Numbered from the stretch's first letter, positions 1-64,000 are shown. The stretch is DNA of 64,000 bases from a virus (IMGVR_UViG_3300032020_000845:42980-106979); one strand, 5' to 3'. Program-made: numbers and translations. The notes: a model not told the origin generated them from the letters alone.

Positions 1-76
1 ATTTCTAGAAGTTAATTTAAGGAGTGTTGAAGTTTTTGAAGGGCCGAAATCAAGTGCTATATATGAAGAAGGATAA
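1..76 (+). CDS. queD: QueD / 6-carboxytetrahydropterin synthase, C-terminal end (partial)
   Basis: An open frame enters at the window edge and stops with TAA at 74-76. The last 24 residues end in SVEVFEGPKSSAIYEEG, which resembles the end of the QueD/PTPS fold (a strand of the form V-x-V-x-E-T/G-P followed by A-x-Y). QueD converts dihydroneopterin triphosphate to 6-carboxytetrahydropterin in preQ0 synthesis. The next genes are folE2, queE and queC, so the position fits. The catalytic Cys and His residues lie outside the window, so the call rests on a short tail plus context. This frame also argues against an upstream GTG start for folE2 at 24. Confidence 0.6.
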   Translation, partial: FLEVNLRSVEVFEGPKSSAIYEEG

Positions 77-86
77 GGAGAAAATA

Positions 87-887
87 ATGATCGAAGAACA
101 ATTACCTGATATTCAAGCGTCAAAAGATATTCGTGAAGTGCATTTACATCGAGTTGGAGTTGAAAATGTTAGTTTTCCTATATTAGTAACAAAAAAAGAA
201 AAAAGACAGTATCAAACAACTCAAGCAACTATTTCAATGTATGGAGATCTTGAAAAAGAAATAAAGGGAATTGATATGAGTCGTTTTCTTGAGGTTCTAA
301 TGCAATATCGTTATAAAGTAATGAATTCAAAGAAATTAAAAAAGTTTTTAAAAGAATTAAAAAGCAGACTTAAAACAAGAGATGCTTATGTTGTTGTTAG
401 TTTTAAATATTTCATTCCCAAAGAATCTCCTATAAAAAAAGTGAAAGGAATTCAAGGGTATGATTGTTCTTTTGTTGCTCGTTTGACTTCCGACAAATAT
501 GATTTTTATCTTGAGGTAGCTGTTCCAATAACTACTTTATGCCCTTGTAGTAAAGAAATAAGTAAGTATGGGGCTCATAATCAAAGAGCGGTTGTAATAG
601 CTCGTATAACATTTTCAGAAAAGCCTTTGTGGATTGAAGATATTGTTTCTTTATTAGGATCAATGGGCAGTTGTGATATTTATCCTGTGTTAAAAAGACC
701 GGATGAAAAATTTGTTACAGAAAAAGCATTTAAAAATCCAAAGTTTGTGGAGGACGTTGCTCGAGATACTGCTCTTGCGTTGAATAAAATATCTAGTGTT
801 GAAGGATACAGCATTAAGGTAATGTCATTTGAAAGTATCCATACACACAATGCTGTTGCATATTTTAAAAAAAATTGGAGTTTTTAG
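87..887 (+). CDS. folE2: GTP cyclohydrolase IB (FolE2 type)
   Basis: This 266-residue protein should convert GTP to 7,8-dihydroneopterin triphosphate, the first step of preQ0 (and folate) synthesis. It shows the FolE2/COG1469 pattern: LPDIQ near the N terminus, the HRVGVENVSFPI segment, CPCSK at residues 152-156 carrying the expected catalytic Cys, and HTHNAVAY near the end. I chose ATG 87 because AAGGAG at 75-80 gives a six-base spacer and FolE2 proteins normally begin just before LPD; earlier in-frame codons overlap the queD tail. The gene is coupled to rnhB by overlapping stop and start codons. FolE2 is the zinc-independent alternative to FolE. Confidence 0.93.
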   Translation: MIEEQLPDIQASKDIREVHLHRVGVENVSFPILVTKKEKRQYQTTQATISMYGDLEKEIKGIDMSRFLEVLMQYRYKVMNSKKLKKFLKELKSRLKTRDAYVVVSFKYFIPKESPIKKVKGIQGYDCSFVARLTSDKYDFYLEVAVPITTLCPCSKEISKYGAHNQRAVVIARITFSEKPLWIEDIVSLLGSMGSCDIYPVLKRPDEKFVTEKAFKNPKFVEDVARDTALALNKISSVEGYSIKVMSFESIHTHNAVAYFKKNWSF

Positions 888-1513
888 TGGAAGTACCTTC
901 TATTTTTTTTGGAGTGGATGAAGTAGGTGTAGGTTGTTTAGCTGGTCCTGTTGTTGCGGGAGCTGTTGTATGGCAGAATTCTTATGCTTGGAATATAGTG
1001 GGTTTAAATGATTCTAAAAAATTAACTTTGAAACAGCGCGAAAAAGTTTTTCAGCAATGTAAGGAATTAAATATTGTATTTGCAACAGGATCTGCTGATG
1101 TTAATGAAATAGAAAAATTGAACATTTATCATGCAACTAGATTAGCAATGAAAAGGGCAATCGATTTAGTGATTCCTCGAAGGCCAACAATTCCAAGTAT
1201 TGGTTTGATTGATGGCAAGGGATATATAGAAGGTTTAGAGATAGAACAAAAATGGATAGTAAAAGGAGATGAAAAAGAGCCCGCGATTATGATGGCCTCT
1301 ATTGTTGCTAAAGTATTGAGAGATAGATATATAAAAAGTTTGGTTGATCAGTTTCCTGAATATGAAGTATATGGTTGGAGAACTAATATTGGTTATGGAA
1401 CAAAAAAACATCTTGAAGCAATTAAAAAATATGGTTTAACGCCTTTTCATAGGAAAACTTTTCAACCAATTAAGCAATGGTTGGAGGAGGGAATAATAAA
1501 TGCCGCAAACTAA
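887..1513 (+). CDS. rnhB: Ribonuclease HII
   Basis: This 208-residue protein should cut RNA in RNA/DNA hybrids, for primer removal or ribonucleotide repair. The N terminus carries the RNase HII signature GVDEVGVGCLAGPVVAGAVV, whose Asp-Glu pair binds metal. LIDGKG and EPAIMMASIVAKVLRD supply further conserved acidic residues, and YGTKKHLEAI is typical of the family's C-terminal part. I prefer GTG 887, which overlaps the folE2 TAG and has TTGGAG six bases upstream; a TTG at 875 is possible. A replication gene inside a preQ0 operon shows how tightly modification and replication are co-expressed. Confidence 0.92.
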   Translation: MEVPSIFFGVDEVGVGCLAGPVVAGAVVWQNSYAWNIVGLNDSKKLTLKQREKVFQQCKELNIVFATGSADVNEIEKLNIYHATRLAMKRAIDLVIPRRPTIPSIGLIDGKGYIEGLEIEQKWIVKGDEKEPAIMMASIVAKVLRDRYIKSLVDQFPEYEVYGWRTNIGYGTKKHLEAIKKYGLTPFHRKTFQPIKQWLEEGIINAAN

Positions 1514-2231
1514 AACATTAGATATTAGTGAGATTTTTTGTTCGATACAAGGAGAAGGAATTTATACTGGAGTTCCCTCAATTTTTATAAGACTTCAGGG
1601 ATGTTCTAGTCATTGTATTTGGTGTGATACTAATTTTGGGCAAAATAAAAACTTAGGGAAAAGAATGACAAATGAAGAAATTTTGAACAAAATTTCTGAA
1701 TATAAATATATAAATCATATTGTAATCACAGGAGGAGAACCGACTGAACAAATGGAAGGTTTAAGAGCTTTTTTATCCTTCCTTTCGGCTCATTTTTTTG
1801 TAACCGTTGAAACAAATGGAACAATAAATCCTTTTGATTTTGACCCTTATGCTTACGTAGATAAATGGGTTAGTTTATGGTCTGTAAGTCCAAAACTTCA
1901 ATCAGCAAAAGCAAAACGTAAGTATAATTTTTGTGCTATAGAGGCTATGCTTTTGCATAAAGCTCAGTTGAAGTTTGTAATTAGTGATGAGAAAGATATT
2001 GAAGAAATGTTTGAGTTATTACAAAGGTTTATGAAGGTTCCCCCTGTAATTATTGTTCAACCAAACGGACAGGAAGAAGGAAAGACATGTTCTCCTGAGG
2101 AATATTCAAAACGAGCTGATTGGTTAGTTAATATTTTGTTGGATAAATATATTGATTATTTTGATAAATATGATATTAGGATAATGCTTCAAACACATAA
2201 AGTAATTTGGGGCAATAAAAGAGGAATGTAA
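1500..2231 (+). CDS. queE: 7-carboxy-7-deazaguanine synthase (radical SAM)
   Basis: QueE rearranges 6-carboxytetrahydropterin to 7-carboxy-7-deazaguanine. The 243-residue protein has a radical SAM cluster C35-x3-C39-x2-C42, followed by WCDTNF as in QueE. SIQGEG near the start and ITGGEP match the family's substrate and SAM segments. ATG 1500 lies inside the end of rnhB and has GGAGGAGGG upstream. The frame overlaps rnhB by 14 bases and its TAA overlaps the next ATG, so translation is coupled. Length is normal for the family. Confidence 0.94.
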   Translation: MPQTKTLDISEIFCSIQGEGIYTGVPSIFIRLQGCSSHCIWCDTNFGQNKNLGKRMTNEEILNKISEYKYINHIVITGGEPTEQMEGLRAFLSFLSAHFFVTVETNGTINPFDFDPYAYVDKWVSLWSVSPKLQSAKAKRKYNFCAIEAMLLHKAQLKFVISDEKDIEEMFELLQRFMKVPPVIIVQPNGQEEGKTCSPEEYSKRADWLVNILLDKYIDYFDKYDIRIMLQTHKVIWGNKRGM

Positions 2232-2710
2232 TGAAAACAGAAAAAATATCTTGGAACTATTATTTTCAATTAATTAATAAGCTTATAGAAATAATATCGG
2301 TTCATGTGGAAGAAAAGTTTGATCTTGTTGTGGGTATTTCGCGTGGAGGTCTTATTCCTGCTATGCTGATGTCTCAAGATTGGAATGTTCCTTTAGATGT
2401 AATAGTAACAAGATTTTATGACAAAAAGAACCAGCGCTCTATGTTGAAAGTTGGAAATCCTTCATACTTATGTTTTAAAGATATTAATTTTGATAGTAAA
2501 ATATTAATTGTTGATGACCTTGTTGATAGTGGAAAGACTATGAAGGCTGTTGTTGATTTATACAAAAAAAAGGGTTTCAAGAACATTAGGACAGCTGTAT
2601 TGATTTATAAACGAAGTTCTGAATTTGACCCAAGATATTTTGCCGCTGGTGCAGATGAAGATACTTGGATTGAGTTTCCATATGAACGATTTGAAGGAGA
2701 TATAAAATGA
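2231..2710 (+). CDS. PRPP-dependent phosphoribosyltransferase
   Basis: This 159-residue protein has the type I phosphoribosyltransferase fold signature. ILIVDDLVDSGKT is the PRPP-binding loop, and VVGISRGGLIPAMLMS is the preceding loop seen in guanine/xanthine/hypoxanthine enzymes. It sits between queE and queC with overlaps at both ends (TAATG and ATGA), so it is likely made at the same level as the preQ0 enzymes. The substrate is unknown. It may salvage purines, recycle the guanine released by base exchange, or act on a deazapurine; the last idea is inference from position only. Confidence 0.85.
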   Translation: MKTEKISWNYYFQLINKLIEIISVHVEEKFDLVVGISRGGLIPAMLMSQDWNVPLDVIVTRFYDKKNQRSMLKVGNPSYLCFKDINFDSKILIVDDLVDSGKTMKAVVDLYKKKGFKNIRTAVLIYKRSSEFDPRYFAAGADEDTWIEFPYERFEGDIK

Positions 2711-3393
2711 GTGAGGCAATTTTTCTTTTAAGTGGTGGTTTAGATTCTACTACATTGTTTGTTTTTATATTAGAAAAAGGTTGGGCGCTTTATCCTTTAA
2801 GTATTAATTATGGTCAAAAACATTCTGTTGCAGAAATAGCTTCAGCAACGCGCCTTTGGGCAAGATATCAACATAAATATGGAGAAAAGAAAGTAGGAGA
2901 CTTAAAAATTTTAAATTTTAATTTATCTCAAATAGGACATAGTGCATTAACTGATAAAAATTGGAAAGTTCCAAACAATATGAAAGATCAAATTAAAACT
3001 GTAGTTCCTTTTCGAAATACTATGTTAATGACATTAGCTGCTGCTTATGGAGAGTCTTTAGGTTTAAGTCCTATAAATATTTTTATGACTCCTGTAAAAG
3101 AAGATTTTGCGTCATATAGAGATTGTCGTAAACCTTTCTTTACTTGTTTAGAAAAAACATTAAGTTTAGGATCTACTTATGGCGTAGATGTTCACATTTA
3201 TACACCGTTTGTTGAAAACACAAAAGCAGAAATTATTGATATAGGTACTAAATTGGATGTTCCATATCATTTAACTTATTCTTGTTATGAAGGAACTCAA
3301 CCCTCTTGTGGTAAATGTCCTGCGTGTATTGAAAGATTAGAAGCATTTAAAGCAAATGGTTTATCTGATCCTTTAGAATATAGAAAGGAGTAA
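2707..3393 (+). CDS. queC: 7-cyano-7-deazaguanine (preQ0) synthase
   Basis: QueC uses ATP and ammonia to turn 7-carboxy-7-deazaguanine into preQ0. The 228-residue protein carries the PP-loop SGGLDS at 9-14, FRNTMLM near mid-protein, and the C-terminal zinc cluster with Cys193, Cys201, Cys204 and Cys207. The gene overlaps the phosphoribosyltransferase by four bases (ATGA). No glutamine amidotransferase domain is attached, unlike Gat-QueC fusions. With queD, folE2 and queE this completes the route to preQ0. I saw no QueF-like reductase in the window. Confidence 0.95.
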   Translation: MSEAIFLLSGGLDSTTLFVFILEKGWALYPLSINYGQKHSVAEIASATRLWARYQHKYGEKKVGDLKILNFNLSQIGHSALTDKNWKVPNNMKDQIKTVVPFRNTMLMTLAAAYGESLGLSPINIFMTPVKEDFASYRDCRKPFFTCLEKTLSLGSTYGVDVHIYTPFVENTKAEIIDIGTKLDVPYHLTYSCYEGTQPSCGKCPACIERLEAFKANGLSDPLEYRKE

Positions 3394-3397
3394 AGTT

Positions 3398-3961
3398 ATG
3401 AAATTTAAATTTTTGGATAAAGAAATAAAATATGATGGATCTCAATTGCATTCTCATTTTAATTATGAGAATGGTCTTGAAGGGAATAGCATTTCTTGTT
3501 TTTTTGGGCCTGCGGAAGTTAAAGAACATTTGGTAGATTGCGAAGATAAATTAAAAAATGATTTTATTAATAGTGCATATATGATGCATTTTATAATTGA
3601 AATTTTTGAGGCTTCTTTGAGAGAAGCAGTTGTATGGCAAAGATTATTTATTGCTCAAATTGCCGCTTTTTTAAAGAAATGTTGTTTGGTGTCTCATGTT
3701 GCTTATCGAGGAGATGATATTTTTATTGATAATAAAAAATTGTCTGTTTCGATTGCAACAAAATCTCCAGTTTCATGTCTTATTCACGTTGGATTAAATA
3801 TTGAGGTAGGAGATGAATGTCCTGTTCTTGCTGTTGGATTTAATGATTTTGATGATTATGGGTATGCTTTAAGAGACGTTGCTCATATGTTGATGGCTGC
3901 CTTTGTGGAAGAATTTGAGGATATTCAGAAAGCTTGTTATAAGGTGAAAGGAGTACAATGA
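3398..3961 (+). CDS. DUF366 family protein
   Basis: The 187-residue product matches what I recall of DUF366 (COG2029), known mainly from archaea and some bacteria: an N-terminal YDGSQLHSHF segment, FFGPAEV, MMHFIIEIF in the middle, and a GDDIFIDNKKLSVSIAT strand. Its biochemical role is not known to me. It follows queC by five bases with its own AAAGGAG site and overlaps the HAD gene by four bases, so it belongs to the same operon. A role in handling or further modifying a deazapurine is possible but is inference from position. Confidence 0.75.
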   Translation: MKFKFLDKEIKYDGSQLHSHFNYENGLEGNSISCFFGPAEVKEHLVDCEDKLKNDFINSAYMMHFIIEIFEASLREAVVWQRLFIAQIAAFLKKCCLVSHVAYRGDDIFIDNKKLSVSIATKSPVSCLIHVGLNIEVGDECPVLAVGFNDFDDYGYALRDVAHMLMAAFVEEFEDIQKACYKVKGVQ

Positions 3962-4320
3962 AGCCTTTTATAGTTGCAATAGATTTTGATGGAACAATCG
4001 TTGAAGATAAATATCCTAATATTGGTCCTTTAAAGGAAAATGCTGTTTCTTGTATTAAATTATTGAAAGAATTGGGGTGTTATATTATAGTAACATCTTG
4101 TCGCACAAGTCCAAATAGAACTTCAAGTGTAACTGAGAGAAGTTTACAAAGACAAATTATGCAAAAATTTTTAAGAGAAAATGATATTCCTTATGATTGG
4201 GTTGATGATGGTACTCAAGGTAAAGTAGTTGCTGACATTTATGTTGACGATCGTGCTATTAGATTTGAAAATAATTGGGATGAAATTGTTAGAATAATAA
4301 ATTTAATGTTAGGAGAGTAA
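3958..4320 (+). CDS. Small HAD-superfamily phosphatase
   Basis: The 120-residue protein has HAD motif I as DFDGT at residues 9-13, a motif II-like TSCRT region after a hydrophobic strand, and motif IV as DIYVDDRA. There is no large cap domain, so the substrate may be sizeable or a nucleotide end. The start overlaps the DUF366 stop (ATGA) and the stop is one base from dut. Similar small HAD proteins occur in many phages. Within the preQ0 operon it could remove a phosphate from a nucleotide or pathway intermediate; the substrate cannot be read from sequence. Confidence 0.8.
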   Translation: MKPFIVAIDFDGTIVEDKYPNIGPLKENAVSCIKLLKELGCYIIVTSCRTSPNRTSSVTERSLQRQIMQKFLRENDIPYDWVDDGTQGKVVADIYVDDRAIRFENNWDEIVRIINLMLGE

Positions 4321-4321
4321 A

Positions 4322-4801
4322 ATGTTAAATTGGTTTTTAAATTTTCTTTATAAATTTACATTTCCAAGAAATATAAAATGCTCATTGATTCGTTCAGACG
4401 CTAAAATTCCAACTCAAGCGTATGAATATGACGCTGGGTGGGATTTATATGCAGTTGAAGATATTATAATTCCTTTTGGTTGGTGTAAAGAAGTACATAC
4501 TGGGGTATGTTTTGAAATTCCTCCTGGGTGGGTAGGTATAGTTTCTACTCGTAGTAGTTATGGAAAAAAGGGCAGAGCTGCACACCATGGAATTATTGAC
4601 CCTGGATATAGGAATGAGGTGTCTATTTTTATTCGAAATAGTGTTCAGTATACACATAAAGTGGAATCTATTAACATTTTAAAAGGGGATAAGGTTGCCC
4701 AAATTCTTTTTTTTAAATTACCGAAAGTCAATTTAATTCAAGTTGGGCGGCTTTCGGAAAGTGAAAGAGGAAAGAAAGGACACGGCAGTAGTGGTAGATA
4801 A
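4322..4801 (+). CDS. dut: dUTP diphosphatase
   Basis: This 159-residue trimer-type dUTPase hydrolyses dUTP to dUMP and pyrophosphate, keeping uracil out of DNA and feeding thymidylate synthesis. All five family motifs are visible: DAGWDLYA, STRSSYGKKG, GIIDPGYRNEV, KGDKVAQIL and the C-terminal RGKKGHGSSG flexible arm. An extra 25 or so N-terminal residues with a hydrophobic start precede the core. Its partners in this window are ThyX and the UDG domain fused to DNA polymerase. Confidence 0.93.
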   Translation: MLNWFLNFLYKFTFPRNIKCSLIRSDAKIPTQAYEYDAGWDLYAVEDIIIPFGWCKEVHTGVCFEIPPGWVGIVSTRSSYGKKGRAAHHGIIDPGYRNEVSIFIRNSVQYTHKVESINILKGDKVAQILFFKLPKVNLIQVGRLSESERGKKGHGSSGR

Positions 4802-4834
4802 AACAACTACATTTATTTGTTTAAAGGAGGGAAT

Positions 4835-5050
4835 ATGGTTTTAGATGATCTTATTCCAGAATTAGAATTGGATATTATTCCAGCAGAAGATGGAGAGCTT
4901 CAAGTTGAGTTAATGCATAAAGAATTTTTTAAATATTTGAAGGAAAACGAAATTCTGGATTTAGATATAAATTTTATTACATCGCGAGAGTTGAAGGGGT
5001 TTGTTGAAAACCTTTATGAGAAATATAAACTTTATAAAGTCAATAATTAG
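4835..5050 (+). CDS. Small acidic protein of unknown function
   Basis: I do not recognise this 71-residue product. It is acidic in its first half and predicted helical, without Cys clusters or membrane segments. ATG 4835 follows AAAGGAGG at 4823-4830, a near-perfect ribosome binding site; a TTG at 4817 lies upstream of that site and is rejected as a start. It sits just after dut and before a membrane peptide. Confidence 0.6.
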   Translation: MVLDDLIPELELDIIPAEDGELQVELMHKEFFKYLKENEILDLDINFITSRELKGFVENLYEKYKLYKVNN

Positions 5051-5071
5051 ATAAGACATTGAGGAGAAACA

Positions 5072-5158
5072 ATGTTAAAAGGTTTTATAGATTATTTGCT
5101 TATTGTATTGTGGATTAGTTTTATTCTTTATTTTTGGTATGAATGGCTTCGAGAGTAA
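5072..5158 (+). CDS. 28-residue single-pass membrane peptide
   Basis: A short frame begins at ATG 5072 with GAGGAG at 5061-5066. It encodes 28 residues, mostly one hydrophobic helix (LLIVLWISFILYFW) ending in EWLRE. Similar tiny membrane proteins occur elsewhere in this window. Function is unknown; the good ribosome binding site and intergenic position support it. Confidence 0.5.
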   Translation: MLKGFIDYLLIVLWISFILYFWYEWLRE

Positions 5159-5161
5159 ATA

Positions 5162-5179
5162 TTTGTGTATAATATATTA
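5162..5179 (+). promoter_or_regulatory. Recurrent 18-base promoter-like element (site 1)
   Basis: The element TTTGTGTATAATATATTA contains a perfect TATAAT box at 5168-5173 preceded by GTG and followed by ATATTA. Nearly the same string lies upstream of four other genes here. There is no good -35 box 17 bases upstream, so recognition may depend on the extended -10 region or a phage factor. It ends 26 bases before the start of the dockerin lipoprotein gene. Confidence 0.65.
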
Positions 5180-5205
5180 AAATGAATGGGAAAAGAGGTG
5201 AAGAA

Positions 5206-5502
5206 ATGAAGAAGTTAATTTTGTTATTCGTTGGTCTTTTGATTGTATTATTCAGTTTTAGTTGTTCCAAATGTTCCACCTGTCCTGGAGGAGATATGTG
5301 TGGAGATGTTAATGGTGATGGTCAAGTAAACCGGAAGGATTGGATTTCTTTGTCGAATTATCTATTTAATGGCGGTTCTATGGTTTGCCTAACCTGCGCA
5401 GATGTCAATTCTGATCATAAGATAGACATGGAGGACGCTACTATTTTGTCACATTATTTGCTTGATGGAGAACCCGTACTTAATTGCTCGTTAGAAGAAT
5501 AA
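5206..5502 (+). CDS. Exported lipoprotein-like protein with a dockerin-type calcium-binding domain
   Basis: The 98-residue protein starts with MKK and a long hydrophobic segment ending in a Cys-rich stretch (SFSCSKCSTCPGG), consistent with export and possibly lipidation, although the lipobox is imperfect. The rest holds two EF-hand-like loops, DVNGDGQVNRKDW and DVNSDHKIDMED, each followed by a helix of the SxLSxYLxxG type. That is the paired-loop layout of a type I dockerin. ATG 5206 follows AGAGGTGA; ATG 5182 is an alternative start. In bacteria dockerins bind cohesins or cap surface proteins; in a phage this is unexpected and suggests acquisition from the host. Confidence 0.8.
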   Translation: MKKLILLFVGLLIVLFSFSCSKCSTCPGGDMCGDVNGDGQVNRKDWISLSNYLFNGGSMVCLTCADVNSDHKIDMEDATILSHYLLDGEPVLNCSLEE

Positions 5503-5573
5503 GAAGCTAAAAAAGAAAGTTATTAGGATTAGAACAAAGTAGTAATAGAAGAGATATAAAAGGAGGAAGTAAA

Positions 5574-6107
5574 ATGAAGTTCACAAAAATTTTGTTAGCA
5601 GTAGTTTTAGTTGGTTTTATGTGGTTATCAGCCTTTGGATTTGATCCTCCAAAGGGATTGAAATGGAATATGGCATTCGTTGAAGTTGATTCTGTTTTGC
5701 AATTAAAATTGAAACCTTTAGGTGAGTTCCGAGGGTATCATATTTTTTCTTGTGGAAATATGTTATTTGGGTTTTTAAATACAAACAAATTAGCAGTTGT
5801 CAGGGCAGATACTTTCTTTTACGAAAATTCACTTGAAAATGCAAACAAGTTTATTGATAGTTTAGAAAATGTGTATGGAGATACCGTCCTTGTTTTTGGT
5901 GAAATTGGAATAGAAGAAGATCTATATTTTAAATTTGATATTGTTAAAAGGTATTTTTTTGTGGATGCGGACACTTCACAACTTTTAGTAGTTAGGTCAG
6001 ATAAATCTTCAAATACTCTTTCTTGGATAAGAGTACAATATGAATCTCCTCTTTTTGTACAATTAAAAGAAAAGGATAGAAAAAAAGAAATTAATTTTGG
6101 GAGATAA
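5574..6107 (+). CDS. Secreted protein of unknown function
   Basis: The 177-residue product begins with a clear signal peptide: MKFTK, a hydrophobic core, then LSAFG before FDPP, a likely signal peptidase I site. The mature part is beta-rich, acidic and lacks Cys clusters. I recognise no family. AGGAGG lies upstream. It sits between two dockerin-bearing exported proteins, so the three probably act together at the cell surface. Confidence 0.7.
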   Translation: MKFTKILLAVVLVGFMWLSAFGFDPPKGLKWNMAFVEVDSVLQLKLKPLGEFRGYHIFSCGNMLFGFLNTNKLAVVRADTFFYENSLENANKFIDSLENVYGDTVLVFGEIGIEEDLYFKFDIVKRYFFVDADTSQLLVVRSDKSSNTLSWIRVQYESPLFVQLKEKDRKKEINFGR

Positions 6108-6136
6108 ATATTAAAATGAAAGAAAAGGAGGATAAA

Positions 6137-7198
6137 ATGTTAAAGTTTAGTTCTCTGGTATTAGTGTTGTTATTGATGTTTATTCCTAATTGTTCTAAAA
6201 ATCCGGTTATTTCTCAGGTTGAACCGAAAACAGATATAACAACTTACAGGTTGATTACTGATCCATACATGAGAATCGAAACTGATACTGTTTTTGTTAT
6301 CGATACTATTTTCACTACAGACACTGCTATCGTTGCTATTGATACAATTGCTACAATGAGAGGGGATCTAGATTTAGATGGAGATGTTGATTGGGACGAT
6401 TGGGGTAGCTTAAGTGAGCTTTTAACGTATCCCAAAGTACCCTATGGAAAAAACATAGATGTGAATGGAGATGGTAGAATAGATAATGGCGACTTAGTGT
6501 ATTTGGGAAATTACTTGCAAGGAACGGTCATGGTCTACATCTATGACACGACTATTATTTTCGACACGGCCTTTGTTCCAGATACTGTATTTCAGTCATA
6601 CGTTGTTGTTATTGTTGATACTATTTTTATAGCTGATACCGCTTTTGTTATTGATACTGTTATTAATACTACTTTGATTGCTACAATGCGTGGAGATTTA
6701 GATTTAGATGGAGATGTAGATTGGGATGATTACAGTGATTTAAGTGAACTCTTATCTTATCCTAACGTACCTTATATAAAAAGTGCGGATGTAAATGGTG
6801 ATAATAAAGTAAATAATAACGATCTGGTATATCTAGGGAAATATTTACAAGGAACAGGACCAGCACCAATATCGGATACGTCCTTTGTTTATGATACTAT
6901 TTTTATTCCAGATACGATATTTGTTTTTGATACTACTTTCATTTCAGATACGTCCTTTGTTTTAGACACTGTTTTTACGATTGACACTGTTATAGTTGTT
7001 GATACTGTTTTTAGTGTTATCGATACTATTATCGTAGAAGGGCAAGCCCCGATCTCTGATATGATTTTTATATACGATACTACCTTTACTCAGAACGTGA
7101 GGTTTGTTCTAGACACTCTTTTTGTCGCAGACACTATTTTTACATATGAGAAGAATGTTCATAGTATAAAGGATAAGAAAGAAAGACTCAGGAGATAA
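6137..7198 (+). CDS. Exported lipoprotein-like protein with two dockerin domains and DT-rich repeats
   Basis: This 353-residue protein starts with a hydrophobic signal ending in FIPNCSKNP, a probable lipoprotein signal. The mature part alternates two modules. One is an approximately 55-residue dockerin-like unit with paired calcium loops (DLDLDGDVDWDD and DVNGDGRIDNGD; the second unit is close to the first). The other is a run of short repeats of the form F-x-x-D-T-[IV]-F that likely forms an elongated beta structure. The start is ATG 6137 after AAAGGAGG. The layout resembles bacterial surface proteins and is rare in phage genomes. Confidence 0.82.
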   Translation: MLKFSSLVLVLLLMFIPNCSKNPVISQVEPKTDITTYRLITDPYMRIETDTVFVIDTIFTTDTAIVAIDTIATMRGDLDLDGDVDWDDWGSLSELLTYPKVPYGKNIDVNGDGRIDNGDLVYLGNYLQGTVMVYIYDTTIIFDTAFVPDTVFQSYVVVIVDTIFIADTAFVIDTVINTTLIATMRGDLDLDGDVDWDDYSDLSELLSYPNVPYIKSADVNGDNKVNNNDLVYLGKYLQGTGPAPISDTSFVYDTIFIPDTIFVFDTTFISDTSFVLDTVFTIDTVIVVDTVFSVIDTIIVEGQAPISDMIFIYDTTFTQNVRFVLDTLFVADTIFTYEKNVHSIKDKKERLRR

Positions 7199-7201
7199 AA
7201 A

Positions 7202-7384
7202 ATAAATAGAAAAGACGTAATCGGATATATTATCCACATATTAAAAAAGATATTTTCGCGTAAATATCGTCGATATTTACAGTATGTTGACTTGCAAGCA
7301 AAGATTGCTAAAATGGAACATATGATAGAGTTGAAGTTAGATCCATTTAAAGCAGTTAAAAAAATTGATGAAAAGAATTGGTGA
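7202..7384 (+). CDS. Possible small basic protein with a non-canonical start
   Basis: After the previous stop the same frame stays open for about 60 codons and ends with a TGA that overlaps the next ATG (TGATG at 7382-7386), a typical coupling signal. No ATG, GTG or TTG lies near the front. The best-placed codon is ATA at 7202, seven bases after GGAG at 7191-7194. The product would be basic and amphipathic with a central KYRRYL segment. It may start at ATA, begin internally at TTG 7288 or ATG 7312, or be a degraded gene. Confidence 0.35.
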   Translation: MNRKDVIGYIIHILKKIFSRKYRRYLQYVDLQAKIAKMEHMIELKLDPFKAVKKIDEKNW

Positions 7385-8112
7385 TGATAAAAGATAAGAA
7401 TTTTATAAATACCATTGAAACATACGAATCTATTAAGAAAATTATTAAGCCTGGTGATGTAATAAATCAATCAAATAGTCCAGAATGGTGGCAATTTTGG
7501 TTAGCATTTACTCATTTAGCAATTAAATGGTATCAAAGGGAATTATTTGGAAGCAATTCTATTTGGAAAGATACTCATAGTATGTTATATTTAGATGAGA
7601 ATAATACTTTTTCTGTTGAATTTCCAAAAGTTGTGATGAAACCTCTTCGAGATTATTATTTATCAGATTTTACTATTTATAGAATGGACCTGACCAATCT
7701 AAACGAAATATGTGTTGAGATCTTAAGGGATACTGCTTTGCAAATGATTGGGGAGGATTACGATGTTGGACAACTATTAGATATTGGAATAAACGAGATA
7801 TTAGGATATCATTTTCAACGGAAGTTAAGTCTTTTTGATTTTGGAAGAAAAAGAAAGGTCTGTAGTGTGGGGGTTAGAATTTGTTTTGAAAATCTCGGAA
7901 ATCAAGTTAGGACACCATTTGGGAAATCAACAAAACCTGGTAAATGGCTGTTCCACGATTTGAATCCAAGCATGTGGACTAAAAGAGAAATTGAGGAATA
8001 TAGAGGAACAGATGTGGAAGCAACATCTCCAGCACATTTTGCTAATTCTAATTATTTTTGTAATGAGTTTAGATTAATTGCTAAGTTTAGTAAAGGAAAA
8101 CAAATACTTTAA
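7384..8112 (+). CDS. Papain-like (NlpC/P60 or YiiX-type) cysteine hydrolase
   Basis: The 242-residue protein shows a permuted papain-fold layout: IKPGDVI near the N terminus, a THSMLYLDE strand offering a catalytic His, an EFP-x-V strand, GEDYDVGQLL, and KVCSVGV offering the Cys. Such enzymes cut amide or ester bonds in peptidoglycan, lipids or proteins. I chose ATG 7384 because it overlaps the upstream TGA; TTG 7378 and GTG 7381 are alternatives. It lies between exported proteins and DNA polymerase. The exact substrate is unknown and assignment of the catalytic residues is tentative. Confidence 0.6.
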   Translation: MIKDKNFINTIETYESIKKIIKPGDVINQSNSPEWWQFWLAFTHLAIKWYQRELFGSNSIWKDTHSMLYLDENNTFSVEFPKVVMKPLRDYYLSDFTIYRMDLTNLNEICVEILRDTALQMIGEDYDVGQLLDIGINEILGYHFQRKLSLFDFGRKRKVCSVGVRICFENLGNQVRTPFGKSTKPGKWLFHDLNPSMWTKREIEEYRGTDVEATSPAHFANSNYFCNEFRLIAKFSKGKQIL

Positions 8113-8117
8113 AAATT

Positions 8118-10634
8118 ATGAGTTGTAATAAGTGTTCTTTATTTAAAAATTGTAAACATCCTTGTGTTCAAGGCGTTGGTTCTATTCCTGCAAATATAAT
8201 GTTAATTGGAGAGGCCCCGGGCGAAGAAGAAGACAAGAGAGGCACTCCTTTTATCGGACTTGCAGGTAAACGCCTTGATATTATTTTGAAGGAGGCTGGA
8301 TTACATAGAAATGATTTATACATAAGTAATTTGGTAAAATGCAGACCTCCTAATAATAGAGACCCAGAACCTGAAGAAATAAAAGCTTGTTCTCCCTATC
8401 TCGAAAAAGAAATTAAAGAAGTAAAACCTAAAATTATTGTTCCTTTGGGAGACCCTGCTCTTCAATATATATTAGGTCTTGAATTAATTACAAAATATGC
8501 TGGAACAAGGTATTGGAGTGAAAAATATAATTGTTGGGTAATGCCTACTTTTCATCCCGCTTATATTTGTAGAATTTTGGGAATGCAGGGAGTAATGGTT
8601 GATCATTTAAAGAATGTTTTAGAATGGTTAAGAAATCCGGTAGAACCAGATCCTCCTAAATATGTTATTGTAAACACAATAGAAAAAGCTAAAACTCTTT
8701 TTGAGAGATTAAATAGTGTTGATGCTTTTTCTTTTGATTTAGAAACAAGTGGTTTAAATTCTCGAAAGTATAAAATTTTATGTTGCAGTTTTTCTTGGAA
8801 GGAAGGAACCGGAGTTGTCCTTCCTATATTACAACAACATTGTGGAGAGTTTTGGGGATTAGAAGAAAAAAAATGGATAATGGAACAATTAAAAAAAGTA
8901 TTAGAAAGCAACATTGGTAAAATTGGACAGAATTTATCCTTTGATATTCAATTTTTAAAAACTTATGGAATTGAATTAAATAATTTTATGTCTGATACAA
9001 TGCTCGCCCATCATCTTCTTGATGAGAATGTGGGAAGGAAAGGACATGGATTAGACACTATGGTTCTTCGTTATTTTCCCCATATGGGAAAATATGATGA
9101 GAGACTATTAAAATATTTACCTACTAAAAATACTTCTTATGCAGTAATTCCAAATGATGTTCTTTGGAAATATTCTGCAACTGATGCTGACGCTACTTTT
9201 CGTTGTTATAAAAAGTTTAACCCTGAACTTGAAAATCAAGGCCTTATGCCTTTGTTTACCAAAATTGTTATCCCTTTTCAAAAGGTTTTATTAGAAACTG
9301 AATATCATGGTGTAAAACTTGATGTTAAACGTCTTAAAGAATTGGAAAAAGAATATTTAAAACGATTGAAAGAAATTGAAAAAGAATTTCGAACAACAAA
9401 AGTAGTTGGAATGGTAGAAAAAATATTATATAGTAAAGCAATAAATAAAATTGAAAAGCGGTATGATCTTTTGAAAACAAAGCCTAAAATGATAACTAAA
9501 GAAAAATATATACAAAAATATACAAAGCCTATTACATTTAATTTAAGATCGTCTCCGCATTTACAAATATTGTTATTTGATGTTCTTAAATTTAAACCTG
9601 TAAAAAAGACTAAAAAGGGGGGTCTTTCTACTGATAAAACTGTTTTGGATGAATTGTCAGAGATGTCTCCGGAATTAACTAAATTAAAAGAACATAGAGA
9701 TTTAAGTAAACTTTATAGTACTTATGTAGTAGGAATGCTTGAGAGGGTAGATGAAAATGAAAGAATTCATACGGATTATCATGTGGATGGTACTGTAACG
9801 GGTAGACTTTCAAGTACAAATCCAAATCTTCAGAATATTCCGCGTGATAGTGATATTAAAGAATGTTTTATTGCTTCTCCTGGGTGTGTGTTAATAGAAA
9901 TTGATTCAAAACAAGCTGAATATAGATGTTGGGCTCATTATTCTAATGATCCAAAAATGATTGCAACAATTAAGTCTGGAGTAGATGTTCATAACCAGAT
10001 GGCTTCAGAGTGTTTTGGTAAGAAAATAGAAGAAGTTACAAAAGAAGAAAGACAAAAAGCGAAGGGGTCCGTTTTTGGGTTAATGTTTGGAAGAGGCTCT
10101 AAAAGTCTTGCAGCAGAACACGAAATGACTGAAGAAGAAGCAGAACATATTAGGAGTGTGTTTTTTGATCGTTATCCTAAGGCAAAAGATTGGATATATG
10201 GAATTAAAAAAGTGGCCCAAACCTATGGTAAAGTAACTAATGCTTTTGGACGAATTAGAAGACTTCCTGCAGCTCAAATTCCTTGGAGTGAGGATATGGA
10301 AAAACATGACAGAAAGGATAGAAGCGAAGCAATGCGCCAAGCTGTCAACTCTCCAATCCAATCGATGGCGTCTGATATTACTGCTTTAACTGCTTATCGT
10401 ATATATAAAAAATTAAAACAAATAAATAGTAAAACAAAATTAGTCCTTACTGTACATGATTCTTTAGTTTATGAAGTTCTGAAAGAAGAAAAAGATATTT
10501 TTATTCAAATAGTAAAGGAAGCCGTCTCTCGTAGTTATAATACATTAAGTGGCCCTATCAAAGTTCCAATAGAATTTGATATTACTATCGGAGAAAGATG
10601 GAGAAAATTGGTAGAATTAAGCAAATATGTATAA
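8118..10634 (+). CDS. Uracil-DNA glycosylase / DNA polymerase I fusion
   Basis: The 838-residue replicase has three parts. Residues 1-175 form a family-4-like uracil-DNA glycosylase with Cys3, Cys6, Cys75 and Cys91 placed for a 4Fe-4S cluster, GEAPGEEED-x-x-G-x-PF as motif A, and HPAY at 146-149 as motif B. From about 195 comes a 3'-5' exonuclease domain with FDLETSG (Asp207, Glu209). The rest is a family A polymerase with RLSSTNPNLQNIP, IEIDSKQAEYR (motif A), the KGSVFGLMFGRG O-helix region and VLTVHDSLVYEV (motif C). There is no 5' nuclease domain. The fusion may remove uracil ahead of, or during, synthesis. Confidence 0.95.
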   Translation: MSCNKCSLFKNCKHPCVQGVGSIPANIMLIGEAPGEEEDKRGTPFIGLAGKRLDIILKEAGLHRNDLYISNLVKCRPPNNRDPEPEEIKACSPYLEKEIKEVKPKIIVPLGDPALQYILGLELITKYAGTRYWSEKYNCWVMPTFHPAYICRILGMQGVMVDHLKNVLEWLRNPVEPDPPKYVIVNTIEKAKTLFERLNSVDAFSFDLETSGLNSRKYKILCCSFSWKEGTGVVLPILQQHCGEFWGLEEKKWIMEQLKKVLESNIGKIGQNLSFDIQFLKTYGIELNNFMSDTMLAHHLLDENVGRKGHGLDTMVLRYFPHMGKYDERLLKYLPTKNTSYAVIPNDVLWKYSATDADATFRCYKKFNPELENQGLMPLFTKIVIPFQKVLLETEYHGVKLDVKRLKELEKEYLKRLKEIEKEFRTTKVVGMVEKILYSKAINKIEKRYDLLKTKPKMITKEKYIQKYTKPITFNLRSSPHLQILLFDVLKFKPVKKTKKGGLSTDKTVLDELSEMSPELTKLKEHRDLSKLYSTYVVGMLERVDENERIHTDYHVDGTVTGRLSSTNPNLQNIPRDSDIKECFIASPGCVLIEIDSKQAEYRCWAHYSNDPKMIATIKSGVDVHNQMASECFGKKIEEVTKEERQKAKGSVFGLMFGRGSKSLAAEHEMTEEEAEHIRSVFFDRYPKAKDWIYGIKKVAQTYGKVTNAFGRIRRLPAAQIPWSEDMEKHDRKDRSEAMRQAVNSPIQSMASDITALTAYRIYKKLKQINSKTKLVLTVHDSLVYEVLKEEKDIFIQIVKEAVSRSYNTLSGPIKVPIEFDITIGERWRKLVELSKYV

Positions 10635-10668
10635 CTGGAAAATTTTTGTTTGAATTAATGGAGGTAAA

Positions 10669-10908
10669 GTGAAATATATACAACATAATCCACAATTTAT
10701 TAATGGCTACCCAGCTCCTTGTGAGGTTAATGGCCAAGATGTTATCAGTTCTCCAGTTTCTGTTCCGGTATGGGAGACAGTTTACAGGGACGGGGGGATT
10801 ATAGATTTACCATCTGATGAGGTTTTTAAAAATTATCCTCGCACACGAAAGAGGATTAAGGTTTTTGATGGTTATAGATGTTTAGGTTGTGGAATAATTA
10901 TTAAATAA
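10669..10908 (+). CDS. Small protein of unknown function with C-terminal CxxC
   Basis: The 79-residue product starts at GTG 10669 after GGAGG. It ends with GYRCLGCGIIIK, a single CxxC knuckle that could bind half a zinc site. The middle is rich in Pro and Val and has no motif I recognise. It is the last gene before a probable promoter at 10925. Confidence 0.55.
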   Translation: MKYIQHNPQFINGYPAPCEVNGQDVISSPVSVPVWETVYRDGGIIDLPSDEVFKNYPRTRKRIKVFDGYRCLGCGIIIK

Positions 10909-10924
10909 TGTTGGGAAAAATTTA

Positions 10925-10959
10925 TTAACATTTTTAAAATTTAAGTGTATATTATATTA
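10925..10959 (+). promoter_or_regulatory. Promoter with -35 and recurrent -10 element (site 2)
   Basis: TTAACA at 10925-10930 and TATATT at 10948-10953 are spaced by exactly 17 bases, a good sigma-70-like arrangement. The -10 box is preceded by GTG and followed by ATATTA, as in the other four copies of the element. It ends 25 bases before the start of the DUF932 gene. Confidence 0.7.
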
Positions 10960-10984
10960 AACGTAAAGTTAAGGAGGTAAAGTT

Positions 10985-12073
10985 ATGTATAACGAGTTAA
11001 GTTTTGCCACAGAAAAGGAACATGTAGCTGTAAAAGACATGTCTGAGGCTTTTAAAGCAGTTGAAGAGTTCAAAGCATTCCCTCAAAAAACTTCCCTTTC
11101 CGATGTTCAAGTTTCATTAAATGGCGGAGCTAATTTAACCGTCGGTAGTGATTCCAGAAAAATGACACAATGGAGTCTTCAGTCTCTTTGTAGGATTTTA
11201 GGAATTCCCGATCCCTTTGCTCGTAAGATTCCAGTTGATTTATTACAGGAAAATATTTCTCGGTTGCTTCGAGAAAAATCGGAGGGAGTTGTCTCTCTTC
11301 TTGTTGGAAAAGAAAATGAAGTTGTTAATATTGTTTGTGCAGCTTATAAACCTTTTTATAATGAAACCTTTTTGAGTAAGATTAGTGAGCTTTTTAAAGA
11401 CAAGCCGGTTGAATGGGAATCGATGAGAATTGGTCCTCGTGGTTTTGACCTTAATGTAATTGATCCGTCAATGAAACCATTGGAACCGCAAGTTGGAGAT
11501 ATTACTAAAATTGGTTTTCAAATTATGAATTCTGATACTGGATTTCGTGATGCTGTTGCTAATCTTTATCTTTTCAGACTTACTTGTGTAAATGGAGCTA
11601 CTTTGACTGAGGATTGGGGAGTTGTGCGAAGGAGAGCAAATAGAAACATTTCTCTTGATAAAGATTTTGGTTATTTTATGGATGGTGTTAAGCATTTAAA
11701 AGCTAACTTTGGAAGATTAGGTAAAGTGTATAATAAGATGCCTGAAACTAATTTGACAGATTTTCAAGTAGAGAGTGTTTGGAAAGCAACCAATCGTATT
11801 GCGGGACCAGAACAAGCGGACGCAGTTATTGAGAAAGATGAAAATGGAAGGAAAGCTATTATACATTCGGTTACTGCAAAAAGAGCTCATAATAGACAAT
11901 TGTTTGTTGAAGAACTTAAAGAACCTTCTCCTACTGATGTAAATTCTTATGGCACTTATAACAGAATAACTGATGCTAGTAAACAATATAAGTGGCAGCA
12001 AGCTCTTCAATTACAAAGAATTGGTGGTAGAATAATATCGATGCTTACTGAACAATTTATGAGTAATAATTAG
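10985..12073 (+). CDS. DUF932-like phage protein
   Basis: The 362-residue protein resembles the DUF932 / phage-plasmid-like family: a central segment FQIMNSDTGFRDAVANLYLFRLTCVNGA and downstream helices rich in charged residues. These proteins are common on phages and plasmids and are usually soluble; the function is unsettled, with roles in DNA metabolism or anti-restriction suggested. It has its own promoter and a strong AAGGAGG site, so it is probably highly and separately expressed. Confidence 0.65.
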   Translation: MYNELSFATEKEHVAVKDMSEAFKAVEEFKAFPQKTSLSDVQVSLNGGANLTVGSDSRKMTQWSLQSLCRILGIPDPFARKIPVDLLQENISRLLREKSEGVVSLLVGKENEVVNIVCAAYKPFYNETFLSKISELFKDKPVEWESMRIGPRGFDLNVIDPSMKPLEPQVGDITKIGFQIMNSDTGFRDAVANLYLFRLTCVNGATLTEDWGVVRRRANRNISLDKDFGYFMDGVKHLKANFGRLGKVYNKMPETNLTDFQVESVWKATNRIAGPEQADAVIEKDENGRKAIIHSVTAKRAHNRQLFVEELKEPSPTDVNSYGTYNRITDASKQYKWQQALQLQRIGGRIISMLTEQFMSNN

Positions 12074-12089
12074 CACATACCTCCTAAAT

Positions 12090-12107
12090 TTTGTGTATAA
12101 TATATTA
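12090..12107 (+). promoter_or_regulatory. Recurrent 18-base promoter-like element (site 3)
   Basis: TTTGTGTATAATATATTA is identical to site 1, with TATAAT at 12096-12101. It lies in the 51-base gap between the DUF932 gene and the next gene and ends 17 bases before the downstream ATG. No clear -35 box is visible. Confidence 0.65.
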
Positions 12108-12124
12108 TAAAGAGGAGGTATAGT

Positions 12125-12667
12125 ATGGCAGAAAAGGTTTTAGCTAAAGATGCTGAGATAAATAGTGTCTATTTGACACGCGGAGGTAAACAGGTAGATG
12201 CTAAAGGGAAAGAGAGTTTATGGGGATTTCATCCTGTGCGTGTCCTTCGCAAAGAATTTCAAAAGGATGAAATTATAAAAGTGGCAGTTCTTACTCCTTG
12301 GGATACTGAATTGCCATTAGACCCTAATTATCCGTTAGAGGTAACAGATTTGCAAACGTTACCAGCTGAAAGTACTTCTATATTGACAGATCGTAAAGTT
12401 TCTTTTGATGATGAAGCTCCTCCAGAATATATTGAGAAGTTAAAAACTACAAAGAAGGAAGAACAGGTTCGTGAAGATCCACACAAAGACAATAAAAGTA
12501 TAGTTGTTGAAGAATTGAAAAAGGGAACGCCTCTGAAACAGATTGTGGAAAAGGTAGAAGGAATGGATTATCACGCTGTTTATAGTTATGTTTCGCAATT
12601 GAAAAAGAACGGAGTATACAAAATTCAAAAAGTTGGAAAGGGAATATTTAAAATAGTGGAGGGATAA
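12125..12667 (+). CDS. Unknown protein with C-terminal winged-helix-like region
   Basis: This 180-residue protein is not a family I recognise. The N-terminal half is beta-rich. A charged linker leads to a C-terminal stretch (IVVEELKKGTPLKQIVEKV, then YSYVSQLKKNGVYKI) that reads like a helix-turn-helix plus wing. It is the first gene after promoter site 3, so it could be a regulator or DNA-binding accessory protein. Confidence 0.55.
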   Translation: MAEKVLAKDAEINSVYLTRGGKQVDAKGKESLWGFHPVRVLRKEFQKDEIIKVAVLTPWDTELPLDPNYPLEVTDLQTLPAESTSILTDRKVSFDDEAPPEYIEKLKTTKKEEQVREDPHKDNKSIVVEELKKGTPLKQIVEKVEGMDYHAVYSYVSQLKKNGVYKIQKVGKGIFKIVEG

Positions 12668-12669
12668 AG

Positions 12670-12786
12670 ATGACGTGTCCAAAGTGTGGATCTAAAATGA
12701 CTCAAGGTTCAAGTCACGCCGATTATGGACATTCTCAATGGGAATGTCATAATTGTGGATATTGCGAAGTAATTACGGAGGAATAA
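12670..12786 (+). CDS. 38-residue zinc-ribbon protein
   Basis: A short frame at ATG 12670 encodes CPKCGS near the N terminus and ECHNCGYC near the C terminus. The two CxxC knuckles are 20 residues apart, a minimal zinc ribbon. It sits two bases after the upstream stop and is followed immediately by the next ATG. Similar tiny zinc ribbons recur at 27487, 34786, 54209 and 56416. Confidence 0.6.
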   Translation: MTCPKCGSKMTQGSSHADYGHSQWECHNCGYCEVITEE

Positions 12787-12787
12787 A

Positions 12788-13099
12788 ATGAGCGTTCTTA
12801 TTATGAGATATAAAAATCAAAAGGAAAAGGAATGTATAAAGATTTCTGGAGTAGACTTTGGTAGTTATTTGGAAATAGTGGAAGAAAATCGAAAATTTAT
12901 TTTGTGTAAGAGATCTGGTTACTTGGGTTGGATAGGTATAGGAATGCAACATTATTATCCGCCAAAGTTTTTATTATTTGAGAAAGAGATGGTGCAGGAT
13001 ACTGTGAAAGATTGTTTAGGAAGAAGTTTCAAATATAATCGAAAAACAAAAAAGCAAGTTATGAAAAAAGCTATGAAAGCTTTGAAAGAAGGAGAATAA
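12788..13099 (+). CDS. Small basic protein of unknown function
   Basis: The 103-residue product has a beta-rich first half (GSYLEIVEENRKFILCKR) and a strongly basic C terminus (NRKTKKQVMKKAMKALKEGE) that could contact nucleic acid. No family is recognised. It directly follows the zinc-ribbon gene and precedes a P-loop kinase. Confidence 0.55.
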   Translation: MSVLIMRYKNQKEKECIKISGVDFGSYLEIVEENRKFILCKRSGYLGWIGIGMQHYYPPKFLLFEKEMVQDTVKDCLGRSFKYNRKTKKQVMKKAMKALKEGE

Positions 13100-13115
13100 A
13101 TTTAGGAGGAAATAC

Positions 13116-13646
13116 ATGAAAATTCTATTAGTAGGATCTCACGGAACTGGAAAATCTACTTTAGCAAAAGAAATTCAAAGAGTTTTTCCACCTCCTTTTT
13201 ATATTATTGATAATATTCATCGTGATGCAAAAGCGAATGGATTTGAAATAAACAAAACTGATGATGTAATTAGCCAAATAGAAACGGTTCGAAGATATCT
13301 GCGAGAAATAGGAGTAAAGGATAATTTTGTTTCTGTAGATAGTATAATACGACAAACCGCATATGCAATATGTAATAATTTACCCGAACCTGTTATTGGT
13401 TTAATGAAAGAGTTATGCTATGTTGAAAGAGCTTATTTTGCAAATATTATTTTCTATTTTCCAATAGATTTTTCTTTAGTGAAAGATGGTATTAGAGATG
13501 AAGATATTGAGTTTCAAAAAAAGATTGATGTTGAGATTGTAAATTTGTTGAACATTTATTATTGGAATATGTGTCATACAGTAACAGGAACAGTTTCACA
13601 ACGAAGTGATAAAGTTGTTAAAATACTTGAACTTTGTAAGAGGTAG
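13116..13646 (+). CDS. P-loop nucleotide kinase-like ATPase
   Basis: The 176-residue protein starts with a Walker A loop, GSHGTGKST. It has a FVSVDSI strand and a DGIRDEDIEFQKKID segment typical of AAA_28 / NadR-like P-loop kinases. It probably phosphorylates a small molecule, nucleoside or nucleotide. The stop is adjacent to the start of dpdA, so the two are co-translated; a link to deazaguanine metabolism is possible but unproven. ATG 13116 is preceded by TAGGAGGA. Confidence 0.75.
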   Translation: MKILLVGSHGTGKSTLAKEIQRVFPPPFYIIDNIHRDAKANGFEINKTDDVISQIETVRRYLREIGVKDNFVSVDSIIRQTAYAICNNLPEPVIGLMKELCYVERAYFANIIFYFPIDFSLVKDGIRDEDIEFQKKIDVEIVNLLNIYYWNMCHTVTGTVSQRSDKVVKILELCKR

Positions 13647-14465
13647 ATGCAAGTGAAAGTTTGTCATATTGTTCCAACAAGTTATATTGAAGTTTGTAAT
13701 CGAAACTCCTTTATGCATCTTTTAATTGCTCAAGAAGTTTTGAACAACGAAAAATATAGAGAAGCATATTTGGATAGAAGTTTGAAAGGGGATTTTCTTA
13801 TAATGGATAATGGGGCATTTGAATATGGAGATGCTGCTTCTCTTGGAGATATTATTAAAGCTACAGAATTAGTTCAAGCACGTGAATTAGTTTTACCTGA
13901 TTGTTATCTTGATGGAGGAGTAACTACTGTAAGAGTTATCAACGCTTTGAAAGCATTAATGAAATATAAATTATTAGAAAAGTTTAAAGAACCAATTTAT
14001 TTAATGGCTGTTCCTCAGGGAAAAACAGAAAAGGAATATATGAAATGTTTTTCGGAAATATTGTCTATTGATGAAATTGCCACTATTGGATTTTCATATG
14101 GAGCAATAGGTAAATCATTTGAAGGATATAATCTCCCTCAATGTCTTTTAAGACCAATGGCGATTAGTTACTTAAATCAACATTTTGATTTAAAAAATTC
14201 AGGCAAAGATTTTCATTGTTTAGGTATTGGAGGACATCCTATTGAGATTAACTTTTTGAAACGTTTTGGATTTATTAGAAGTGTTGATTCTTCAAAAGCA
14301 TTTGTATGTGCTGTAAAAGGGATTGATATTACTAAAGTTTTACCAGCTCATTATATCTCTCCTGAAAGACCTGCAGATTACTTTGATATTCAGGTTTCAG
14401 AAAATATTGTAACACTTGCTTTGAAAAATATAAAAACGATGGAAAAGTATAATAATGAGGAGTAA
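13647..14465 (+). CDS. dpdA: DpdA-like 7-deazaguanine DNA transglycosylase
   Basis: This 272-residue protein looks like the phage branch of the DpdA family, distant relatives of tRNA-guanine transglycosylase that swap guanine in DNA for preQ0. Visible marks are MDNGAFEYG at 53-61 (equivalent to the DSGGFQ-like substrate loop), LPD at 83-85, AVPQG at 121-125, IGFSYGA at 147-153 and HCLGIGGHP at 190-198. It lies 10 kb from the preQ0 operon but is the expected final enzyme. GTG 13653 is an alternative start. The product could be preQ0 in DNA or a further derivative. Confidence 0.85.
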   Translation: MQVKVCHIVPTSYIEVCNRNSFMHLLIAQEVLNNEKYREAYLDRSLKGDFLIMDNGAFEYGDAASLGDIIKATELVQARELVLPDCYLDGGVTTVRVINALKALMKYKLLEKFKEPIYLMAVPQGKTEKEYMKCFSEILSIDEIATIGFSYGAIGKSFEGYNLPQCLLRPMAISYLNQHFDLKNSGKDFHCLGIGGHPIEINFLKRFGFIRSVDSSKAFVCAVKGIDITKVLPAHYISPERPADYFDIQVSENIVTLALKNIKTMEKYNNEE

Positions 14466-14467
14466 AA

Positions 14468-14671
14468 ATGAGTAAAGTACAAATAGAAGCAAAACATAGA
14501 CCAGCTTGTATTTATTGTGGTAAAAGAACAGATTTATTAATGTCAGCACATCGGAATGAAGTTGGTAATATGGTTGGGTGGATATTTGTGTGTGAAGAAG
14601 ATTTCGAAAAGGTAGCTGGTCAAGATATAGTTATTGAATTTAATAAAGATAAGGGAACAAGAGTAGTGTAA
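14468..14671 (+). CDS. Small CxxC protein next to dpdA
   Basis: The 67-residue protein has an N-terminal CIYCGKRT knuckle and a later lone Cys in FVCEEDFEK, so a partial zinc site is likely. It starts two bases after the dpdA stop and precedes recA. No family is recognised; a nucleic-acid-binding role is plausible from the Cys pattern only. Confidence 0.55.
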   Translation: MSKVQIEAKHRPACIYCGKRTDLLMSAHRNEVGNMVGWIFVCEEDFEKVAGQDIVIEFNKDKGTRVV

Positions 14672-14692
14672 AGTAAATATTAGGAGATAAAA

Positions 14693-15727
14693 ATGACAAA
14701 AAAAGGGAAAAGTGAAATTCCTACTGATCCAAATGAATTTAAGGAATATATCAGAAAAAAGTATAAAGATAAAATAAGAAACTTAGAATCTACTAGTAAA
14801 ACGGAAAAAGCTTATTCTACTGGAATTATTACTGTTGACATTGCTTCTGGTATTGGAGGATTTCCTCGGGGTAATATGATTGAAATTTTTGGTCCTGAAA
14901 GTAGTGGTAAAAGTCTTTTAGTTTTACAAGCAATGGGACACGCCCAAAAGAAATATAATAAACCTTCAGTTTATTTTGACCTTGAATATGGAACTCCGAA
15001 AGAGTGGATGAAAATTTATGGTATAAATACAGATATGATTGAAGCAGTTGGTCAAGTAAGCGCTGAAGAAGCTTTTGATATGGCGTTAGACTTCGTTTGT
15101 AGCGGCTTGTATGCCTATGTAGTCATTGATTCTGTTGTAGGATTAGTTCCCCAAGCAGAAATTGAAGGGACAATGGAAGATCAACAAATGGCTGCTCTTG
15201 CTCGTATAATGGGTAAAGGGTTACGGAAAATTGCTCCAGAATTGAATAAGACAGAAACTTGTTTAATTTTTGTGAATCAAGTAAGAGATGCTGTTGGAGT
15301 TATGTGGGGAGATCCAGAAAAAACTCCTGGTGGCAGAGCTTTAAAATTTTATGCTGCTCAACGATATAAAGTCAAAAAGATTTTGAAGTCGGATGTGAAA
15401 ACTGGAGATTTACTTATTGGACATAGTATTGATGTATGTGTTGTTAAAAATAAATTAGCTCCTCCAAAAAGACGTGGACAGTTTCCTATTCTTTATGAAA
15501 AAGGAGTTGACTTTGAATTATTGCTTTTCGAAGAGGGTATTGGTAAAGGAGTAATACGTAGAGCCGGAAATAAGTATTCTCTTGTTGCAGATGAAAAGGT
15601 TAATGCAAATAGTAAAGATGCTTTTATTGAATTATTAAAGGATCCGGTGATGTATGATTTGGTGTATAATAAGATCTGGGAAAAGAGAAACGATATATTA
15701 CAACAAAAGGATGTGGAGGATTTTTAA
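14693..15727 (+). CDS. recA: RecA-like recombinase
   Basis: The 344-residue protein carries the RecA core: Walker A GPESSGKS, a YFDLEYG strand, VVIDSVVGLVP as Walker B, and FVNQVRDAVGVMWGDPEKTPGGRALKF covering loop L2 and the following conserved region. It pairs DNA strands during repair and recombination-dependent replication. It is shorter than bacterial RecA at the C terminus, which is normal for phage forms. It is flanked by dpdA and a run of small genes leading to the SSB-like gene. Confidence 0.94.
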   Translation: MTKKGKSEIPTDPNEFKEYIRKKYKDKIRNLESTSKTEKAYSTGIITVDIASGIGGFPRGNMIEIFGPESSGKSLLVLQAMGHAQKKYNKPSVYFDLEYGTPKEWMKIYGINTDMIEAVGQVSAEEAFDMALDFVCSGLYAYVVIDSVVGLVPQAEIEGTMEDQQMAALARIMGKGLRKIAPELNKTETCLIFVNQVRDAVGVMWGDPEKTPGGRALKFYAAQRYKVKKILKSDVKTGDLLIGHSIDVCVVKNKLAPPKRRGQFPILYEKGVDFELLLFEEGIGKGVIRRAGNKYSLVADEKVNANSKDAFIELLKDPVMYDLVYNKIWEKRNDILQQKDVEDF

Positions 15728-15729
15728 AT

Positions 15730-16008
15730 ATGAATAATTCAGTTCCTAATACTCAGGAATTAGAAAAAATTAGTTTTAGTGGATTTGTTTTTGTGGTGAG
15801 TGTTAATATGTGGGTTGTTAGATTTTCTTCTGAAGATGAATGGACAGCAATTCCTCGAGATGTTTTAGAACCTAACAAATACTTAGAACAAATTATATCT
15901 TTTGAGACATTGATTGGAAGACTTTTTATATCAGGATATAGAGGAACGGCGGAAATACTTTTGAAACAAATAGAAGATAGTAAAGAAAGAGATCATTACA
16001 AAGGTTAA
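15730..16008 (+). CDS. Small protein of unknown function
   Basis: The 92-residue product begins two bases after recA with ATG 15730. It has a beta-rich centre (FVFVVSVNMWVVRFSS) and a charged C terminus. No recognised motif. Close coupling to recA suggests shared expression. Confidence 0.55.
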   Translation: MNNSVPNTQELEKISFSGFVFVVSVNMWVVRFSSEDEWTAIPRDVLEPNKYLEQIISFETLIGRLFISGYRGTAEILLKQIEDSKERDHYKG

Positions 16009-16021
16009 AGGAGAAAGTAAA

Positions 16022-16141
16022 ATGAATTGGCCAAAAGCTTGTGCAAATATGGTTCTCATTGGTGGAGTAGTACTTGTTACTTTATTATTACATAATCCAA
16101 AATGTTTGTGGGCTCTTCTATTTCTTATTATATGGAATTGA
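16022..16141 (+). CDS. 39-residue membrane protein
   Basis: ATG 16022 follows AAAGGAG and encodes 39 residues with two hydrophobic stretches, MVLIGGVVLVTLLL and CLWALLFLIIW, split by HNPK. This suggests a two-pass hairpin in the inner membrane. Function unknown. Confidence 0.5.
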   Translation: MNWPKACANMVLIGGVVLVTLLLHNPKCLWALLFLIIWN

Positions 16142-16155
16142 TAAAGGAGGAACAA

Positions 16156-16545
16156 ATGTTTATTAAGAAGGATGTTACTCTTGAAAGATTAAAAGTAACT
16201 GTTCAAAAGGTGTTAACAGGACACGTTTTAATGACTACAGAATTGGAATCATGTAGAAACGAAGTTATTAATGATTTGGTTTTTCGGTTAAAAGCAGAAC
16301 TTATGGCAGAGAAATTAGAAGATAGAAAGCAAACGGTTACTTTTGAGTTTCCGAAATCGTGGTGGCAACATTTTAAACAAGAATACTTTCCAAAATGGTT
16401 ATTAAACAGATTTCCGGTTAAGCTCACATCTTGTGAGAAAACAGTTATATTTAAACGTTATGCAACTTATCCAGAACTTCCCGTAGTTTTTCCAGAGACT
16501 GGGAGAGTTGTTTTTAAAGAATATGTAATTAAGAAGGAACAATAA
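16156..16545 (+). CDS. Unknown protein, 129 residues
   Basis: No family is recognised. The N-terminal part is helical and charged; the middle contains FEFPKSWWQHFKQEYFPKWLLNRFPV, an aromatic-rich stretch, followed by beta strands. ATG 16156 is chosen because AAAGGAGG at 16143-16150 is correctly spaced; codons upstream lie inside the preceding membrane-protein gene. It abuts the next gene. Confidence 0.6.
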   Translation: MFIKKDVTLERLKVTVQKVLTGHVLMTTELESCRNEVINDLVFRLKAELMAEKLEDRKQTVTFEFPKSWWQHFKQEYFPKWLLNRFPVKLTSCEKTVIFKRYATYPELPVVFPETGRVVFKEYVIKKEQ

Positions 16546-16839
16546 ATGTCTTTAAAAATTGTTAAAATTACTAAAGGATATGGACGTAGAATTGGAAGTA
16601 CTTTTGCTTACCAATGTTTTTGGGATTTTCTCCCAACTATATTAGAGGCGGAAATTGAAATTGATTTGGATAAAGAAGAAGATAAAGAGAAACTAAAAAA
16701 AATTAGTGCTCAATTATTTCAGGCGGCAAGAGCTCTCACAAACGCTGATATAAAAGCAACTAAAGAGAAAGATATTGAGTTTGCTAAATCTTTGGAAAAA
16801 ATATTAGAAAAGGTGAATAATGATCAAAGCACAAGTTGA
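16546..16839 (+). CDS. Unknown small protein
   Basis: The 97-residue protein has an N-terminal YGRRIGSTFAYQCF segment and a long acidic/basic helical C-terminal half. It starts directly at the preceding stop and overlaps the next gene by 20 bases. Function not recognised. Confidence 0.55.
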   Translation: MSLKIVKITKGYGRRIGSTFAYQCFWDFLPTILEAEIEIDLDKEEDKEKLKKISAQLFQAARALTNADIKATKEKDIEFAKSLEKILEKVNNDQSTS

Positions 16840-17395
16840 AAATATTCCTTGGCTTGCAGAATTAGAAGAATTGCAAGAAAGATTTGAAAAGATATCTCCT
16901 TTAAACTATTCTGAAATAAAAGAAGAATTGGATGGTTATGTTGTTAAATTAGACCCTGATCCAAGTTCAAAAGGTTTAGACAGTTTAAATAAAAAAATAG
17001 CTGATGTTGATAGTTTTATAAGTAGGGTTGTTACTATTTTAACTAATGCAATAGCTAATGAAAATAAATTTGAATCTTTTTTTAGTGATGTAGTTGTATT
17101 TTATAATAAACATTTGAGAATTCAGTTAAGACAAAAAGAAGTTGCAGATCTTTCGAATCAAAAGTTGCAACAAGCGGCTGCTGAAGAAAGAATAGAAGAT
17201 ATTGGAAGACTTAAATATGCTGTTGAGAAAACTTTAAATGATGCAAAAACACACACGAAGATATGTAAAGAGAAATTGGATAATTTAGATAAAACAAATA
17301 AAAATATTTCACGTCAAATAACTGTGATACAAACGCAGTTAGAGGTGGGAGAAATTCAAAGAAAAGTAAGTGGAAGATTTAAAGATAGTTTTTAG
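16820..17395 (+). CDS. Coiled-coil protein of unknown function
   Basis: The 191-residue product is almost entirely helical, with heptad-like patterns from about residue 90 onward (KEVADLSNQKLQQAAAEE and later repeats) that predict coiled coil. It lacks Cys and catalytic motifs. It lies between recA and the SSB-like gene, so a DNA-metabolism accessory role is possible. Confidence 0.6.
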   Translation: MIKAQVENIPWLAELEELQERFEKISPLNYSEIKEELDGYVVKLDPDPSSKGLDSLNKKIADVDSFISRVVTILTNAIANENKFESFFSDVVVFYNKHLRIQLRQKEVADLSNQKLQQAAAEERIEDIGRLKYAVEKTLNDAKTHTKICKEKLDNLDKTNKNISRQITVIQTQLEVGEIQRKVSGRFKDSF

Positions 17396-17408
17396 AAAGG
17401 AGAAAAAG

Positions 17409-17747
17409 ATGGCAGTGAAGAGTAAGAAAGAAATTAAGGAATGTATTAAGAAGTTGAAATTACTCAGAACGGGTATTCCTCATCATGATATCTTTGGAGG
17501 TGATAATTGGAAGGACATCGATATTAAAATTGGTGTTCTTGAAAAATGTATAGAAGTCTGTTGTGATTACGATGGGATTGAAGATAAACTTCATGATAAA
17601 TTAGATGAAATCGATATGGAAGGCGGAGATTGTTTTGATAGTCCGTATGTAAAAGCTTACGATTGGATCCTCGGGAATACAGATGACGAGTTAGTTTCTG
17701 ATGATGATATAAAGATATTTTGTAAGAATAAGAAGAAAAAGAAATAA
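17409..17747 (+). CDS. Acidic protein of unknown function
   Basis: The 112-residue protein has a basic N terminus, an acidic middle (DEIDMEGGDCFDS) and a poly-lysine tail. ATG 17409 follows AAAGGAG; an upstream ATG at 17370 lies inside the previous gene. No family recognised. Confidence 0.55.
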   Translation: MAVKSKKEIKECIKKLKLLRTGIPHHDIFGGDNWKDIDIKIGVLEKCIEVCCDYDGIEDKLHDKLDEIDMEGGDCFDSPYVKAYDWILGNTDDELVSDDDIKIFCKNKKKKK

Positions 17748-17759
17748 GGAGGTAATGAA

Positions 17760-17975
17760 GTGAGAAAACAAAATGGTATAGTTTATTTAATTACTTTTAT
17801 AATGGGAATATTGGGACAAGTAGTATTAAGATTTGTTTCAATTTGGGTATTTTGGAATTTAGTAGTAACTAAATTGTTTAAAGTTCCCTCTTTAAACATT
17901 CTTAATATTATATTAATACTCTTTGCTTGGTTTTTAGTTTCAATAAAATTAAATATTAACTTTAAGAAAAATTAA
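17760..17975 (+). CDS. Two-pass membrane protein of unknown function
   Basis: GTG 17760 follows AAGGAGG and encodes 71 residues with two hydrophobic helices: ITFIMGILGQVVLRFVSIWV, then an Ile/Leu-rich stretch before the basic tail. It precedes the SSB-like gene. Role unknown. Confidence 0.5.
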   Translation: MRKQNGIVYLITFIMGILGQVVLRFVSIWVFWNLVVTKLFKVPSLNILNIILILFAWFLVSIKLNINFKKN

Positions 17976-17988
17976 AGGAGGTGTAATA

Positions 17989-18459
17989 ATGGTTATTAAG
18001 GGTGAAGTAGAGAAAAATGTCTGGTTAGATACCGACGGATCATTCACTGCTAAACTGATTAATGTAGAAGAAAAACAGTTTGCATTTGACCCTGCTCTTC
18101 AATTTACTTTTGAAATACTTGTTGATTCTACTAATGAAGGGAAACAAGTTACAGGGCTCACCAGTAAAAGAGTAACGCCAGACAATAAAACAGCAAAATG
18201 GATTAAGGCTCTTGATCCGAACTTTGATCCTGAGATTGGAAGGACTTTTGATTTTGATTATCTTAAGGAAAAGGTTTGTCGCATTTTGGTTGAACAGAAC
18301 AAAGAGTATTTCAATGTGGTAAAGTGTAGAGCTCTAAAGCCGGAAGAGTTAGTCATTTTAGAAAAAGTAAAGAAACCAACTCCAGCGCCTGTAGAAAAGA
18401 AAGAAGAGAAAAAGGAAAAGCCTAAAACTACTCCAGCTGATGCTGACATTGATTTTTAA
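17989..18459 (+). CDS. Probable single-stranded DNA-binding protein
   Basis: The 156-residue protein has a beta-rich N-terminal two thirds suited to an OB fold, then a Pro/Lys/Glu linker and a short acidic tail ending DADIDF. That tail resembles the DDDIPF-type tip by which SSBs recruit partners. Its position between recA and sbcC agrees. A strong terminator follows the stop, so it may be made in high amount. The OB fold is inferred, not shown by a motif. Confidence 0.6.
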   Translation: MVIKGEVEKNVWLDTDGSFTAKLINVEEKQFAFDPALQFTFEILVDSTNEGKQVTGLTSKRVTPDNKTAKWIKALDPNFDPEIGRTFDFDYLKEKVCRILVEQNKEYFNVVKCRALKPEELVILEKVKKPTPAPVEKKEEKKEKPKTTPADADIDF

Positions 18460-18469
18460 TAATGAATTT

Positions 18470-18504
18470 GGAGAGAGTAGTAATCCTACTCTCTCCTTGT
18501 TTTG
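18470..18504 (+). terminator. Rho-independent terminator after the SSB-like gene
   Basis: GGAGAGAGTAG at 18470-18480 pairs perfectly with CTACTCTCTCC at 18486-18496 over 11 base pairs around a five-base loop, followed by TTGTTTTG. It lies directly between the SSB-like gene and sbcC and probably reduces transcription into the SbcC/SbcD genes. Confidence 0.85.
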
Positions 18505-18507
18505 ATT

Positions 18508-19641
18508 ATGAAAATTAAAAAATTACAAATTAAGAATTTTCAATCTCATAAAGACACAACTTTAGCATTTGATGAGGGATTGAATGTTATAGTTGGATCT
18601 ACCAATACTGGAAAATCTGCTATTTTAAGGGCTTTGAAAAAGGTGATAAGAGACACTCCAAGTGGAAATAATTTTGTGAATGTAGATGAGAAAGAATGTG
18701 TTATTAATGTTACAACCGAAAATGATACTATAACACGTAGGATCGCCGTGTCTTCTAATGGAGATACTAAGACAAATGAGTATATTTTGAATGGTGTGCT
18801 GTTTGCTAAGTTTGGAAAAGAAGTTCCTATTGAGATTATAAATGCATTAAGAATGTCTGAAATTGATTTTGATACAATTAAATTGGATTTAAATTTTGCA
18901 GATCAACTCGAAGGTCCTTTTTTATTGACATCTCCTCCTTCTTTAAAAGCAAAAGTTTTAGGAAAGTTAACTGGCGTTGACGTTTTAGACCGTTCTATTA
19001 TTCAGACAAATAAATATTTGAGACAATTGTCTGGAGAAATTAAAAATTATACTGGAGAAATACAAAAATTAGAAAAAGAGTTGTCTGAGTTTATTGATAT
19101 ACAAAAATGTGATGAAGAGTTAAATAATTTAAAACAGTTACTAAATAAAGTTGAACAAGATATTTTGTTGTTAGAAAAATTGCAAATTCTAAAGCTTAAT
19201 TTAGATGCTGTAGTAACACAAGGTAAACGAGTTAAAAAAGATGTTGAAAAACTTGGAATAGTTGATACGATTACTTTTGATGATATTGAAAAGACTTTTG
19301 TTTTATTTCAAAAAACAAATGATTTAAATGTTCAGATAAAGGATATTGATATTAAAGAAAAACGATTACAAATTGAGTTAGAACGTTTTCAGAGTATTCA
19401 AGAAATTGATTTTAGTGTTGTTGAATCTGTTGTGGTTCAGTTAGAAAGAACTGTTAGTTTAGAAAATGAGTTAGTAATTTTTGATGAAATAAAAACTTGT
19501 GAGAAGGGCATTGAAAATTTAAATATGCTTATCGGAACAAAAGTTAAAGAATTAAAAATGTTTTTAGAAATACTAAAAGTTTGTCCAACTTGTGGGCAAG
19601 AGTTATCCAATAATGTTATAAATGAAATAGTAAAGGAGTAA
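18508..19641 (+). CDS. sbcC: SbcC/Rad50-like ATPase, N-terminal half with zinc hook
   Basis: The 377-residue protein starts as an SbcC/Rad50/gp46-type ATPase: IKNFQSHKDT-x-L and Walker A GSTNTGKS at 30-37. A coiled-coil region follows, and the protein ends just after CPTCGQEL, the zinc-hook CxxC. It stops where an intact protein would turn back, and it lacks the signature motif and Walker B, which are on a separate protein at 24270-24914. ATG 18508 has no clear ribosome binding site because the terminator lies immediately upstream. With SbcD it should process DNA ends. Confidence 0.88.
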   Translation: MKIKKLQIKNFQSHKDTTLAFDEGLNVIVGSTNTGKSAILRALKKVIRDTPSGNNFVNVDEKECVINVTTENDTITRRIAVSSNGDTKTNEYILNGVLFAKFGKEVPIEIINALRMSEIDFDTIKLDLNFADQLEGPFLLTSPPSLKAKVLGKLTGVDVLDRSIIQTNKYLRQLSGEIKNYTGEIQKLEKELSEFIDIQKCDEELNNLKQLLNKVEQDILLLEKLQILKLNLDAVVTQGKRVKKDVEKLGIVDTITFDDIEKTFVLFQKTNDLNVQIKDIDIKEKRLQIELERFQSIQEIDFSVVESVVVQLERTVSLENELVIFDEIKTCEKGIENLNMLIGTKVKELKMFLEILKVCPTCGQELSNNVINEIVKE

Positions 19642-19642
19642 A

Positions 19643-20014
19643 ATGAGATTCAAAAAATTATTAATTCATGAAGTTTATACTGTAGGTGCTTTGGAAAGTA
19701 GTAATTTTGAGGTGAGAACTATTATAGGAAGAAAAAGTTTTGCAAAAAATCATTATGTTAAATATGTAAATATTATTGGAGAGTCTAAAATAATAAAATG
19801 GAAAAGTTTTCAAAAATGGATTCATAGAAAATCAGTTAAGTGGCTAGGATTTTATAATTCTAAAAAGAAAATATTTATAACTTTAACAAAACTTGCTGAA
19901 CTTATGGTAAAACCTATAACTAGATCCTTTGATTATTATAGTATGTGTAAAAATTTAGTAATAGTAATTCCTATGGAAAATCAAGAAAATGAGGTAAAAA
20001 ATGAGAGAAGATAA
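19643..20014 (+). CDS. Unknown basic protein
   Basis: The 123-residue product is Lys-rich (KWKSFQKWIHRKSVKWLGF) with alternating strands and may bind nucleic acid. It begins two bases after sbcC and overlaps the next gene by 14 bases. No family recognised. Confidence 0.5.
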   Translation: MRFKKLLIHEVYTVGALESSNFEVRTIIGRKSFAKNHYVKYVNIIGESKIIKWKSFQKWIHRKSVKWLGFYNSKKKIFITLTKLAELMVKPITRSFDYYSMCKNLVIVIPMENQENEVKNERR

Positions 20015-20225
20015 GAAAAGAAAACCAAAAAAGACTTTTACAAAGAAACGAGGATTACTTTGCATGGTTTGTAGAAGTGTAATTTGTTCTTGGGAACGTC
20101 ATGATTTTCGTGCTTGTGTGTGCGGTGCAATTTTTGTTGATGGTGGCGATGACTATTTTCGGTGTGGAGGGACTGGAATAGAAAATCGTGAATATAAGGA
20201 CGTAATTGTTCAATTTTTAAAGTAA
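20001..20225 (+). CDS. Zinc-binding protein of unknown function
   Basis: The 74-residue protein has a basic N terminus, CMVCRSVICSWERHDFR, then CVCG and a further Cys in YFRCGG. This suggests a small zinc-bound fold resembling short zinc-ribbon proteins common in phages. Confidence 0.55.
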   Translation: MREDKKRKPKKTFTKKRGLLCMVCRSVICSWERHDFRACVCGAIFVDGGDDYFRCGGTGIENREYKDVIVQFLK

Positions 20226-20243
20226 AATATAAAAGGAGTAAAA

Positions 20244-20570
20244 ATGAGAATTGAATTAAAAGAATCTGAAAAATTATATCCTTTAGGAACTGAGGATTTA
20301 GATACTACTCTTCACTTAACTACTTGGATAGGAACCGGGACAATGAAATGGTTTTTTGCAGTTATGGTAGGAGATGCATTTTCTCGTCCTTATTGGGACG
20401 ATTCTAAACGTTCAAATACAACCCCTGTCCATAAGGTTTTAGCAATTTTTGATAATAAAGAAGAAGCAAGAAGTTTTATGTTGAATAATATACAACCAGA
20501 TATTTATTTGAGTTTTGGATGGATAATAACAGACGAAAAAGAAAATGCAAATACTGTCGAAAAAAAGTAA
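20244..20570 (+). CDS. Unknown protein, 108 residues
   Basis: No recognised family. The sequence has Trp-rich strands (TTWIGTGTMKWFFAVMVGDAF) and an FDNKEEARSFM helix, resembling a compact alpha/beta fold. It overlaps the HD gene by 26 bases. Confidence 0.5.
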   Translation: MRIELKESEKLYPLGTEDLDTTLHLTTWIGTGTMKWFFAVMVGDAFSRPYWDDSKRSNTTPVHKVLAIFDNKEEARSFMLNNIQPDIYLSFGWIITDEKENANTVEKK

Positions 20571-21153
20571 AGAAAACGTTTTTGAAAAAGCTTTGTCTTT
20601 AATTCAAGATAAAGAAAAACGAAATTGGGTTAAAAAGGTATTAACTACTTTTCCTGAGTATTTTTGGACTCAAGCAGCTAGTACTACTGGAAAATATCAT
20701 CCCAATTGTGTTAATGTTAAAAGCGGTTTATTAATTCATACAAAAAGGGTAACGTGGTTTGCTCTTATATTTATTCGGGCATTTGGTCTTGAATCCTTAG
20801 ATCAAGATGATATTATTGCTGCTTGCATTTTACACGATGGATGGAAAGGAGGAAAAGGATGTGGAGAAAGAACTACAAGTTATCAAAATTATTTAGATCA
20901 TCCAATATTAGTTGAAAAATTTTATAGGCAATCTTTTCCGGAAGAAAAACTAGAAAATTGGCAACAAAGAATTTTTGATTTAATAAAATATCATATGGGA
21001 CCTTGGACGCCAGATTTAGTAAAGAAACCTTTAGAAAAATATTCGATTCTAGAACTTAGTATATATTTAGCTGACTATTTTGCTTCGCGAAAAGAATTGA
21101 GAACAAAAGTGGATAGTTTTGGGGATTTAAAATTAGAATATGAGGATGTTTAA
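20545..21153 (+). CDS. HD-domain phosphohydrolase
   Basis: The 202-residue protein carries HD-superfamily metal-binding positions: His in LLIHTKRV, the HD pair in CILHDGWKGG, a YHMGPW His and an LADYFASR Asp. Such enzymes hydrolyse nucleotides or cyclic nucleotides; in phages they often act on (d)NMPs or dNTPs. Substrate unknown. It is joined directly to the DUF3307 gene (TAA then ATG). Confidence 0.8.
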   Translation: MQILSKKSKENVFEKALSLIQDKEKRNWVKKVLTTFPEYFWTQAASTTGKYHPNCVNVKSGLLIHTKRVTWFALIFIRAFGLESLDQDDIIAACILHDGWKGGKGCGERTTSYQNYLDHPILVEKFYRQSFPEEKLENWQQRIFDLIKYHMGPWTPDLVKKPLEKYSILELSIYLADYFASRKELRTKVDSFGDLKLEYEDV

Positions 21154-21465
21154 ATGAATATAATTTGGTTATTGTTCGCACACTATATTGGAGACATAGC
21201 ATTACAAAGCGATTGGCAGGCGCAGAATAAGGGTAAGTATTGGTATGTAATGTTGTCCCACTGCATGATTTGGACTGCTTGTATTTCGGTTGCCCTCCAA
21301 TATTTTGGGATTTTTGCTTTTTGGAAAGTGATATTTCTTTTAGCGGGACATTGGATTTCTGATTCTTGGAAATCTAAAAAACCAAAAACACCAGATTGTT
21401 GGTGGTATATTTATCCAGATCAACTATTCCATATAATTCAATGCATTATAGTTTATTTATTTTGA
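21154..21465 (+). CDS. DUF3307 membrane protein
   Basis: The 103-residue protein matches the DUF3307 pattern: HYIGDIALQSDWQAQNKGK near the N terminus, LSHCMIWT, GHWISDSWKSK and PDQLFHIIQ near the end, with three or four hydrophobic helices. These integral membrane proteins occur in bacteria and phages. The function is not established. Confidence 0.75.
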   Translation: MNIIWLLFAHYIGDIALQSDWQAQNKGKYWYVMLSHCMIWTACISVALQYFGIFAFWKVIFLLAGHWISDSWKSKKPKTPDCWWYIYPDQLFHIIQCIIVYLF

Positions 21466-21478
21466 AAGGTAATTTAAA

Positions 21479-22192
21479 ATGATAACAAGAGTATTTGCTA
21501 TTTCTGATTTGCATTTATCATTTGGATGTCATAATGCAAAACCTATGACTCGATTCGGACCTCTTTGGGAAGGGCATCCTGATATTATAAGAGAACATTG
21601 GGAAAGAACTGTTGGTAAAGATGATTTAGTATTATTGCCAGGAGATATATCTTGGGCAAATAAAATAAGGGATGCAATGCCAGATTTATTGTGGTTAGAT
21701 AGTTTACCTGGACAAAAACTTTTAATAAAAGGAAATCACGATTATTGGCTTAAAGATAATATTGAACATAATAATGAATTGCCTCCAAGTATTCATATTT
21801 TGAGAACTTCGTTTATGTATGGCGGTGTTTATGTATTTGGAACTAGAGGATGGAAATCTTTTGAAGAATTGGAATCTGATAAAGATAAAAAAGTTTGGGA
21901 AAGAGAGTTGTATAAACTTTTATTTTCCTTTACAGAAGTTAGTAAAATGGCAACTTCTGGTATCTTGATGTTACACTTTCCTCCTTTTACAAAAAATAAA
22001 ATGGGAACACTTTGGTGGGATTTAATAAAAGAAAGAATGATACCTTCTTTTAATATAACAGATTGTGTTTATGGGCACTTTCACCAAGAAGACCAATTAC
22101 AGGCTTTTGAAGGAGAAAGAGAAGGAATAAATTTTCACTTTGTTAGTTGTGATTTTCTTAAATTTTGCCCTAAGTTAATTTTGGAGAGATAA
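21479..22192 (+). CDS. Calcineurin-like metallophosphoesterase (COG1768-like)
   Basis: The 237-residue enzyme has the two-metal phosphoesterase motifs ISDLHLS, LPGDISWA, KGNHDYW, LHFPP and YGHFH. The combination of KPMTRFG near the start and GDISWA resembles COG1768 predicted phosphohydrolases. It probably acts on a nucleotide or small phosphodiester. Its stop overlaps the sbcD start, so the two are co-translated. Confidence 0.85.
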   Translation: MITRVFAISDLHLSFGCHNAKPMTRFGPLWEGHPDIIREHWERTVGKDDLVLLPGDISWANKIRDAMPDLLWLDSLPGQKLLIKGNHDYWLKDNIEHNNELPPSIHILRTSFMYGGVYVFGTRGWKSFEELESDKDKKVWERELYKLLFSFTEVSKMATSGILMLHFPPFTKNKMGTLWWDLIKERMIPSFNITDCVYGHFHQEDQLQAFEGEREGINFHFVSCDFLKFCPKLILER

Positions 22193-23151
22193 TGACAAAA
22201 ATTCTTTATTTTGGAGATTCTCATATAAGAGGCAATAACCCTTGTAGCCGTAAAGACGATTATCCGAATGCTTTAAAGGCAAAATTTTGTGAAATAACTA
22301 ATTTAATTAAGGATAAAAAAATTGATTGTGTTTTGTGTGGTGGAGATTTATTTAATTCTCCAGATGTTTCAAAAGCAATTATTTCTGAGTATATAAAAAT
22401 ATTTAAACAATGGAAAGTTCCATTTTTAACTGTAATAGGATCGCATGATTATCTGGGTTACCAACTAAATACAATTTTGAGATCTGCATTAGGTGTTTTG
22501 GACGCGGCAGAGATTGTGTATATTCTTGATAAAGAAAGGGGATATAGATTGACTGACAAGGTTACTATAAAGGGAATACATCATTCATATAATCTTGACT
22601 TAAACCCTAAAAATTACTTTGTGAAAAAAGATACAAATGGTATTTTAATAGAAGTGGTACATGGAATGGTTGTTGACAAACCTTTTTTTGATGAATATAC
22701 TTTGATAAAGGATATTAAAACTGAAGCAGATGTGATGCTTTGTGCTCATTATCATCCAGGATGGGAATCACAAAAGGTAAATAATGCTTTGTTTATAAAT
22801 CCAGGATCTTTGGGGCGTGTTGAGAATATTGAAAGAGTTTTTCCTCCGTCTGTTGTTATTTTGGATGTAGGAGAACAAATAGATTATGAAATTATTCCTT
22901 TGAAGTGTGCCTCTCCTTCTGAAACTATTTTTAAAAATGTTACTAAATTAGGTTCAGAAATGTCAGAAAAGATTTTAGAATTTATGAAAACTCTTTCAAA
23001 CAGAACTGGAGATTTGGAAAGACAAGATGCTAAAAGTTTAGTATTAAAAATAGCAAAAGAAGAAAAAGTTGATGAAAAAGTTATAGAGGAAGCAATTAAT
23101 ATAATTGATGGAGTTATGTTTGATGAATCAGGAATTAGAACATTTAATTGA
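22192..23151 (+). CDS. sbcD: SbcD/Mre11-like nuclease
   Basis: The 319-residue protein has FGDSHI, CGGDLF, IGSHDY and CAHYHPG in the order of Mre11/SbcD/gp47 motifs. The usual GNHD reads GSHD here, a substitution that could alter metal binding or catalysis. The C-terminal region is helical and could dock on SbcC. It probably forms the nuclease subunit for the split SbcC encoded at 18508 and 24270. The end overlaps the primase gene. Confidence 0.85.
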   Translation: MTKILYFGDSHIRGNNPCSRKDDYPNALKAKFCEITNLIKDKKIDCVLCGGDLFNSPDVSKAIISEYIKIFKQWKVPFLTVIGSHDYLGYQLNTILRSALGVLDAAEIVYILDKERGYRLTDKVTIKGIHHSYNLDLNPKNYFVKKDTNGILIEVVHGMVVDKPFFDEYTLIKDIKTEADVMLCAHYHPGWESQKVNNALFINPGSLGRVENIERVFPPSVVILDVGEQIDYEIIPLKCASPSETIFKNVTKLGSEMSEKILEFMKTLSNRTGDLERQDAKSLVLKIAKEEKVDEKVIEEAINIIDGVMFDESGIRTFN

Positions 23152-23797
23152 AACTAATAAAATTGCTATGGATTACTTTCAACAACAGTTGAAGGACTCT
23201 ATGGAGGCATTAGAATATCTTCAAAAGCGAAATATTAATGAAGAAATGATTGATCTTTTTAAATTAGGATATGCTCCTTTAGAATCTCGATATGAATGGT
23301 TTTTGAGTAATCGTTTAGTTTTTCCATTTTTTGATATTTATGGTGATCCTGTAGGTTTTGTTGGAAGAACTTTTTCTGGAGAAGACCCAAAATATATAAA
23401 TTCAAAAGAATCGCCAATTTTTCAAAAAAGTAGAATGTTATATGGATTATTTCAAACTCAAGAGTCAATAGAAAGATTAGGATATGTTATTTTGGTTGAA
23501 GGACAATTTGATGTTTTGAGGCTATTTCAGGAAGGTATTATTAATGTTGCAGGTTTGGGAGGATCCTCTTTTACTATAGATCAAGCAAGATTAGTGTGTC
23601 GTTATATAAATAAGGTAGTTACTGTTTTTGATTCTGATACTGCTGGAAAAAAAGTAGCAAAAAAAGCAGTTATTAATTTACAAGGAATAGGTGTAAATGT
23701 TAAAAACGTTGAGTTGCCTGAAGGAGAAGATCCTGATAGTTTTGTATTGAAATATGGTAAAGAAAAGTTTTTAAGTTTAGTTAAGGAGGAAAAATAA
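23123..23797 (+). CDS. DnaG-type primase core lacking the zinc-binding domain
   Basis: The 224-residue protein matches the RNA polymerase core of DnaG: RLVFPFFDIYGDPVGFVGR, DPKYINSKESPIFQKS, then the Toprim motifs LVEGQFDVL and VFDSDTAGKK. It starts within the sequence normally preceding the core and has no CHC2 zinc domain or helicase-binding domain. ATG 23123 is favoured because GGAG lies about ten bases upstream; ATG 23108 is possible. Primer template recognition must come from another protein or a divergent N terminus. Confidence 0.85.
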   Translation: MNQELEHLIETNKIAMDYFQQQLKDSMEALEYLQKRNINEEMIDLFKLGYAPLESRYEWFLSNRLVFPFFDIYGDPVGFVGRTFSGEDPKYINSKESPIFQKSRMLYGLFQTQESIERLGYVILVEGQFDVLRLFQEGIINVAGLGGSSFTIDQARLVCRYINKVVTVFDSDTAGKKVAKKAVINLQGIGVNVKNVELPEGEDPDSFVLKYGKEKFLSLVKEEK

Positions 23798-23798
23798 A

Positions 23799-24032
23799 AT
23801 GACATATTTATTATTTCAGATTTACGATGATACTGGAAAAACCAAAGCTTGGAATGTTATTAATAATGAAAGTGGTGATTGTTTAGGTTTTATCAGATGG
23901 TATGGGGCTTGGAGAAAATATTGCTTTTTCCCGCATGAAGATACAGTTTTTTGTTCAAAATGTTTATCGGAAATAGTAAGTTTTATGCAAGACCAAATGA
24001 AATTAAGGAATAGAGAAAGGAGTAAAAAATAA
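23799..24032 (+). CDS. Small conserved-looking phage protein, unknown
   Basis: The 77-residue protein contains KTKAWNVINNESGDCLGFIRWYGAWRKYCFFP in the middle (only parts are motif-like) and a Cys pair in FCSKCLSEI. I have a sense of similar small proteins in other phage genomes but no function. It overlaps the coiled-coil gene at 24032. Confidence 0.55.
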   Translation: MTYLLFQIYDDTGKTKAWNVINNESGDCLGFIRWYGAWRKYCFFPHEDTVFCSKCLSEIVSFMQDQMKLRNRERSKK

Positions 24033-24280
24033 TGAATAGTGAAGAAAAGTTAAAAAAATTAAAAACAGAAGTTGAGAAATTAAAAACTGATAAAATACGC
24101 AAAGAAGAGCAATTAAAGAATTTAAGACAGAAGCGTGATGAGATAGTTACAGAGATTACGACATTAGGTTATACCCCAGAAAATTTACCGGATGAAAGTG
24201 AAAAACTTAAAAATTCAATAAAGTCTCAACTATCTGAAATTGAATCTAAAATATTACAAGGACTTGTAAATGAAGAATAA
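24032..24280 (+). CDS. Coiled-coil protein, possible SbcC coiled-coil segment
   Basis: The 82-residue product is nearly all charged heptads (KLKTEVEKLKTDKIRKEE and similar) with a short GYTPENLPDE break, then more helix. It directly precedes and overlaps the C-terminal SbcC piece, so it may be an unlinked part of the same coiled coil. This is inference; it could also be an independent accessory protein. Confidence 0.5.
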   Translation: MNSEEKLKKLKTEVEKLKTDKIRKEEQLKNLRQKRDEIVTEITTLGYTPENLPDESEKLKNSIKSQLSEIESKILQGLVNEE

Positions 24281-24914
24281 ATTTGGACAATTAAAAAGTT
24301 CTTTTGATGTTGAAGTTTTAAAATTGGAACGTATCAAAGGACGTTACGAAGAAAAAAAGAAAACTCTTGAAAATATTACTTCTAAACTTAAAGAAGATGA
24401 AGAAAGAGTAGAGATTTATAAAAATGTTCTTCTTTTGTTTGAAAAAGCAAGTGTTGTCGCTCGTAGAAAAATTAAAGATGAAATAGAACTATTAATTACG
24501 CATGGCCTTCAGTCCGTGTTCGAAGATCCAGGTATTGCGTTTAAAGTTGAGTTTGTGAGTCGTCGAAACCAAATAGAAGCAGATTTTTATTTGGAGTGGA
24601 TTGAACAGGAAAAAAAGATTCGAGGTAATATTGTAGATTCATTCGGGGGAGGTATTGTAGATATAATTTCTTTAGTTTTAAGACTTGTAGTATTAGAACT
24701 CTCTGGAACTCTAGGCCCTTTGTTCTTAGATGAACCTGGTAAAATGCTGTCAGAACAGTATATTCCAAATTTTGGTAATTTCTTAGTTGAACTAAGTAAA
24801 ACATTTGGTAGACAAATAATTTTAATTACTCATGATGAATTGCTTTCTGCATATGCCTCGAAGACGTTTGTTGTTAGTTTAGATGAAAAAGGGGAGAGTG
24901 TTGTAAATGGCTAA
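24270..24914 (+). CDS. sbcC: SbcC/Rad50-like ATPase, C-terminal half
   Basis: The 214-residue protein begins with coiled coil, then DSFGGGIVDIISLVLR (ABC signature region), PLFLDEPGKML (Walker B and D-loop) and LITHDEL (H-loop). These are the features missing from the N-terminal half at 18508-19641. The two proteins together make one complete head domain, with the zinc hook at the end of the first. Five kilobases of other genes separate them. No Walker A is present here. Confidence 0.88.
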   Translation: MKNKFGQLKSSFDVEVLKLERIKGRYEEKKKTLENITSKLKEDEERVEIYKNVLLLFEKASVVARRKIKDEIELLITHGLQSVFEDPGIAFKVEFVSRRNQIEADFYLEWIEQEKKIRGNIVDSFGGGIVDIISLVLRLVVLELSGTLGPLFLDEPGKMLSEQYIPNFGNFLVELSKTFGRQIILITHDELLSAYASKTFVVSLDEKGESVVNG

Positions 24915-25329
24915 AAGGAATACAATTTTTAAGCAGTTCGAAGAACAAGTGGGTCAGTGGTTTGGCGTTCACAGAAATCCATTGTCTGGGCAAAATAATA
25001 GAGACGATAGTGGTAAAAAACGTTTGGGAGATATCCTTTACAAGTTTGTAGCAGTAGAAGGAAAAACAAGACGTAAAAATTCTGTTATTAGTAGAGCATA
25101 TGAAACTAAAAAATTAGCAGAAAAACATAATAAACAATGGTTACATTTTGAACGTTTAGTTGGTGATACTAAGACTATTATTACTGTTTGTGATGAATCG
25201 TTAGTGATTAAGTTTGTAAAATTGCTAAATCTTCTATTTCAAGACGAAAAATTTGCAAGTGAAGTTATTGATTTAATAGAACAAAGATTGGAGGAGATAA
25301 AGAAAAATGAGGATTCCAATAATAAGTAA
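24907..25329 (+). CDS. Putative PD-(D/E)XK nuclease or resolvase
   Basis: The 140-residue protein shows RLGDILYKFVAVEGKTRRK, a pattern of Asp then Glu-x-Lys on the next strand typical of PD-(D/E)XK nucleases. An NPLSGQNNR stretch precedes it. Phages often carry a small Holliday-junction resolvase of this fold near SbcCD. Confirmation requires profile comparison. It overlaps the SbcC half by eight bases. Confidence 0.6.
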   Translation: MAKRNTIFKQFEEQVGQWFGVHRNPLSGQNNRDDSGKKRLGDILYKFVAVEGKTRRKNSVISRAYETKKLAEKHNKQWLHFERLVGDTKTIITVCDESLVIKFVKLLNLLFQDEKFASEVIDLIEQRLEEIKKNEDSNNK

Positions 25330-25720
25330 TTGGATTGACAAACAAATAGAACAAAAAATAAAAGAGCAAAAGGATTTGTTAACTAGCTTTTCTGAGCAGT
25401 CGCGTGATATTATTTTACAAGATGACGAATTATTGAGTGCAATGGCAAAACAAAGAGTTCTTTTATTAAGACAGAATAGGAAACCAATTGCAATTTTTAT
25501 TAGTGAAAAAACCTTTGATATGATTATATCGAAGATAGCTATTCCTATTATTTATGATAAAATTTATAGTTCAATAGAAAAGATAAAGGAAGGCAGGATT
25601 CCAGTGACCGATATTGCAAAAATACCTGTTTATGTTAATCCTTTATTGAAAGATGCTATGTTATTTGTTGTAGGCGCAATAGTTTGGAAAAGTTTTAATA
25701 ATGGAGAAGAAAATGGATAA
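25307..25720 (+). CDS. Unknown protein, 137 residues
   Basis: No family recognised. The N-terminal half is helical; the C-terminal part has hydrophobic stretches ending LLKDAMLFVVGAIVWKSF, perhaps membrane-associated. It overlaps its neighbours on both sides, so it belongs to the operon. Confidence 0.5.
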   Translation: MRIPIISNWIDKQIEQKIKEQKDLLTSFSEQSRDIILQDDELLSAMAKQRVLLLRQNRKPIAIFISEKTFDMIISKIAIPIIYDKIYSSIEKIKEGRIPVTDIAKIPVYVNPLLKDAMLFVVGAIVWKSFNNGEENG

Positions 25721-27116
25721 CAGTAGGAAAGACAGAAAGCTTGTAGATTCTTTTTTAATTGAGTATGAAGAAGTACTTAAAAGAGTAAAGAATGAAGATA
25801 ATATAGAAAGGGAAGTAGCTAAGTTTTTGGGTATTTCTGTTGAAAAACTTTTTCAAATAAGTCAGAACTATCCAAAATTTAAATTGCCTTTTATATGTTC
25901 TTCCCTTCCAAAAATATTACAAGAAAAAGGTTTTGAAATTGCCTCTGTAGTTTTTTGTACTTATCATGGTATTAGAAGTGCTACACGGCAATTGGTTGAA
26001 ATCGATCTTGATAAAACTGTTGAAGTCGTTACTTTGGGTCAATACTTCGTAACAAAAAAAGATGAAAAGTTTGTTGTTTCAGTAGATTTTGAAAGCAATA
26101 TGTTTGTGGGTTGGATTTATGTTTATTCAAATGAAAAAAATAAGGAAGGGGCTTCTCAAGTTATTACCGATTTGGATTTATGGCTCCAACAGAACAATTT
26201 TCTAAAAGGAAAAAAAATTACTTCTTTTGGGAAATTTTTGAAATTAAAAAAATATAGTTGGGAAGATATAATTTTTTCGGAACAATTAGAGACAGAAATA
26301 AAACGAAATATTGAGAAATATTTATTAAATTTTAAAATATATTGTGAGAATGGTCTCCCAACGAAACGGGGAATTTTATTAGCGGGTCCTCCAGGTATAG
26401 GTAAAACTCTTTTAGGAAAAGTTTTAGCATCTACAATTAAGAACACTACTTTTATTTGGGTTACTCCTAAAAGTTATAATCCTAATCACGATTATATTAA
26501 TATGTTATTTGACTTGGCAATAGAAACCGCTCCTACTATATTATTTATGGAAGATGTTGATTTTTATGGTACAAGCAGATCTAATGGAAATAATTCATTT
26601 GTTCTTGGGGAATTTTTAAATAAAGTTGATGGTCTTGTAGAAAATGAGGGTGTTTTAATTATAATGACTACAAATTATCCAGAACTGCTTGACAAAGCTA
26701 TAAAAGAGAGGCCAGGAAGATTTGATAGATTAATAACAATCCCTTTTCCTGAAAGTAAGGAACGTTTGAAAATGCTTAAACGTTTTTGTAAAGATTTAAG
26801 GGTCTTTCCTAATGTAGATTGGGAAAGTATTGTAGTTTCCACTGATAGATTTACTGGAGCCTTTTTGAAAGAGCTTGTTATAACGGCAGCGGGCCTTGCT
26901 ATCGATGAAGGTTCTTTAAATAAAGATGGAAAAGTTATTTTGAAACAAGAGTATTTTGATTCTGCTATTAAAATTTTGAAAGAATATAGTGAAATGCAAA
27001 CAAAAAAGACTGTAGGATTTGGGAATACTCAAGATTCTGAAGAACTTTGTGAAGAAGCCGTATACCCAACTGAAAAGGGTGATTTTTATAAAATGGATAC
27101 TGGAGAAATAGAATGA
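25713..27116 (+). CDS. AAA+ ATPase (FtsH/CDC48-like)
   Basis: The 467-residue protein has a roughly 220-residue N-terminal domain, then a single AAA module: GPPGIGKT (Walker A), ILFMEDVDF (Walker B), MTTNYPE (sensor 1) and RPGRFDRLI (arginine finger region). No protease or helicase motif follows. The closest general type is the BCS1/CDC48/FtsH clade of protein remodellers. It could remodel replication or host proteins. ATG 25713 follows GGAGAAGA. Confidence 0.85.
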   Translation: MDNSRKDRKLVDSFLIEYEEVLKRVKNEDNIEREVAKFLGISVEKLFQISQNYPKFKLPFICSSLPKILQEKGFEIASVVFCTYHGIRSATRQLVEIDLDKTVEVVTLGQYFVTKKDEKFVVSVDFESNMFVGWIYVYSNEKNKEGASQVITDLDLWLQQNNFLKGKKITSFGKFLKLKKYSWEDIIFSEQLETEIKRNIEKYLLNFKIYCENGLPTKRGILLAGPPGIGKTLLGKVLASTIKNTTFIWVTPKSYNPNHDYINMLFDLAIETAPTILFMEDVDFYGTSRSNGNNSFVLGEFLNKVDGLVENEGVLIIMTTNYPELLDKAIKERPGRFDRLITIPFPESKERLKMLKRFCKDLRVFPNVDWESIVVSTDRFTGAFLKELVITAAGLAIDEGSLNKDGKVILKQEYFDSAIKILKEYSEMQTKKTVGFGNTQDSEELCEEAVYPTEKGDFYKMDTGEIE

Positions 27117-27382
27117 CAAAAAGAATAAAAGATAAATTTGATGGTTGGAAAGTGCTTGACAATGAAAAGCTTAAAGAACGTAGACAACAAATGAAACCTC
27201 CCTATAACATTAAGAGACGTATGGCAAAAGAGTTAGGGATAGACCCAAATCTTCTCAAAAAATACGAAGAGTTACAAATATTTCCTTCATTAGACACTTT
27301 TAAAAAATTGTGTCTATTTCTTCAATTATCCGCCGATGAACTGCTTGGGCTTGAAATAATAGATGACGACTCTGTAGACTAA
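27113..27382 (+). CDS. XRE-family helix-turn-helix regulator
   Basis: The 89-residue protein holds an XRE/Cro-like HTH (RRMAKELGIDPNLLKKYEELQIFPSLDTFKKLCLFL is spread over residues 35-70), ending in LSADELLGL, typical of this family. It overlaps the AAA+ gene by four bases and is the last gene before the switch to the packaging/giant-protein block, so it may regulate that switch. Confidence 0.8.
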   Translation: MTKRIKDKFDGWKVLDNEKLKERRQQMKPPYNIKRRMAKELGIDPNLLKKYEELQIFPSLDTFKKLCLFLQLSADELLGLEIIDDDSVD

Positions 27383-27407
27383 AGTCTATTTTGCTTTCAA
27401 TTTTTTT
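27375..27407 (+). terminator. Weak terminator-like hairpin
   Basis: TAGAC at 27375-27379 pairs with GTCTA at 27384-27388 around a TAAA loop that contains the regulator's stop codon. T-rich sequence follows (TTTTGC and then seven T). The stem is only five base pairs, so efficiency is doubtful. A TATAAT at 27417-27422 nearby could mark the next promoter, but no matching -35 box is seen. Confidence 0.4.
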
Positions 27408-27486
27408 GTCAATCTCTATAATAGTAATAGAAGTAATGATTTAGTAGGCTTGGAAACAGGTCTATTTTTGTATTTTTGGAGGAAAG

Positions 27487-27621
27487 ATGTTAAAAAAGAG
27501 AGCAAAAGGTACTCGAACTTTACTGAAATGTGAAAAGTGTGGGAAAAAAGTTTCTACTCTTTATGATGGTAACGATGGGAAAAAAGTTTGTGCCCAATGT
27601 CTTGAAAATAGTGGAAAATAA
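27487..27621 (+). CDS. 44-residue zinc-finger-like protein
   Basis: ATG 27487 follows GGAGG and encodes a basic N terminus, CEKCGKK, and a second knuckle CAQCLEN about 20 residues later. It is a minimal zinc ribbon placed between the XRE regulator and the first giant protein. It could assist regulation of the late block. Confidence 0.55.
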   Translation: MLKKRAKGTRTLLKCEKCGKKVSTLYDGNDGKKVCAQCLENSGK

Positions 27622-27647
27622 TTTTATTGAAATAACGGAGGTAAGAT

Positions 27648-30551
27648 ATGTCACTTAATAGTGTTCGAAAATTATGCGGTGGAGAGATTCCAAGTTTTAT
27701 GAAAAAAGCTTTAGTTACCTTAGCGTATAGAGAAAAAGTTACTTTTTTGAAAGAAAAAGGGGCTATGTTATTCACTGACAAGGGATTTACAAAAATCGGT
27801 TGGAATCTTTTTCGTAAAACGCAGGATCCTGACGCTGGGTCGATCTGGACTGTTACAGCTATTAAAAATGATAAAGGTGAAGAGGAAAAATGGCTCGTGG
27901 CTTATGTTGATGAAGATAATAATGTGTTGCGAAAAGTGAAAGCTTCTATAAAGAAAACTGCACAAGAAGAACCTTTGAGATTTAGGCCAAGCAAAACATA
28001 TTTTCTAACAAATGAAGATTTAGAAGAAATGGAAATAGAACCAAGAAAAGGAGTTAGATTTGAGACTGATAGACTTGAATTTATTTGGGGGACATATGAA
28101 TTAGTAAGACAGAGTATTTCTCAGGATGGGTGGTGGGTAAAAGAAGTAAAACTTGGTCCTCCTTATGGAGAAACAGAAAAAGGTGCTTCCACAAAAATCT
28201 CTCACACTCCAGGAACAATTGTTCAAATAACTGTTCCTCACGGAAACCTTTATGAAAAATATAATGGTAAAATAGGAGAAGTAGTTGCTGCAGTTCCAGA
28301 CCGTTCTAAAGTTAGTTTTAAAGATATGCCTCCTTTTTGGTTTGAAGATAATGTAATTAATCCAATTGTTCCTTGCCCTCTTTGTAATGCAAATGTTTCT
28401 TTACAAATGTTAAAAAAGGTTGGGAAAGTTAAGTGTAAATGTAATGCTTTTTATACTTGGAGACAATTAGAAAAGATTGCAAATAATGATAGAATAAATA
28501 AAGTTGCTGCTGAAAAAATAAAGAAAATTGCTGATACTACTACAATAGAGGAAATAGATTTAGGTGGAGGTAAAAAAATTACTGTCGATTATAATAATTT
28601 TGATAACATGTATAGAGCATTTCTTACAAATGAACAAGGAATAACTGAGTCTGCCGCTACTAGAAATACTAAAGATGAAATTTATGAATGGGTTGAAGAA
28701 AAGAAAACAGAACTTAAAAAAACCTCTACAAAAACCGCTCGAATTGAAGAAAGAAAAGGTGAATATTGTGTAATAGCAGAATCTGGTAGAAGTATGGGAT
28801 GTTACTCTACAAAACCAGAAGCTGAGAAAAGATTAGACCAAGTAGAAATGTTTAAACATATGAAAGGTAAGAAAGCTCAGTTAACTGAACAAGATCCTGA
28901 TTATATTCCTGGATGTCCAGCATGTGAAGAAGCTGTAAAATGTGGTCTCGATTTTGAAGAAACTCATTCAACAGGATTTCCTGGTTTTTTGCAATTAGAA
29001 GATCCAGATACAGGTAAAGAAAGACTTATTCCTAGTCCTCATTATACATATGAAGAAAGAAAAAGATTAAGAGGTAAGAAAGCATGGAAAGATTCTAAAG
29101 GGGAAGAGATCAGTGCTGGAGATTTTGTTCTTTACGCCAGAGATCAAGGATATGACATAGACGCAATAGTTAGGGCAATCAACCAGAGTGGGAATGCCAC
29201 ACTAGAGTTTGACGATGGGAGAGTTATCTATGATGTTCCTGTGACAGGACTGGTTAAATCAGGATCGAAGAAGAAAGCACAAGAGGAACATAAATTATCG
29301 ACGGAAGAAATTATGCAACTTTTAGAGAGTACTAATACAGGGGGTTATTTTTATGCAGATAATTGCCGAATAAATTATTCAAGTGTTTCTGGTTGGTATT
29401 GTAAAGATTTTATTGGTGGTGAAATGGATACTTATAATATTACGGAGGATGAAGCAAGAAGAAAAATAGAAGAAAGTCTAGGAGATGGGAAGTTTGCTTC
29501 TAAAACTGCTCAAAATGTTATTATGTGGTTTGATAGTCCAAATGTTTTAAAAAGTTTAAAGCATTTACAAGGACCTCCAACAAGTCCTGCTACAGAAAAG
29601 CCTTTTGAAAAACCTGAAGAAGAAGGTGATGAGGATGAATTAGAACCTGAAGAAGAGGTTGAAAAAGAAGCTTCGAGGAAAACTGTAGCGGATCCTTTTA
29701 CGAACAAAAGATTTAGAATAGTTAACTTAGATAAATTTAGTATGGGTGATTTTGATATAGAAGATGAAGAAGAATATGAAGAACTTTTAAGACATAATAA
29801 TAAATATGCTCTTGTTACAGGTATTGCTATTTTAGGGTGGACTTTAGAAGAATATTATGTTGATGTACGCTTTGATGACGATTATATAATAACAGGCTTA
29901 AGTGTGTATCATTTAGAAGGAATAAAAGAAGCATCAACAAAAACAGCTCAAACTAAATTTGAATTAGAAGAATTAGTAAAAAAATATCAAAAAGGTTTTC
30001 CAGATATTCCTGAAAGTGATATTAGGGTAGGTATAAAATATGTATTAAAACAACACCCAAACAAAAATCCTGAAGATTTAGATGCGGAAATTGATGGAGA
30101 ATTACAAGCTATCTATGAGGATTTTTATAAACCAAGATTAGCTTCAATAGAAATAGTTGGTAAAAAAATTGAAAGTATTGTAAAAGAAGCAGATGGAATG
30201 GAAAGTTTAAGGGGTGGAGGACAGGGAGGAGGTTCAAGTAAATTGGAACCAATGCAATGGAATGTGCAGGAATCAAAATATCCTCCTCTGCCTAAAGAAG
30301 AAGAAGAGGAAGGTAAAGAAGTTCCTGAAACGGAAGAAGTTGAAAAAATTATAGTAGAAATTGACCCGGAAAGTAAATCTGTTCACGTGAATTTTAAGGG
30401 AGAAAAAGAGGGAGAAAAAGAGGGAGAAGAAGAAGTAAAAACTAAAGAACCAACAGAAATTCCTAAAGGAGCTGAAGTTCCTCCTGAAACAAAAGAAAAA
30501 GAAACAGAAGAGGGAGAGGAAGTTACGCCGGAGTCGCCAGTCGTTTTTTGA
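27648..30551 (+). CDS. Giant modular protein A (967 aa) with KTA linker motifs
   Basis: No single family covers this protein. It is a string of small domains split by short basic motifs: ASIKKTAQ, TSTKTAR, GKKAQ, KKKAQ, ASKTAQ, ASRKTVA and ASTKTAQ. Domains include a zinc-ribbon-like CPLCNAN...CKCNAFY region near residues 245-265, a segment of the GCYSTKPEAEKRLDQVE type seen in phage proteins, a beta-rich DDGRVIYDVPV domain, and a Pro/Glu-rich acidic C terminus. The N terminus, SLNSVRKL, itself resembles the linker motif. It precedes terminase and probably belongs to the virion or to packaging; this is inference. Confidence 0.6.
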   Translation: MSLNSVRKLCGGEIPSFMKKALVTLAYREKVTFLKEKGAMLFTDKGFTKIGWNLFRKTQDPDAGSIWTVTAIKNDKGEEEKWLVAYVDEDNNVLRKVKASIKKTAQEEPLRFRPSKTYFLTNEDLEEMEIEPRKGVRFETDRLEFIWGTYELVRQSISQDGWWVKEVKLGPPYGETEKGASTKISHTPGTIVQITVPHGNLYEKYNGKIGEVVAAVPDRSKVSFKDMPPFWFEDNVINPIVPCPLCNANVSLQMLKKVGKVKCKCNAFYTWRQLEKIANNDRINKVAAEKIKKIADTTTIEEIDLGGGKKITVDYNNFDNMYRAFLTNEQGITESAATRNTKDEIYEWVEEKKTELKKTSTKTARIEERKGEYCVIAESGRSMGCYSTKPEAEKRLDQVEMFKHMKGKKAQLTEQDPDYIPGCPACEEAVKCGLDFEETHSTGFPGFLQLEDPDTGKERLIPSPHYTYEERKRLRGKKAWKDSKGEEISAGDFVLYARDQGYDIDAIVRAINQSGNATLEFDDGRVIYDVPVTGLVKSGSKKKAQEEHKLSTEEIMQLLESTNTGGYFYADNCRINYSSVSGWYCKDFIGGEMDTYNITEDEARRKIEESLGDGKFASKTAQNVIMWFDSPNVLKSLKHLQGPPTSPATEKPFEKPEEEGDEDELEPEEEVEKEASRKTVADPFTNKRFRIVNLDKFSMGDFDIEDEEEYEELLRHNNKYALVTGIAILGWTLEEYYVDVRFDDDYIITGLSVYHLEGIKEASTKTAQTKFELEELVKKYQKGFPDIPESDIRVGIKYVLKQHPNKNPEDLDAEIDGELQAIYEDFYKPRLASIEIVGKKIESIVKEADGMESLRGGGQGGGSSKLEPMQWNVQESKYPPLPKEEEEEGKEVPETEEVEKIIVEIDPESKSVHVNFKGEKEGEKEGEEEVKTKEPTEIPKGAEVPPETKEKETEEGEEVTPESPVVF

Positions 30552-30588
30552 AAATAATTAGAAAATAAAATTTAATTGGAGGTAAACA

Positions 30589-33500
30589 ATGTTAATTCCA
30601 AAAGAACCAGAAAAAAATAAAAAAACACACAAAAAGTGGTTTAAGGCAGAGAAGCTAAAAAAAGTTGCTAAGAAAGAATCGTTGCCTCAAGAAAAGGAAG
30701 ACTTAATAAGAAAACATGGACAATCAAATATGAAAGAAACTGTTCTTTCATACGCTTGCACAAATTGTAAACATTCCTTTAGTGCTAATAGTTTAAGAAA
30801 AGAAATTATTGAGTCTGCAAAAAAAGGAAGCACTCTTGTTTATTGCCCAAAATGTGGTCTATTTCTTGTTGCAGATCGTAAAACAAAGATTCCTTCTAAA
30901 CTTGGTTCAAAAATAAACAGGAACGCTGATCTAACTGCTATATATCCCAATCAAGGAATAGTTCCAGGCTATGTGCCTAATACTTGGGTTGATCGTGCTT
31001 TACTTGAAAAAATTTGTCACGAACTAGGAAAATATGCCGAATCAGTAGGTATGTTTAATCCTCAATTAAAATTTCAAAGAGGCATTCGAGGAAAAGTTCG
31101 TGAAGGTTCTCCTCAAAATGTGAAATACGCGGAGTATACAATAGAGTCTGTGGATAATTATGATGTTAGATTTCGTGTTATTGCTACTGCTGGAATTACT
31201 CCTATCGGAAAAGTAATAATTTCTAATGTGTTTAGAACCTTGGACGGTAGAGAAATATCGTTCACACAAGAAGGAGTTGAAGGTTTTGTATCAGGTAAAG
31301 TTTATGGTTCTCCAGACGTTAAACCTGTTGTTCCTCAAATTTATTACAAAGAGCGTGATCCTTCGAGGTTTAGAGAAATAGTTGCTTCAAAGAAAACCGC
31401 TTTTGTGAAAGGTATTGATGATATTCCTAATATGGAGTTTTCAGAAATGAAAAGAAAAGTTATGGAAAGGTTAAAACGAAAGTATCCAGAATTCAAAATT
31501 TCAGATCTTGATGCTTATTCAGATAATACTATTGACGGGATGAGAGATCATTGGACTGATTTTGGCAATCCTCGTATGACTGTTCAAGATTGGTTTGAAA
31601 ATGTTGTGGATACGATCGATGCTGATTTAGAGGAGGAGGCTAGTCAGTTTATTACTAGAAAAAAAACAGCAGCAGGTGTTCCTATTCCTGGTCAACAAAT
31701 TGAATATCAAGGAAAGATATATACAGTTGATACTGTTGTTGGAGATACTTCTATATTAAAAGATGAAACAGGATTACAAACAGCTCCGGTTCCTAATTTA
31801 GAGTTAAATATTCAACAAGGAGGTTCTGGTTTAGCAGCTCCTGCTGCTCCTATTACAGCTCCAGTTGCTAAAAAGATTGAAGAAATTGTTAAAAGAGGAT
31901 TAAGGGATGAAAAAACTTTAGTTCCATTTACTGAATCGGATCCTGATTATAGTGTTGCAAAACAAACTGATGTTGATCCAGATTTTAGTACTCCTTATGA
32001 GAAATCTGACCAAGGGATTCTTGAGGAAAAGGATAGAGCTGTTCAGCAAATGTTTAGAGGAGGAACTTCAGTAAGACCTACTAAATCTGCTGCAGAGATA
32101 AGATGGCAAAGAGTGAAGGATGAGTTTTATGATACAGTAGAACAAGATACTGGTCCTTGGGTTTTGAAAACCCTTTCTCTTGAATCATATGTGGATGTAC
32201 CAAAACATTGGCTAGATGCTTTGAGAAAAGATCCAGAAGGCCTTTCTCAAAATTTTGTTTCACATTGGGCTGAGAAACATAGTTATACGTTGCGAGACGA
32301 TGAAAAACGAGAACTTCAAAAATTATTTGTAGATTGGGTGTTTGAATTTGAGACTGAAAAAGAAGCTTCTCTAACCAAAACTGCTCCTGAAAAAGCTGAC
32401 CTTGAAAGTATGGTTCAAAAATGTATGAGAGACAAAGGATGGGAACATGCTAAGTGTATGAATTATGTTGCTGGAGGTGTTTGGCATAGAAAAGGGAAAG
32501 TAGATGGACTACATCCCGGAATGCATGGCCACACAAAAGATGGCTATAAATTTGTTATTCTTGATGTTCAGGGAAATGAAATTCAAGTTGACCAAGAAAA
32601 TATAAGTGGTTCTTTTTGGACTGACCGAAATGAATGGGAAGGAAAAGAAAGTCCTCAATATGTTGAAAAATCATTGGAACCAGGAATGTATGGAAATACA
32701 AAAGATGGTTATAAATTTGTTATTCTTGATGTTGAAGGAGATACAATTCAAGTTGACCAAGAAAATATAAGTGGTTCTTTTTGGATTGGTAGAAACGAGT
32801 GGGAGAAAAAAGAAGCTCCTCACTATCTCCAATATGTTGGAAAACCATTGGAGGAGGAAGAGGGAGAAAAGGAAGCTTCAATAAAGAAAATAGCTGAACC
32901 AACAGGTTATCACGAAACGGATGAAACAGGAAAACAAATTGAACTTTCTCGTTTAAGAACACTTGTTGAGGATTATTATAGAGCAGGACAATTTCCCCCA
33001 GATTTTGATTATACTAAAGTAATGTCAGAGGTTTCTCGAATGACAAGAAAACAACTATTAGATATTCTTGACAAAAAACTTAAAGATACTCATTATCCTG
33101 TTGTTCATGCGAAGAAGAAAACAGCTGTTAGAACAAATATGTTATGTGTTGATAGTGAAGGAGAAAAGATTCAGTTTAAAAAATTGGAAGATGTTTTTAA
33201 TGATTTAGATGATAGATTTTTATCAAATATATACGATGAATTGGAGTGGCTTCCTTTGGATTCGAGAAAACTTAAAGAGGTATTAAAACTACTTGGATAT
33301 TCTCGTATTACTAATAATGATATACAACAGTTATTACAATGGATAAAAGAAGAATCTCCAGAATGGTTTATGACTCTTGAAGAATATAAAAAAGTAGCGG
33401 AAGGATTTATTCAAGAAAGTCTGAAAAAAGTTGCTTCAACAAAAACAGCAGCTACAGTAGATGAGATTAATGAGATTCTTCAAAAAAACTATGGAATAAC

Positions 33501-34770
33501 TTTTTCTATATATAGTAGAAGGATGAAATCCCTTCTAGACAGAATCCTCAAAGATAAAGGTTTTCCAATAGAAGAGTCGATAGATTCTTGGATGAAAGAA
33601 ACTGATGGAGGAAAGCTAATTGTTGGATCAAAAGGTAAATCATCTAACCAAATAGTTCAAGAAATTCGAAAAGCAGATCTTACTGAAAAGGATATTAAAA
33701 AACAAATTAAAGATGAAGAAGAAGGCGAAGAAACTTATAATGAAATGGCAACGGAAGTTGTATGTCCAAAAGCAGAAAAAGCTTTAGAAGATATGGCTGA
33801 TGATGAAGCGGCTCACGCAGAAAAGTTAGAGGAAATTGTTTTACCTGCTGTTGAAGAAGAAGAAGAGGATACTGAGAAAGAAGCTTCAATAAAAACAGCA
33901 GTTGAGTATGATAGTTGGGATAGTGAGGAATTAGATAATGGATGGACAGTTATTGGTGATCAAAGAAGTGATGATTCTGACTATAAACTTGTACGAGTTA
34001 GGGATACGGAAACTGCAAGTCATTATAAAACTCTTGCTAAAGGGTATAATGTTCTAGATTTTGAAGAGTATGTAGAAGAAGTTAAAAAGTGGCCTCCACC
34101 TTCATTTACAAAAAAGAAAACAGCTCAAGAAGAAGTAGAAGAAGAAAAACCAAAAACAGAATATAAAGAATTAAAAACAAAACCACACAAACCAGAGTTG
34201 GAAGTAGAAGAAGAAGCTATTGTTGCAACTCCAGAAATGCAAAAAACTTTTCACGAAATACAGAACCATAAGCAAAGGTTGACAGAAATTAAAGCTCTTA
34301 TAGAGGAATCTCGACGTAAGGTGGAAGAGGAAATTCGTAAAATTCAGGAGGAACACGGAGCGATTAAGGAAGCGTCAGATGTGCAGGAGGGGATCGAAAA
34401 GTTAGCTGCTCTTGTTGAACAAGCTGAAACTCAAATAGTTGACCTTGGAGAATTTTTTGCACATTTAGATACATCTATAAAGGAGAAAAAATTTAAGCCT
34501 TCAGATGCGTGGAGAGTCCAAAAGTTATTGGAAAAATTTGGAAAGGAGGCGGAAACTTATTTAGATAAGGCTGAAAAGGGATCTAATTCTTTAAATACTG
34601 AAGTGAAACAACGTATTCTTACAGTATTTCCAAAACGTGAAGGATCTATTGAAAAGGAAGCTACTGTTTTTGATGCTATAAGAGAACTTGGAGAAAATCT
34701 TTGGTCATATGTTAAGTCTTTAAGTGAAATTTCAGCAGAAGGAGAACAATTGGAATTAGTTCTGGAATAA
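30589..34770 (+). CDS. Giant modular protein B (1393 aa) with KEAS-x-KTA linker motifs
   Basis: This is a second chain of modules. It opens with a basic region and a zinc ribbon (CTNCKHSF...YCPKCGLF), then a beta-rich domain around residues 130-260. Linkers ASKKTAF, TRKKTAA, ASLTKTAP, ASIKKIAE, AKKKTAV, ASTKTAA, ASIKTAV and TKKKTAQ separate later modules, often after an acidic EEE stretch. One module is a 55-residue unit in tandem duplicate. The C-terminal third is coiled coil. No catalytic motif stands out. Location and composition suggest a structural or internal virion protein. Confidence 0.6.
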   Translation: MLIPKEPEKNKKTHKKWFKAEKLKKVAKKESLPQEKEDLIRKHGQSNMKETVLSYACTNCKHSFSANSLRKEIIESAKKGSTLVYCPKCGLFLVADRKTKIPSKLGSKINRNADLTAIYPNQGIVPGYVPNTWVDRALLEKICHELGKYAESVGMFNPQLKFQRGIRGKVREGSPQNVKYAEYTIESVDNYDVRFRVIATAGITPIGKVIISNVFRTLDGREISFTQEGVEGFVSGKVYGSPDVKPVVPQIYYKERDPSRFREIVASKKTAFVKGIDDIPNMEFSEMKRKVMERLKRKYPEFKISDLDAYSDNTIDGMRDHWTDFGNPRMTVQDWFENVVDTIDADLEEEASQFITRKKTAAGVPIPGQQIEYQGKIYTVDTVVGDTSILKDETGLQTAPVPNLELNIQQGGSGLAAPAAPITAPVAKKIEEIVKRGLRDEKTLVPFTESDPDYSVAKQTDVDPDFSTPYEKSDQGILEEKDRAVQQMFRGGTSVRPTKSAAEIRWQRVKDEFYDTVEQDTGPWVLKTLSLESYVDVPKHWLDALRKDPEGLSQNFVSHWAEKHSYTLRDDEKRELQKLFVDWVFEFETEKEASLTKTAPEKADLESMVQKCMRDKGWEHAKCMNYVAGGVWHRKGKVDGLHPGMHGHTKDGYKFVILDVQGNEIQVDQENISGSFWTDRNEWEGKESPQYVEKSLEPGMYGNTKDGYKFVILDVEGDTIQVDQENISGSFWIGRNEWEKKEAPHYLQYVGKPLEEEEGEKEASIKKIAEPTGYHETDETGKQIELSRLRTLVEDYYRAGQFPPDFDYTKVMSEVSRMTRKQLLDILDKKLKDTHYPVVHAKKKTAVRTNMLCVDSEGEKIQFKKLEDVFNDLDDRFLSNIYDELEWLPLDSRKLKEVLKLLGYSRITNNDIQQLLQWIKEESPEWFMTLEEYKKVAEGFIQESLKKVASTKTAATVDEINEILQKNYGITFSIYSRRMKSLLDRILKDKGFPIEESIDSWMKETDGGKLIVGSKGKSSNQIVQEIRKADLTEKDIKKQIKDEEEGEETYNEMATEVVCPKAEKALEDMADDEAAHAEKLEEIVLPAVEEEEEDTEKEASIKTAVEYDSWDSEELDNGWTVIGDQRSDDSDYKLVRVRDTETASHYKTLAKGYNVLDFEEYVEEVKKWPPPSFTKKKTAQEEVEEEKPKTEYKELKTKPHKPELEVEEEAIVATPEMQKTFHEIQNHKQRLTEIKALIEESRRKVEEEIRKIQEEHGAIKEASDVQEGIEKLAALVEQAETQIVDLGEFFAHLDTSIKEKKFKPSDAWRVQKLLEKFGKEAETYLDKAEKGSNSLNTEVKQRILTVFPKREGSIEKEATVFDAIRELGENLWSYVKSLSEISAEGEQLELVLE
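32533..32785 (+). repeat. In-frame tandem duplication, 165-base period
   Basis: Two copies of a 55-residue unit lie in tandem inside giant protein B. The core of each, from ACAAAAGATGG at 32533 and at 32698, is almost identical in DNA, including silent positions, over about 90 bases. This indicates a recent duplication or gene conversion. The encoded core is GYKFVILDV followed by IQVDQENISGSFW. Confidence 0.85.
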
Positions 34771-34785
34771 ATAAGAGGAAAAATT

Positions 34786-34932
34786 ATGAAATGTCCAAAG
34801 TGTAATGTAGAACTACAGCAATGTAAAAATGGAATTGTGGTAGGATCTTTAAAAGATGGTATAAAAATATCTCTTTGGGAATGCCTCAAGTGTGGTTATT
34901 TAAAGACCTTAAAAGAGAAGGTTAAGTTTTAA
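34786..34932 (+). CDS. 48-residue zinc-ribbon protein
   Basis: ATG 34786 after AAGAGGA encodes CPKCNVE near the N terminus and ECLKCGYLK near the end, two CxxC knuckles that should form a zinc ribbon. It sits between giant protein B and the probable terminase small subunit. Confidence 0.6.
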   Translation: MKCPKCNVELQQCKNGIVVGSLKDGIKISLWECLKCGYLKTLKEKVKF

Positions 34933-34948
34933 TAACTTAGGAGACTAA

Positions 34949-35725
34949 ATGGAACAACATTCGAGTGGCAGTTCTATCCCCAAACCTAAAACACCCGGAT
35001 TACTCAGAGTGTCTAAGAGGTGTAAGATATGTCAAAATCTTCCTTACCTTAATGAAATTACTACGGTTCTTTTAGAAGGACAAATGACTTATAGGGAAAT
35101 CATTGAAAAGTGGGGAGATAAATTTACTCCTCCTTTGACTCCTACTAATATTAACAGTCACAAAAACCATTGTAATCCTAAAAAGGCGGCTGAGATTGAT
35201 GCTAAGAAGCGGGAACTTTCTTTAGTAGATCTTGATCCTGCTGTTGTTGAATTATACAAACAGAAATATGACGAAACTTTAAACAAAATAAAAACAGTTA
35301 GTTTATTATATGAAGCTCGGGTTAAAAATCTTTGGGAGCTATTAGCATACAAAAAGAGTATAGAAAATATAAATGCTTCAGAGAGATCTGTTGCTGACAG
35401 AAAGACTTTAAAAGATTTGACAATTTCGATTGACGAAATTATGAGAGGCCTTACGAAGGATTTGTTGACACACGTTAAAATAGAACAAGGTCCTGGAACT
35501 GTTAATGTTAATATTGCAATGGTCCAGAACTTTAAGGAAGGAGTAACAAAGTTTATTGAGGATTTTGTGGAAGTGTTGATTGAAGAAATTGACGATCCTC
35601 TTATTCAAAATAGAATAAAAGAACGTTTTGTAGAAAAGCTTGATGAAAGAATATTACCTTTGTTAGATCCAAAAAAAGCAATTATTGTTGATGCAAAAAT
35701 TGTATATGATGAAAATGAAGAATAA
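34949..35725 (+). CDS. Probable terminase small subunit
   Basis: The 258-residue protein lies just upstream of the terminase large subunit. Its N terminus has CKICQNLPYLNEI followed by a MTYREIIEKWGDKF helix-turn-helix-like region and an SHKNHC segment, suggesting a zinc-stabilised DNA-binding domain. The remainder is helical, suiting oligomerisation. I recognise no exact family, so the call rests mainly on position and the DNA-binding N terminus. It would recognise phage DNA for packaging. Confidence 0.55.
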   Translation: MEQHSSGSSIPKPKTPGLLRVSKRCKICQNLPYLNEITTVLLEGQMTYREIIEKWGDKFTPPLTPTNINSHKNHCNPKKAAEIDAKKRELSLVDLDPAVVELYKQKYDETLNKIKTVSLLYEARVKNLWELLAYKKSIENINASERSVADRKTLKDLTISIDEIMRGLTKDLLTHVKIEQGPGTVNVNIAMVQNFKEGVTKFIEDFVEVLIEEIDDPLIQNRIKERFVEKLDERILPLLDPKKAIIVDAKIVYDENEE

Positions 35726-35736
35726 AAGAGGAAAAA

Positions 35737-35967
35737 ATGGCTTTAATTATACCTCAAGGTAGAAATAAAGGATTGAGAAAAGAAGCGGTTATTATTGTCA
35801 CTTCATTAGAAGATCCTTTTAATTATGTTAAAATGAACGGCAAAACACCTCATTATTTTATGGAAGATCCTAAGGATACAGAAGTTCTTTATGTGAGTAC
35901 AGAACCTTTTACATTATCTCAAGCGCGAAAAGCATATGAGGTAGAGTTTGGTGAAATTGGCGAATAA
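35737..35967 (+). CDS. Small unknown protein between terminase subunits
   Basis: The 76-residue protein is beta-rich (EAVIIVTSLEDPFNYVKMNGK) with an acidic end. It sits between the probable small and the large terminase subunits. No family recognised. Confidence 0.55.
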   Translation: MALIIPQGRNKGLRKEAVIIVTSLEDPFNYVKMNGKTPHYFMEDPKDTEVLYVSTEPFTLSQARKAYEVEFGEIGE

Positions 35968-35970
35968 AGT

Positions 35971-38900
35971 ATGTCCTTTAAAGAAATCGTAGACGAAAAA
36001 TATAAAGAAAAGTCAGAACTGATTGCTCCTATGGAATCAGTTGATGCTTTAACTTTTGTTACCTCTCACAAATGGTTAGGAGAAAAACCATTTCCGTCTC
36101 AAAGTCTTATTTTAAAATTGTTATATGGATTGTGGAAAAAATACCCTATTATTGAGGAAGAACAGAAATTAATTGATACTTTAAAGACTGCGTGGAATAT
36201 TAACATTGATTTAGAAAACAGAGATATAAATCAAGTTATTGAAGTTTTAATTCTTGTAATTGGCCGTAGAGGAAGTAAAAGTTCAGTTGTTTCTTGGATT
36301 GCATCATTTGAGGCTTATAAACTTTTATGTAAAGGAAATCCACAAAAGTATTACAAAATAAGAGAAAGACACCCTATACATATTCTTAATTGTGCTTCTG
36401 ATGGAGATCAAGCTAAAGAAACGTTTAATCTTATAAAAGACAATATTAAGAAAATTGATTTTTTCCAAAAATATATAGATTTTGACAAAGACAACGAAAC
36501 AGAAATGCGTTTATTCTCTCCATATGATTTATTTTTAAATTCTCAAATACGTAGATATAATGAAACTCGGGGAAAAGGATCAATGAAAAAGAACCTATTG
36601 CGGGGTTCTATTTGTATTGAGTCTGTTACTACATCTGCTGCAACTAAAAGAGGAAAAGCAATCATTGGGTTAATTTTTGACGAATTTGCTCATTTTGGAA
36701 GATCTAAATATAGAAAAAGAACTTTGGAAGTTATGGAAGCACCTCAAACTGATCATGCAATGTGGGTTGCTCTTACCCCTTCTGTAAAAGATTTTGGAAA
36801 AGACGGATTAATTATTGCAATTAGTAGCCCTGCAGAAAAAGCTGGAGAATTTTATACTTTGTATTGTTTAGCTGGGGGAATGGAACAAAATGAAAGTGAA
36901 AAACTTCCACCGAATCCAAAATATTTATTGTTACAGCTTTCGACTTGGCAAGCAAATCCAAGGTTTGTAAAAGAAGATTTTGTAGATGATTATAGTAAAG
37001 ATCCTGTAAATGCTTCAATGGAATATGGAGCACATTTTGCAGAACCAGCAGCTTCATTTTTAAATCCTCAAAGAATTGACGATATGGTAGTTGAAGGAGC
37101 CCCAATTTTGTTACGGGGTAGGTCAGGACAATTGTATATTATTGTAGTTGATCCAGCGAGTACTAGTGATACTTATGCAATTGCTTGGGGGCATAGAGAA
37201 GATAGACCAACTGAAAAGTATTGGATTGATGGTTTGAAGGGATTCGAACCTACAACGAAAAGATTAGGGGATGGAAGGATTATTATAGAACCAATTGACT
37301 CTGACATTGTAATGGATTTTCTTTTAACTTTAATTAGAAATTTAAATGTGATGGGAAAGCAGGTTATGGAAATTTGTTATGATCAATGGAATTGTAAGAT
37401 AGGATCAGCTAAACTTTTTACAAATGAAGGAATGAAAACAATTGAAGAATTGTGTAAAGAAAACAAGCCTATTTTAGTTGCAACAAAAGATGGTTTTGCA
37501 AAGGCTGAAAAATTTTATGATAATGGTGTAAGATCTGTTGTAAAAATTCGAACTAAATTTGGTTATGAAGATGTGGGCACTAAAAATCATCCTTTTTGGA
37601 CTAAAAAGGAATGGCAGTGTATTGGAGATTTAAAAGTAGGAGATGAAGTAGCAATACAACCTTCTGCACTTTTTAATAAGTGCTCAACAATTTCTGTAAA
37701 CAGAGCTATTATTTATGGGTATTTAACATCTGAGGGGCAATGTTCTGGAAATAACACTATAATTGGATTTTCTAATATTGAAAAAGATATTCTTGATGAT
37801 TATTGCTTTTTATTTGAACAAGAATTTGGAAAAGTTCCTCATAGAAGGCTTATTAATAAAAAATTTTATAAGACGAGGAAAGATTCAAGAGGGAACATTG
37901 TATTGGAGGATACTGCAGCCTTATGGTCAAAAGAGATTACTGAAGAATTACGAAAGCATGAAGTATTAGGGACGTCATTTACAAAACATGTGCCCAAACC
38001 TATTCGCGAAGGGTCAAAAGAAGTGTGTTGTGCTTATCTTTCTGCATTATTCGAAGGAGATGGAACAATTGGATTTTATCCACAAAAAAATACAAAATAT
38101 GGACAAACAGATACTTATATTTGTTATGATTCTCGTTCTGAAGACCTTGTTAAAGATGTGCATTTAATTCTATTAAATTTGGGAATAATATCTTCGAGAA
38201 TGACCGGCATACAAGTAGGAAAACCTGTACATAGAATAACAATTAGAGGAAAGAATATTGATAGATTTGCAGTTCTTATAGGTTTTCGTGGTAAACGAAA
38301 AAAAGCACGTTTAGAAAAAGTTTTAGATCATCGTAGGCCATTGAAGAAATTTAGAGTTAAATCTTATTTGGATAATGATAATATTTTTTGGGATAAGATT
38401 ATCTCAATTGAAGAAATGCCTCCAGAAAGAGTATATGATATTACTGTTCCAGGAAAGCATTCTTTTGTTGTTAATGGATTTATTACTCATAATAGTATTG
38501 ATAGTATTCGTACATTGAGAAAAATGAAATTACCCGCATTTGAAACAACTTTTACGAACCCATATAAAGGTGTTATATATGGGACCTTTTTAGAAAAATT
38601 AAATCAAGGACAAATGTGTTGCTATGAAATAGATCCTGATCCTGCTGAGAACTGGGTTGCTAAGTTAAAATTAGAATTAAAATATTTACAAAAGATAATA
38701 AGTGGGGGAACTACATATTATGCAGCTCCAACAAGTGGTCCAGTTACCACAGATGATTTTGCAGATTGTTGTGCTAATTTAGTATACCGATTATCATCTC
38801 GTAAAGAAATGTCAAGCAAAACTATTAGAGAATTACATAAGCAACTTGGATCTCCAATTCCATTAGGAAGAGTTATTAATCCTCAAAAAGGGGGCCCAAT

Positions 38901-38973
38901 ATGGGGGGGTAAGAAAAAAGAGGATATAAGAGACAGACTTCGAGGAATAGATTCAAAAAGAAGTTGGAGATAA
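35971..38973 (+). CDS. terL: Terminase large subunit interrupted by an intein
   Basis: The 1000-residue product becomes a terminase of about 633 residues after splicing. The ATPase part has a Walker A-like GRRGSKSS at 98-105 and LIFDE at 234-238. The RNase H-like nuclease part has IIVVDPAS, ICYDQWN-S at the insertion site, and TTDDFADC near the end. It pumps DNA into proheads and cuts it. The intein (37393-38493) splits the conserved DQWNS motif of the nuclease, so splicing is needed for activity. The start has only a weak ribosome binding site. Confidence 0.92.
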   Translation: MSFKEIVDEKYKEKSELIAPMESVDALTFVTSHKWLGEKPFPSQSLILKLLYGLWKKYPIIEEEQKLIDTLKTAWNINIDLENRDINQVIEVLILVIGRRGSKSSVVSWIASFEAYKLLCKGNPQKYYKIRERHPIHILNCASDGDQAKETFNLIKDNIKKIDFFQKYIDFDKDNETEMRLFSPYDLFLNSQIRRYNETRGKGSMKKNLLRGSICIESVTTSAATKRGKAIIGLIFDEFAHFGRSKYRKRTLEVMEAPQTDHAMWVALTPSVKDFGKDGLIIAISSPAEKAGEFYTLYCLAGGMEQNESEKLPPNPKYLLLQLSTWQANPRFVKEDFVDDYSKDPVNASMEYGAHFAEPAASFLNPQRIDDMVVEGAPILLRGRSGQLYIIVVDPASTSDTYAIAWGHREDRPTEKYWIDGLKGFEPTTKRLGDGRIIIEPIDSDIVMDFLLTLIRNLNVMGKQVMEICYDQWNCKIGSAKLFTNEGMKTIEELCKENKPILVATKDGFAKAEKFYDNGVRSVVKIRTKFGYEDVGTKNHPFWTKKEWQCIGDLKVGDEVAIQPSALFNKCSTISVNRAIIYGYLTSEGQCSGNNTIIGFSNIEKDILDDYCFLFEQEFGKVPHRRLINKKFYKTRKDSRGNIVLEDTAALWSKEITEELRKHEVLGTSFTKHVPKPIREGSKEVCCAYLSALFEGDGTIGFYPQKNTKYGQTDTYICYDSRSEDLVKDVHLILLNLGIISSRMTGIQVGKPVHRITIRGKNIDRFAVLIGFRGKRKKARLEKVLDHRRPLKKFRVKSYLDNDNIFWDKIISIEEMPPERVYDITVPGKHSFVVNGFITHNSIDSIRTLRKMKLPAFETTFTNPYKGVIYGTFLEKLNQGQMCCYEIDPDPAENWVAKLKLELKYLQKIISGGTTYYAAPTSGPVTTDDFADCCANLVYRLSSRKEMSSKTIRELHKQLGSPIPLGRVINPQKGGPIWGGKKKEDIRDRLRGIDSKRSWR
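37393..38493 (+). other. Intein with LAGLIDADG homing endonuclease in TerL
   Basis: This 367-residue insertion begins with Cys (CKIGSAKLF) and ends VVNGFITHN before an extein Ser, the standard splice-junction residues. Block B appears as GTKNHPF, and block F as VYDITVPGKHSFVVNG. Two LAGLIDADG-like helices are visible, IIYGYLTSEGQC and AYLSALFEGDGTIGF, so the endonuclease may be active. Flanking exteins join in frame at DQWN-SID. Confidence 0.93.
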
Positions 38974-38991
38974 AAATTGGAGAAATTATAA

Positions 38992-39174
38992 ATGGCAACA
39001 AAAATTGATTATGATAAGGAAGCAGATGTTTTGTATATTACTTTGGGAACTAAAGAACCTTCTTATTGTGAAGAAGTTGATGATATATTGTTAATAGAAA
39101 AAGGTTTTACTACTAATAAAATTACTGGATTTCGTGTTTTAGATTTTAAACATCATTTAAAAAGGAAATTATAA
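38992..39174 (+). CDS. DUF2283-like protein
   Basis: The 60-residue protein matches the DUF2283 pattern: YDKEADVLYITLG near the N terminus and ITGFRVLDF near the end. Function is unknown; some relatives sit near toxin-antitoxin loci. It is followed directly by a WYL-like gene. Confidence 0.75.
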   Translation: MATKIDYDKEADVLYITLGTKEPSYCEEVDDILLIEKGFTTNKITGFRVLDFKHHLKRKL

Positions 39175-39405
39175 ATGCCAATGGAAGATATTCCGTTTGC
39201 AATACAAGAACATATAATGTTAGAAATTACTTATATGAATCAAAAGGGAGAAACATCTACAAGAACTGTGGAACCCTACGAAATAAAGGACGGATATTTT
39301 TTCGCTTGGGATATTGCCAAAGATGGTATCCGATGCTTCTTTCTATCTCCAAGCGTTCTTTTGGATGTCAAATTATTAGAGACGCGTTTTATTCCAAGAT
39401 TTTAA
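39175..39405 (+). CDS. Stand-alone WYL-like domain protein
   Basis: The 76-residue protein resembles a single WYL domain: ITYMNQKGETSTRTVEPYEIK, then GYFFAWDIAKDGIRCFFLS. WYL domains bind nucleic acids or ligands and usually sit on HTH regulators; here there is no HTH. It may act as a small sensor or regulator in the packaging block. Confidence 0.7.
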   Translation: MPMEDIPFAIQEHIMLEITYMNQKGETSTRTVEPYEIKDGYFFAWDIAKDGIRCFFLSPSVLLDVKLLETRFIPRF

Positions 39406-39437
39406 AAAAAACCTTTTAACGAAGTAAGGAGGAAGTC

Positions 39438-40127
39438 ATGCCGAAAGATAAGAAGAAACAAACAGATCCAACAGCTTTAGTTGAGAAGCAGGAAAGTAAA
39501 GATTTAAAGGAAAATACTATTGTTATCATCAATGGTCAAAAACTTGATCCAAAAGAATTACAGTCGCTTACAATTCAGTATTTAGATGGCACGTTGGTAG
39601 TGGAACTTACTACTATTACTGAAATGCAAAAAACGTTTACTTCTGCTCCAGATTCCCATACCCAAAGCGTAGATTCACATACATTATTAAAGTCATTGGT
39701 TCCACTTAATTTAAAGGTTGAAAAGGCCCCTTCAACTAAAGGCATTAGTATTACAAAAACTAAAGGTCCAGAAGTATATCCATTAGATGAAGATGGTCTT
39801 TTGAAGCTTAGTGCTATGAGTACTCTTAGAACTAATAAGAAGGATGATAGCAACAATCCAGTTTCAAAACTTAAACTTGTGTTGACTAAAAAGGCATTAC
39901 AAAATTATGATATTGTGGAAAACCTACAACTAACTACAGACGATTTCAATATAACAGATGTTACTAGTATTTCTTCTGCTTTAAATGATTTGGCAGTGCT
40001 AGAACAAAAAGTCCAACGAGATCCGATGGTTGTAAAGGTTGTGGAAGTTTCAAGTCCAAAAATTGTTATTACAGAAAATATATTTCACTTAACTGAAAAA
40101 TTTAAATTATATAAGGTGAAAGAATAA
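39438..40127 (+). CDS. Unknown protein, 229 residues
   Basis: The protein has a charged, probably disordered N terminus, a beta-rich NTIVIINGQKLDPKELQSLTI segment, and a C-terminal helical region. It lacks recognised motifs. AAGGAGG precedes ATG 39438. It lies between the terminase block and giant protein C and may be structural. Confidence 0.55.
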   Translation: MPKDKKKQTDPTALVEKQESKDLKENTIVIINGQKLDPKELQSLTIQYLDGTLVVELTTITEMQKTFTSAPDSHTQSVDSHTLLKSLVPLNLKVEKAPSTKGISITKTKGPEVYPLDEDGLLKLSAMSTLRTNKKDDSNNPVSKLKLVLTKKALQNYDIVENLQLTTDDFNITDVTSISSALNDLAVLEQKVQRDPMVVKVVEVSSPKIVITENIFHLTEKFKLYKVKE

Positions 40128-40334
40128 ATGACAAAAAATGATAAAATAGCCGAAATCAATGCTATTTTACAGCAGTTGGATGAAGAAGAGGTTTGCAACA
40201 TTAAAGATATTTTAAAAGATATGTATAGTTTTCCGTATGGACATATGTCTATTGATGTTCATAGTGGTCAAATAATAAATTGTAAATATACAAAGGAGAA
40301 GAGATTTTCTTTAAAGAAAAAGAAGGAGAACTAA
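40128..40334 (+). CDS. Small unknown protein, 68 residues
   Basis: It starts directly after the preceding stop. The N-terminal half is an acidic helix (INAILQQLDEEEVCNIKDIL) and the tail is strongly basic. No family recognised. Confidence 0.5.
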   Translation: MTKNDKIAEINAILQQLDEEEVCNIKDILKDMYSFPYGHMSIDVHSGQIINCKYTKEKRFSLKKKKEN

Positions 40335-40338
40335 ATAA

Positions 40339-43300
40339 ATGATAAAATTAGGTAGTGAACCGAATTGGGTTTTTGCAGATCTTGATTTGATTTCTGAATT
40401 ACTGGTTGAAAATAATATTCCTATTGAACATCCAAATTACGAAAAATACAAAGATTATATATTAGGCAAGTTTGAAGGAACGTGGTTTGTTTCTCCAGAG
40501 GAAATGGAAAAGGCAGTTCTTCAATATATTCCAAAAACAGCTTCTTTAAATTTTCGAAAAACAGCTGAACCTGAAACCCTTCAAGAAAATTTCTACGAAC
40601 CAGGAAAGTCCGATGAATATCCAAAAGGACCTAAAAAACCTCGCTTACGCTTTCCATTTTATAATTATCCAGATGATCAAGGAAATATAATTAACATAAA
40701 ACCTGATATTTCTAATCCAATGGAATATGATACAACTCCAGGACCTCATCCTCAAGGACCTGGAATATGTGGAAGTTTAAGTATGAAAAAGAGAGCACAA
40801 TCTAAAGGTCTTCTTACCTATAAAAAGCTTACGGATATTATGATGGTAGTGAAAGATCTTCAGCAGGTTGACTCTTTAGACTCTGACGAGGTTGAAGACC
40901 TTGCTGAAAATCTATATAATATTTTTGGAAATGATATATTGTCGGGAGCAATCTTAGCGGCGCATGAAGATAAAGCTTCTAGGTTTATACAAATGATAGG
41001 AGAGTATTTAGCTTTATCAACGAAAATAGGGTTGAAACCTTTAACTAAAGAGCTTTTAGAGAGTTTGATTAAGGTTTGCCAAGATCCAAGTAACCCAAAA
41101 CATCAGATAAAGAAAGTTCCTTTGGAAGATGTTTTTGAACCTAAGAAAGAAGAAGATGAATTTGAGGAAACTGAAGAAGAGATAGGTGAAAGATGGAAAG
41201 AAAAAGAAAAACAGATTCTACCTGAAAAAAAAGAACTCTCTCCAGAAACAATGGAAGTTCCCTATACCTTTCTACGAGACAAATACACTGAAGATGAAAT
41301 ATGGGATATAGCTAGAGGTAGAAAAACTGATGTATCTCCAGAAGAAATAGAAATGGCTAAATTTGTAATTGAGAGAGGTATTGTAGCCGGTAGATTGGGA
41401 ATGAGAAAAACTTCAACAACTGTTTCTGAACCAACTCCTGATGAATCATTACATGAACAACAAGGAGAACATCCAGGGCATACTTATTTTCAAGGAAGAG
41501 ATGAATGGGAAGATAAAGAACCTGATCAGGGGTTTGATATATTATTTCCAGAGAAGGTAAGAATAAAAAGGGATCCTTGGCTTTTTGAAGATAATCCAGT
41601 ATCTGAAATGACTGCAAGTAGATTAAATATGAGAAAGAAAGCTTATATTAATTTAGATAATTTAAAAAGATTATATGAAGGACAATTAAAACATCTTGGA
41701 GTTTATGATAGAGAATTAATGGAAGAAGTTAGAACAGATTTATTAGTAAATTTAGAGAATTTGATAAAAAGTACATTTAAAAAGTATAAAGGTTGGGAAG
41801 AAGAAGATATTCCAGCGGATCTTGAAGTTATTCAAGAATATGTTGATGGTTTAAAACAATCGCTAAAAAAAGATTCAGATTTAATGGTAATGATTGATTC
41901 GACAGTGAATGTTATACATCATTTTTTTGAGGATCATGGAGAACATTATTTGCTTTCTGAGATAGTTAATCCTAGACAAATTGAAAGGGCAGAAGAATTA
42001 CTTGCTACTATTTTTTCGCAAGTTAGTGAAAAATTGGAAGAAAAAGAAGAAAAACCAAAACCTTCCATACCTAAAAAAGTTCCTTTTGTTGATAAACGAG
42101 GTAATCCTCTTAAAATAAATGATATTGTATTTGCAAAAGATGAAGGATATTTTGGTAAATATGGAAGAATTGTATCCGTTGATCCTGAACCAATATATCT
42201 TTCTGATTTAGAAAAGTGGACTTATTCTATGTATGTAGAAACTACAGTAACAGAAGAAATGTTGGCAACTGAAGTAGTGTTAAGTAATGATATTGATAAG
42301 GATTCTATTGCGGTTGAGGCTACTAATCATATTCTTCAATTGGTAAAGAAAAAAGCATTTGATGTGAACAGTGCTTTTGATGTAATATTAGATGAATTGT
42401 ATATTGTTCTTGATCAAGAAATGATTCAGAAAATTAAAAATAATTTATATGATGAAGGGATAGATATAGAAAAAGAAGCTAAAAAATTATTGAGTGTAAG
42501 AAAAAATAATTCAACTTTTCAATTAAGTATACGAAAGAAAGCAATTATTTCTCCATTGCAACTAAAAAAGTTGTATGAATTAGAATTGTTATATAGAAAA
42601 GGAAATTTTGGTATTGAAGAGCAACTCGACAAATTATCAGAATATATAGTAAAAGAATTAATAGAGTTTTTAAATGATTGGTTACAATTTTATATTGCTG
42701 AGGAAGGACTAAATGAAGAAGCAAAAGCAGCAACAAATAGATTAGAATCTTGTAAACAAGAACTCGAGAATGCTTTTGATATCGATTCAAAAATAGTTGC
42801 AATAGATACTACTATAAATACAATGCATGTTGATTATGATGTCTTTGAACATTTAATTATGACATTTGAAGAATATGCAGAAAGGGAATTTAGATCAAAT
42901 AGAAAAGAGATACAAAAACACTATCAAGTATGGGATTCTTTGAAGACTTTTCTTCAGGAACAGGGTAAACTTACTGAAAGAATTTTTGAAAATAGATTAA
43001 ATATGAGAAAAATAGCTCTTGATCCTTTAACTCAAAGAGAATTATTACAAACTGGAATATTATTTCCATCTCCGGAATTTATAGAAAAAATGAACCTAAA
43101 AAAGGAAAAAGATAAAGAAGAACAAAAAGATAAATATAGAAGTTTTCAAAAACCTTTTGAACTAAAACATGAAAAAGGTTTAAAAGAAACTATACGAAAG
43201 AATATTGAGGAACAATTTATTATACCTCAACAACTAAAACTTCGATTTGACAAATTTGCGCAGGAATCCCCTAGAACCTTGGGGCCTCAAATAACAAAAC

Positions 43301-44778
43301 AAAAAATAAGAAGATTATATGAACAAGAAGCTAAAGGTATTTATGATGAAGAATTACTGGATGAAATTATTTCAGGATTTTTAGTAACTTTAGAAAGTTG
43401 GGTTAATTTTGAAGAATACAAAATAAAGTATCTTTTGCAATATGTAACTGATGATAGTTATGATCTAATTAGAGAAGCAGAAGATTTAATTCAACCTTTA
43501 CACTCAGCAACAACTCCACAAGAGAAAATGATTGCAATAGATACTGTAATAAATATTGTTCATCAAACGGGAAAATATGGAGAGTATTTGATAAAAGGAA
43601 TAGACCCTGGAGATTTATCCTTTTTTGATGACCTAAGTAATTTGAAAGTTAGTAGTTTAAGTTTAAAAAGAATTGCTCAAATTACAGAAGTTAACATTGG
43701 AGATGAAGTAGAATTTGACACTACTCGTTATTTTCGAGTTGGTAGAAGTAAACAAGGAGGAGTTTTAAAAGGTAAAGGAATTGTTAGAACGAAGAATGAG
43801 GATGGTTCATATGATATTGAGATAACAGAAATAACTAATGCTCATATAGATATTGCTCATATATTTAAACCTGGGCGTACTACTCCCTTTTTGGTAGATG
43901 AAATAAAAGCATTTGTAAAACCAAAATTTGAGCCTAAAAAAGAAATTCCAACTCCTGTCGAGGAGCCTAAAATTGAAAAACCTAAAGAAGTAAAAGTTGA
44001 ACCAGAGAAAGTTCCTGTTGAAAAGCCTATTATTTTTGAGTTAGCAGAACCAGAAGAAGAAGAAATTCCAATACCTGTTGAAGAGTTTGGAGAACCTGAA
44101 CCAAAAAAACTAAAGAAAAAATTTCCAACTTGGAAAGAATTGGGGCAAATTGTTTGGGAGTCTTTTAAAAGACCTGTGACAAGACCTTTTGGTAGTATAT
44201 TAAATATGAGAAAAGCTAATAAAATATCAGGCCGAAAACTCCTGTCTGTAGGCTTATGGGCTATTTATAATGGAGAGATATATAGTAAATTAGAAGATGT
44301 GAATAAATACGAGGGACATGAAAATTGGTTTGTAGAATTAGGTTTACCTGTGAAAGGAACAGAATACGATTATATTACTCGTGGTATTTATAGACCAGAT
44401 AGAATAGTATGGTATGAAGGTACTGGAACTTTTGAAGAATTTTCTGATAATATTGAAGAGTTAAGAAAAAAGTTAGAATTACCGGAGAATGTTAAAATTG
44501 AATCTGCCCCGGGTTTCTCAGAAATAAAAAAAGCTGAATTAGATATGAGAAAATCAGATATACAAAAAGATGTTCCTATTGAAAGTGCTTCTCCTATATT
44601 TAAACCTGAAGATACAATTAAGAATAAATCAATGGAAGAAGCTACATACAAAGTAATGGAATATGATCCAAAGGTTGATGAATATTTAATTGTTGGTGGT
44701 GTTAAAGATAGAATAATAAGAGTAGATCGAAAAACATTGGAAAATATTTGTGACTTAGTTGAGGGGGAGGGGAAATGA
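40339..44778 (+). CDS. Giant modular protein C (1479 aa) with SLNMRKxA linker motifs
   Basis: Nine short motifs punctuate this protein: SLNFRKTAE, SLSMKKRAQ, RLGMRKTST, RLNMRKKAY, QLSIRKKAI, RLNMRKIAL, SLSLKRIAQ, ILNMRKANK and ELDMRKSDI. Between them are three copies of an approximately 100-residue helical module (K-x-LYE...KMIAID...INxVH), a KOW-like beta segment (INDIVFAKDEGYFGKYGRIV), a Pro/Glu/Lys-rich spacer around residues 1200-1260, and one WAIYNG module near the end. It shares modules with protein D, with which it overlaps by four bases. Role inferred as virion or processed cargo. Confidence 0.6.
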   Translation: MIKLGSEPNWVFADLDLISELLVENNIPIEHPNYEKYKDYILGKFEGTWFVSPEEMEKAVLQYIPKTASLNFRKTAEPETLQENFYEPGKSDEYPKGPKKPRLRFPFYNYPDDQGNIINIKPDISNPMEYDTTPGPHPQGPGICGSLSMKKRAQSKGLLTYKKLTDIMMVVKDLQQVDSLDSDEVEDLAENLYNIFGNDILSGAILAAHEDKASRFIQMIGEYLALSTKIGLKPLTKELLESLIKVCQDPSNPKHQIKKVPLEDVFEPKKEEDEFEETEEEIGERWKEKEKQILPEKKELSPETMEVPYTFLRDKYTEDEIWDIARGRKTDVSPEEIEMAKFVIERGIVAGRLGMRKTSTTVSEPTPDESLHEQQGEHPGHTYFQGRDEWEDKEPDQGFDILFPEKVRIKRDPWLFEDNPVSEMTASRLNMRKKAYINLDNLKRLYEGQLKHLGVYDRELMEEVRTDLLVNLENLIKSTFKKYKGWEEEDIPADLEVIQEYVDGLKQSLKKDSDLMVMIDSTVNVIHHFFEDHGEHYLLSEIVNPRQIERAEELLATIFSQVSEKLEEKEEKPKPSIPKKVPFVDKRGNPLKINDIVFAKDEGYFGKYGRIVSVDPEPIYLSDLEKWTYSMYVETTVTEEMLATEVVLSNDIDKDSIAVEATNHILQLVKKKAFDVNSAFDVILDELYIVLDQEMIQKIKNNLYDEGIDIEKEAKKLLSVRKNNSTFQLSIRKKAIISPLQLKKLYELELLYRKGNFGIEEQLDKLSEYIVKELIEFLNDWLQFYIAEEGLNEEAKAATNRLESCKQELENAFDIDSKIVAIDTTINTMHVDYDVFEHLIMTFEEYAEREFRSNRKEIQKHYQVWDSLKTFLQEQGKLTERIFENRLNMRKIALDPLTQRELLQTGILFPSPEFIEKMNLKKEKDKEEQKDKYRSFQKPFELKHEKGLKETIRKNIEEQFIIPQQLKLRFDKFAQESPRTLGPQITKQKIRRLYEQEAKGIYDEELLDEIISGFLVTLESWVNFEEYKIKYLLQYVTDDSYDLIREAEDLIQPLHSATTPQEKMIAIDTVINIVHQTGKYGEYLIKGIDPGDLSFFDDLSNLKVSSLSLKRIAQITEVNIGDEVEFDTTRYFRVGRSKQGGVLKGKGIVRTKNEDGSYDIEITEITNAHIDIAHIFKPGRTTPFLVDEIKAFVKPKFEPKKEIPTPVEEPKIEKPKEVKVEPEKVPVEKPIIFELAEPEEEEIPIPVEEFGEPEPKKLKKKFPTWKELGQIVWESFKRPVTRPFGSILNMRKANKISGRKLLSVGLWAIYNGEIYSKLEDVNKYEGHENWFVELGLPVKGTEYDYITRGIYRPDRIVWYEGTGTFEEFSDNIEELRKKLELPENVKIESAPGFSEIKKAELDMRKSDIQKDVPIESASPIFKPEDTIKNKSMEEATYKVMEYDPKVDEYLIVGGVKDRIIRVDRKTLENICDLVEGEGK
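44254..44499 (+). repeat. WAIYNG module, copy 1 (in protein C)
   Basis: This 82-residue coding module starts LWAIYNGEIY and carries NWFVELGLP, ITRG and a GTFEEFSDN segment. Three further copies lie in protein D. It is the only copy in protein C. Confidence 0.8.
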
Positions 44779-47700
44779 CTTTATTTATGAGAAAGAAAGC
44801 AGGGATTGAAACTCATGAATATAGATTTAAACAATTTCACAACCATAAAATTCCAGCATATACTTTTATTGGATATCAAGAAATTCCTTCTGGTGGGAAA
44901 ATGTTGATGTTTAATTGTAATATTTGTGAGAGTACCTTAATGTTATTTCCAGAAGAAGTTAAAGCTAATATAGATAGAATTTCTGGTTTGCTAGATGATT
45001 GGGAACAAGTTGTTAGTAACATAAAAAAGGCTAATGAATTTACATCCATAGAAAAAGAATTTGTATTAAAATTTGTAAAAGAATTTGAAAGGATGAATGA
45101 CGCTAAAGAAATTTATGAGGAATTAGTTAGTGATACATTTATGTTTGAACTGACAAATCATTTGGAAGAGGATTTAGGCATTTCAAAAGAGGATAGCAAT
45201 GATTTTGCTCTTGCTATTTATAATCGATTATATTCGGATTATCGTGTATTTACAGAAGTTCCTTTTCAAAGTGTTGGAAGTTTAAGGTTTGAGAATATAA
45301 AGAAAAATATAGATAAAGTAAAAATTTCCACAAAATATAGAGGTCCTGTTGTATCAATTTTAGAAAGTATTGCTCCGGCAGTTTGGAGTGCTTCTGGTTT
45401 AAAAGAGGCAAAAGATATAATTATAAGTACAGTTTCAGGTTCTCATATTGATGAAGATGATAAACAAAAGATTTTAAATAATGTTGATAAAATTAACAAT
45501 TTATTAGAATTGCAAAAGTATATTGCAAACTCAATTTTGTTTTATGAAGGAATGGGGACAAAGTTAAGTATGCGAAAGAGATCTCAAATAGATAAACAAC
45601 TATTTTTTGACTTTTATGGAGTATCTTTACTGTCAGATAATTACTTAGAACAAAATCCTTACGCAAAACAATATAGAAATATGATTGTACAAAGTATAAA
45701 AGATGTTTATGTTCCTCTGATTACTAAAATGGTTTATAGTGAACTTAGAAAACATACTGATCGCATGTATAATTGGGAGGATTGGATAGAAGAATTTAAT
45801 CTTAAAAATGTCAATAGTCTTACTTTAGAACAACTAGCTCAAATATATAATGAAGGAGTCTGGGTAACAGAATATGGTGGTCCCTCTTGGGGGTCTATTG
45901 TTGAATCTCTAATTCAACTTAAAAATACTTCTGATACTAATCAACTCATAACTGTTATAGATCATATCAATGATATTGAACACAATACTGGTTTAATGTT
46001 TCACGATTTTCCGAAAGTCAAAAAGTGGTTTTCTGATGCTTTAGAAACTAAAGCTCAAGCAACTCCTGAACAACTTATACCTTATCTTTCTTCTGATTTA
46101 CAAAAATTAGTTATAGAAGATTTAAGATTAAAAGGAAAAGAAATTATATCTCCCGAAAAATATATTACAAGAGATGAAAAATTTGAACTTGCCCAAAATC
46201 CATCAACTCCTCCAGAAATCTTAGCTGAATTAGCAAAAGATAAAGATGAATTTGTTCGTATAAATGTTGCAGGAAATCCAGAAACACCTCCAGAAATCTT
46301 AGTAGAATTAGCGAAAGATATAGATAAGTATGTTCGTATACGGGTGGCTTATAATCCCAATACCCCTCCCGAATCATTAGTGGAATTAGCTAAAGATGAA
46401 GATGAAGAGGTTCGTTTGTATATTAAAAGAAATCCTTCTACTCCTCCTGAAACTTTAGCAGAATTATCAAAAAATACATTAGAGTGGGAGCGTCCTGAAA
46501 TAAAAGAAGAAGAAAGCTTTAACTTAAGTATGAGAAAAACATCAATTTCGGACCAAGAAATTATTAACAATACTATTTTCTATTTCACAAAAGAAAGAAT
46601 AGATTTACCGAAAACTGAAACATATATTTATGATTATCTTCTAAATCAACATCCAGAATTAAGTTCTTGGGAAATAGAAAGACTTACACAAAAAGTATTA
46701 AATATTTTACCCAAACCAGTTTTAACAAAAGTTCATAAAACAGCAAAAGTGTTTACTATGGGAACTCCAGATACTTTTGAATCTGGGTGGGCAATATATC
46801 AAGGAAACATTTATATAAATTATGGTAGGGAGGAACACCATTCTCAATGGTTTGAAAAATTTGGTCTTCCTACTTCAGGAAAGGCTTTTGACGAGTTAGT
46901 TCGAGGGTATTCTGAAGGCGGAAGAATTGTTTGGTATGGAACTGGAGATTATAATGAGTTTGCAGATTATTTACCAGAATTAGTAAATGCTTTAGGAATA
47001 TCAGATCCTACTATACAAATGATTGATTATACAACACAAGAATTTAAAACTTTAGCAATGAAAAAGGAAACATCTATCCTCGATTACCCACATAAATATT
47101 TAGATTCTGAAATATGGGATTTGTCAACTGATCCTCCAAAACTAAAAAAAGATATTAAAAGTTTTATTATGAATCGTTTTATTGATTACTTGGTAAAAGA
47201 AGGATTAAATAGTCCAGAATTGTGGTGTAAGGAATTTTACTATACAGGGTCAACTGCTACACATCAATATCAAAAATCTTCTGATATAGATATTCATATA
47301 AGAGTCGATTGGGAAGCATATAAAAAAACTAATCTAGATAAAGCAAAAGAAGATGCTGAAGAAATGCGTAAAGATTTGTTAAAAGTGTTTTGGAATACTT
47401 TAAACAAAGAATATCTACCTGGAACTTCACACCTTCTTACATATTATATATTGTCTGAATGGGAAGATGTAATGACACAAACGGAAGAAGCATATGATAT
47501 ACAAAAAGATGTTTGGATTGTTCCTCCTCAAAAAATACCTGAAACATATGACACAGAACAAAAAATAGATTTACTACAAGAACAAGCAAACTACATTATG
47601 GAAAAATTAGATGTGGAATTAGGTAAAACAAAAAGAGATTTTGTTGACTATAAGGTTTTAAAAGAGCTATTAGGTTCTTACGAAGGAAACAAAGCAGATA

Positions 47701-50396
47701 TTCAAAGATTAGTAGAAGAAAAGTTAAAGAAAGTTGAACAAGATTTAAAACAATTACAAGAAGAGAATATAAAAATTCATGAAGAAAGGAACAAGGCTTT
47801 TTATGACGGTCAAGAACCGATTGAAGAAGGATTAAGTAAAAACTGGACTCCGGGAAATATTATTTTTAAGTTAATTGAGAGATACAAATATATAGACATA
47901 TTGAGAAAAATTAAGCAAATAATTAAGGATGAAAAAATTACTGGGGAGGAAGAAAAAGAATTAGAAGATATTTTGGAACCGAAATTAAGTGCTGAATTAT
48001 CAACACTTTGGGCAATTTATAATGGTACTATTTATATTGGGAAACAACTTGGGCTTCTAACACATTCAACTTGGTTTGAAGAAATAGGTCTTCCAAGTAG
48101 TGGTTATGAATTTGATAAAGCTGCTCGCGGTTATTATCTTCCTGATCCAAATATTATTTATTGTTATGAAAATATTGAATCTTGGAATGAATTAATTGAT
48201 AATTTACCTAAATTAGTAGAAAAATTGCAAGCAGATTTAAATACTTTAAAAATTTATTTTGCTAAAGAAAATGATATTCCAAGAGTACTTAAATACAAAG
48301 ACCTTTTTGTAAATGCTTCAAAATTAAGTATGAAGAAAGCTAAAATTTTTCCAGGAGGTTTATGGGCTATTTATAATGGAAAGATATATACTACTGACGA
48401 AGAAGATGAGCATGATAAATGGTTCGAAGATATAGGGTTGCCTTCATATGGTGAAGAATATGATAGTATTACTCGGGGTGATTATGATTCAACAGGGATA
48501 TTATGGAATTTTGATACTGGTACTTTTGAAGAATTTTCAGATAATCTTCCGAAATTATTAAAAATATTGGGGTTACCTAGTACCACTAATGTTATGGTTC
48601 CAAAATTAAGTATGAGAAAAGAGACTTCAGTTCCAAATCTAATTCTTGAACAATTAGATTATCCTCATTCTTGGCCTCAAAAAAAGAGAGACGATAAAAA
48701 GGAGAAAGATGAATCTATTGGTTTTGGTATATTTCAAGGGGACTATGATGAACTTTATGATGTTCTTGATTCTATTAGGGAAGAAATTGCAAACAACTTA
48801 TGTATGAGAAAGACAGCACAAGATATTTCTGATCCTAATAAATTATCAATACAAGAACTTAAACAATTCTATGAATTAGAATTACAAGGATTACTTACTA
48901 ATGAATTTGTGGATAATGTTCTTACTAAACTAATTTATGGACTGCAAATAGAAAAAGAAAGAGTATCAAAAGATCCTGAAATTACGGGATATGTAAAAAA
49001 AGATTTTATAGCAATAGCGGATTTTTATATTAATGAGTTAGAAAAGGTTGCTACAAAAAGTTTAAACAAAAAAATTATTGAAATTGATCAAACAATACAA
49101 GCATTACACTTATCTTATGGGTTTGGAGTATTTCAAGGCGATCCAGATGAAATTTGGGAAACCCTTGATTTTATTGGAGAAACAGTTTGGACTAAATCTA
49201 AACCTTTAGAGTCAAATATTAGTTTGAATATGAAAAAGACAGCTGATCTTTCTGCTGCTCCTGCAATTTCTGATATGGAAGTTCCTGAAAATTGGGGAGT
49301 GCAAGATAAAACAAATATAAAATTAAGACGAAAGAATCCTCCGAGACATGACAAGAATGATTCAATTGTGGAACAGAATATAGTTGATCCTCATATTGAT
49401 ATGGCTTCATTAAATATGAGAAAGAAAATAGGTCAGGAAAAGGAAGAAGGAATTCTGCCAAAACCTCAAGTTACAAAACAAGACTTAATAAAATTATATA
49501 CTCAAGAAGCAAAAGGTATTTACGACGAAGAACTAATGAATGAAGTTATTTCAAAATTTATACAAACTTTAGAAGAATGTGAAGAATTTTGGGGTGCTTG
49601 GATGCAAAAATTCGGAAAGACTTTAATTTTAACATTACTACAAGCAAGAACTCCTCAAGAAAAAATGATTGCAATAGATAGAGTAATAAGTACCGTTCAT
49701 GTCGATGGTGTATTTGGAGAATATTTAATAATAGATGTAATTGGTGATAATTCCTTTTTTGATGAATTGCATAATTTAAAAATTAGTTCTTTGAATTTTA
49801 GAAAAAAAGCAAAAGAAACTAATCTTGACAAAATTGACGAATATCTTTTTGAATTACTTGATGAAGTAAGTGATGGAACAGGTAAAGAAGAAATTACAAT
49901 TGACGGAGAAACTTACTTAATTCATTATGAAGGATGGAGTTCAGGATGTTTTCCTGAAAATTTGCCAGAAAAAGAATGGGAAGATTATGCTGCTGAACAA
50001 TCAAACAAAGTTATTGACGAGTGGAAAGAAGAAGAAAAAAATAGATGGGACATAATTCCAGAATTGTCTGGGTACATTAGTGGAGGATTATATGGAAGGA
50101 CATATACAGTTTTTCATTTGAAAAATAAAAAAGCAAATGTATTTTATAATAGAGAGAAAAAGGGATTTGAAGGACAACCAACAGACAAAAATTATTACAG
50201 CCCTTCTTTACTTTTACGAGAAGATTATGGAACTCCTGGACTTCCTTCAGAACCGGCAAAAGCAGAAGTAGCTGATTTAGGAGAAGACCAATGGGGAGAA
50301 AGTAATAAACTAAAGAAGAAAAAACTTAAAGAGTTAGAATTTCCAGATTTTAATATTCCTTACGGAGTGGAAGGTGGCGACATAAAACAAATTTAG
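44775..50396 (+). CDS. Giant modular protein D (1873 aa) with MRK linkers, LRV repeats and a nucleotidyltransferase domain
   Basis: The protein begins with a linker-like LFMRKKAG and contains nine more: KLSMRKRSQ, NLSMRKTSI, TLAMKKETS, KLSMKKAKI, KLSMRKETS, NLCMRKTAQ, SLNMKKTAD, SLNMRKKIG and SLNFRKKAK. Modules between them include a helical bundle, four NP-x-TPPE repeats (46197-46476), three WAIYNG modules, a Pol beta-type nucleotidyltransferase domain with TGSTATHQY...SSDIDIHIRV (47236-47310) followed by coiled coil, and two copies of the helical module. It is the largest gene in the window and shares modules with protein C. Confidence 0.62.
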   Translation: MTLFMRKKAGIETHEYRFKQFHNHKIPAYTFIGYQEIPSGGKMLMFNCNICESTLMLFPEEVKANIDRISGLLDDWEQVVSNIKKANEFTSIEKEFVLKFVKEFERMNDAKEIYEELVSDTFMFELTNHLEEDLGISKEDSNDFALAIYNRLYSDYRVFTEVPFQSVGSLRFENIKKNIDKVKISTKYRGPVVSILESIAPAVWSASGLKEAKDIIISTVSGSHIDEDDKQKILNNVDKINNLLELQKYIANSILFYEGMGTKLSMRKRSQIDKQLFFDFYGVSLLSDNYLEQNPYAKQYRNMIVQSIKDVYVPLITKMVYSELRKHTDRMYNWEDWIEEFNLKNVNSLTLEQLAQIYNEGVWVTEYGGPSWGSIVESLIQLKNTSDTNQLITVIDHINDIEHNTGLMFHDFPKVKKWFSDALETKAQATPEQLIPYLSSDLQKLVIEDLRLKGKEIISPEKYITRDEKFELAQNPSTPPEILAELAKDKDEFVRINVAGNPETPPEILVELAKDIDKYVRIRVAYNPNTPPESLVELAKDEDEEVRLYIKRNPSTPPETLAELSKNTLEWERPEIKEEESFNLSMRKTSISDQEIINNTIFYFTKERIDLPKTETYIYDYLLNQHPELSSWEIERLTQKVLNILPKPVLTKVHKTAKVFTMGTPDTFESGWAIYQGNIYINYGREEHHSQWFEKFGLPTSGKAFDELVRGYSEGGRIVWYGTGDYNEFADYLPELVNALGISDPTIQMIDYTTQEFKTLAMKKETSILDYPHKYLDSEIWDLSTDPPKLKKDIKSFIMNRFIDYLVKEGLNSPELWCKEFYYTGSTATHQYQKSSDIDIHIRVDWEAYKKTNLDKAKEDAEEMRKDLLKVFWNTLNKEYLPGTSHLLTYYILSEWEDVMTQTEEAYDIQKDVWIVPPQKIPETYDTEQKIDLLQEQANYIMEKLDVELGKTKRDFVDYKVLKELLGSYEGNKADIQRLVEEKLKKVEQDLKQLQEENIKIHEERNKAFYDGQEPIEEGLSKNWTPGNIIFKLIERYKYIDILRKIKQIIKDEKITGEEEKELEDILEPKLSAELSTLWAIYNGTIYIGKQLGLLTHSTWFEEIGLPSSGYEFDKAARGYYLPDPNIIYCYENIESWNELIDNLPKLVEKLQADLNTLKIYFAKENDIPRVLKYKDLFVNASKLSMKKAKIFPGGLWAIYNGKIYTTDEEDEHDKWFEDIGLPSYGEEYDSITRGDYDSTGILWNFDTGTFEEFSDNLPKLLKILGLPSTTNVMVPKLSMRKETSVPNLILEQLDYPHSWPQKKRDDKKEKDESIGFGIFQGDYDELYDVLDSIREEIANNLCMRKTAQDISDPNKLSIQELKQFYELELQGLLTNEFVDNVLTKLIYGLQIEKERVSKDPEITGYVKKDFIAIADFYINELEKVATKSLNKKIIEIDQTIQALHLSYGFGVFQGDPDEIWETLDFIGETVWTKSKPLESNISLNMKKTADLSAAPAISDMEVPENWGVQDKTNIKLRRKNPPRHDKNDSIVEQNIVDPHIDMASLNMRKKIGQEKEEGILPKPQVTKQDLIKLYTQEAKGIYDEELMNEVISKFIQTLEECEEFWGAWMQKFGKTLILTLLQARTPQEKMIAIDRVISTVHVDGVFGEYLIIDVIGDNSFFDELHNLKISSLNFRKKAKETNLDKIDEYLFELLDEVSDGTGKEEITIDGETYLIHYEGWSSGCFPENLPEKEWEDYAAEQSNKVIDEWKEEEKNRWDIIPELSGYISGGLYGRTYTVFHLKNKKANVFYNREKKGFEGQPTDKNYYSPSLLLREDYGTPGLPSEPAKAEVADLGEDQWGESNKLKKKKLKELEFPDFNIPYGVEGGDIKQI
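46197..46476 (+). repeat. Four LRV-like repeats in protein D
   Basis: Three full and one partial 26-residue units of the form NPxTPPExLxELAKDxDxxVRxxVA run in tandem. This matches leucine-rich-repeat-variant or HEAT-like repeats that form a curved protein-binding solenoid. Confidence 0.85.
46785..47021 (+). repeat. WAIYNG module, copy 2 (in protein D)
   Basis: A diverged copy beginning GWAIYQGNIY, with QWFEKFGLP, ELVRG and DYNEFADYLPEL. It lies immediately before a TLAMKKETS linker and the nucleotidyltransferase domain. Confidence 0.8.
48006..48227 (+). repeat. WAIYNG module, copy 3 (in protein D)
   Basis: A copy beginning LWAIYNGTIY, with TWFEEIGLPSSG, AARGYY and an NELIDNLPKL end. It follows the coiled-coil region after the nucleotidyltransferase domain. 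Confidence 0.8.
48360..48596 (+). repeat. WAIYNG module, copy 4 (in protein D)
   Basis: A copy beginning LWAIYNGKIY, with KWFEDIGLPSYG, ITRGDY and TGTFEEFSDNLPKL. Its DNA is closely similar to copy 1 across the start and the GTFEEFSDN segment, which suggests recent exchange between proteins C and D. Confidence 0.82.
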
Positions 50397-50414
50397 TTTT
50401 TATTGTAATTAGTG

Positions 50415-50426
50415 TATTTTAAAATA
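50415..50426 (+). promoter_or_regulatory. Palindromic leader element TATTTTAAAATA (copy 1)
   Basis: A perfect 12-base palindrome sits 16 bases before the SemiSWEET start. It is preceded by AGTG, so with the TATTTT hexamer it could be a variant of the GTG-TATAAT promoter element. A second copy lies upstream of the next gene. Confidence 0.4.
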
Positions 50427-50442
50427 GATAGGAGGGATTAAA

Positions 50443-50703
50443 GTGATTACTTTTGTAGGGTTGAGTGGTATTATTTCTTCGTTATTGTTTTTAATTTATG
50501 GAATTCCGCAAATTGTAAAGTTATATAAGGTAAAGGATGCGAAGCAGTTTTCTGTATTGGCGTGGTTGTTGTTATCTGTGGCGATGTTTTTGGTGTGGAT
50601 AAATATGTTATTTACGAAGGCAAATTTAGGTGTTATTTTACCATATACTGTTAATGCGATAGAAGTATTTTGGATCACTATATTGGTAATAAAATTTAGG
50701 TAA
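50443..50703 (+). CDS. SemiSWEET-like PQ-loop membrane protein
   Basis: The 86-residue protein has three hydrophobic helices and a PQ motif (YGIPQIVKLYKVKDAKQFS), the arrangement of bacterial SemiSWEET transporters that dimerise to move sugars. Length fits one three-helix unit. GTG 50443 follows AGGAGGGA. Such transporters are unusual in phages; it may alter host uptake or be a membrane component of the virion cycle. Confidence 0.75.
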   Translation: MITFVGLSGIISSLLFLIYGIPQIVKLYKVKDAKQFSVLAWLLLSVAMFLVWINMLFTKANLGVILPYTVNAIEVFWITILVIKFR

Positions 50704-50704
50704 G

Positions 50705-50716
50705 TATTTTAAAATA
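50705..50716 (+). promoter_or_regulatory. Palindromic leader element TATTTTAAAATA (copy 2)
   Basis: The same 12-base palindrome recurs 13 bases before the metallophosphoesterase start, followed as in copy 1 by a GGAGG ribosome binding site. It could be a weak promoter or a regulatory site. A related ATTTTAAAATA lies before spoVG near 55902. Confidence 0.4.
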
Positions 50717-50729
50717 GGAAGGAGGATTA

Positions 50730-52094
50730 ATGATCAAATCTATTGAATGGACTGAAAAAGAAATTGTATTTGTAAAACAAAAAATTAAAGAAGAAGTCCA
50801 CCCCATAGATTTTGTTGATGATTTAAATAAGGAATTTAAAAATAATCGAACGGTAATTTCAATCACCATAAAGTTAGGTCGATTAGGTCTTTCCTATTCT
50901 CATTGTGAATCAAAGAAATCAAAATTATCTCGTGAAGAATTACAAAGTATAATTGAAAACGAAACTTCTGATATCCCCCCACAAAAAGTTGATCAGCTTG
51001 TTGAAAAGGATAGAGAAATACAAAGATTAACAACACAATTAGCAATTGTTAATAGGAAATATCGCGTCGCTAACATAGCTTCAAATCTTCAAGAAAGTAT
51101 CCTTAAAGTTCTTAGAGAAACAGTTCCTGCATTGCCTATTGTTAGAGTTCCTCCGATTAAAAAATCCTTTAAAGTTGAAAGAACAAAAGAAACGGCTTTA
51201 TTGCTTTTATCAGATTTACACGGATGGGAAGTTGTTCGAGGTGTAGAAACCGGAGGAATAAATTCTTACAATTTTGAAGAAATGAAAAATAGATTAAAAT
51301 ATCTTGCAAACTCTATTATTGATATAGCTCATAATAAGCTTCGTGGATATGTTTTTCCAAAGTTAGTTGTTGGTGGTTTGGGAGATTTTGTGTGTGGTAC
51401 TATACATGAAGAATTGGTTGAATCTGCTGAAAATACTCCAATTGAGTGGGCTGAAGGAACTGCTTTGATTGTTGCTCAATTTTTATTAGAATTAGCTCAA
51501 GTATTTCCAGAAATTGAATTTACTGGGATTGTTGGTAATCATGGAAGAATGTCTAAAGAGATACGTTTTAAAAGAAGATATGTTAATTGGGATTATATAA
51601 CTTACACTTTATTGGCTTTATTATTAAGAAACCAAAAAAATATTAAGTTTAATTTACCCCGAAGTTTTTGGGCAATTCAGGAAATTGAAGGAAAGAATTT
51701 TTTGTTTTTACATGGTGACAACATTAATAGTTGGGCAGGAATACCGTGGTATGGAATTCAAAGAATGGTATATAGACTCAGATCTTTACTTGCCTCGAAA
51801 GGAACTAAAATTGATTATGTATGTTTGGGACATTTCCATAATGCGGGAACGTTAGACGATATTGATGGTGAAATTATTATAAATGGAAGTGTTATTGGAG
51901 CTAGCGAATATTCAATTGGTAAATTATTTCTTGGTACAAAAGCTAGACAATTTTTTGCTGGTGTTCATGAACATCATGGCTTGAGTTTTCGTTATAATCT
52001 TAAGTTGCAAGATATCCCAAAATTAGAAAATTTGTATGTATATAATGATAATATATCCATAGTGGATCAGGCTGACGAAATTTTAGAGAAATAA
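50730..52094 (+). CDS. Metallophosphoesterase with N-terminal DNA-binding-like region
   Basis: The 454-residue protein has LLLSDLHGW, GGLGDFVCGTIHEE, VGNHGR, FLHGDN and LGHFHNAG, the motifs of a calcineurin-like phosphoesterase. The first 60 residues (WTEKEIVFVKQKI...SITIKLGRLGLSY) look like a Myb/SANT-like HTH, followed by coiled coil. Similar phage proteins are often annotated as phosphoesterases near structural genes. It may act on DNA ends. Confidence 0.8.
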   Translation: MIKSIEWTEKEIVFVKQKIKEEVHPIDFVDDLNKEFKNNRTVISITIKLGRLGLSYSHCESKKSKLSREELQSIIENETSDIPPQKVDQLVEKDREIQRLTTQLAIVNRKYRVANIASNLQESILKVLRETVPALPIVRVPPIKKSFKVERTKETALLLLSDLHGWEVVRGVETGGINSYNFEEMKNRLKYLANSIIDIAHNKLRGYVFPKLVVGGLGDFVCGTIHEELVESAENTPIEWAEGTALIVAQFLLELAQVFPEIEFTGIVGNHGRMSKEIRFKRRYVNWDYITYTLLALLLRNQKNIKFNLPRSFWAIQEIEGKNFLFLHGDNINSWAGIPWYGIQRMVYRLRSLLASKGTKIDYVCLGHFHNAGTLDDIDGEIIINGSVIGASEYSIGKLFLGTKARQFFAGVHEHHGLSFRYNLKLQDIPKLENLYVYNDNISIVDQADEILEK

Positions 52095-52109
52095 GTTTAG
52101 GAGGATACT

Positions 52110-53018
52110 ATGGCAAATAAACATATTGAAATAAAACACAAAGAAATTTTATATCCTTCTGTGCTTGTTAAAACTTCAAAGGCGGGAGGAAGCGGAACTG
52201 TAGTTTATTCCAAACCTATTAGTAAAGGTTCAGAAGAGTATGAAACTTATGTTTTAACAAATTGGCATGTGGTGGAGGCTGCTATTGCTGTAAAACGAGA
52301 ATGGGATCCATTACTTTCGAAAGATGTTAAAAAGGAAACGAGAGCAACTGTTACCGTAGAGTTTTATAGGTATAAAAATCTTAGCTGTAACATTGGAAGA
52401 ACTGCAGTAGAAGCGGATATTGTTGCCTATGATAAAGATCAAGACATTGCTTTAGTTAAACTAAGATCCGCGGAACCTGTAAAATATGTAGCACGATTAC
52501 ATCCAAAAGATGTTAAAAATATTCACATTTTTGATACTGTATATATTTGTGGGTGCAGTTTAGGGCATTCTCCTATTCCTACTAATGGAGAAATTACTTC
52601 AATGGATGATGAAATTGATAATTACAAATATTGGATGAGTAATGGACAAATTATATACGGTAATTCAGGTGGAGGAGTTTACCTTGTTAAAACTATTATA
52701 GTTGACGCCCAAAAAGAAAAAGAAGAAGAGTTTTTCGAATTCATAGGGATTCCAAGTAGAATTGAAGTTATTGGTTGGGGAGATAGTATAACGCACATGG
52801 GGTATTTTATTCCAATTGGTAGAATTTATGATTGGCTGGAGGAGGAGATGTTTCAGTTCATTTTTGACTCTAAATTTACTTCAACGCAATGCGAAAAAAT
52901 GAGAGATAAAAGAAAAGAGGAGGCCCGTAAAGCATTTGAAAGGCGTGAAAGAAAAGCTGAAGAAGATTCTGGTTTAGATGAAATAGAAAATAAAGAAGAA
53001 GATGAAAATGAAGAATAA
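52110..53018 (+). CDS. Trypsin-like serine protease
   Basis: The 302-residue protein carries a complete trypsin/HtrA-type triad: His53 in LTNWHVVE, Asp112 in DQDIALVKL and Ser186 in GNSGGG. There is no signal peptide, so it acts in the host cytoplasm or the prohead. No PDZ domain is visible; the C-terminal 40 residues are highly charged and helical. It lies 1.7 kb after giant protein D, whose linkers are basic, so processing of those proteins is a reasonable hypothesis. AGGAGG precedes the start. Confidence 0.85.
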   Translation: MANKHIEIKHKEILYPSVLVKTSKAGGSGTVVYSKPISKGSEEYETYVLTNWHVVEAAIAVKREWDPLLSKDVKKETRATVTVEFYRYKNLSCNIGRTAVEADIVAYDKDQDIALVKLRSAEPVKYVARLHPKDVKNIHIFDTVYICGCSLGHSPIPTNGEITSMDDEIDNYKYWMSNGQIIYGNSGGGVYLVKTIIVDAQKEKEEEFFEFIGIPSRIEVIGWGDSITHMGYFIPIGRIYDWLEEEMFQFIFDSKFTSTQCEKMRDKRKEEARKAFERRERKAEEDSGLDEIENKEEDENEE

Positions 53019-53037
53019 TTTAAAAATATAGTAAAGT

Positions 53038-53469
53038 ATGTTTAATATTTTAGAATTTGATTTTATTTTAAAGATTATAATAGCAATAGGTTTAGGAGCA
53101 TTGATTGGATTTGAAAGAGAGCTATATCATAAACCTGCCGGATTAAGGACTAATATTTTAGTAATATTGGGGTCAATGCTTGCTGCTTATGTTTCATTTT
53201 GTGTATGCGGGCCAAATGTAGATCCGACACGTATTGCTTCAAATATATTAACAGGTTTAGGATTTATTGGAGGGGGAGTAATTCTTCACAGTAAAGAATC
53301 AGTGCACGGAATTACTACAGCTGCTTGTATATGGGTGTGTGGTATTCTTGGGTTAGCAATTGGATTTAATTATTATACTGAGGCATTAGTAATTGGTTTT
53401 GTAACTTTTTGTATATTATTGGGGTTAGGAAGATTGGAACTTTACCTAAAGAAAAGAAAAAAGTTGTAA
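53038..53469 (+). CDS. MgtC/SapB-family membrane protein
   Basis: The 143-residue protein has the MgtC N-terminal signature: GALIGFEREL, KPAGLRTNILV-x-LGS, and GLGFIGGGVIL, with four or five hydrophobic helices. MgtC proteins in bacteria modulate ATP synthase, magnesium adaptation and phosphate uptake. The C-terminal cytoplasmic domain of full-length MgtC is missing, as in short SapB-like forms. A phage copy could alter host energy or ion state. Confidence 0.88.
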   Translation: MFNILEFDFILKIIIAIGLGALIGFERELYHKPAGLRTNILVILGSMLAAYVSFCVCGPNVDPTRIASNILTGLGFIGGGVILHSKESVHGITTAACIWVCGILGLAIGFNYYTEALVIGFVTFCILLGLGRLELYLKKRKKL

Positions 53470-53542
53470 AAACTTGTTTGATTTTAGAAAAATTTGGGGT
53501 AATTTAAATAAGAATGTAAAACTTCGAATTATATAATTTAGA

Positions 53543-53569
53543 AACCACGACGTAGTTCGTGGGTTTTTA
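53543..53569 (+). terminator. Rho-independent terminator before thyX
   Basis: CCACGA at 53545-53550 pairs with TCGTGG at 53557-53562 around CGTAGT, and GTTTTTATT follows; the flanking AAA/TTT can extend the stem with a bulge. It closes the block ending with the MgtC gene. Confidence 0.75.
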
Positions 53570-53586
53570 TTATGTAGGAGTAAAGT

Positions 53587-54186
53587 ATGAGTGAAGTAAT
53601 ATTTCTTGCAGTGACTCCCGACTCAGAAGAGTTGATTGAGGAAGCGGGAAGAACTGCTTATATGTCTTTTAATCAAAGAAAAGAGGGTAGTGAGAAGAAA
53701 TTTATTCGGATGATAATAAGGAGTGGGCATGAGTCTGTGTTAGAACATGCTTACGCTACTTTTAGATTTAAAGGAGTGTCTAGAGCATTTACCCATCAAT
53801 TGGTTAGACATAGACTTTGTGCTTTTACTCAAAAGTCCCAAAGACATGTGGATGAGTCTAATTTTGATTTTGTAATTCCTCCAAGTATCTCAGAAGACTC
53901 GGAAGGTAAAGAGAAATTTGAGGATACTATAAGAATGATTAGAGATGCTTATAATTTTCTTAGATATCAGGAAGGTATAAAGAAAGAAGATGCTAGGTTT
54001 ATCTTACCCAATGCAACAGAAACGGAGATTGTAGTTTCTGCTAATTTCAGACAATGGAGACACATGTTGAAGTTAAGAACTGACCCCAATGCTCAGTGGG
54101 AAATTAGAAAAGTGTTCAATAAGGTTTTGTTTATTCTAAAGGGGATAGCTCCGACGGTTTTTGAAGATTTTGAATGTGTAGAGTGA
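53587..54186 (+). CDS. thyX: Flavin-dependent thymidylate synthase
   Basis: The 199-residue enzyme makes dTMP from dUMP using FAD, NADPH and methylene-tetrahydrofolate. The ThyX motif RHR-x7-S appears as RHRLCAFTQKS. HESVLEHAYATFRF and NATETEIVVSANFRQWRHML are also typical. It pairs with dut in supplying thymidine nucleotides. A terminator lies just upstream, so transcription probably restarts nearby; a TATAAT at 53532-53537 is one candidate, but it sits before the terminator. Confidence 0.95.
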   Translation: MSEVIFLAVTPDSEELIEEAGRTAYMSFNQRKEGSEKKFIRMIIRSGHESVLEHAYATFRFKGVSRAFTHQLVRHRLCAFTQKSQRHVDESNFDFVIPPSISEDSEGKEKFEDTIRMIRDAYNFLRYQEGIKKEDARFILPNATETEIVVSANFRQWRHMLKLRTDPNAQWEIRKVFNKVLFILKGIAPTVFEDFECVE

Positions 54187-54208
54187 TTTTGAGAATAAGG
54201 AGAAATAA

Positions 54209-54385
54209 ATGAGTTGGAAGGTTGACTGTACTTCTTGTAAAAAGAGTTATGTAGTTGAGGAAATTTCAGATCCTCATAAAGGAATACTAATAAAAATAAA
54301 ACCATGCGAGGAATGCGGATCAGTTTGGGGGCTTGTTATAAAACATTTAAGGGGAAAAAGTGGGAGTAAACGGAAGAATAGTTGA
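54209..54385 (+). CDS. 58-residue zinc-ribbon protein
   Basis: ATG 54209 follows AAGGAG and encodes CTSCKKSY near the start and PCEECGSVW later, giving two CxxC knuckles, then a basic tail. It overlaps the next gene by 26 bases. Confidence 0.6.
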   Translation: MSWKVDCTSCKKSYVVEEISDPHKGILIKIKPCEECGSVWGLVIKHLRGKSGSKRKNS

Positions 54386-54611
54386 AGGGGCTAGCGTTGA
54401 ATTGTTTAATTGTTCTGGATTAAAAGTAGAAGTAGAAATATTAAATAGGAATTGGAAAGAAGTTTGTGAAAAAGTGTCTCAAGCAAAAGTTTATGAAGGA
54501 ACTCACGGAATAGTTATTGAAGTTTTTGCAGGAGATAAACAAGCTTTAGTAAAATGGGTAACGGGATTAAAATGTAGAGTTCCGTTAGAGCACTTAAAAT
54601 TTGTACAGTAA
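54360..54611 (+). CDS. Small unknown protein with KOW-like end
   Basis: The 83-residue protein starts at GTG 54360 after AAGGGG. The second half (GTHGIVIEVFAGDKQALVKW) resembles a KOW-type beta segment. Function unknown. Confidence 0.5.
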   Translation: MGVNGRIVEGASVELFNCSGLKVEVEILNRNWKEVCEKVSQAKVYEGTHGIVIEVFAGDKQALVKWVTGLKCRVPLEHLKFVQ

Positions 54612-54621
54612 AGGAGAAATC

Positions 54622-55077
54622 ATGAAAATATATTGTGCTCATCCTATAAGTGGATTGACATTTGACGAGGTAGAGTTGTATTACACAAATATTAAAACAT
54701 CATTAGAATCTGTTGGATTTGAAGTTTTCCATCCAATGACAGGAAAGTCTTATTTAAGAACATATACATTGGAAAGATTTAAGCCTGCAGATTATAAACA
54801 GCCAATAGCTTCTAATCATGCAATTTTTGAAAGAGATTGTTGGATGGTAAAACGATGCGATGTTTTTTATCTTGATTTAAGCGGGTCAGAATCTATTTCG
54901 ATAGGTTGTATTATGGAACTTTGTATAGCTTCTTATTTAGGAAAACATACAATAGTTGTTATGGACGAAAAAAATGTTCACAGACACGCTTTTGTAATGG
55001 AAGCAGCAGATATTGTATTTGATGAAATAGAAGCAGCATTAGAATATCTTGGAAAATTAATACTACAAAGGATTTAA
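54622..55077 (+). CDS. Nucleoside 2-deoxyribosyltransferase-like protein
   Basis: The 151-residue protein opens with IYCAHPISG and has RDCWMVKRCDVFYLDLSGSES and SIGCIMELCIASYLGK, the layout of the nucleoside 2-deoxyribosyltransferase / DUF4406 group. Such enzymes exchange bases on deoxyribonucleosides or hydrolyse deoxynucleotides. In a phage with modified DNA it could manage the nucleotide pool. ATG 54622 follows AAAGGAG. Confidence 0.7.
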   Translation: MKIYCAHPISGLTFDEVELYYTNIKTSLESVGFEVFHPMTGKSYLRTYTLERFKPADYKQPIASNHAIFERDCWMVKRCDVFYLDLSGSESISIGCIMELCIASYLGKHTIVVMDEKNVHRHAFVMEAADIVFDEIEAALEYLGKLILQRI

Positions 55078-55081
55078 AAAA

Positions 55082-55207
55082 ATGTGGTTAAGAATTTGTA
55101 ATAAAATATTGTATTTTTTTGTGAAATCTTTTTTGGAAAAGCCAATAAAAGAAAACGAATATGTTTATCCAAGTTATTATTTAAATTTTTGGTTAAGGAG
55201 AAAATGA
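55082..55207 (+). CDS. 41-residue aromatic-rich small protein
   Basis: ATG 55082 opens a 41-codon frame rich in aromatic residues (YPSYYLNFWLRRK at the end). Its stop overlaps the next ATG (ATGA), a pattern of real coupled genes here. It lacks an obvious ribosome binding site. Confidence 0.4.
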   Translation: MWLRICNKILYFFVKSFLEKPIKENEYVYPSYYLNFWLRRK

Positions 55208-55641
55208 TGATAAAAATAAGGATTAGTGAGCATTTAAGAGAAGGGCAGAAATTACCAAAGGGTTATGGAGTTTCATATATAGATCATCTAACTTGTACTA
55301 TTGTTGCTTATCCATTTCCGTTAAACTATTTGGTTGCACTATTGCGGAATATATGGAATAAGGTAAGGAATTATTCATTGAAAAGAGAAGCTTTAGATGC
55401 TTTGTATAAAATCCAGCAAGAAAAAGATGAGCTTATTTCTTTAATTGATAAAGAAAAGGTAAGAGGACGTATAATATATTTGGTTAATAAATATTTAGAT
55501 GCGATTATGATTAGTTATTTAAAAAATAAAAACTATATCGAAAACTTAGTTGTAATAAAAAAAGAACTTGTAGATTCTGTTGTTGCTTTGATTTTTGAAG
55601 AGCAAAAAAGTAATGTTAGAAGTGAAAAGGAGGGAAAATAA
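55204..55641 (+). CDS. Unknown protein, 145 residues
   Basis: ATG 55204 follows AAGGAG. The product has a beta-like N terminus (GVSYIDHLTCTIVAYPFPL) and a long helical, charged C-terminal part. No family recognised. Confidence 0.5.
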   Translation: MMIKIRISEHLREGQKLPKGYGVSYIDHLTCTIVAYPFPLNYLVALLRNIWNKVRNYSLKREALDALYKIQQEKDELISLIDKEKVRGRIIYLVNKYLDAIMISYLKNKNYIENLVVIKKELVDSVVALIFEEQKSNVRSEKEGK

Positions 55642-55643
55642 AA

Positions 55644-55886
55644 ATGACTCAAACAAAAGAGTTAAAAGAATTAGAAAAAATTAAAATGTCATTAGAAAAA
55701 TTTGAAAATACTTATTTTCTTAAAATTTATAAAGAACAAAAAGTAAGCTCAGAATTATTTGAATTAATGTGGATAGGAGAAGTTCCTAAAAAAATAATTA
55801 AAGGTCTTAATGAACCATTTAAAAAACCTTGTGAAGTTCAAATAGAGTTGGGATATTGTGCTAGGCATACTAAAGTGAAAGATTAA
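55644..55886 (+). CDS. Small coiled-coil-like protein
   Basis: The 80-residue product begins with a charged helix (KELKELEKIKMSLEKFEN) and ends with CEVQIELGYCARH. It starts shortly after the previous stop with GGAGGG upstream. Function unknown. Confidence 0.5.
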   Translation: MTQTKELKELEKIKMSLEKFENTYFLKIYKEQKVSSELFELMWIGEVPKKIIKGLNEPFKKPCEVQIELGYCARHTKVKD

Positions 55887-55924
55887 TAAAGAACAACAAT
55901 CATTTTAAAATAAGGAGAAACAAA

Positions 55925-56188
55925 ATGAAGATCACCGACGTTAGAATTACATTAAGAGACGAACCAAAGCTAAAAGCTTTTGTAGATGTTACCTTTGACG
56001 ATGCTTTTGTAATTCATGGAATGAAAGTTATCGAAGGAACCCCAGATTATTTTGTTGCAATGCCTAATAGGAAAGGCAAAGACGGAAAATTTCGCGATAT
56101 CGCTCATCCTATAAACAATGATATGAGGAGTGAATTGGAAGAGGCCGTGTTAGAAGCTTATGAGAGAGTTTTGAAGGAGAAGAAATGA
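55925..56188 (+). CDS. spoVG: SpoVG-like regulator
   Basis: The 87-residue protein matches SpoVG throughout: KITDVRITL at the start, DDAFVIHGMKVIEG, FVAMPNRKGKDGKFRDIAHPIN, and a helical VLEAYERV end. SpoVG binds DNA and RNA and modulates gene expression in many bacteria. The copy here is complete. It overlaps the next gene by four bases. A phage version may redirect host regulation. Confidence 0.93.
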   Translation: MKITDVRITLRDEPKLKAFVDVTFDDAFVIHGMKVIEGTPDYFVAMPNRKGKDGKFRDIAHPINNDMRSELEEAVLEAYERVLKEKK

Positions 56189-56412
56189 GATATAGAGAGG
56201 TTCAAGTGGGGATGAAAGTAGAGGTTGTTGGATGTAACCTTTCAAGACTTCCTTATGAAGCTCTTCCTTGGATAGGAACAAAAGGAAAGGTTGTTCAGAA
56301 AATCTCGAATAGGAGAACTCTCTACTATTATCCAATCTTTGTGAAGTTTAAAGGGGTGGGTTTTTCACTGCCTTTTAACCAACGAGAATTACGACAAGTA
56401 AAAAAGGAGTAA
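56185..56412 (+). CDS. Small basic beta-rich protein
   Basis: The 75-residue product reads as a small beta barrel of KOW/SH3 type (REVQVGMKVEVVGCNLS and GTKGKVVQKI). It is coupled to spoVG by ATGA. Nucleic-acid binding is possible. Confidence 0.55.
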   Translation: MRYREVQVGMKVEVVGCNLSRLPYEALPWIGTKGKVVQKISNRRTLYYYPIFVKFKGVGFSLPFNQRELRQVKKE

Positions 56413-56415
56413 AAA

Positions 56416-56580
56416 ATGAATAGTTTATTTGTTTTAGCTACAAACATCTATCATTGTCCTGAGTGTGGACATGATCTGATTGTGTTTGGAGATCAATATA
56501 AATGTAGTAAGTGGAATTGTGGGAAAGTATACACCAAAGAGTTATATCGGAGAATAGTAGAATCAAGGAAAGATAAATGA
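56416..56580 (+). CDS. 54-residue zinc-ribbon protein
   Basis: ATG 56416 follows AAAGGAG. CPECGHDL and KCSKWNCGKV provide four Cys for zinc. The stop overlaps the next start. Confidence 0.6.
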   Translation: MNSLFVLATNIYHCPECGHDLIVFGDQYKCSKWNCGKVYTKELYRRIVESRKDK

Positions 56581-56804
56581 AAAAGTGTAGATGTTGTGGT
56601 AATCCTCTTGAAATGTATGGAATAGCCGATGAATGGAGTAAGCCTTTATCTTTAGCAGAACAGATGGAATTGCGAGAAAAATATAAAAATTTTGACCTTG
56701 TTATGATCTCTGCTTATAGGTTTAGTGCAACTAATTTAGTATGCGTAAGATGTCTTGAAAGAGGTTGTAAATGTTATGGAAAAGATTTAGTTAATGTATT
56801 ATGA
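56577..56804 (+). CDS. Cys-rich zinc-binding protein
   Basis: The 75-residue protein begins KKCRCCGNPL and ends with CVRCLERGCKCYG, two Cys clusters flanking a helical region. It overlaps genes on both sides by four bases. Function unknown. Confidence 0.6.
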   Translation: MKKCRCCGNPLEMYGIADEWSKPLSLAEQMELREKYKNFDLVMISAYRFSATNLVCVRCLERGCKCYGKDLVNVL

Positions 56805-57070
56805 AATTAAATGCGTCAAGTATTATTGTTTTACATACTGAATCTAATAAGATAGGTTTTATTCTTGGTTTTATTATAACAACTCATGATCCATTACAAA
56901 ACCGTGTCGTAATTAGGTGGGAAACCGGAGACATAGTAGAATATTATTTTAAATCTGAACTAGGAAGTGCTTATTTTAAAAAAACCATTAAAATTATGAG
57001 TACTTCTGATCTTATAGATTACGATCTTAAAAAATATGAAAAAGTATGGAAAAGATTAGCGAAGTTATAA
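56801..57070 (+). CDS. Unknown small protein, 89 residues
   Basis: It begins with beta strands (SIIVLHTESNKIGFILGF) and ends in basic helices. No motif recognised. Confidence 0.5.
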   Translation: MKLNASSIIVLHTESNKIGFILGFIITTHDPLQNRVVIRWETGDIVEYYFKSELGSAYFKKTIKIMSTSDLIDYDLKKYEKVWKRLAKL

Positions 57071-57085
57071 ATTGGAGACAAGAAA

Positions 57086-57466
57086 ATGTTTAGGAAATAT
57101 ATAACAAATGCAAAACTTATGGATTATAATGTTAAAGGGCAGCTTGTTATATTGACCTTTTTGTTACCTGATAATACTACAGGAATGACAATAAGAGTAG
57201 GCCCTAGATATGAAAAATTACAGAAAATGGTAGGGCGGTGGATGCAGGTGGAAGTTTGTTGTAATGTAGGAACAGAAATATCATTTGAATATTTTAAAAA
57301 GGCTTTTAAGGATGTGATGGGTAGAGACCCCTCTATAACGGTAAATGATCATAAAAATACTATTCTTGTTTCTCCTACTTTTTTTGATTTAAAAGAGTGT
57401 TGTAAAAAATGTGGTAGATTTTACAAAGTTTATTGTAAAAATTGTTATCCAGGAATAAAAAAATGA
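57086..57466 (+). CDS. Unknown protein with C-terminal zinc ribbon
   Basis: The 126-residue protein has a beta-rich body and a C-terminal CCKKCGRFYKVYCKNC, which should bind zinc. It overlaps the amidase start by four bases, so it is expressed with the lysis genes. Confidence 0.55.
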   Translation: MFRKYITNAKLMDYNVKGQLVILTFLLPDNTTGMTIRVGPRYEKLQKMVGRWMQVEVCCNVGTEISFEYFKKAFKDVMGRDPSITVNDHKNTILVSPTFFDLKECCKKCGRFYKVYCKNCYPGIKK

Positions 57467-58071
57467 TTTTTAATTTTTTTAAATCAGCATTTAATTCAGA
57501 AAGAAAATTATCAAAAGAAGGACCTGCACCAAATCTTAATTTTACAGATGTTAGGGATACTTTATTTAGAGAAATTCATTCTACTCGAAAATGGAATCAA
57601 CGAAATCTAAATACTATAAAGAAAATAATAGTTCACCATTCCGCAGAACTTTGTGCAGAAGGCGAAGGATTACAAAAAATAAAAGAAATAACTAAATATG
57701 ATATTAGTCCTGGAAATCATATTTCACCAAATGGATGTCCCGGAATTGTGTATCATTGGATGATAGATAGAGACGGATATATATACAAAACAAGTGACCA
57801 AGCAAATATAACTTGGCATTGTAAAGGCCAAAATAGAGTTGGGGTTGGTATATGCTTATTAGGAAATTTTGTTAAAGAAAAGTCGCATTTTATCCTCGGA
57901 CAACAGGTTCCTGCTCAAATTCAACTAACATCATTAGATATGTTGCTTTATTATTTAGCAGATAGACTAAATTTACGAAAACAAGATATTTTCGCACATA
58001 GAGAATATTGTAATACTATTTGCCCTGGATTAGATGTGTATAATTATATAAAAAGAAGGAGAACAGTATGA
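57463..58071 (+). CDS. N-acetylmuramoyl-L-alanine amidase (endolysin)
   Basis: The 202-residue enzyme is an Amidase_2/PGRP-type endolysin. IIVHHSA holds the first zinc His, YHWMIDRDGYIY and TWHCKGQNRVGVGICLLGNF are family strands, and FAHREYCNTICPG has the second His and the zinc-binding Cys region. It cuts the bond between muramic acid and the stem peptide. There is no signal peptide, so it depends on a holin; the next gene is holin-like. TTG 57442 is an alternative start. Confidence 0.9.
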   Translation: MIFNFFKSAFNSERKLSKEGPAPNLNFTDVRDTLFREIHSTRKWNQRNLNTIKKIIVHHSAELCAEGEGLQKIKEITKYDISPGNHISPNGCPGIVYHWMIDRDGYIYKTSDQANITWHCKGQNRVGVGICLLGNFVKEKSHFILGQQVPAQIQLTSLDMLLYYLADRLNLRKQDIFAHREYCNTICPGLDVYNYIKRRRTV

Positions 58072-58409
58072 ATGGCAAATTAATATTGGACATTCTTTTT
58101 TATATTTCTGGTGGACTAATAACGTGTGCATTCTTTTTATGGTGTTTTGGTTGTTTAGATTATTTTCGAACTTTAATAGAGGAGCAAAAAGGGAAACTTT
58201 CTTTAGGAAGGATTTCTTTTTGGGCTGCCTTTATTTGTGCAGTAAGAAGTTTTTGGATTTCGGGAGATGTTTCCTACCCTGCAGTTTCTTTGGTATTAGG
58301 ATTAGCAGCATATGGAATGGGCAAGAAATATATACGAAGTAAGTATTATAAAAATGAGTTAGACATTACTAATGGGGCTCCTTCTGAGGATGAACAGTAT
58401 GGTGATTAA
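58068..58409 (+). CDS. Holin-like membrane protein
   Basis: The 113-residue protein overlaps the amidase gene by four bases and has three hydrophobic segments (LILDILFYISGGLITCAFF, ISFWAAFICAVRSFW and YPAVSLVLGLAAYGMG) plus a charged C terminus. That position and topology fit a holin. The identification is by context and not by a family match. Confidence 0.65.
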   Translation: MNGKLILDILFYISGGLITCAFFLWCFGCLDYFRTLIEEQKGKLSLGRISFWAAFICAVRSFWISGDVSYPAVSLVLGLAAYGMGKKYIRSKYYKNELDITNGAPSEDEQYGD

Positions 58410-58420
58410 AGGAGAAAAAA

Positions 58421-58627
58421 ATGAAAAATCAAAATCCATTTTATTTTAATTACGTTTTCAAGAAAGAAGATTGTTTACGAATTCCTCCTAGAATCAGGTG
58501 GATTGATAAGTTATGGTTTTGGCTTTTCTCAACAAAAGTACAGATAAATGACGGTTATGTGTTCTTTTTTAAAGTTGTAGGTAGTAAATATTATCTTTTG
58601 AAGATTGAAAAAGGAAAAGAAAAATGA
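58421..58627 (+). CDS. Small aromatic protein after the holin-like gene
   Basis: The 68-residue product has a RIRWIDKLWFWLFSTK amphipathic, Trp-rich stretch that may lie on the membrane. It overlaps the next gene by four bases and may be part of the lysis or membrane group. Confidence 0.5.
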   Translation: MKNQNPFYFNYVFKKEDCLRIPPRIRWIDKLWFWLFSTKVQINDGYVFFFKVVGSKYYLLKIEKGKEK

Positions 58628-58989
58628 ACCAAGGAATGTGTTGTAAAAATAAGCGTAGTAGATGGACCAAGTTTTGGAATAATTTATGGAATAAATTGTT
58701 TGGAGAAATTCCTAATTGGCATGAGTTTGTTGTACTTAAGAAAATTAAGAATTTAAAAGGGGAAACAGAAAATCTATACGTTGCAGAATTTTTAAATGAC
58801 TCTTATGAAATAGGAATTGGCTTTCCAGATAAATGGCTTGTTATTTTGAGAAGAGAATATTTTCACAAACTAATTCTTTGGTATATATGGAGATGGATTT
58901 GGGGAGAATGGTTTGGATTAAGACGCTGGTTATTCTATAAATTTTTAAGTTTACGTGTAAAAAAATATAGTAAATTTGGCAAATTGTAG
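58624..58989 (+). CDS. Trp-rich protein, possibly membrane-associated
   Basis: The 121-residue protein begins with RWTKFWNNLWNKLF and has a Trp-dense C terminus (LWYIWRWIWGEWFG). The amphipathic Trp pattern suggests association with membranes. Unknown function; it could help lysis. Confidence 0.5.
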   Translation: MNQGMCCKNKRSRWTKFWNNLWNKLFGEIPNWHEFVVLKKIKNLKGETENLYVAEFLNDSYEIGIGFPDKWLVILRREYFHKLILWYIWRWIWGEWFGLRRWLFYKFLSLRVKKYSKFGKL

Positions 58990-59023
58990 TAAAAAAAGAA
59001 ATTAAAAAAGGGAGGTGATTTTT

Positions 59024-59167
59024 GTGGCTTTCGGGACCAAGAAGATTTCTTTTAAAGGATGTTCGGAGAGTGTGGAACAGGTGTTTGGGAAGGAACCTAT
59101 CCCAACATCTCAGTTAATGAAGAAGATCTGGGACTTTATCAAGGCTAAAGATTTATACGTCAAGTAG
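59024..59167 (+). CDS. 47-residue SWIB-like protein
   Basis: GTG 59024 follows GGGAGGTGA. The product contains FKGCSESVEQVFGKEPI and SQLMKKIWDFIKAKDLY, which resembles the SWIB/MDM2 core (VVKKLWEYIK-x-x-x-L). Small SWIB-like proteins occur in some bacteria and archaea; their role is unclear, perhaps chromatin or DNA related. The codon choice is visibly more GC-rich than its neighbours, which suggests a recent acquisition. Confidence 0.7.
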   Translation: MAFGTKKISFKGCSESVEQVFGKEPIPTSQLMKKIWDFIKAKDLYVK

Positions 59168-59269
59168 TTTTGTAAGGAGTATGAAAGAATGTTGGAGATT
59201 TATTAAAATGGTAAGAAAGGGGAAAATTAAATGAAAAACGTAAAAGATTTAAAAGGAGGTGAAAAAAGA

Positions 59270-59692
59270 ATGAATAAAATGAGTGAATATATCCGCAAAT
59301 TAGTTGCTCAGGGGTTTTCTTTAGAAGGAGCTTCGGTTTTGGCTCGGAGAGGTTTTAAAATGTTAGTGCTAGGTAGCCTATTAGCAATTTTGACTATGGT
59401 AGTGGTTTGTGGAAAAAATTCTGTAACTCAACCTGTTGTAACCGCTCCGGATTCTATAATTCAGAAACTAACTCTAAATACTGCTCCTGCTCCAAATGCA
59501 GAAACTCAAATATGGACACACAAAGGAGACACACAATTTAGAATGTATGTGGTAAGTTCTACAGAGGAATATGTTATTACTGGAATTAGAATTGATGGTA
59601 GCGATTATTGGTATGCTATGCAGATGACTATGGTTACTTACAAAATGTTAGTAGCTGAGTGTACAGATCAGTTGTTAATTGCTGGTCAATGA
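59270..59692 (+). CDS. Membrane-anchored or lipoprotein-like protein, unknown
   Basis: The 140-residue protein has a short N-terminal helix, one hydrophobic segment (VLGSLLAILTMVVVCGKN) with a Cys that might be lipidated, and a beta-rich outer domain. ATG 59270 follows a near-perfect AAAGGAGGTG; an in-frame ATG 59231 could add 13 residues. A 17-codon frame (59181-59234) precedes it and may be a leader. Confidence 0.55.
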   Translation: MNKMSEYIRKLVAQGFSLEGASVLARRGFKMLVLGSLLAILTMVVVCGKNSVTQPVVTAPDSIIQKLTLNTAPAPNAETQIWTHKGDTQFRMYVVSSTEEYVITGIRIDGSDYWYAMQMTMVTYKMLVAECTDQLLIAGQ

Positions 59693-59712
59693 TGTAAAAG
59701 AAAGGAGTTTTA

Positions 59713-60168
59713 GTGGAGTGGAAGAAAGTTGGAATCATAGTTTGGATTTTATTAATAATTGTTGTTGTATTTTTACTACAATTACAGCAAATGAAAACAA
59801 ATGAGACTGTAAATCAACTTAAAAAAGACTCTACTCAAAGTGAATGTTTCTGTAAAGAATTTAGCTTTTCTACTAAACAAGTGTTTTTGATAACGGCGTA
59901 TGTTTCTATTGACACTGTAGAAAACAGATTGTCAGGATTAAATGTTTTAGGAAATAAAGCAGTTCCCTGGAAAACATGCGCCGTTGATCCAAACGTAATT
60001 CTTTTAGGTAGTTGGGTATGGGTAGAAGGATATGGATGGTTTTTAGCAGAAGACACCGGAAATTTAGTAAAAGGACAAATGATAGACTTGTGCGTTGAAA
60101 CAAAAGAACAAGCAAAAGAAATAGGAATACGTTTTGCAAAAGTAGTAGTAATGTATAAGGAGAAGTAA
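59713..60168 (+). CDS. 3D-domain (double-psi barrel) cell-wall protein
   Basis: The 151-residue protein has an N-terminal membrane anchor (IIVWILLIIVVVFLL) and a C-terminal 3D domain: CAVDPNVILLGSWVWV, LAEDTG and IDLCVETKEQA hold the three conserved Asp. Such domains occur in lytic transglycosylases of the MltA/YuiC type. It may assist host wall degradation, as an anchored spanin-like or lysin partner. GTG 59713 follows AAAGGAG. Confidence 0.8.
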   Translation: MEWKKVGIIVWILLIIVVVFLLQLQQMKTNETVNQLKKDSTQSECFCKEFSFSTKQVFLITAYVSIDTVENRLSGLNVLGNKAVPWKTCAVDPNVILLGSWVWVEGYGWFLAEDTGNLVKGQMIDLCVETKEQAKEIGIRFAKVVVMYKEK

Positions 60169-60169
60169 A

Positions 60170-60436
60170 ATGAAAAGGCAACATAAACGGTTTACAATTG
60201 AATCTTTTATCCAGCAGGCTAAAGAAATTGGTAAGGAACAACAAAAACATAAAGATCGAATAAAACAAAAGAAAATTTTTGATAATACAGCAAAGCAGGC
60301 CGAAAAAGTTAAAAAATTGATGGTAAAAGAGATTGATAATCCAAAAGAAATAGAAAGTTACTTAAAAGGTACAAAAAAGTATAAAAAGGAACAATTGGGA
60401 AATATATACCAAGAAGAGTTATCGAAAAGGAAATAA
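60170..60436 (+). CDS. Small basic helical protein
   Basis: The 88-residue protein is Lys-rich and helical (QKHKDRIKQKKIFDN; AEKVKKLMVKEI). It starts just after the 3D-domain gene. Function unknown. Confidence 0.5.
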   Translation: MKRQHKRFTIESFIQQAKEIGKEQQKHKDRIKQKKIFDNTAKQAEKVKKLMVKEIDNPKEIESYLKGTKKYKKEQLGNIYQEELSKRK

Positions 60437-60439
60437 AAA

Positions 60440-60838
60440 ATGACTGAAGGTGAGATAAAGCCACAAGATAGGCCCACCACTTTAACTGGGATCACCGATA
60501 AGATTAAAACCGGTTACGGAAATCTTTATGTTACCATAAATGTCTTAAATGGAAAGCCTTTTGAGGTCTTTGCCCAGATAGGTAAATCGGGCTATTCCAC
60601 TATGGCCGATACAGAGGCAATCTGTCGGCTGATCTCTTTAGCGTTGAGGTCTGGAATCGGGGTGGATAAAATTATCGAACAACTAGTTGGAATAGGAGGT
60701 TCTTCCCCTGTAAATTTTCCGGAGGGCGGTCTGATAATGTCAATACCAGATGCTATTGCCAAGGTTTTAAACAAGCATTTCGGGGATGGGAAGAACTTTA
60801 AGAATTTATTGAAAAAGGATACAGAAAATTTAAAGTAA
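60440..60838 (+). CDS. Orphan TSCPD domain (NrdJ C-terminal type)
   Basis: The 132-residue protein closely resembles the C-terminal TSCPD domain of B12-dependent ribonucleotide reductase: RPTTLTGITDKIKTGYGNLYVTI, GKPFEVFAQIGKSG, and TEAICRLISLALRSGI. The Cys-bearing ends of the normal domain (CPSP, CADA) read SSP and PDA, so the metal site is lost. No NrdJ body is nearby. Base composition is richer in GC than its neighbours, suggesting transfer from a host gene. It could bind or regulate host ribonucleotide reductase. Confidence 0.85.
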   Translation: MTEGEIKPQDRPTTLTGITDKIKTGYGNLYVTINVLNGKPFEVFAQIGKSGYSTMADTEAICRLISLALRSGIGVDKIIEQLVGIGGSSPVNFPEGGLIMSIPDAIAKVLNKHFGDGKNFKNLLKKDTENLK

Positions 60839-60853
60839 AGGAAGAGTAATAGA

Positions 60854-61123
60854 ATGAAAAAAGTAAATAAGTTTGGCCTTGTTTTTACAAAAGAATCATT
60901 TCCAGAATTTATACCTTTTGGTAAAAAAACTATTACTAAGGATATTTATTCTATCACTATAAAAGATAACTTGGACAAATTAAATACATTTGGGCAAGGA
61001 GCAACTCCAGAAGAAGCATTAGGAAAGCTCAAAAGATCCTTTGATAGTTTTATTGACTACATATTTTATAAATACAAAATTATAAACGATAACTCGGAAA
61101 AGAAGGAGAAAAGAAGGAAGTAA
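60854..61123 (+). CDS. Small protein with HicB-like C-terminal motif
   Basis: The 89-residue protein contains GATPEEALGKLKRSFDSFIDYI, which loosely resembles the G-x-T-x-EEA-x-x-x-L helix of HicB-type antitoxins. The rest is not typical, so the relation is uncertain. No HicA-like toxin is adjacent. Confidence 0.45.
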   Translation: MKKVNKFGLVFTKESFPEFIPFGKKTITKDIYSITIKDNLDKLNTFGQGATPEEALGKLKRSFDSFIDYIFYKYKIINDNSEKKEKRRK

Positions 61124-61180
61124 AGAATAGAAAGAAGTTTTACAAAAGAATAGTAAAGTATAGTTATAAAGGAGGGTTAA

Positions 61181-61309
61181 ATGCCCAAAAAAAGTCAGGT
61201 AAAAATTCAAAAACTAAAGACAGTATTGTTACTTGGGGGAATAACTACAAATGAATTAAGACCAGACAAAGAGTATTTGGTAGTATTATATTGTAGTTAT
61301 AAAATTTAA
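61181..61309 (+). CDS. 42-residue unknown protein
   Basis: ATG 61181 follows AAAGGAGGG and encodes a basic start and a hydrophobic middle (VLLLGGITT). The strong ribosome binding site supports translation. Confidence 0.5.
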   Translation: MPKKSQVKIQKLKTVLLLGGITTNELRPDKEYLVVLYCSYKI

Positions 61310-61337
61310 GTGAGAAATAGAAAAGGAAGGTAAGAAA

Positions 61338-61571
61338 ATGGGAATAGAATGTCAAATTTGTGGTAGTGTTTTATTAGTAAAAGCAGAAGAACATTGGGAA
61401 TGTTCTATTGAGTCTAATTCGGGAATTTTAATTCTTGCTGGAGCAACGTCAATACTAGAAAGTCATTTCGAGGTTGTTTGTTCTAAAGACCCAGAACACG
61501 ACACTGGGTATTATTATAATCCTACAGTTCAACGAGTAATAGGAAGCAAAAGCGGAAGTGCTGATAGGTAA
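61338..61571 (+). CDS. Zinc-ribbon-like protein, 77 residues
   Basis: CQICGSVLLV near the N terminus and later Cys residues (WECSIES, VVCSKDPEHD) suggest a zinc-binding fold. ATG 61338 is preceded by a GGAAGG site. Function unknown. Confidence 0.55.
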   Translation: MGIECQICGSVLLVKAEEHWECSIESNSGILILAGATSILESHFEVVCSKDPEHDTGYYYNPTVQRVIGSKSGSADR

Positions 61572-61671
61572 AAATCTAGTTTCCTAATTTCGAGTTAGTT
61601 CGATGAAAAAGGAAAATCATAAAAATAGGAAAGTAAGAAAGAAAAAGTAAAGTAAAGAGGAAAGGAGTAAA

Positions 61672-61755
61672 ATGGATTGGTTAAATGTAGTTTCTATTTG
61701 CTGTTTATTAACCTTGTATGGTTTGGTTTGGTACTATTGTATAAGGAAAGAATAA
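61672..61755 (+). CDS. 27-residue membrane peptide
   Basis: ATG 61672 follows AAAGGAG and encodes one hydrophobic helix (VVSICCLLTLYGLVWYYC) with a basic end. It is the last gene before the terminator at 61818. Confidence 0.5.
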   Translation: MDWLNVVSICCLLTLYGLVWYYCIRKE

Positions 61756-61817
61756 AAGGAATTACAAAAATCTTGACCAATAGACATATAAACAAGACAA
61801 AAGGTATTAAATAAATT

Positions 61818-61852
61818 GAATCACCCTACAAAAGGGGTGATTCTTTTATTTT
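61818..61852 (+). terminator. Strong Rho-independent terminator
   Basis: GAATCACCC at 61818-61826 pairs with GGGTGATTC at 61835-61843 across an eight-base loop, followed by TTTTATTTT. It separates the small-gene block from the gene-free region. Confidence 0.9.
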
Positions 61853-62198
61853 AAGACAAGGTTATTATTTAATGTTAGACAAGGGGAGGAAAGTAAGTAT
61901 AATTGGGTTATACTAAACCCTTTATTGACAATATTGGGAATAAATTTTATAGATAAGAAGGGTAAATGGGGGGATTGAATAAGGGTTGAAAAAAGACAGT
62001 AGACAGTTTACAAGTGATAAGGGTAGCGAGAAATAGGGGTAGTGGAAAGAGTAATAAGGAGTTTAGGGGGGTGGGATTACGGTGAAAAGGCAAATGTGCA
62101 CATCTTAAATTTTTTTGTGCAATTTCAAGAAAAGTTTTCAAGATAGAAAACAAAGGGTTTTTGGGAAAAAAGTTTTTTTATGCTCCTAACTTGTTTAA
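61853..62198 (+). other. Gene-free region: small hairpin, promoter-like boxes, G-rich tracts
   Basis: I see no credible coding frame between 61756 and 62240. GGGTT/AACCC (61905-61920) forms a short hairpin before TTTATT. TTGACA at 61925-61930 and TATAGA at 61948-61953 are spaced by 17 bases. G tracts follow on the + strand (GGGTAAATGGGGGG at 61970-61983, then AGGGG and TTTAGGGGGGTGGG up to about 62073). A GTGCAC palindrome is near 62096, then runs of A and T. A small RNA, origin or packaging site are possible; none is proven. Confidence 0.45.
61925..61953 (+). promoter_or_regulatory. Sigma-70-like promoter in the gene-free region
   Basis: TTGACA is a perfect -35 hexamer; the -10 is TATAGA, 17 bases downstream. 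The nearest coding start is almost 290 bases away at 62241 and has its own promoter element, so this promoter may drive a non-coding RNA. Predicted transcription would begin near 61960. Confidence 0.5.
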
Positions 62199-62216
62199 AT
62201 TGTGTATAATATATTA
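62199..62216 (+). promoter_or_regulatory. Recurrent 18-base promoter-like element (site 4)
   Basis: ATTGTGTATAATATATTA carries TATAAT at 62205-62210 with the same GTG before and ATATTA after. It ends 24 bases before the start at 62241. Confidence 0.65.
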
Positions 62217-62240
62217 GAAGGTAAAAGAAGAAGGTGTTAA

Positions 62241-62684
62241 ATGAAGATTACTAATAAACAATTTAGAGAATATTTAAACAAAGCTTTTCCTATTAAGGAA
62301 AATGTAAAGGTAGGAGGTGAAAGACCAGGAGGATTTGGAAACATTAAAAGAAAGTATGGAGACTACCTTTGGTTTCAGGATCGTGATATTTTCAATGATA
62401 TGCTTAGAAGAGTAGAGGAAGGAGAAATTTTAGAAATAGCTGAATTCCAATTTATTAATAAAGAAAAAGAATTATTAAGCCTTTTTAAACAACTTGGAGA
62501 TACTCTGAACACAAAAGAGATAGGAAAAAAGCTTGGAATATCGACAAAAGAAGCATATAAGCTTTGTTGTTGTTGTAACCAATTAGTAAGGTATGGATAT
62601 AAGGTAAAGGATGGTTGGGAAGATCCAGAATACTCGAAGAGAAAACCTTGTTCATTATATTGGCAACGGGTGCTAGAAGAATAA
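62241..62684 (+). CDS. Unknown protein with HTH-like region
   Basis: The 147-residue protein includes TKEIGKKLGISTKEAYKLCCCCNQLVRYGY, a plausible helix-turn-helix with a four-Cys run, after a KRKYGDYLWFQDRDIFND N-terminal part. It has its own promoter element and may be an early regulator. Confidence 0.55.
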   Translation: MKITNKQFREYLNKAFPIKENVKVGGERPGGFGNIKRKYGDYLWFQDRDIFNDMLRRVEEGEILEIAEFQFINKEKELLSLFKQLGDTLNTKEIGKKLGISTKEAYKLCCCCNQLVRYGYKVKDGWEDPEYSKRKPCSLYWQRVLEE

Positions 62685-62707
62685 AAAATCCTATAATCTG
62701 TCAAACA

Positions 62708-62725
62708 TTTGTGTATAATAGATTA
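62708..62725 (+). promoter_or_regulatory. Recurrent 18-base promoter-like element (site 5)
   Basis: TTTGTGTATAATAGATTA differs from site 1 at one base. TATAAT is at 62714-62719, and the element ends 16 bases before ATG 62742. Confidence 0.65.
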
Positions 62726-62741
62726 AGGAAAGGAGGATTAA

Positions 62742-62942
62742 ATGTATTTAGTAATTACCCAGAAGTCTGACTCTAGTGGTTCTTTAGTAACCTTTGTCCT
62801 TTATAATACTAGAGAAGAGACAGAGAAATTTTGTAAAGAGCATAATGCTCTGTGTTGCAGAGTGTATGAATTAACAAAAGGATGTATAGCTAAAGGTGAT
62901 GGAACGTTTGAATTAAAAGAATTAATAGCTCCCCACAATTAA
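62742..62942 (+). CDS. Small unknown protein, 66 residues
   Basis: It begins with beta strands (YLVITQKSDSSGSLVTFVLYN) followed by REETEKFCKEHN, a compact alpha/beta fold. It is the first gene after promoter site 5. Confidence 0.55.
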   Translation: MYLVITQKSDSSGSLVTFVLYNTREETEKFCKEHNALCCRVYELTKGCIAKGDGTFELKELIAPHN

Positions 62943-62982
62943 CTAACGCAAGGCGAAATGTAAGGTAGAAAGGAGAAATAAA

Positions 62983-63141
62983 ATGTCTAATATGAGTTAT
63001 TGTAGATTCCAAAATACTCTTCCAGATTTAGAGGATTGTGCGGATCATATGGAGGATACTGATTTGAGTCCAGAAGAGGAAGCAGCGAAAGCGCGATTGA
63101 TTGATGTGTGTATATCGATTGCCGCAGCTTTCGAAGGCTAA
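62983..63141 (+). CDS. Small phage protein with MSYCRFxNTLxDLxDC motif
   Basis: ATG 62983 follows AAAGGAG and encodes 52 residues starting MSNMSYCRFQNTLPDLEDCAD and ending in an acidic helix. I recall short proteins with this SYCRFxNTLxDLxDC pattern in many phages; their function is unknown to me. Confidence 0.6.
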   Translation: MSNMSYCRFQNTLPDLEDCADHMEDTDLSPEEEAAKARLIDVCISIAAAFEG

Positions 63142-63153
63142 AAGGAAATAAAG

Positions 63154-63453
63154 GTGGCAAAGAAAACTTATCGTATAACAGTTAAACGCAGTTTGCACAA
63201 GTCTTTTCTTTTAAATGAATTGAAAGCTTGGGGTGTGCTACCCTCTTCTTATCAGGTTGAAGGGGACATTATAACTACTCAGGATAAAAACGTAGTCGAT
63301 GTGACTACGGAGACCTTTTGGAAACATCCTGAGTTGATTGAAATAAAAGTAGAGAAGGAAAAGGATAGTGTTCCTGGAATGATTAAAAGGGAAGTGAAGA
63401 GAATAAAAAGAGCAATTAGGAGAAAAGCTTTTAGAAAGGAAAAGGAACAATAA
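63154..63453 (+). CDS. Unknown basic protein, 99 residues
   Basis: GTG 63154 starts a protein with beta-rich N terminus and a strongly basic C terminus (KREVKRIKRAIRRKAFRKE), which could bind nucleic acid. Confidence 0.5.
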   Translation: MAKKTYRITVKRSLHKSFLLNELKAWGVLPSSYQVEGDIITTQDKNVVDVTTETFWKHPELIEIKVEKEKDSVPGMIKREVKRIKRAIRRKAFRKEKEQ

Positions 63454-63888
63454 ATGACTTGCGCAGAAGTTTTTGAGGATCTGAAAAAGAAGTGTCAAGA
63501 AAGAGGCATTTTATTTGTTGAAGTAAATAATGGGTTTAATAAAGTGTGTGGGGAAATTCATACAAAATTTTATAATAAGTTTCAAAGAATGAAAACTTTA
63601 AGAATTGAGTTAAGAGGAAACGGAGGAGTTGTTGAAAAATTAATTTCTACTCTTCACGAGTTGGGACATGAAAAGGTTAATTTGTTGTTATCTCCATGTG
63701 ACAGAATGGTAAGACATTTAGCACCAACCCAAGAGGCGATAATAAAAGAAGAAAAAGCTGCTTGGGATTGTGCTTGGGAATTAGCAGTTCAGTATGAATT
63801 AGATAAGAGTAATAATTTTAGAAAAAGATTTCGAAGTATAAAAGAAGATTGTTTAGCAACTTATGAAAGGAGAATATTATGGAGTTAG
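63454..63888 (+). CDS. Putative HExxH metallopeptidase
   Basis: The 144-residue protein contains STLHELGHEKVN, a zinc-peptidase HExxH helix, followed after some 40 residues by EEKAAWDCAWELA, where a Glu could be the third ligand. The layout recalls the ImmA/IrrE (M78) group, whose members cleave regulators. It starts directly after the preceding stop. Confidence 0.6.
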   Translation: MTCAEVFEDLKKKCQERGILFVEVNNGFNKVCGEIHTKFYNKFQRMKTLRIELRGNGGVVEKLISTLHELGHEKVNLLLSPCDRMVRHLAPTQEAIIKEEKAAWDCAWELAVQYELDKSNNFRKRFRSIKEDCLATYERRILWS

Positions 63889-64000
63889 AAGAGATTAAAA
63901 AGGGAATGCAAGTCAAAGTTAGGGGAAAAAGTGTAAGGCAGCAAGGGGAAGTAATTGCAATTTTTCCTCCAAACTGGATACAAGTAGACTTTGGATATAT
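63879..64000 (+). CDS. Partial small protein at window edge
   Basis: ATG 63879 after GAAAGGAG opens a frame that runs off the window. The first 40 residues (IKKGMQVKVRGKSVRQQGEVIAIFPPNWIQVDFG) look like a KOW/SH3-type barrel. It overlaps the peptidase gene by ten bases. Confidence 0.5.
   Translation, partial: MELEEIKKGMQVKVRGKSVRQQGEVIAIFPPNWIQVDFGY

Follow-up and report, generated by a model that had tools for sequence, protein, structure and literature searches.

In this work, a DNA window of 64,000 nucleotides was analyzed, corresponding to positions 42980-106979 of the IMG/VR virus record G000 (106,979 bases). The record is a fragment, and the protease and capsid genes are absent from it. 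Four large open reading frames are present in the window, and the lengths given for them in a first-pass annotation (967, 1393, 1479, and 1873 aa; proteins A, B, C, and D, respectively) were borne out by an ORF check. The interval which that annotation assigned to the feature (27648-50396) also includes genes that do not belong to it, namely small genes and the genes for a terminase with an intein and for a protein of 258 aa. The large terminase is split by a LAGLIDADG intein (approximately aa 473-842). The terminase of the related phage G001 carries an intein at a different position of the same gene, that of the related contig L145 has none, and the portal gene of G001 also carries an insertion resembling an intein. 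Genes similar to those of the queuosine/preQ0 pathway (QueF-, QueE-, and QueC-like) are located elsewhere in the window, which suggests modified DNA or tRNA, together with small lipoprotein-like ORFs containing dockerin-type repeats (GDLDLDGDVDWDDW). In addition, a run of glycosyltransferase- and methyltransferase-like ORFs lies beside tail genes (G000:C1:5650-28045), and its order is largely kept in G001. The coordinates of the features are summarized in Table 1.

Table 1. Large proteins, motif copies, modules, and neighboring genes in the window.
Feature	Window position	Strand	Evidence or remark
Queuosine/preQ0-pathway-like genes	24-3393
Small lipoprotein-like ORFs	5182-5502 and 6116-7198
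Protein A, 967 aa, A/B-type motif K(K)TA	27648-30551	+	Homologue G001:70219-73056, 39% identical over aligned positions
ASIKKTA in A (aa 99)	27942-27962	+	Homologue has ASKKTA
ASTKTA in A (aa 762)	29931-29948	+	Sequence
Protein B, 1393 aa, A/B-type motif, rubrerythrin-like stretch	30589-34770	+	Homologue G001:65791-69165, 54% identical over aligned positions
ASKKTA in B (aa 266)	31384-31401	+	Homologue identical
ASIKKIA in B (aa 763)	32875-32895	+	Homologue has SSIKKTA
ASIKTA in B (aa 1099)	33883-33900	+	Sequence
Large terminase with intein	35971-38973
Protein C, 1479 aa, C/D-type motif	40339-44778	+	8 profile matches
LNFRKTA in C (aa 70)	40546-40566	+	Profile
LSMKKRA in C (aa 147)	40777-40797	+	Profile
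LGMRKTS in C (aa 353)	41395-41415	+	Profile; bounds cassette C156-359
LNMRKKA in C (aa 429)	41623-41643	+	Profile
LSIRKKA in C (aa 729)	42523-42543	+	Profile
LNMRKIA in C (aa 887)	42997-43017	+	Profile; predicted disordered
Helical module EAKGIYDEEL in C (aa 985-1104)	43291-43650	+	Homology and structure model
LSLKRIA in C (aa 1107)	43657-43677	+	Profile; pLDDT<50 gap, folded module on either side
SH3/Tudor-like barrel in C (approximately aa 1112-1195)	43672-43923	+	Model; Foldseek Tudor/SH3 prob up to 1.0, E 0.06
LNMRKAN in C (aa 1288)	44200-44220	+	Profile; predicted disordered
WAIYNG module in C (aa 1303-1390)	44245-44508	+	Homology
Protein D, 1873 aa, C/D-type motif	44775-50396	+	8 profile matches and N-terminal copy
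LFMRKKA at N-terminus of D	44781-44801	+	Aligns with internal SLNLRKKAG of gCD at 1788
LSMRKRS in D (aa 264)	45564-45584	+	Profile; starts module D264-583
LRV repeat module in D (aa 461-565)	46155-46469	+	Pfam LRV E 3.8e-18
LSMRKTS in D (aa 584)	46524-46544	+	Profile
WAIYNG module in D (aa 672-744)	46788-47006	+	Homology
Nucleotidyltransferase module in D (aa 764-1070)	47064-47984	+	Pfam NTP_transf_2 E 5.8e-5, above its cut-off
WAIYNG module in D (aa 1078-1156)	48006-48242	+	Homology
LSMKKAK in D (aa 1184)	48324-48344	+	Profile
WAIYNG module in D (aa 1195-1273)	48357-48593	+	Homology
LSMRKET in D (aa 1278)	48606-48626	+	Profile
LCMRKTA in D (aa 1342)	48798-48818	+	Profile
LNMKKTA in D (aa 1484)	49224-49244	+	Profile
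LNMRKKI in D (aa 1546)	49410-49430	+	Profile
EAKGIYDEEL module in D (aa 1566-1670)	49470-49784	+	Homology
LNFRKKA in D (aa 1673)	49791-49811	+	Profile
HtrA/trypsin-like serine protease (GNSGGG)	52110-53018	+	Sequence; same place kept in G001 and L062

The consensus of the motif repeated in these proteins, as read from their sequences, is hydrophobic-x-[RK]-K-[KT]-[AS], in the form SLNMRKKA in C and D and ASxK(K)TA in A and B. With a 12-position profile, eight C/D-type matches were found in C and eight in D, besides the N-terminal LFMRKKAG of D (approximately 0.15-0.19 expected in each). The strict C/D pattern occurs seven times in D and five times in C (shuffle means 0.01), and in none of the other predicted proteins of the record (149 in the set). 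K(K)TA was counted 5 times in A and 11 times in B (shuffle means 0.36 and 0.54, respectively), strict ASxK(K)TA two and three times (0.00 expected), and the median spacing between motifs was 149. The profile trained on C and D gave 25 matches in the motif proteins of G001 (0.05 expected), and the one trained on G001 gave 14 matches in C and D (0.03 expected); since the profile is derived from the same protein family, such within-family counts express conservation and not independent origin. The recurring motif noticed in the first-pass annotation is therefore confirmed, as it stands above shuffles and is cross-validated between two phages, and the motif profile that was proposed there as a check does find copies in relatives. 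The 34 copies counted there are roughly matched once degenerate copies are added, and exact counts are threshold-dependent because of the two forms and the degenerate copies. Protein D indeed starts with a copy, which aligns with an internal copy in G001. The SLNSVRKL at the start of A, also taken for a copy, corresponds to SYLNKVRRL in the homologue and is a conserved N-terminal segment. Acidic stretches were said to precede the motif often; this holds for the A/B form (D/E fraction 0.26 vs. 0.19 overall) and not for the C/D form (0.19 vs. 0.18). A role of the motif Met as a translational start was ruled out, because Leu, Phe, and Ile substitute for it and there is no ribosome-binding sequence upstream.

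The closest relative, G001 (IMGVR_UViG_3300032046_005540, 168 kb), was found via the WAIYNG module and independently via the motif pattern. Most of it is collinear with G000, typically with 60-80% protein identity, and it contains the capsid-to-tail region that is absent from G000. In G001, C and D are one gene of 3263 aa (gCD) with 19 motifs in the same neighborhood, preceded by the terminase and a 230-aa protein and followed by a 454-aa phosphoesterase and the serine protease. The motif proteins of its head and tail clusters comprise 1185, 297, 117, 518, and 3263 aa, together with A' and B'. Two further versions, neither in the training set, were a 2431-aa protein in L062 with 11 profile matches (0.24 expected) and a protein of at least 2830 aa in L145, whose frame is open at the contig end, with 15 profile matches. 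L145 (JAGMCF010000133.1) is a contig binned in a Candidatus Cloacimonadota MAG, a weak hint to the host of this phage. The full-length D query gave no relatives in IMG/VR, and the A query gave none among GenBank phages. A degenerate DNA pattern for LNMRKKA matched 31 stretches, with multiple in-frame copies only in G001; the other stretches look like chance or other protein families. A 70.8-kb contig (L039) has a short WAIYNG match only and no motif, and a Lokiarchaeota locus (L146) has a weak match and no motif; both were set aside. Homing-endonuclease-like ORFs are numerous in G001 (L045-L053; approximately 15) and occur in L062 and L145. They share an N-terminal ICxEYFSxEKPSTxxLAKKW and a C-terminal RFWxxDILNNxExV, and several adjoin motif genes.

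Approximately 20 module families recur in C, D, and the proteins of the relatives in shuffled order, with the first and last modules fixed and the middle ones reordered. Between C plus D and gCD, 19 families are in common and only eight adjacencies are kept, while the flanking gene order is unchanged. The ends of homology blocks lie within 12 aa of a motif in 85 of 241 cases (30.5 expected; p = 2e-19, a value that is too generous because the blocks overlap). The motif-flanked cassette D264-583 corresponds to residues 5-333 of the 518-aa G001 protein (g518; 59% identity), and cassette C156-359 to residues 17-220 of the 1185-aa one (g1185; 63% identity), with motifs bounding it in both proteins. 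Furthermore, L062 is without one whole EAKG module at a site where C and G001 have one. The modules that the annotation considered common to several of the four proteins are common to C and D; between A/B and C/D there is one weak match, of B with D (E 0.007). Pfam domains found in the large proteins are LRV, NTP_transf_2, and rubrerythrin, and the nucleotidyltransferase module of D is 72% identical to gCD 2538-2843. Modules resembling ADP-ribosyltransferases, ParB, and sigma factors were recognized by eye in gCD (L038, aa 2845-3000), L062 (aa 1097-1186), and the 1185-aa protein (L045, aa 735-940); for these, Pfam gave only a sub-threshold match to sigma-70 region 2.

Breakage of shuffled modules at the motifs would also be expected if the motif were a recombination scar, that is, short common DNA at module joints that promotes shuffling and has no role at the protein level. 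The codons are indeed non-random: the Ser at the second position, which alternates with Asn (AAT), is encoded by AGT in 22 of 22 cases (33% overall), and the motif Leu is never CTT (n = 47; 20% overall). This bias suggests that the copies share descent, or that homology or constraint at the DNA level aids shuffling. On the other hand, the Arg and Ala codons of the motif hardly depart from the average for these genes, the peptide pattern is common to distant phages with a clear orientation, and the motif also occurs at the end of the protease domain described below. A scar is therefore very improbable as the explanation.

The position of the motif relative to folded domains was addressed by the structure prediction that the first-pass annotation had suggested. 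C was modeled over aa 880-1300, a stretch with three motifs at 887, 1107, and 1288 (model residues 8, 228, and 409). All belong to segments with pLDDT<50, so the three modeled sites lie in predicted disorder and not inside folded domains; that at 1107 sits between the helical module and the SH3/Tudor-like barrel, both modeled confidently. The notion of deliberate punctuation is thus supported, as the motif marks the borders of shuffled modules in four related phages and falls in predicted disorder. Such a location would also suit ordinary flexible basic linkers between the modules of scaffold-like proteins, kept by common descent only, and copies within one protein may be duplicates. However, modules with no relationship to one another are joined by one and the same residue pattern, which also turns up in unrelated proteins of distant phages, and we regard plain linkers as the least probable of the explanations, with hardly any chance of being correct.

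Because G000 is without protease and capsid genes, the protease was inferred from the collinear G001. The capsid protein of G001 matches phrog_2522 (E 9e-54) and is 40% identical to gp27 of phage G. Upstream of its gene, a 1444-aa protein has an N-terminal domain matching phrog_18299, head maturation protease (E 9.6e-11), a family that was matched by 44 of 44 aligned members, with the His and Ser of H...SMG invariant in the alignment. The model of the protease family (pLDDT 84.7) resembles many predicted prohead proteases in BFVD (E approximately 1e-6 to 1e-8), and its top PDB match is a herpesvirus capsid-maturation protease (prob 0.84), which alone is weak given its E of 0.18. The 1444-aa protein carries both motif types (RKTA, KRKTA, SKKAD, and RKKAS). 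An alignment-based scan yielded 80 loci with the protease domain, 79 of which are distant and were used for tripeptide counts. After removal of near-duplicates, RTA and KTA were the most over-represented tripeptides outside the protease domain of these loci: [KR]TA was counted 295 times vs. 101 expected and S.{0,2}[KR]TA was 5.5-fold enriched, whereas the reversed AT[KR] (82 vs. 104 expected) and permuted triplets were near expectation. In Mycobacterium phage Ghost (14 vs. 2.4; remaining sequence examined 15 vs. 12.4) and Gordonia phage Stormageddon (15 vs. 3.3; remaining sequence examined 15 vs. 13.2), the [KR]TA excess is limited to the head cluster. Little enrichment was seen in phage G, and no clear motif was seen at the N-terminus of the capsid proteins of the group that were examined.

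Moreover, [KR]TA is found at +20 to +42 after FFExS in 18 of 48 protease proteins (the set with non-redundant tails), and later windows of the same size contain 0-3. When [KR][TVI]A is counted instead, a binomial test gives p = 2e-9 on the assumption that the proteins are independent, which is only partly true. Examples are VLVANRRTAAAG, VVVAGLRTAD, and GLGKAASKTAAAG, with the variants KIAS in G001 and KVAS in phage G. This peak coincides with the place at which self-release of a head protease would be expected. In distant protease proteins (e.g., L112 and L108), a conserved [KR]xAHR precedes the domain and many start with M-L-[RK]-K-[YF]-A, possibly a second processing point; [KR]xAHR was not counted as support for cutting, since it may be plain homology.

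The motif could also be a multivalent docking or capsid-targeting tag, in which each module's peptide would bind the prohead shell, the scaffold, or the protease for packaging and fusions would keep every tag. Its restriction to head-cluster proteins, its presence at the N-terminus of several of them (MLYSLSFRKTSQ, MKKLNMRKKLG, and MTLFMRKKAG), and the capsid-targeting precedents of T4 and P1 (PMC3012670; PMC9024508) agree with this. Copies are also placed at C-terminal ends (...RLSMRKEGSRE and ...SLNMRKKSYIMYND...), though, and the [KR]TA peak at the protease-domain end fits a cut better, so we consider tagging unlikely, if still worth keeping in mind. An N-terminal tag of the T4 type as the sole explanation was ruled out because most copies are internal and some C-terminal. 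By analogy with T4 internal proteins, which have a targeting sequence and are processed, tag and cut would not be exclusive. Another protease might instead cut the dibasic motif, possibly after ejection; a candidate is the HtrA/trypsin-like one encoded downstream, as the order of the 454-aa phosphoesterase and the serine protease beside the C/D gene is kept in G001 and L062. The QIIY before its GNSGGG points to the HtrA type, however, which would favor an aliphatic over a basic P1, and across the clade the motif follows the head protease. A different cutter therefore appears quite improbable.

We consider it probable, with some reserve, that A-D are head polyproteins and that the repeated motif is a recognition and cutting site of the head-maturation protease. 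Its conservation, its position between folded domains, its restriction to head clusters, and the protease-end peak are, at the level of sequence, best explained by a cleavage motif. Among the three readings offered in the first-pass annotation, protease sites are thus the most supported (by the clade link and the protease-end peak), and targeting tags and anchors to another virion protein are less so. In the form of long chains, A-D would become part of the prohead, and the head protease would cut them at the motifs into pieces of mostly approximately 60-450 aa that are kept in the head. The core cleavage motif, K-[KT]-[AS], would have been inherited by a large phage clade, with the C/D form as a variant particular to one lineage. 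Because this form has drifted from KTA (RKKA, RKTS, and RKET), one protease must tolerate both forms. Since the cut sites would lie in flexible linkers between independent domains, modules could be gained, lost, or reordered without breaking folding or processing, and this freedom would explain the shuffling. Some modules are likely to be ejected into the host as "polyvalent" effectors, because several look like enzymes or binding domains. We infer the cutting, the head protease as the cutter, the exact bond, the packaging, the ejection, and the functions of the modules. Apart from the drift of the C/D form and the capsid proteins examined, which show no clear N-terminal motif, it speaks against this reading that the protease domain of G001 ends in EKIAS and not in KTA, and that in one protein the chain stops soon after a motif (RLSMRKEGSRE), so that cutting there would free few residues.

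More broadly, the whole clade may use one K/R-T-A head cleavage code, from which some members would have made an open-ended platform: chains of up to approximately 20 swappable modules, including host-acting enzymes, that are packaged whole and cut in the head into separate injected proteins. To this extended proposal we give somewhat less than an even chance. The T4 capsid-targeting tag is N-terminal, with one per protein, unlike the many internal and terminal copies per chain observed here. T4 internal proteins are diverse packaged proteins with one short peptide in common, as here (PMC3012670). In SPN3US, a short motif (AXE) is the site at which numerous head and ejection proteins are processed by the head protease gp245, which cuts long propeptides several times and removes its own C-terminal propeptide (PMC10052503). 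Its substrates mostly lose one N-terminal propeptide and its motif ends in Glu (PMC10052503), whereas the motif described here combines basic residues with Ala/Ser, and 8-20 copies of it separate the folded modules. Polyvalent proteins (Iyer et al. 2017; PMC5512222) are very long multi-domain proteins of phages and conjugative elements with enzyme and binding modules, including Pol-beta nucleotidyltransferases; packaging and injection, and in some cases proteolytic processing, have been proposed for them. The composition of C and D fits, with several globular domains of different kinds per chain (2-15 in polyvalent proteins); D has a nucleotidyltransferase above the Pfam cut-off, and the ART-, ParB-, and sigma-like modules of the relatives are recognized by eye or below the cut-off. 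No repeated short motif between modules was found in the part of that paper considered here, whereas in the present proteins one motif marks most of the joints. Processing of polyvalent proteins is attributed there mainly to metallopeptidases that are part of the chains themselves, whereas here the protease would be a separate head gene.

The head clusters of phage G, Bxz1-type mycobacteriophages, and Stormageddon contain homologous capsid protein and head protease genes, as in G001. In the Bxz1-type phages and Stormageddon, [KR]TA is over-represented in the head-cluster proteins. None of the proteins seen in this group of phages was a shuffled C/D-type protein with the SLNMRKKA form. In the open-license literature, no published cleavage sites or motif were found for the head protease of phage G, Bxz1, or Stormageddon, and no description was found of a repeated common site inside shuffled polyproteins. 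The annotation's remark that no described phage system has this layout accordingly stands for the repeated-site shuffled polyprotein and not for its parts, since both injected polyvalent proteins with several domains and processing by prohead proteases are known. The analysis yields a predicted head-protease cleavage motif for the group of phage G, Bxz1, and Stormageddon, and this prediction is testable in laboratory phages. If the cutting is true, tailed phages have real multi-site polyproteins, the modules of which evolve by shuffling. It would also mean that the head contents of large phages are readable from sequence, with the motif as a possible code for cargo loading.
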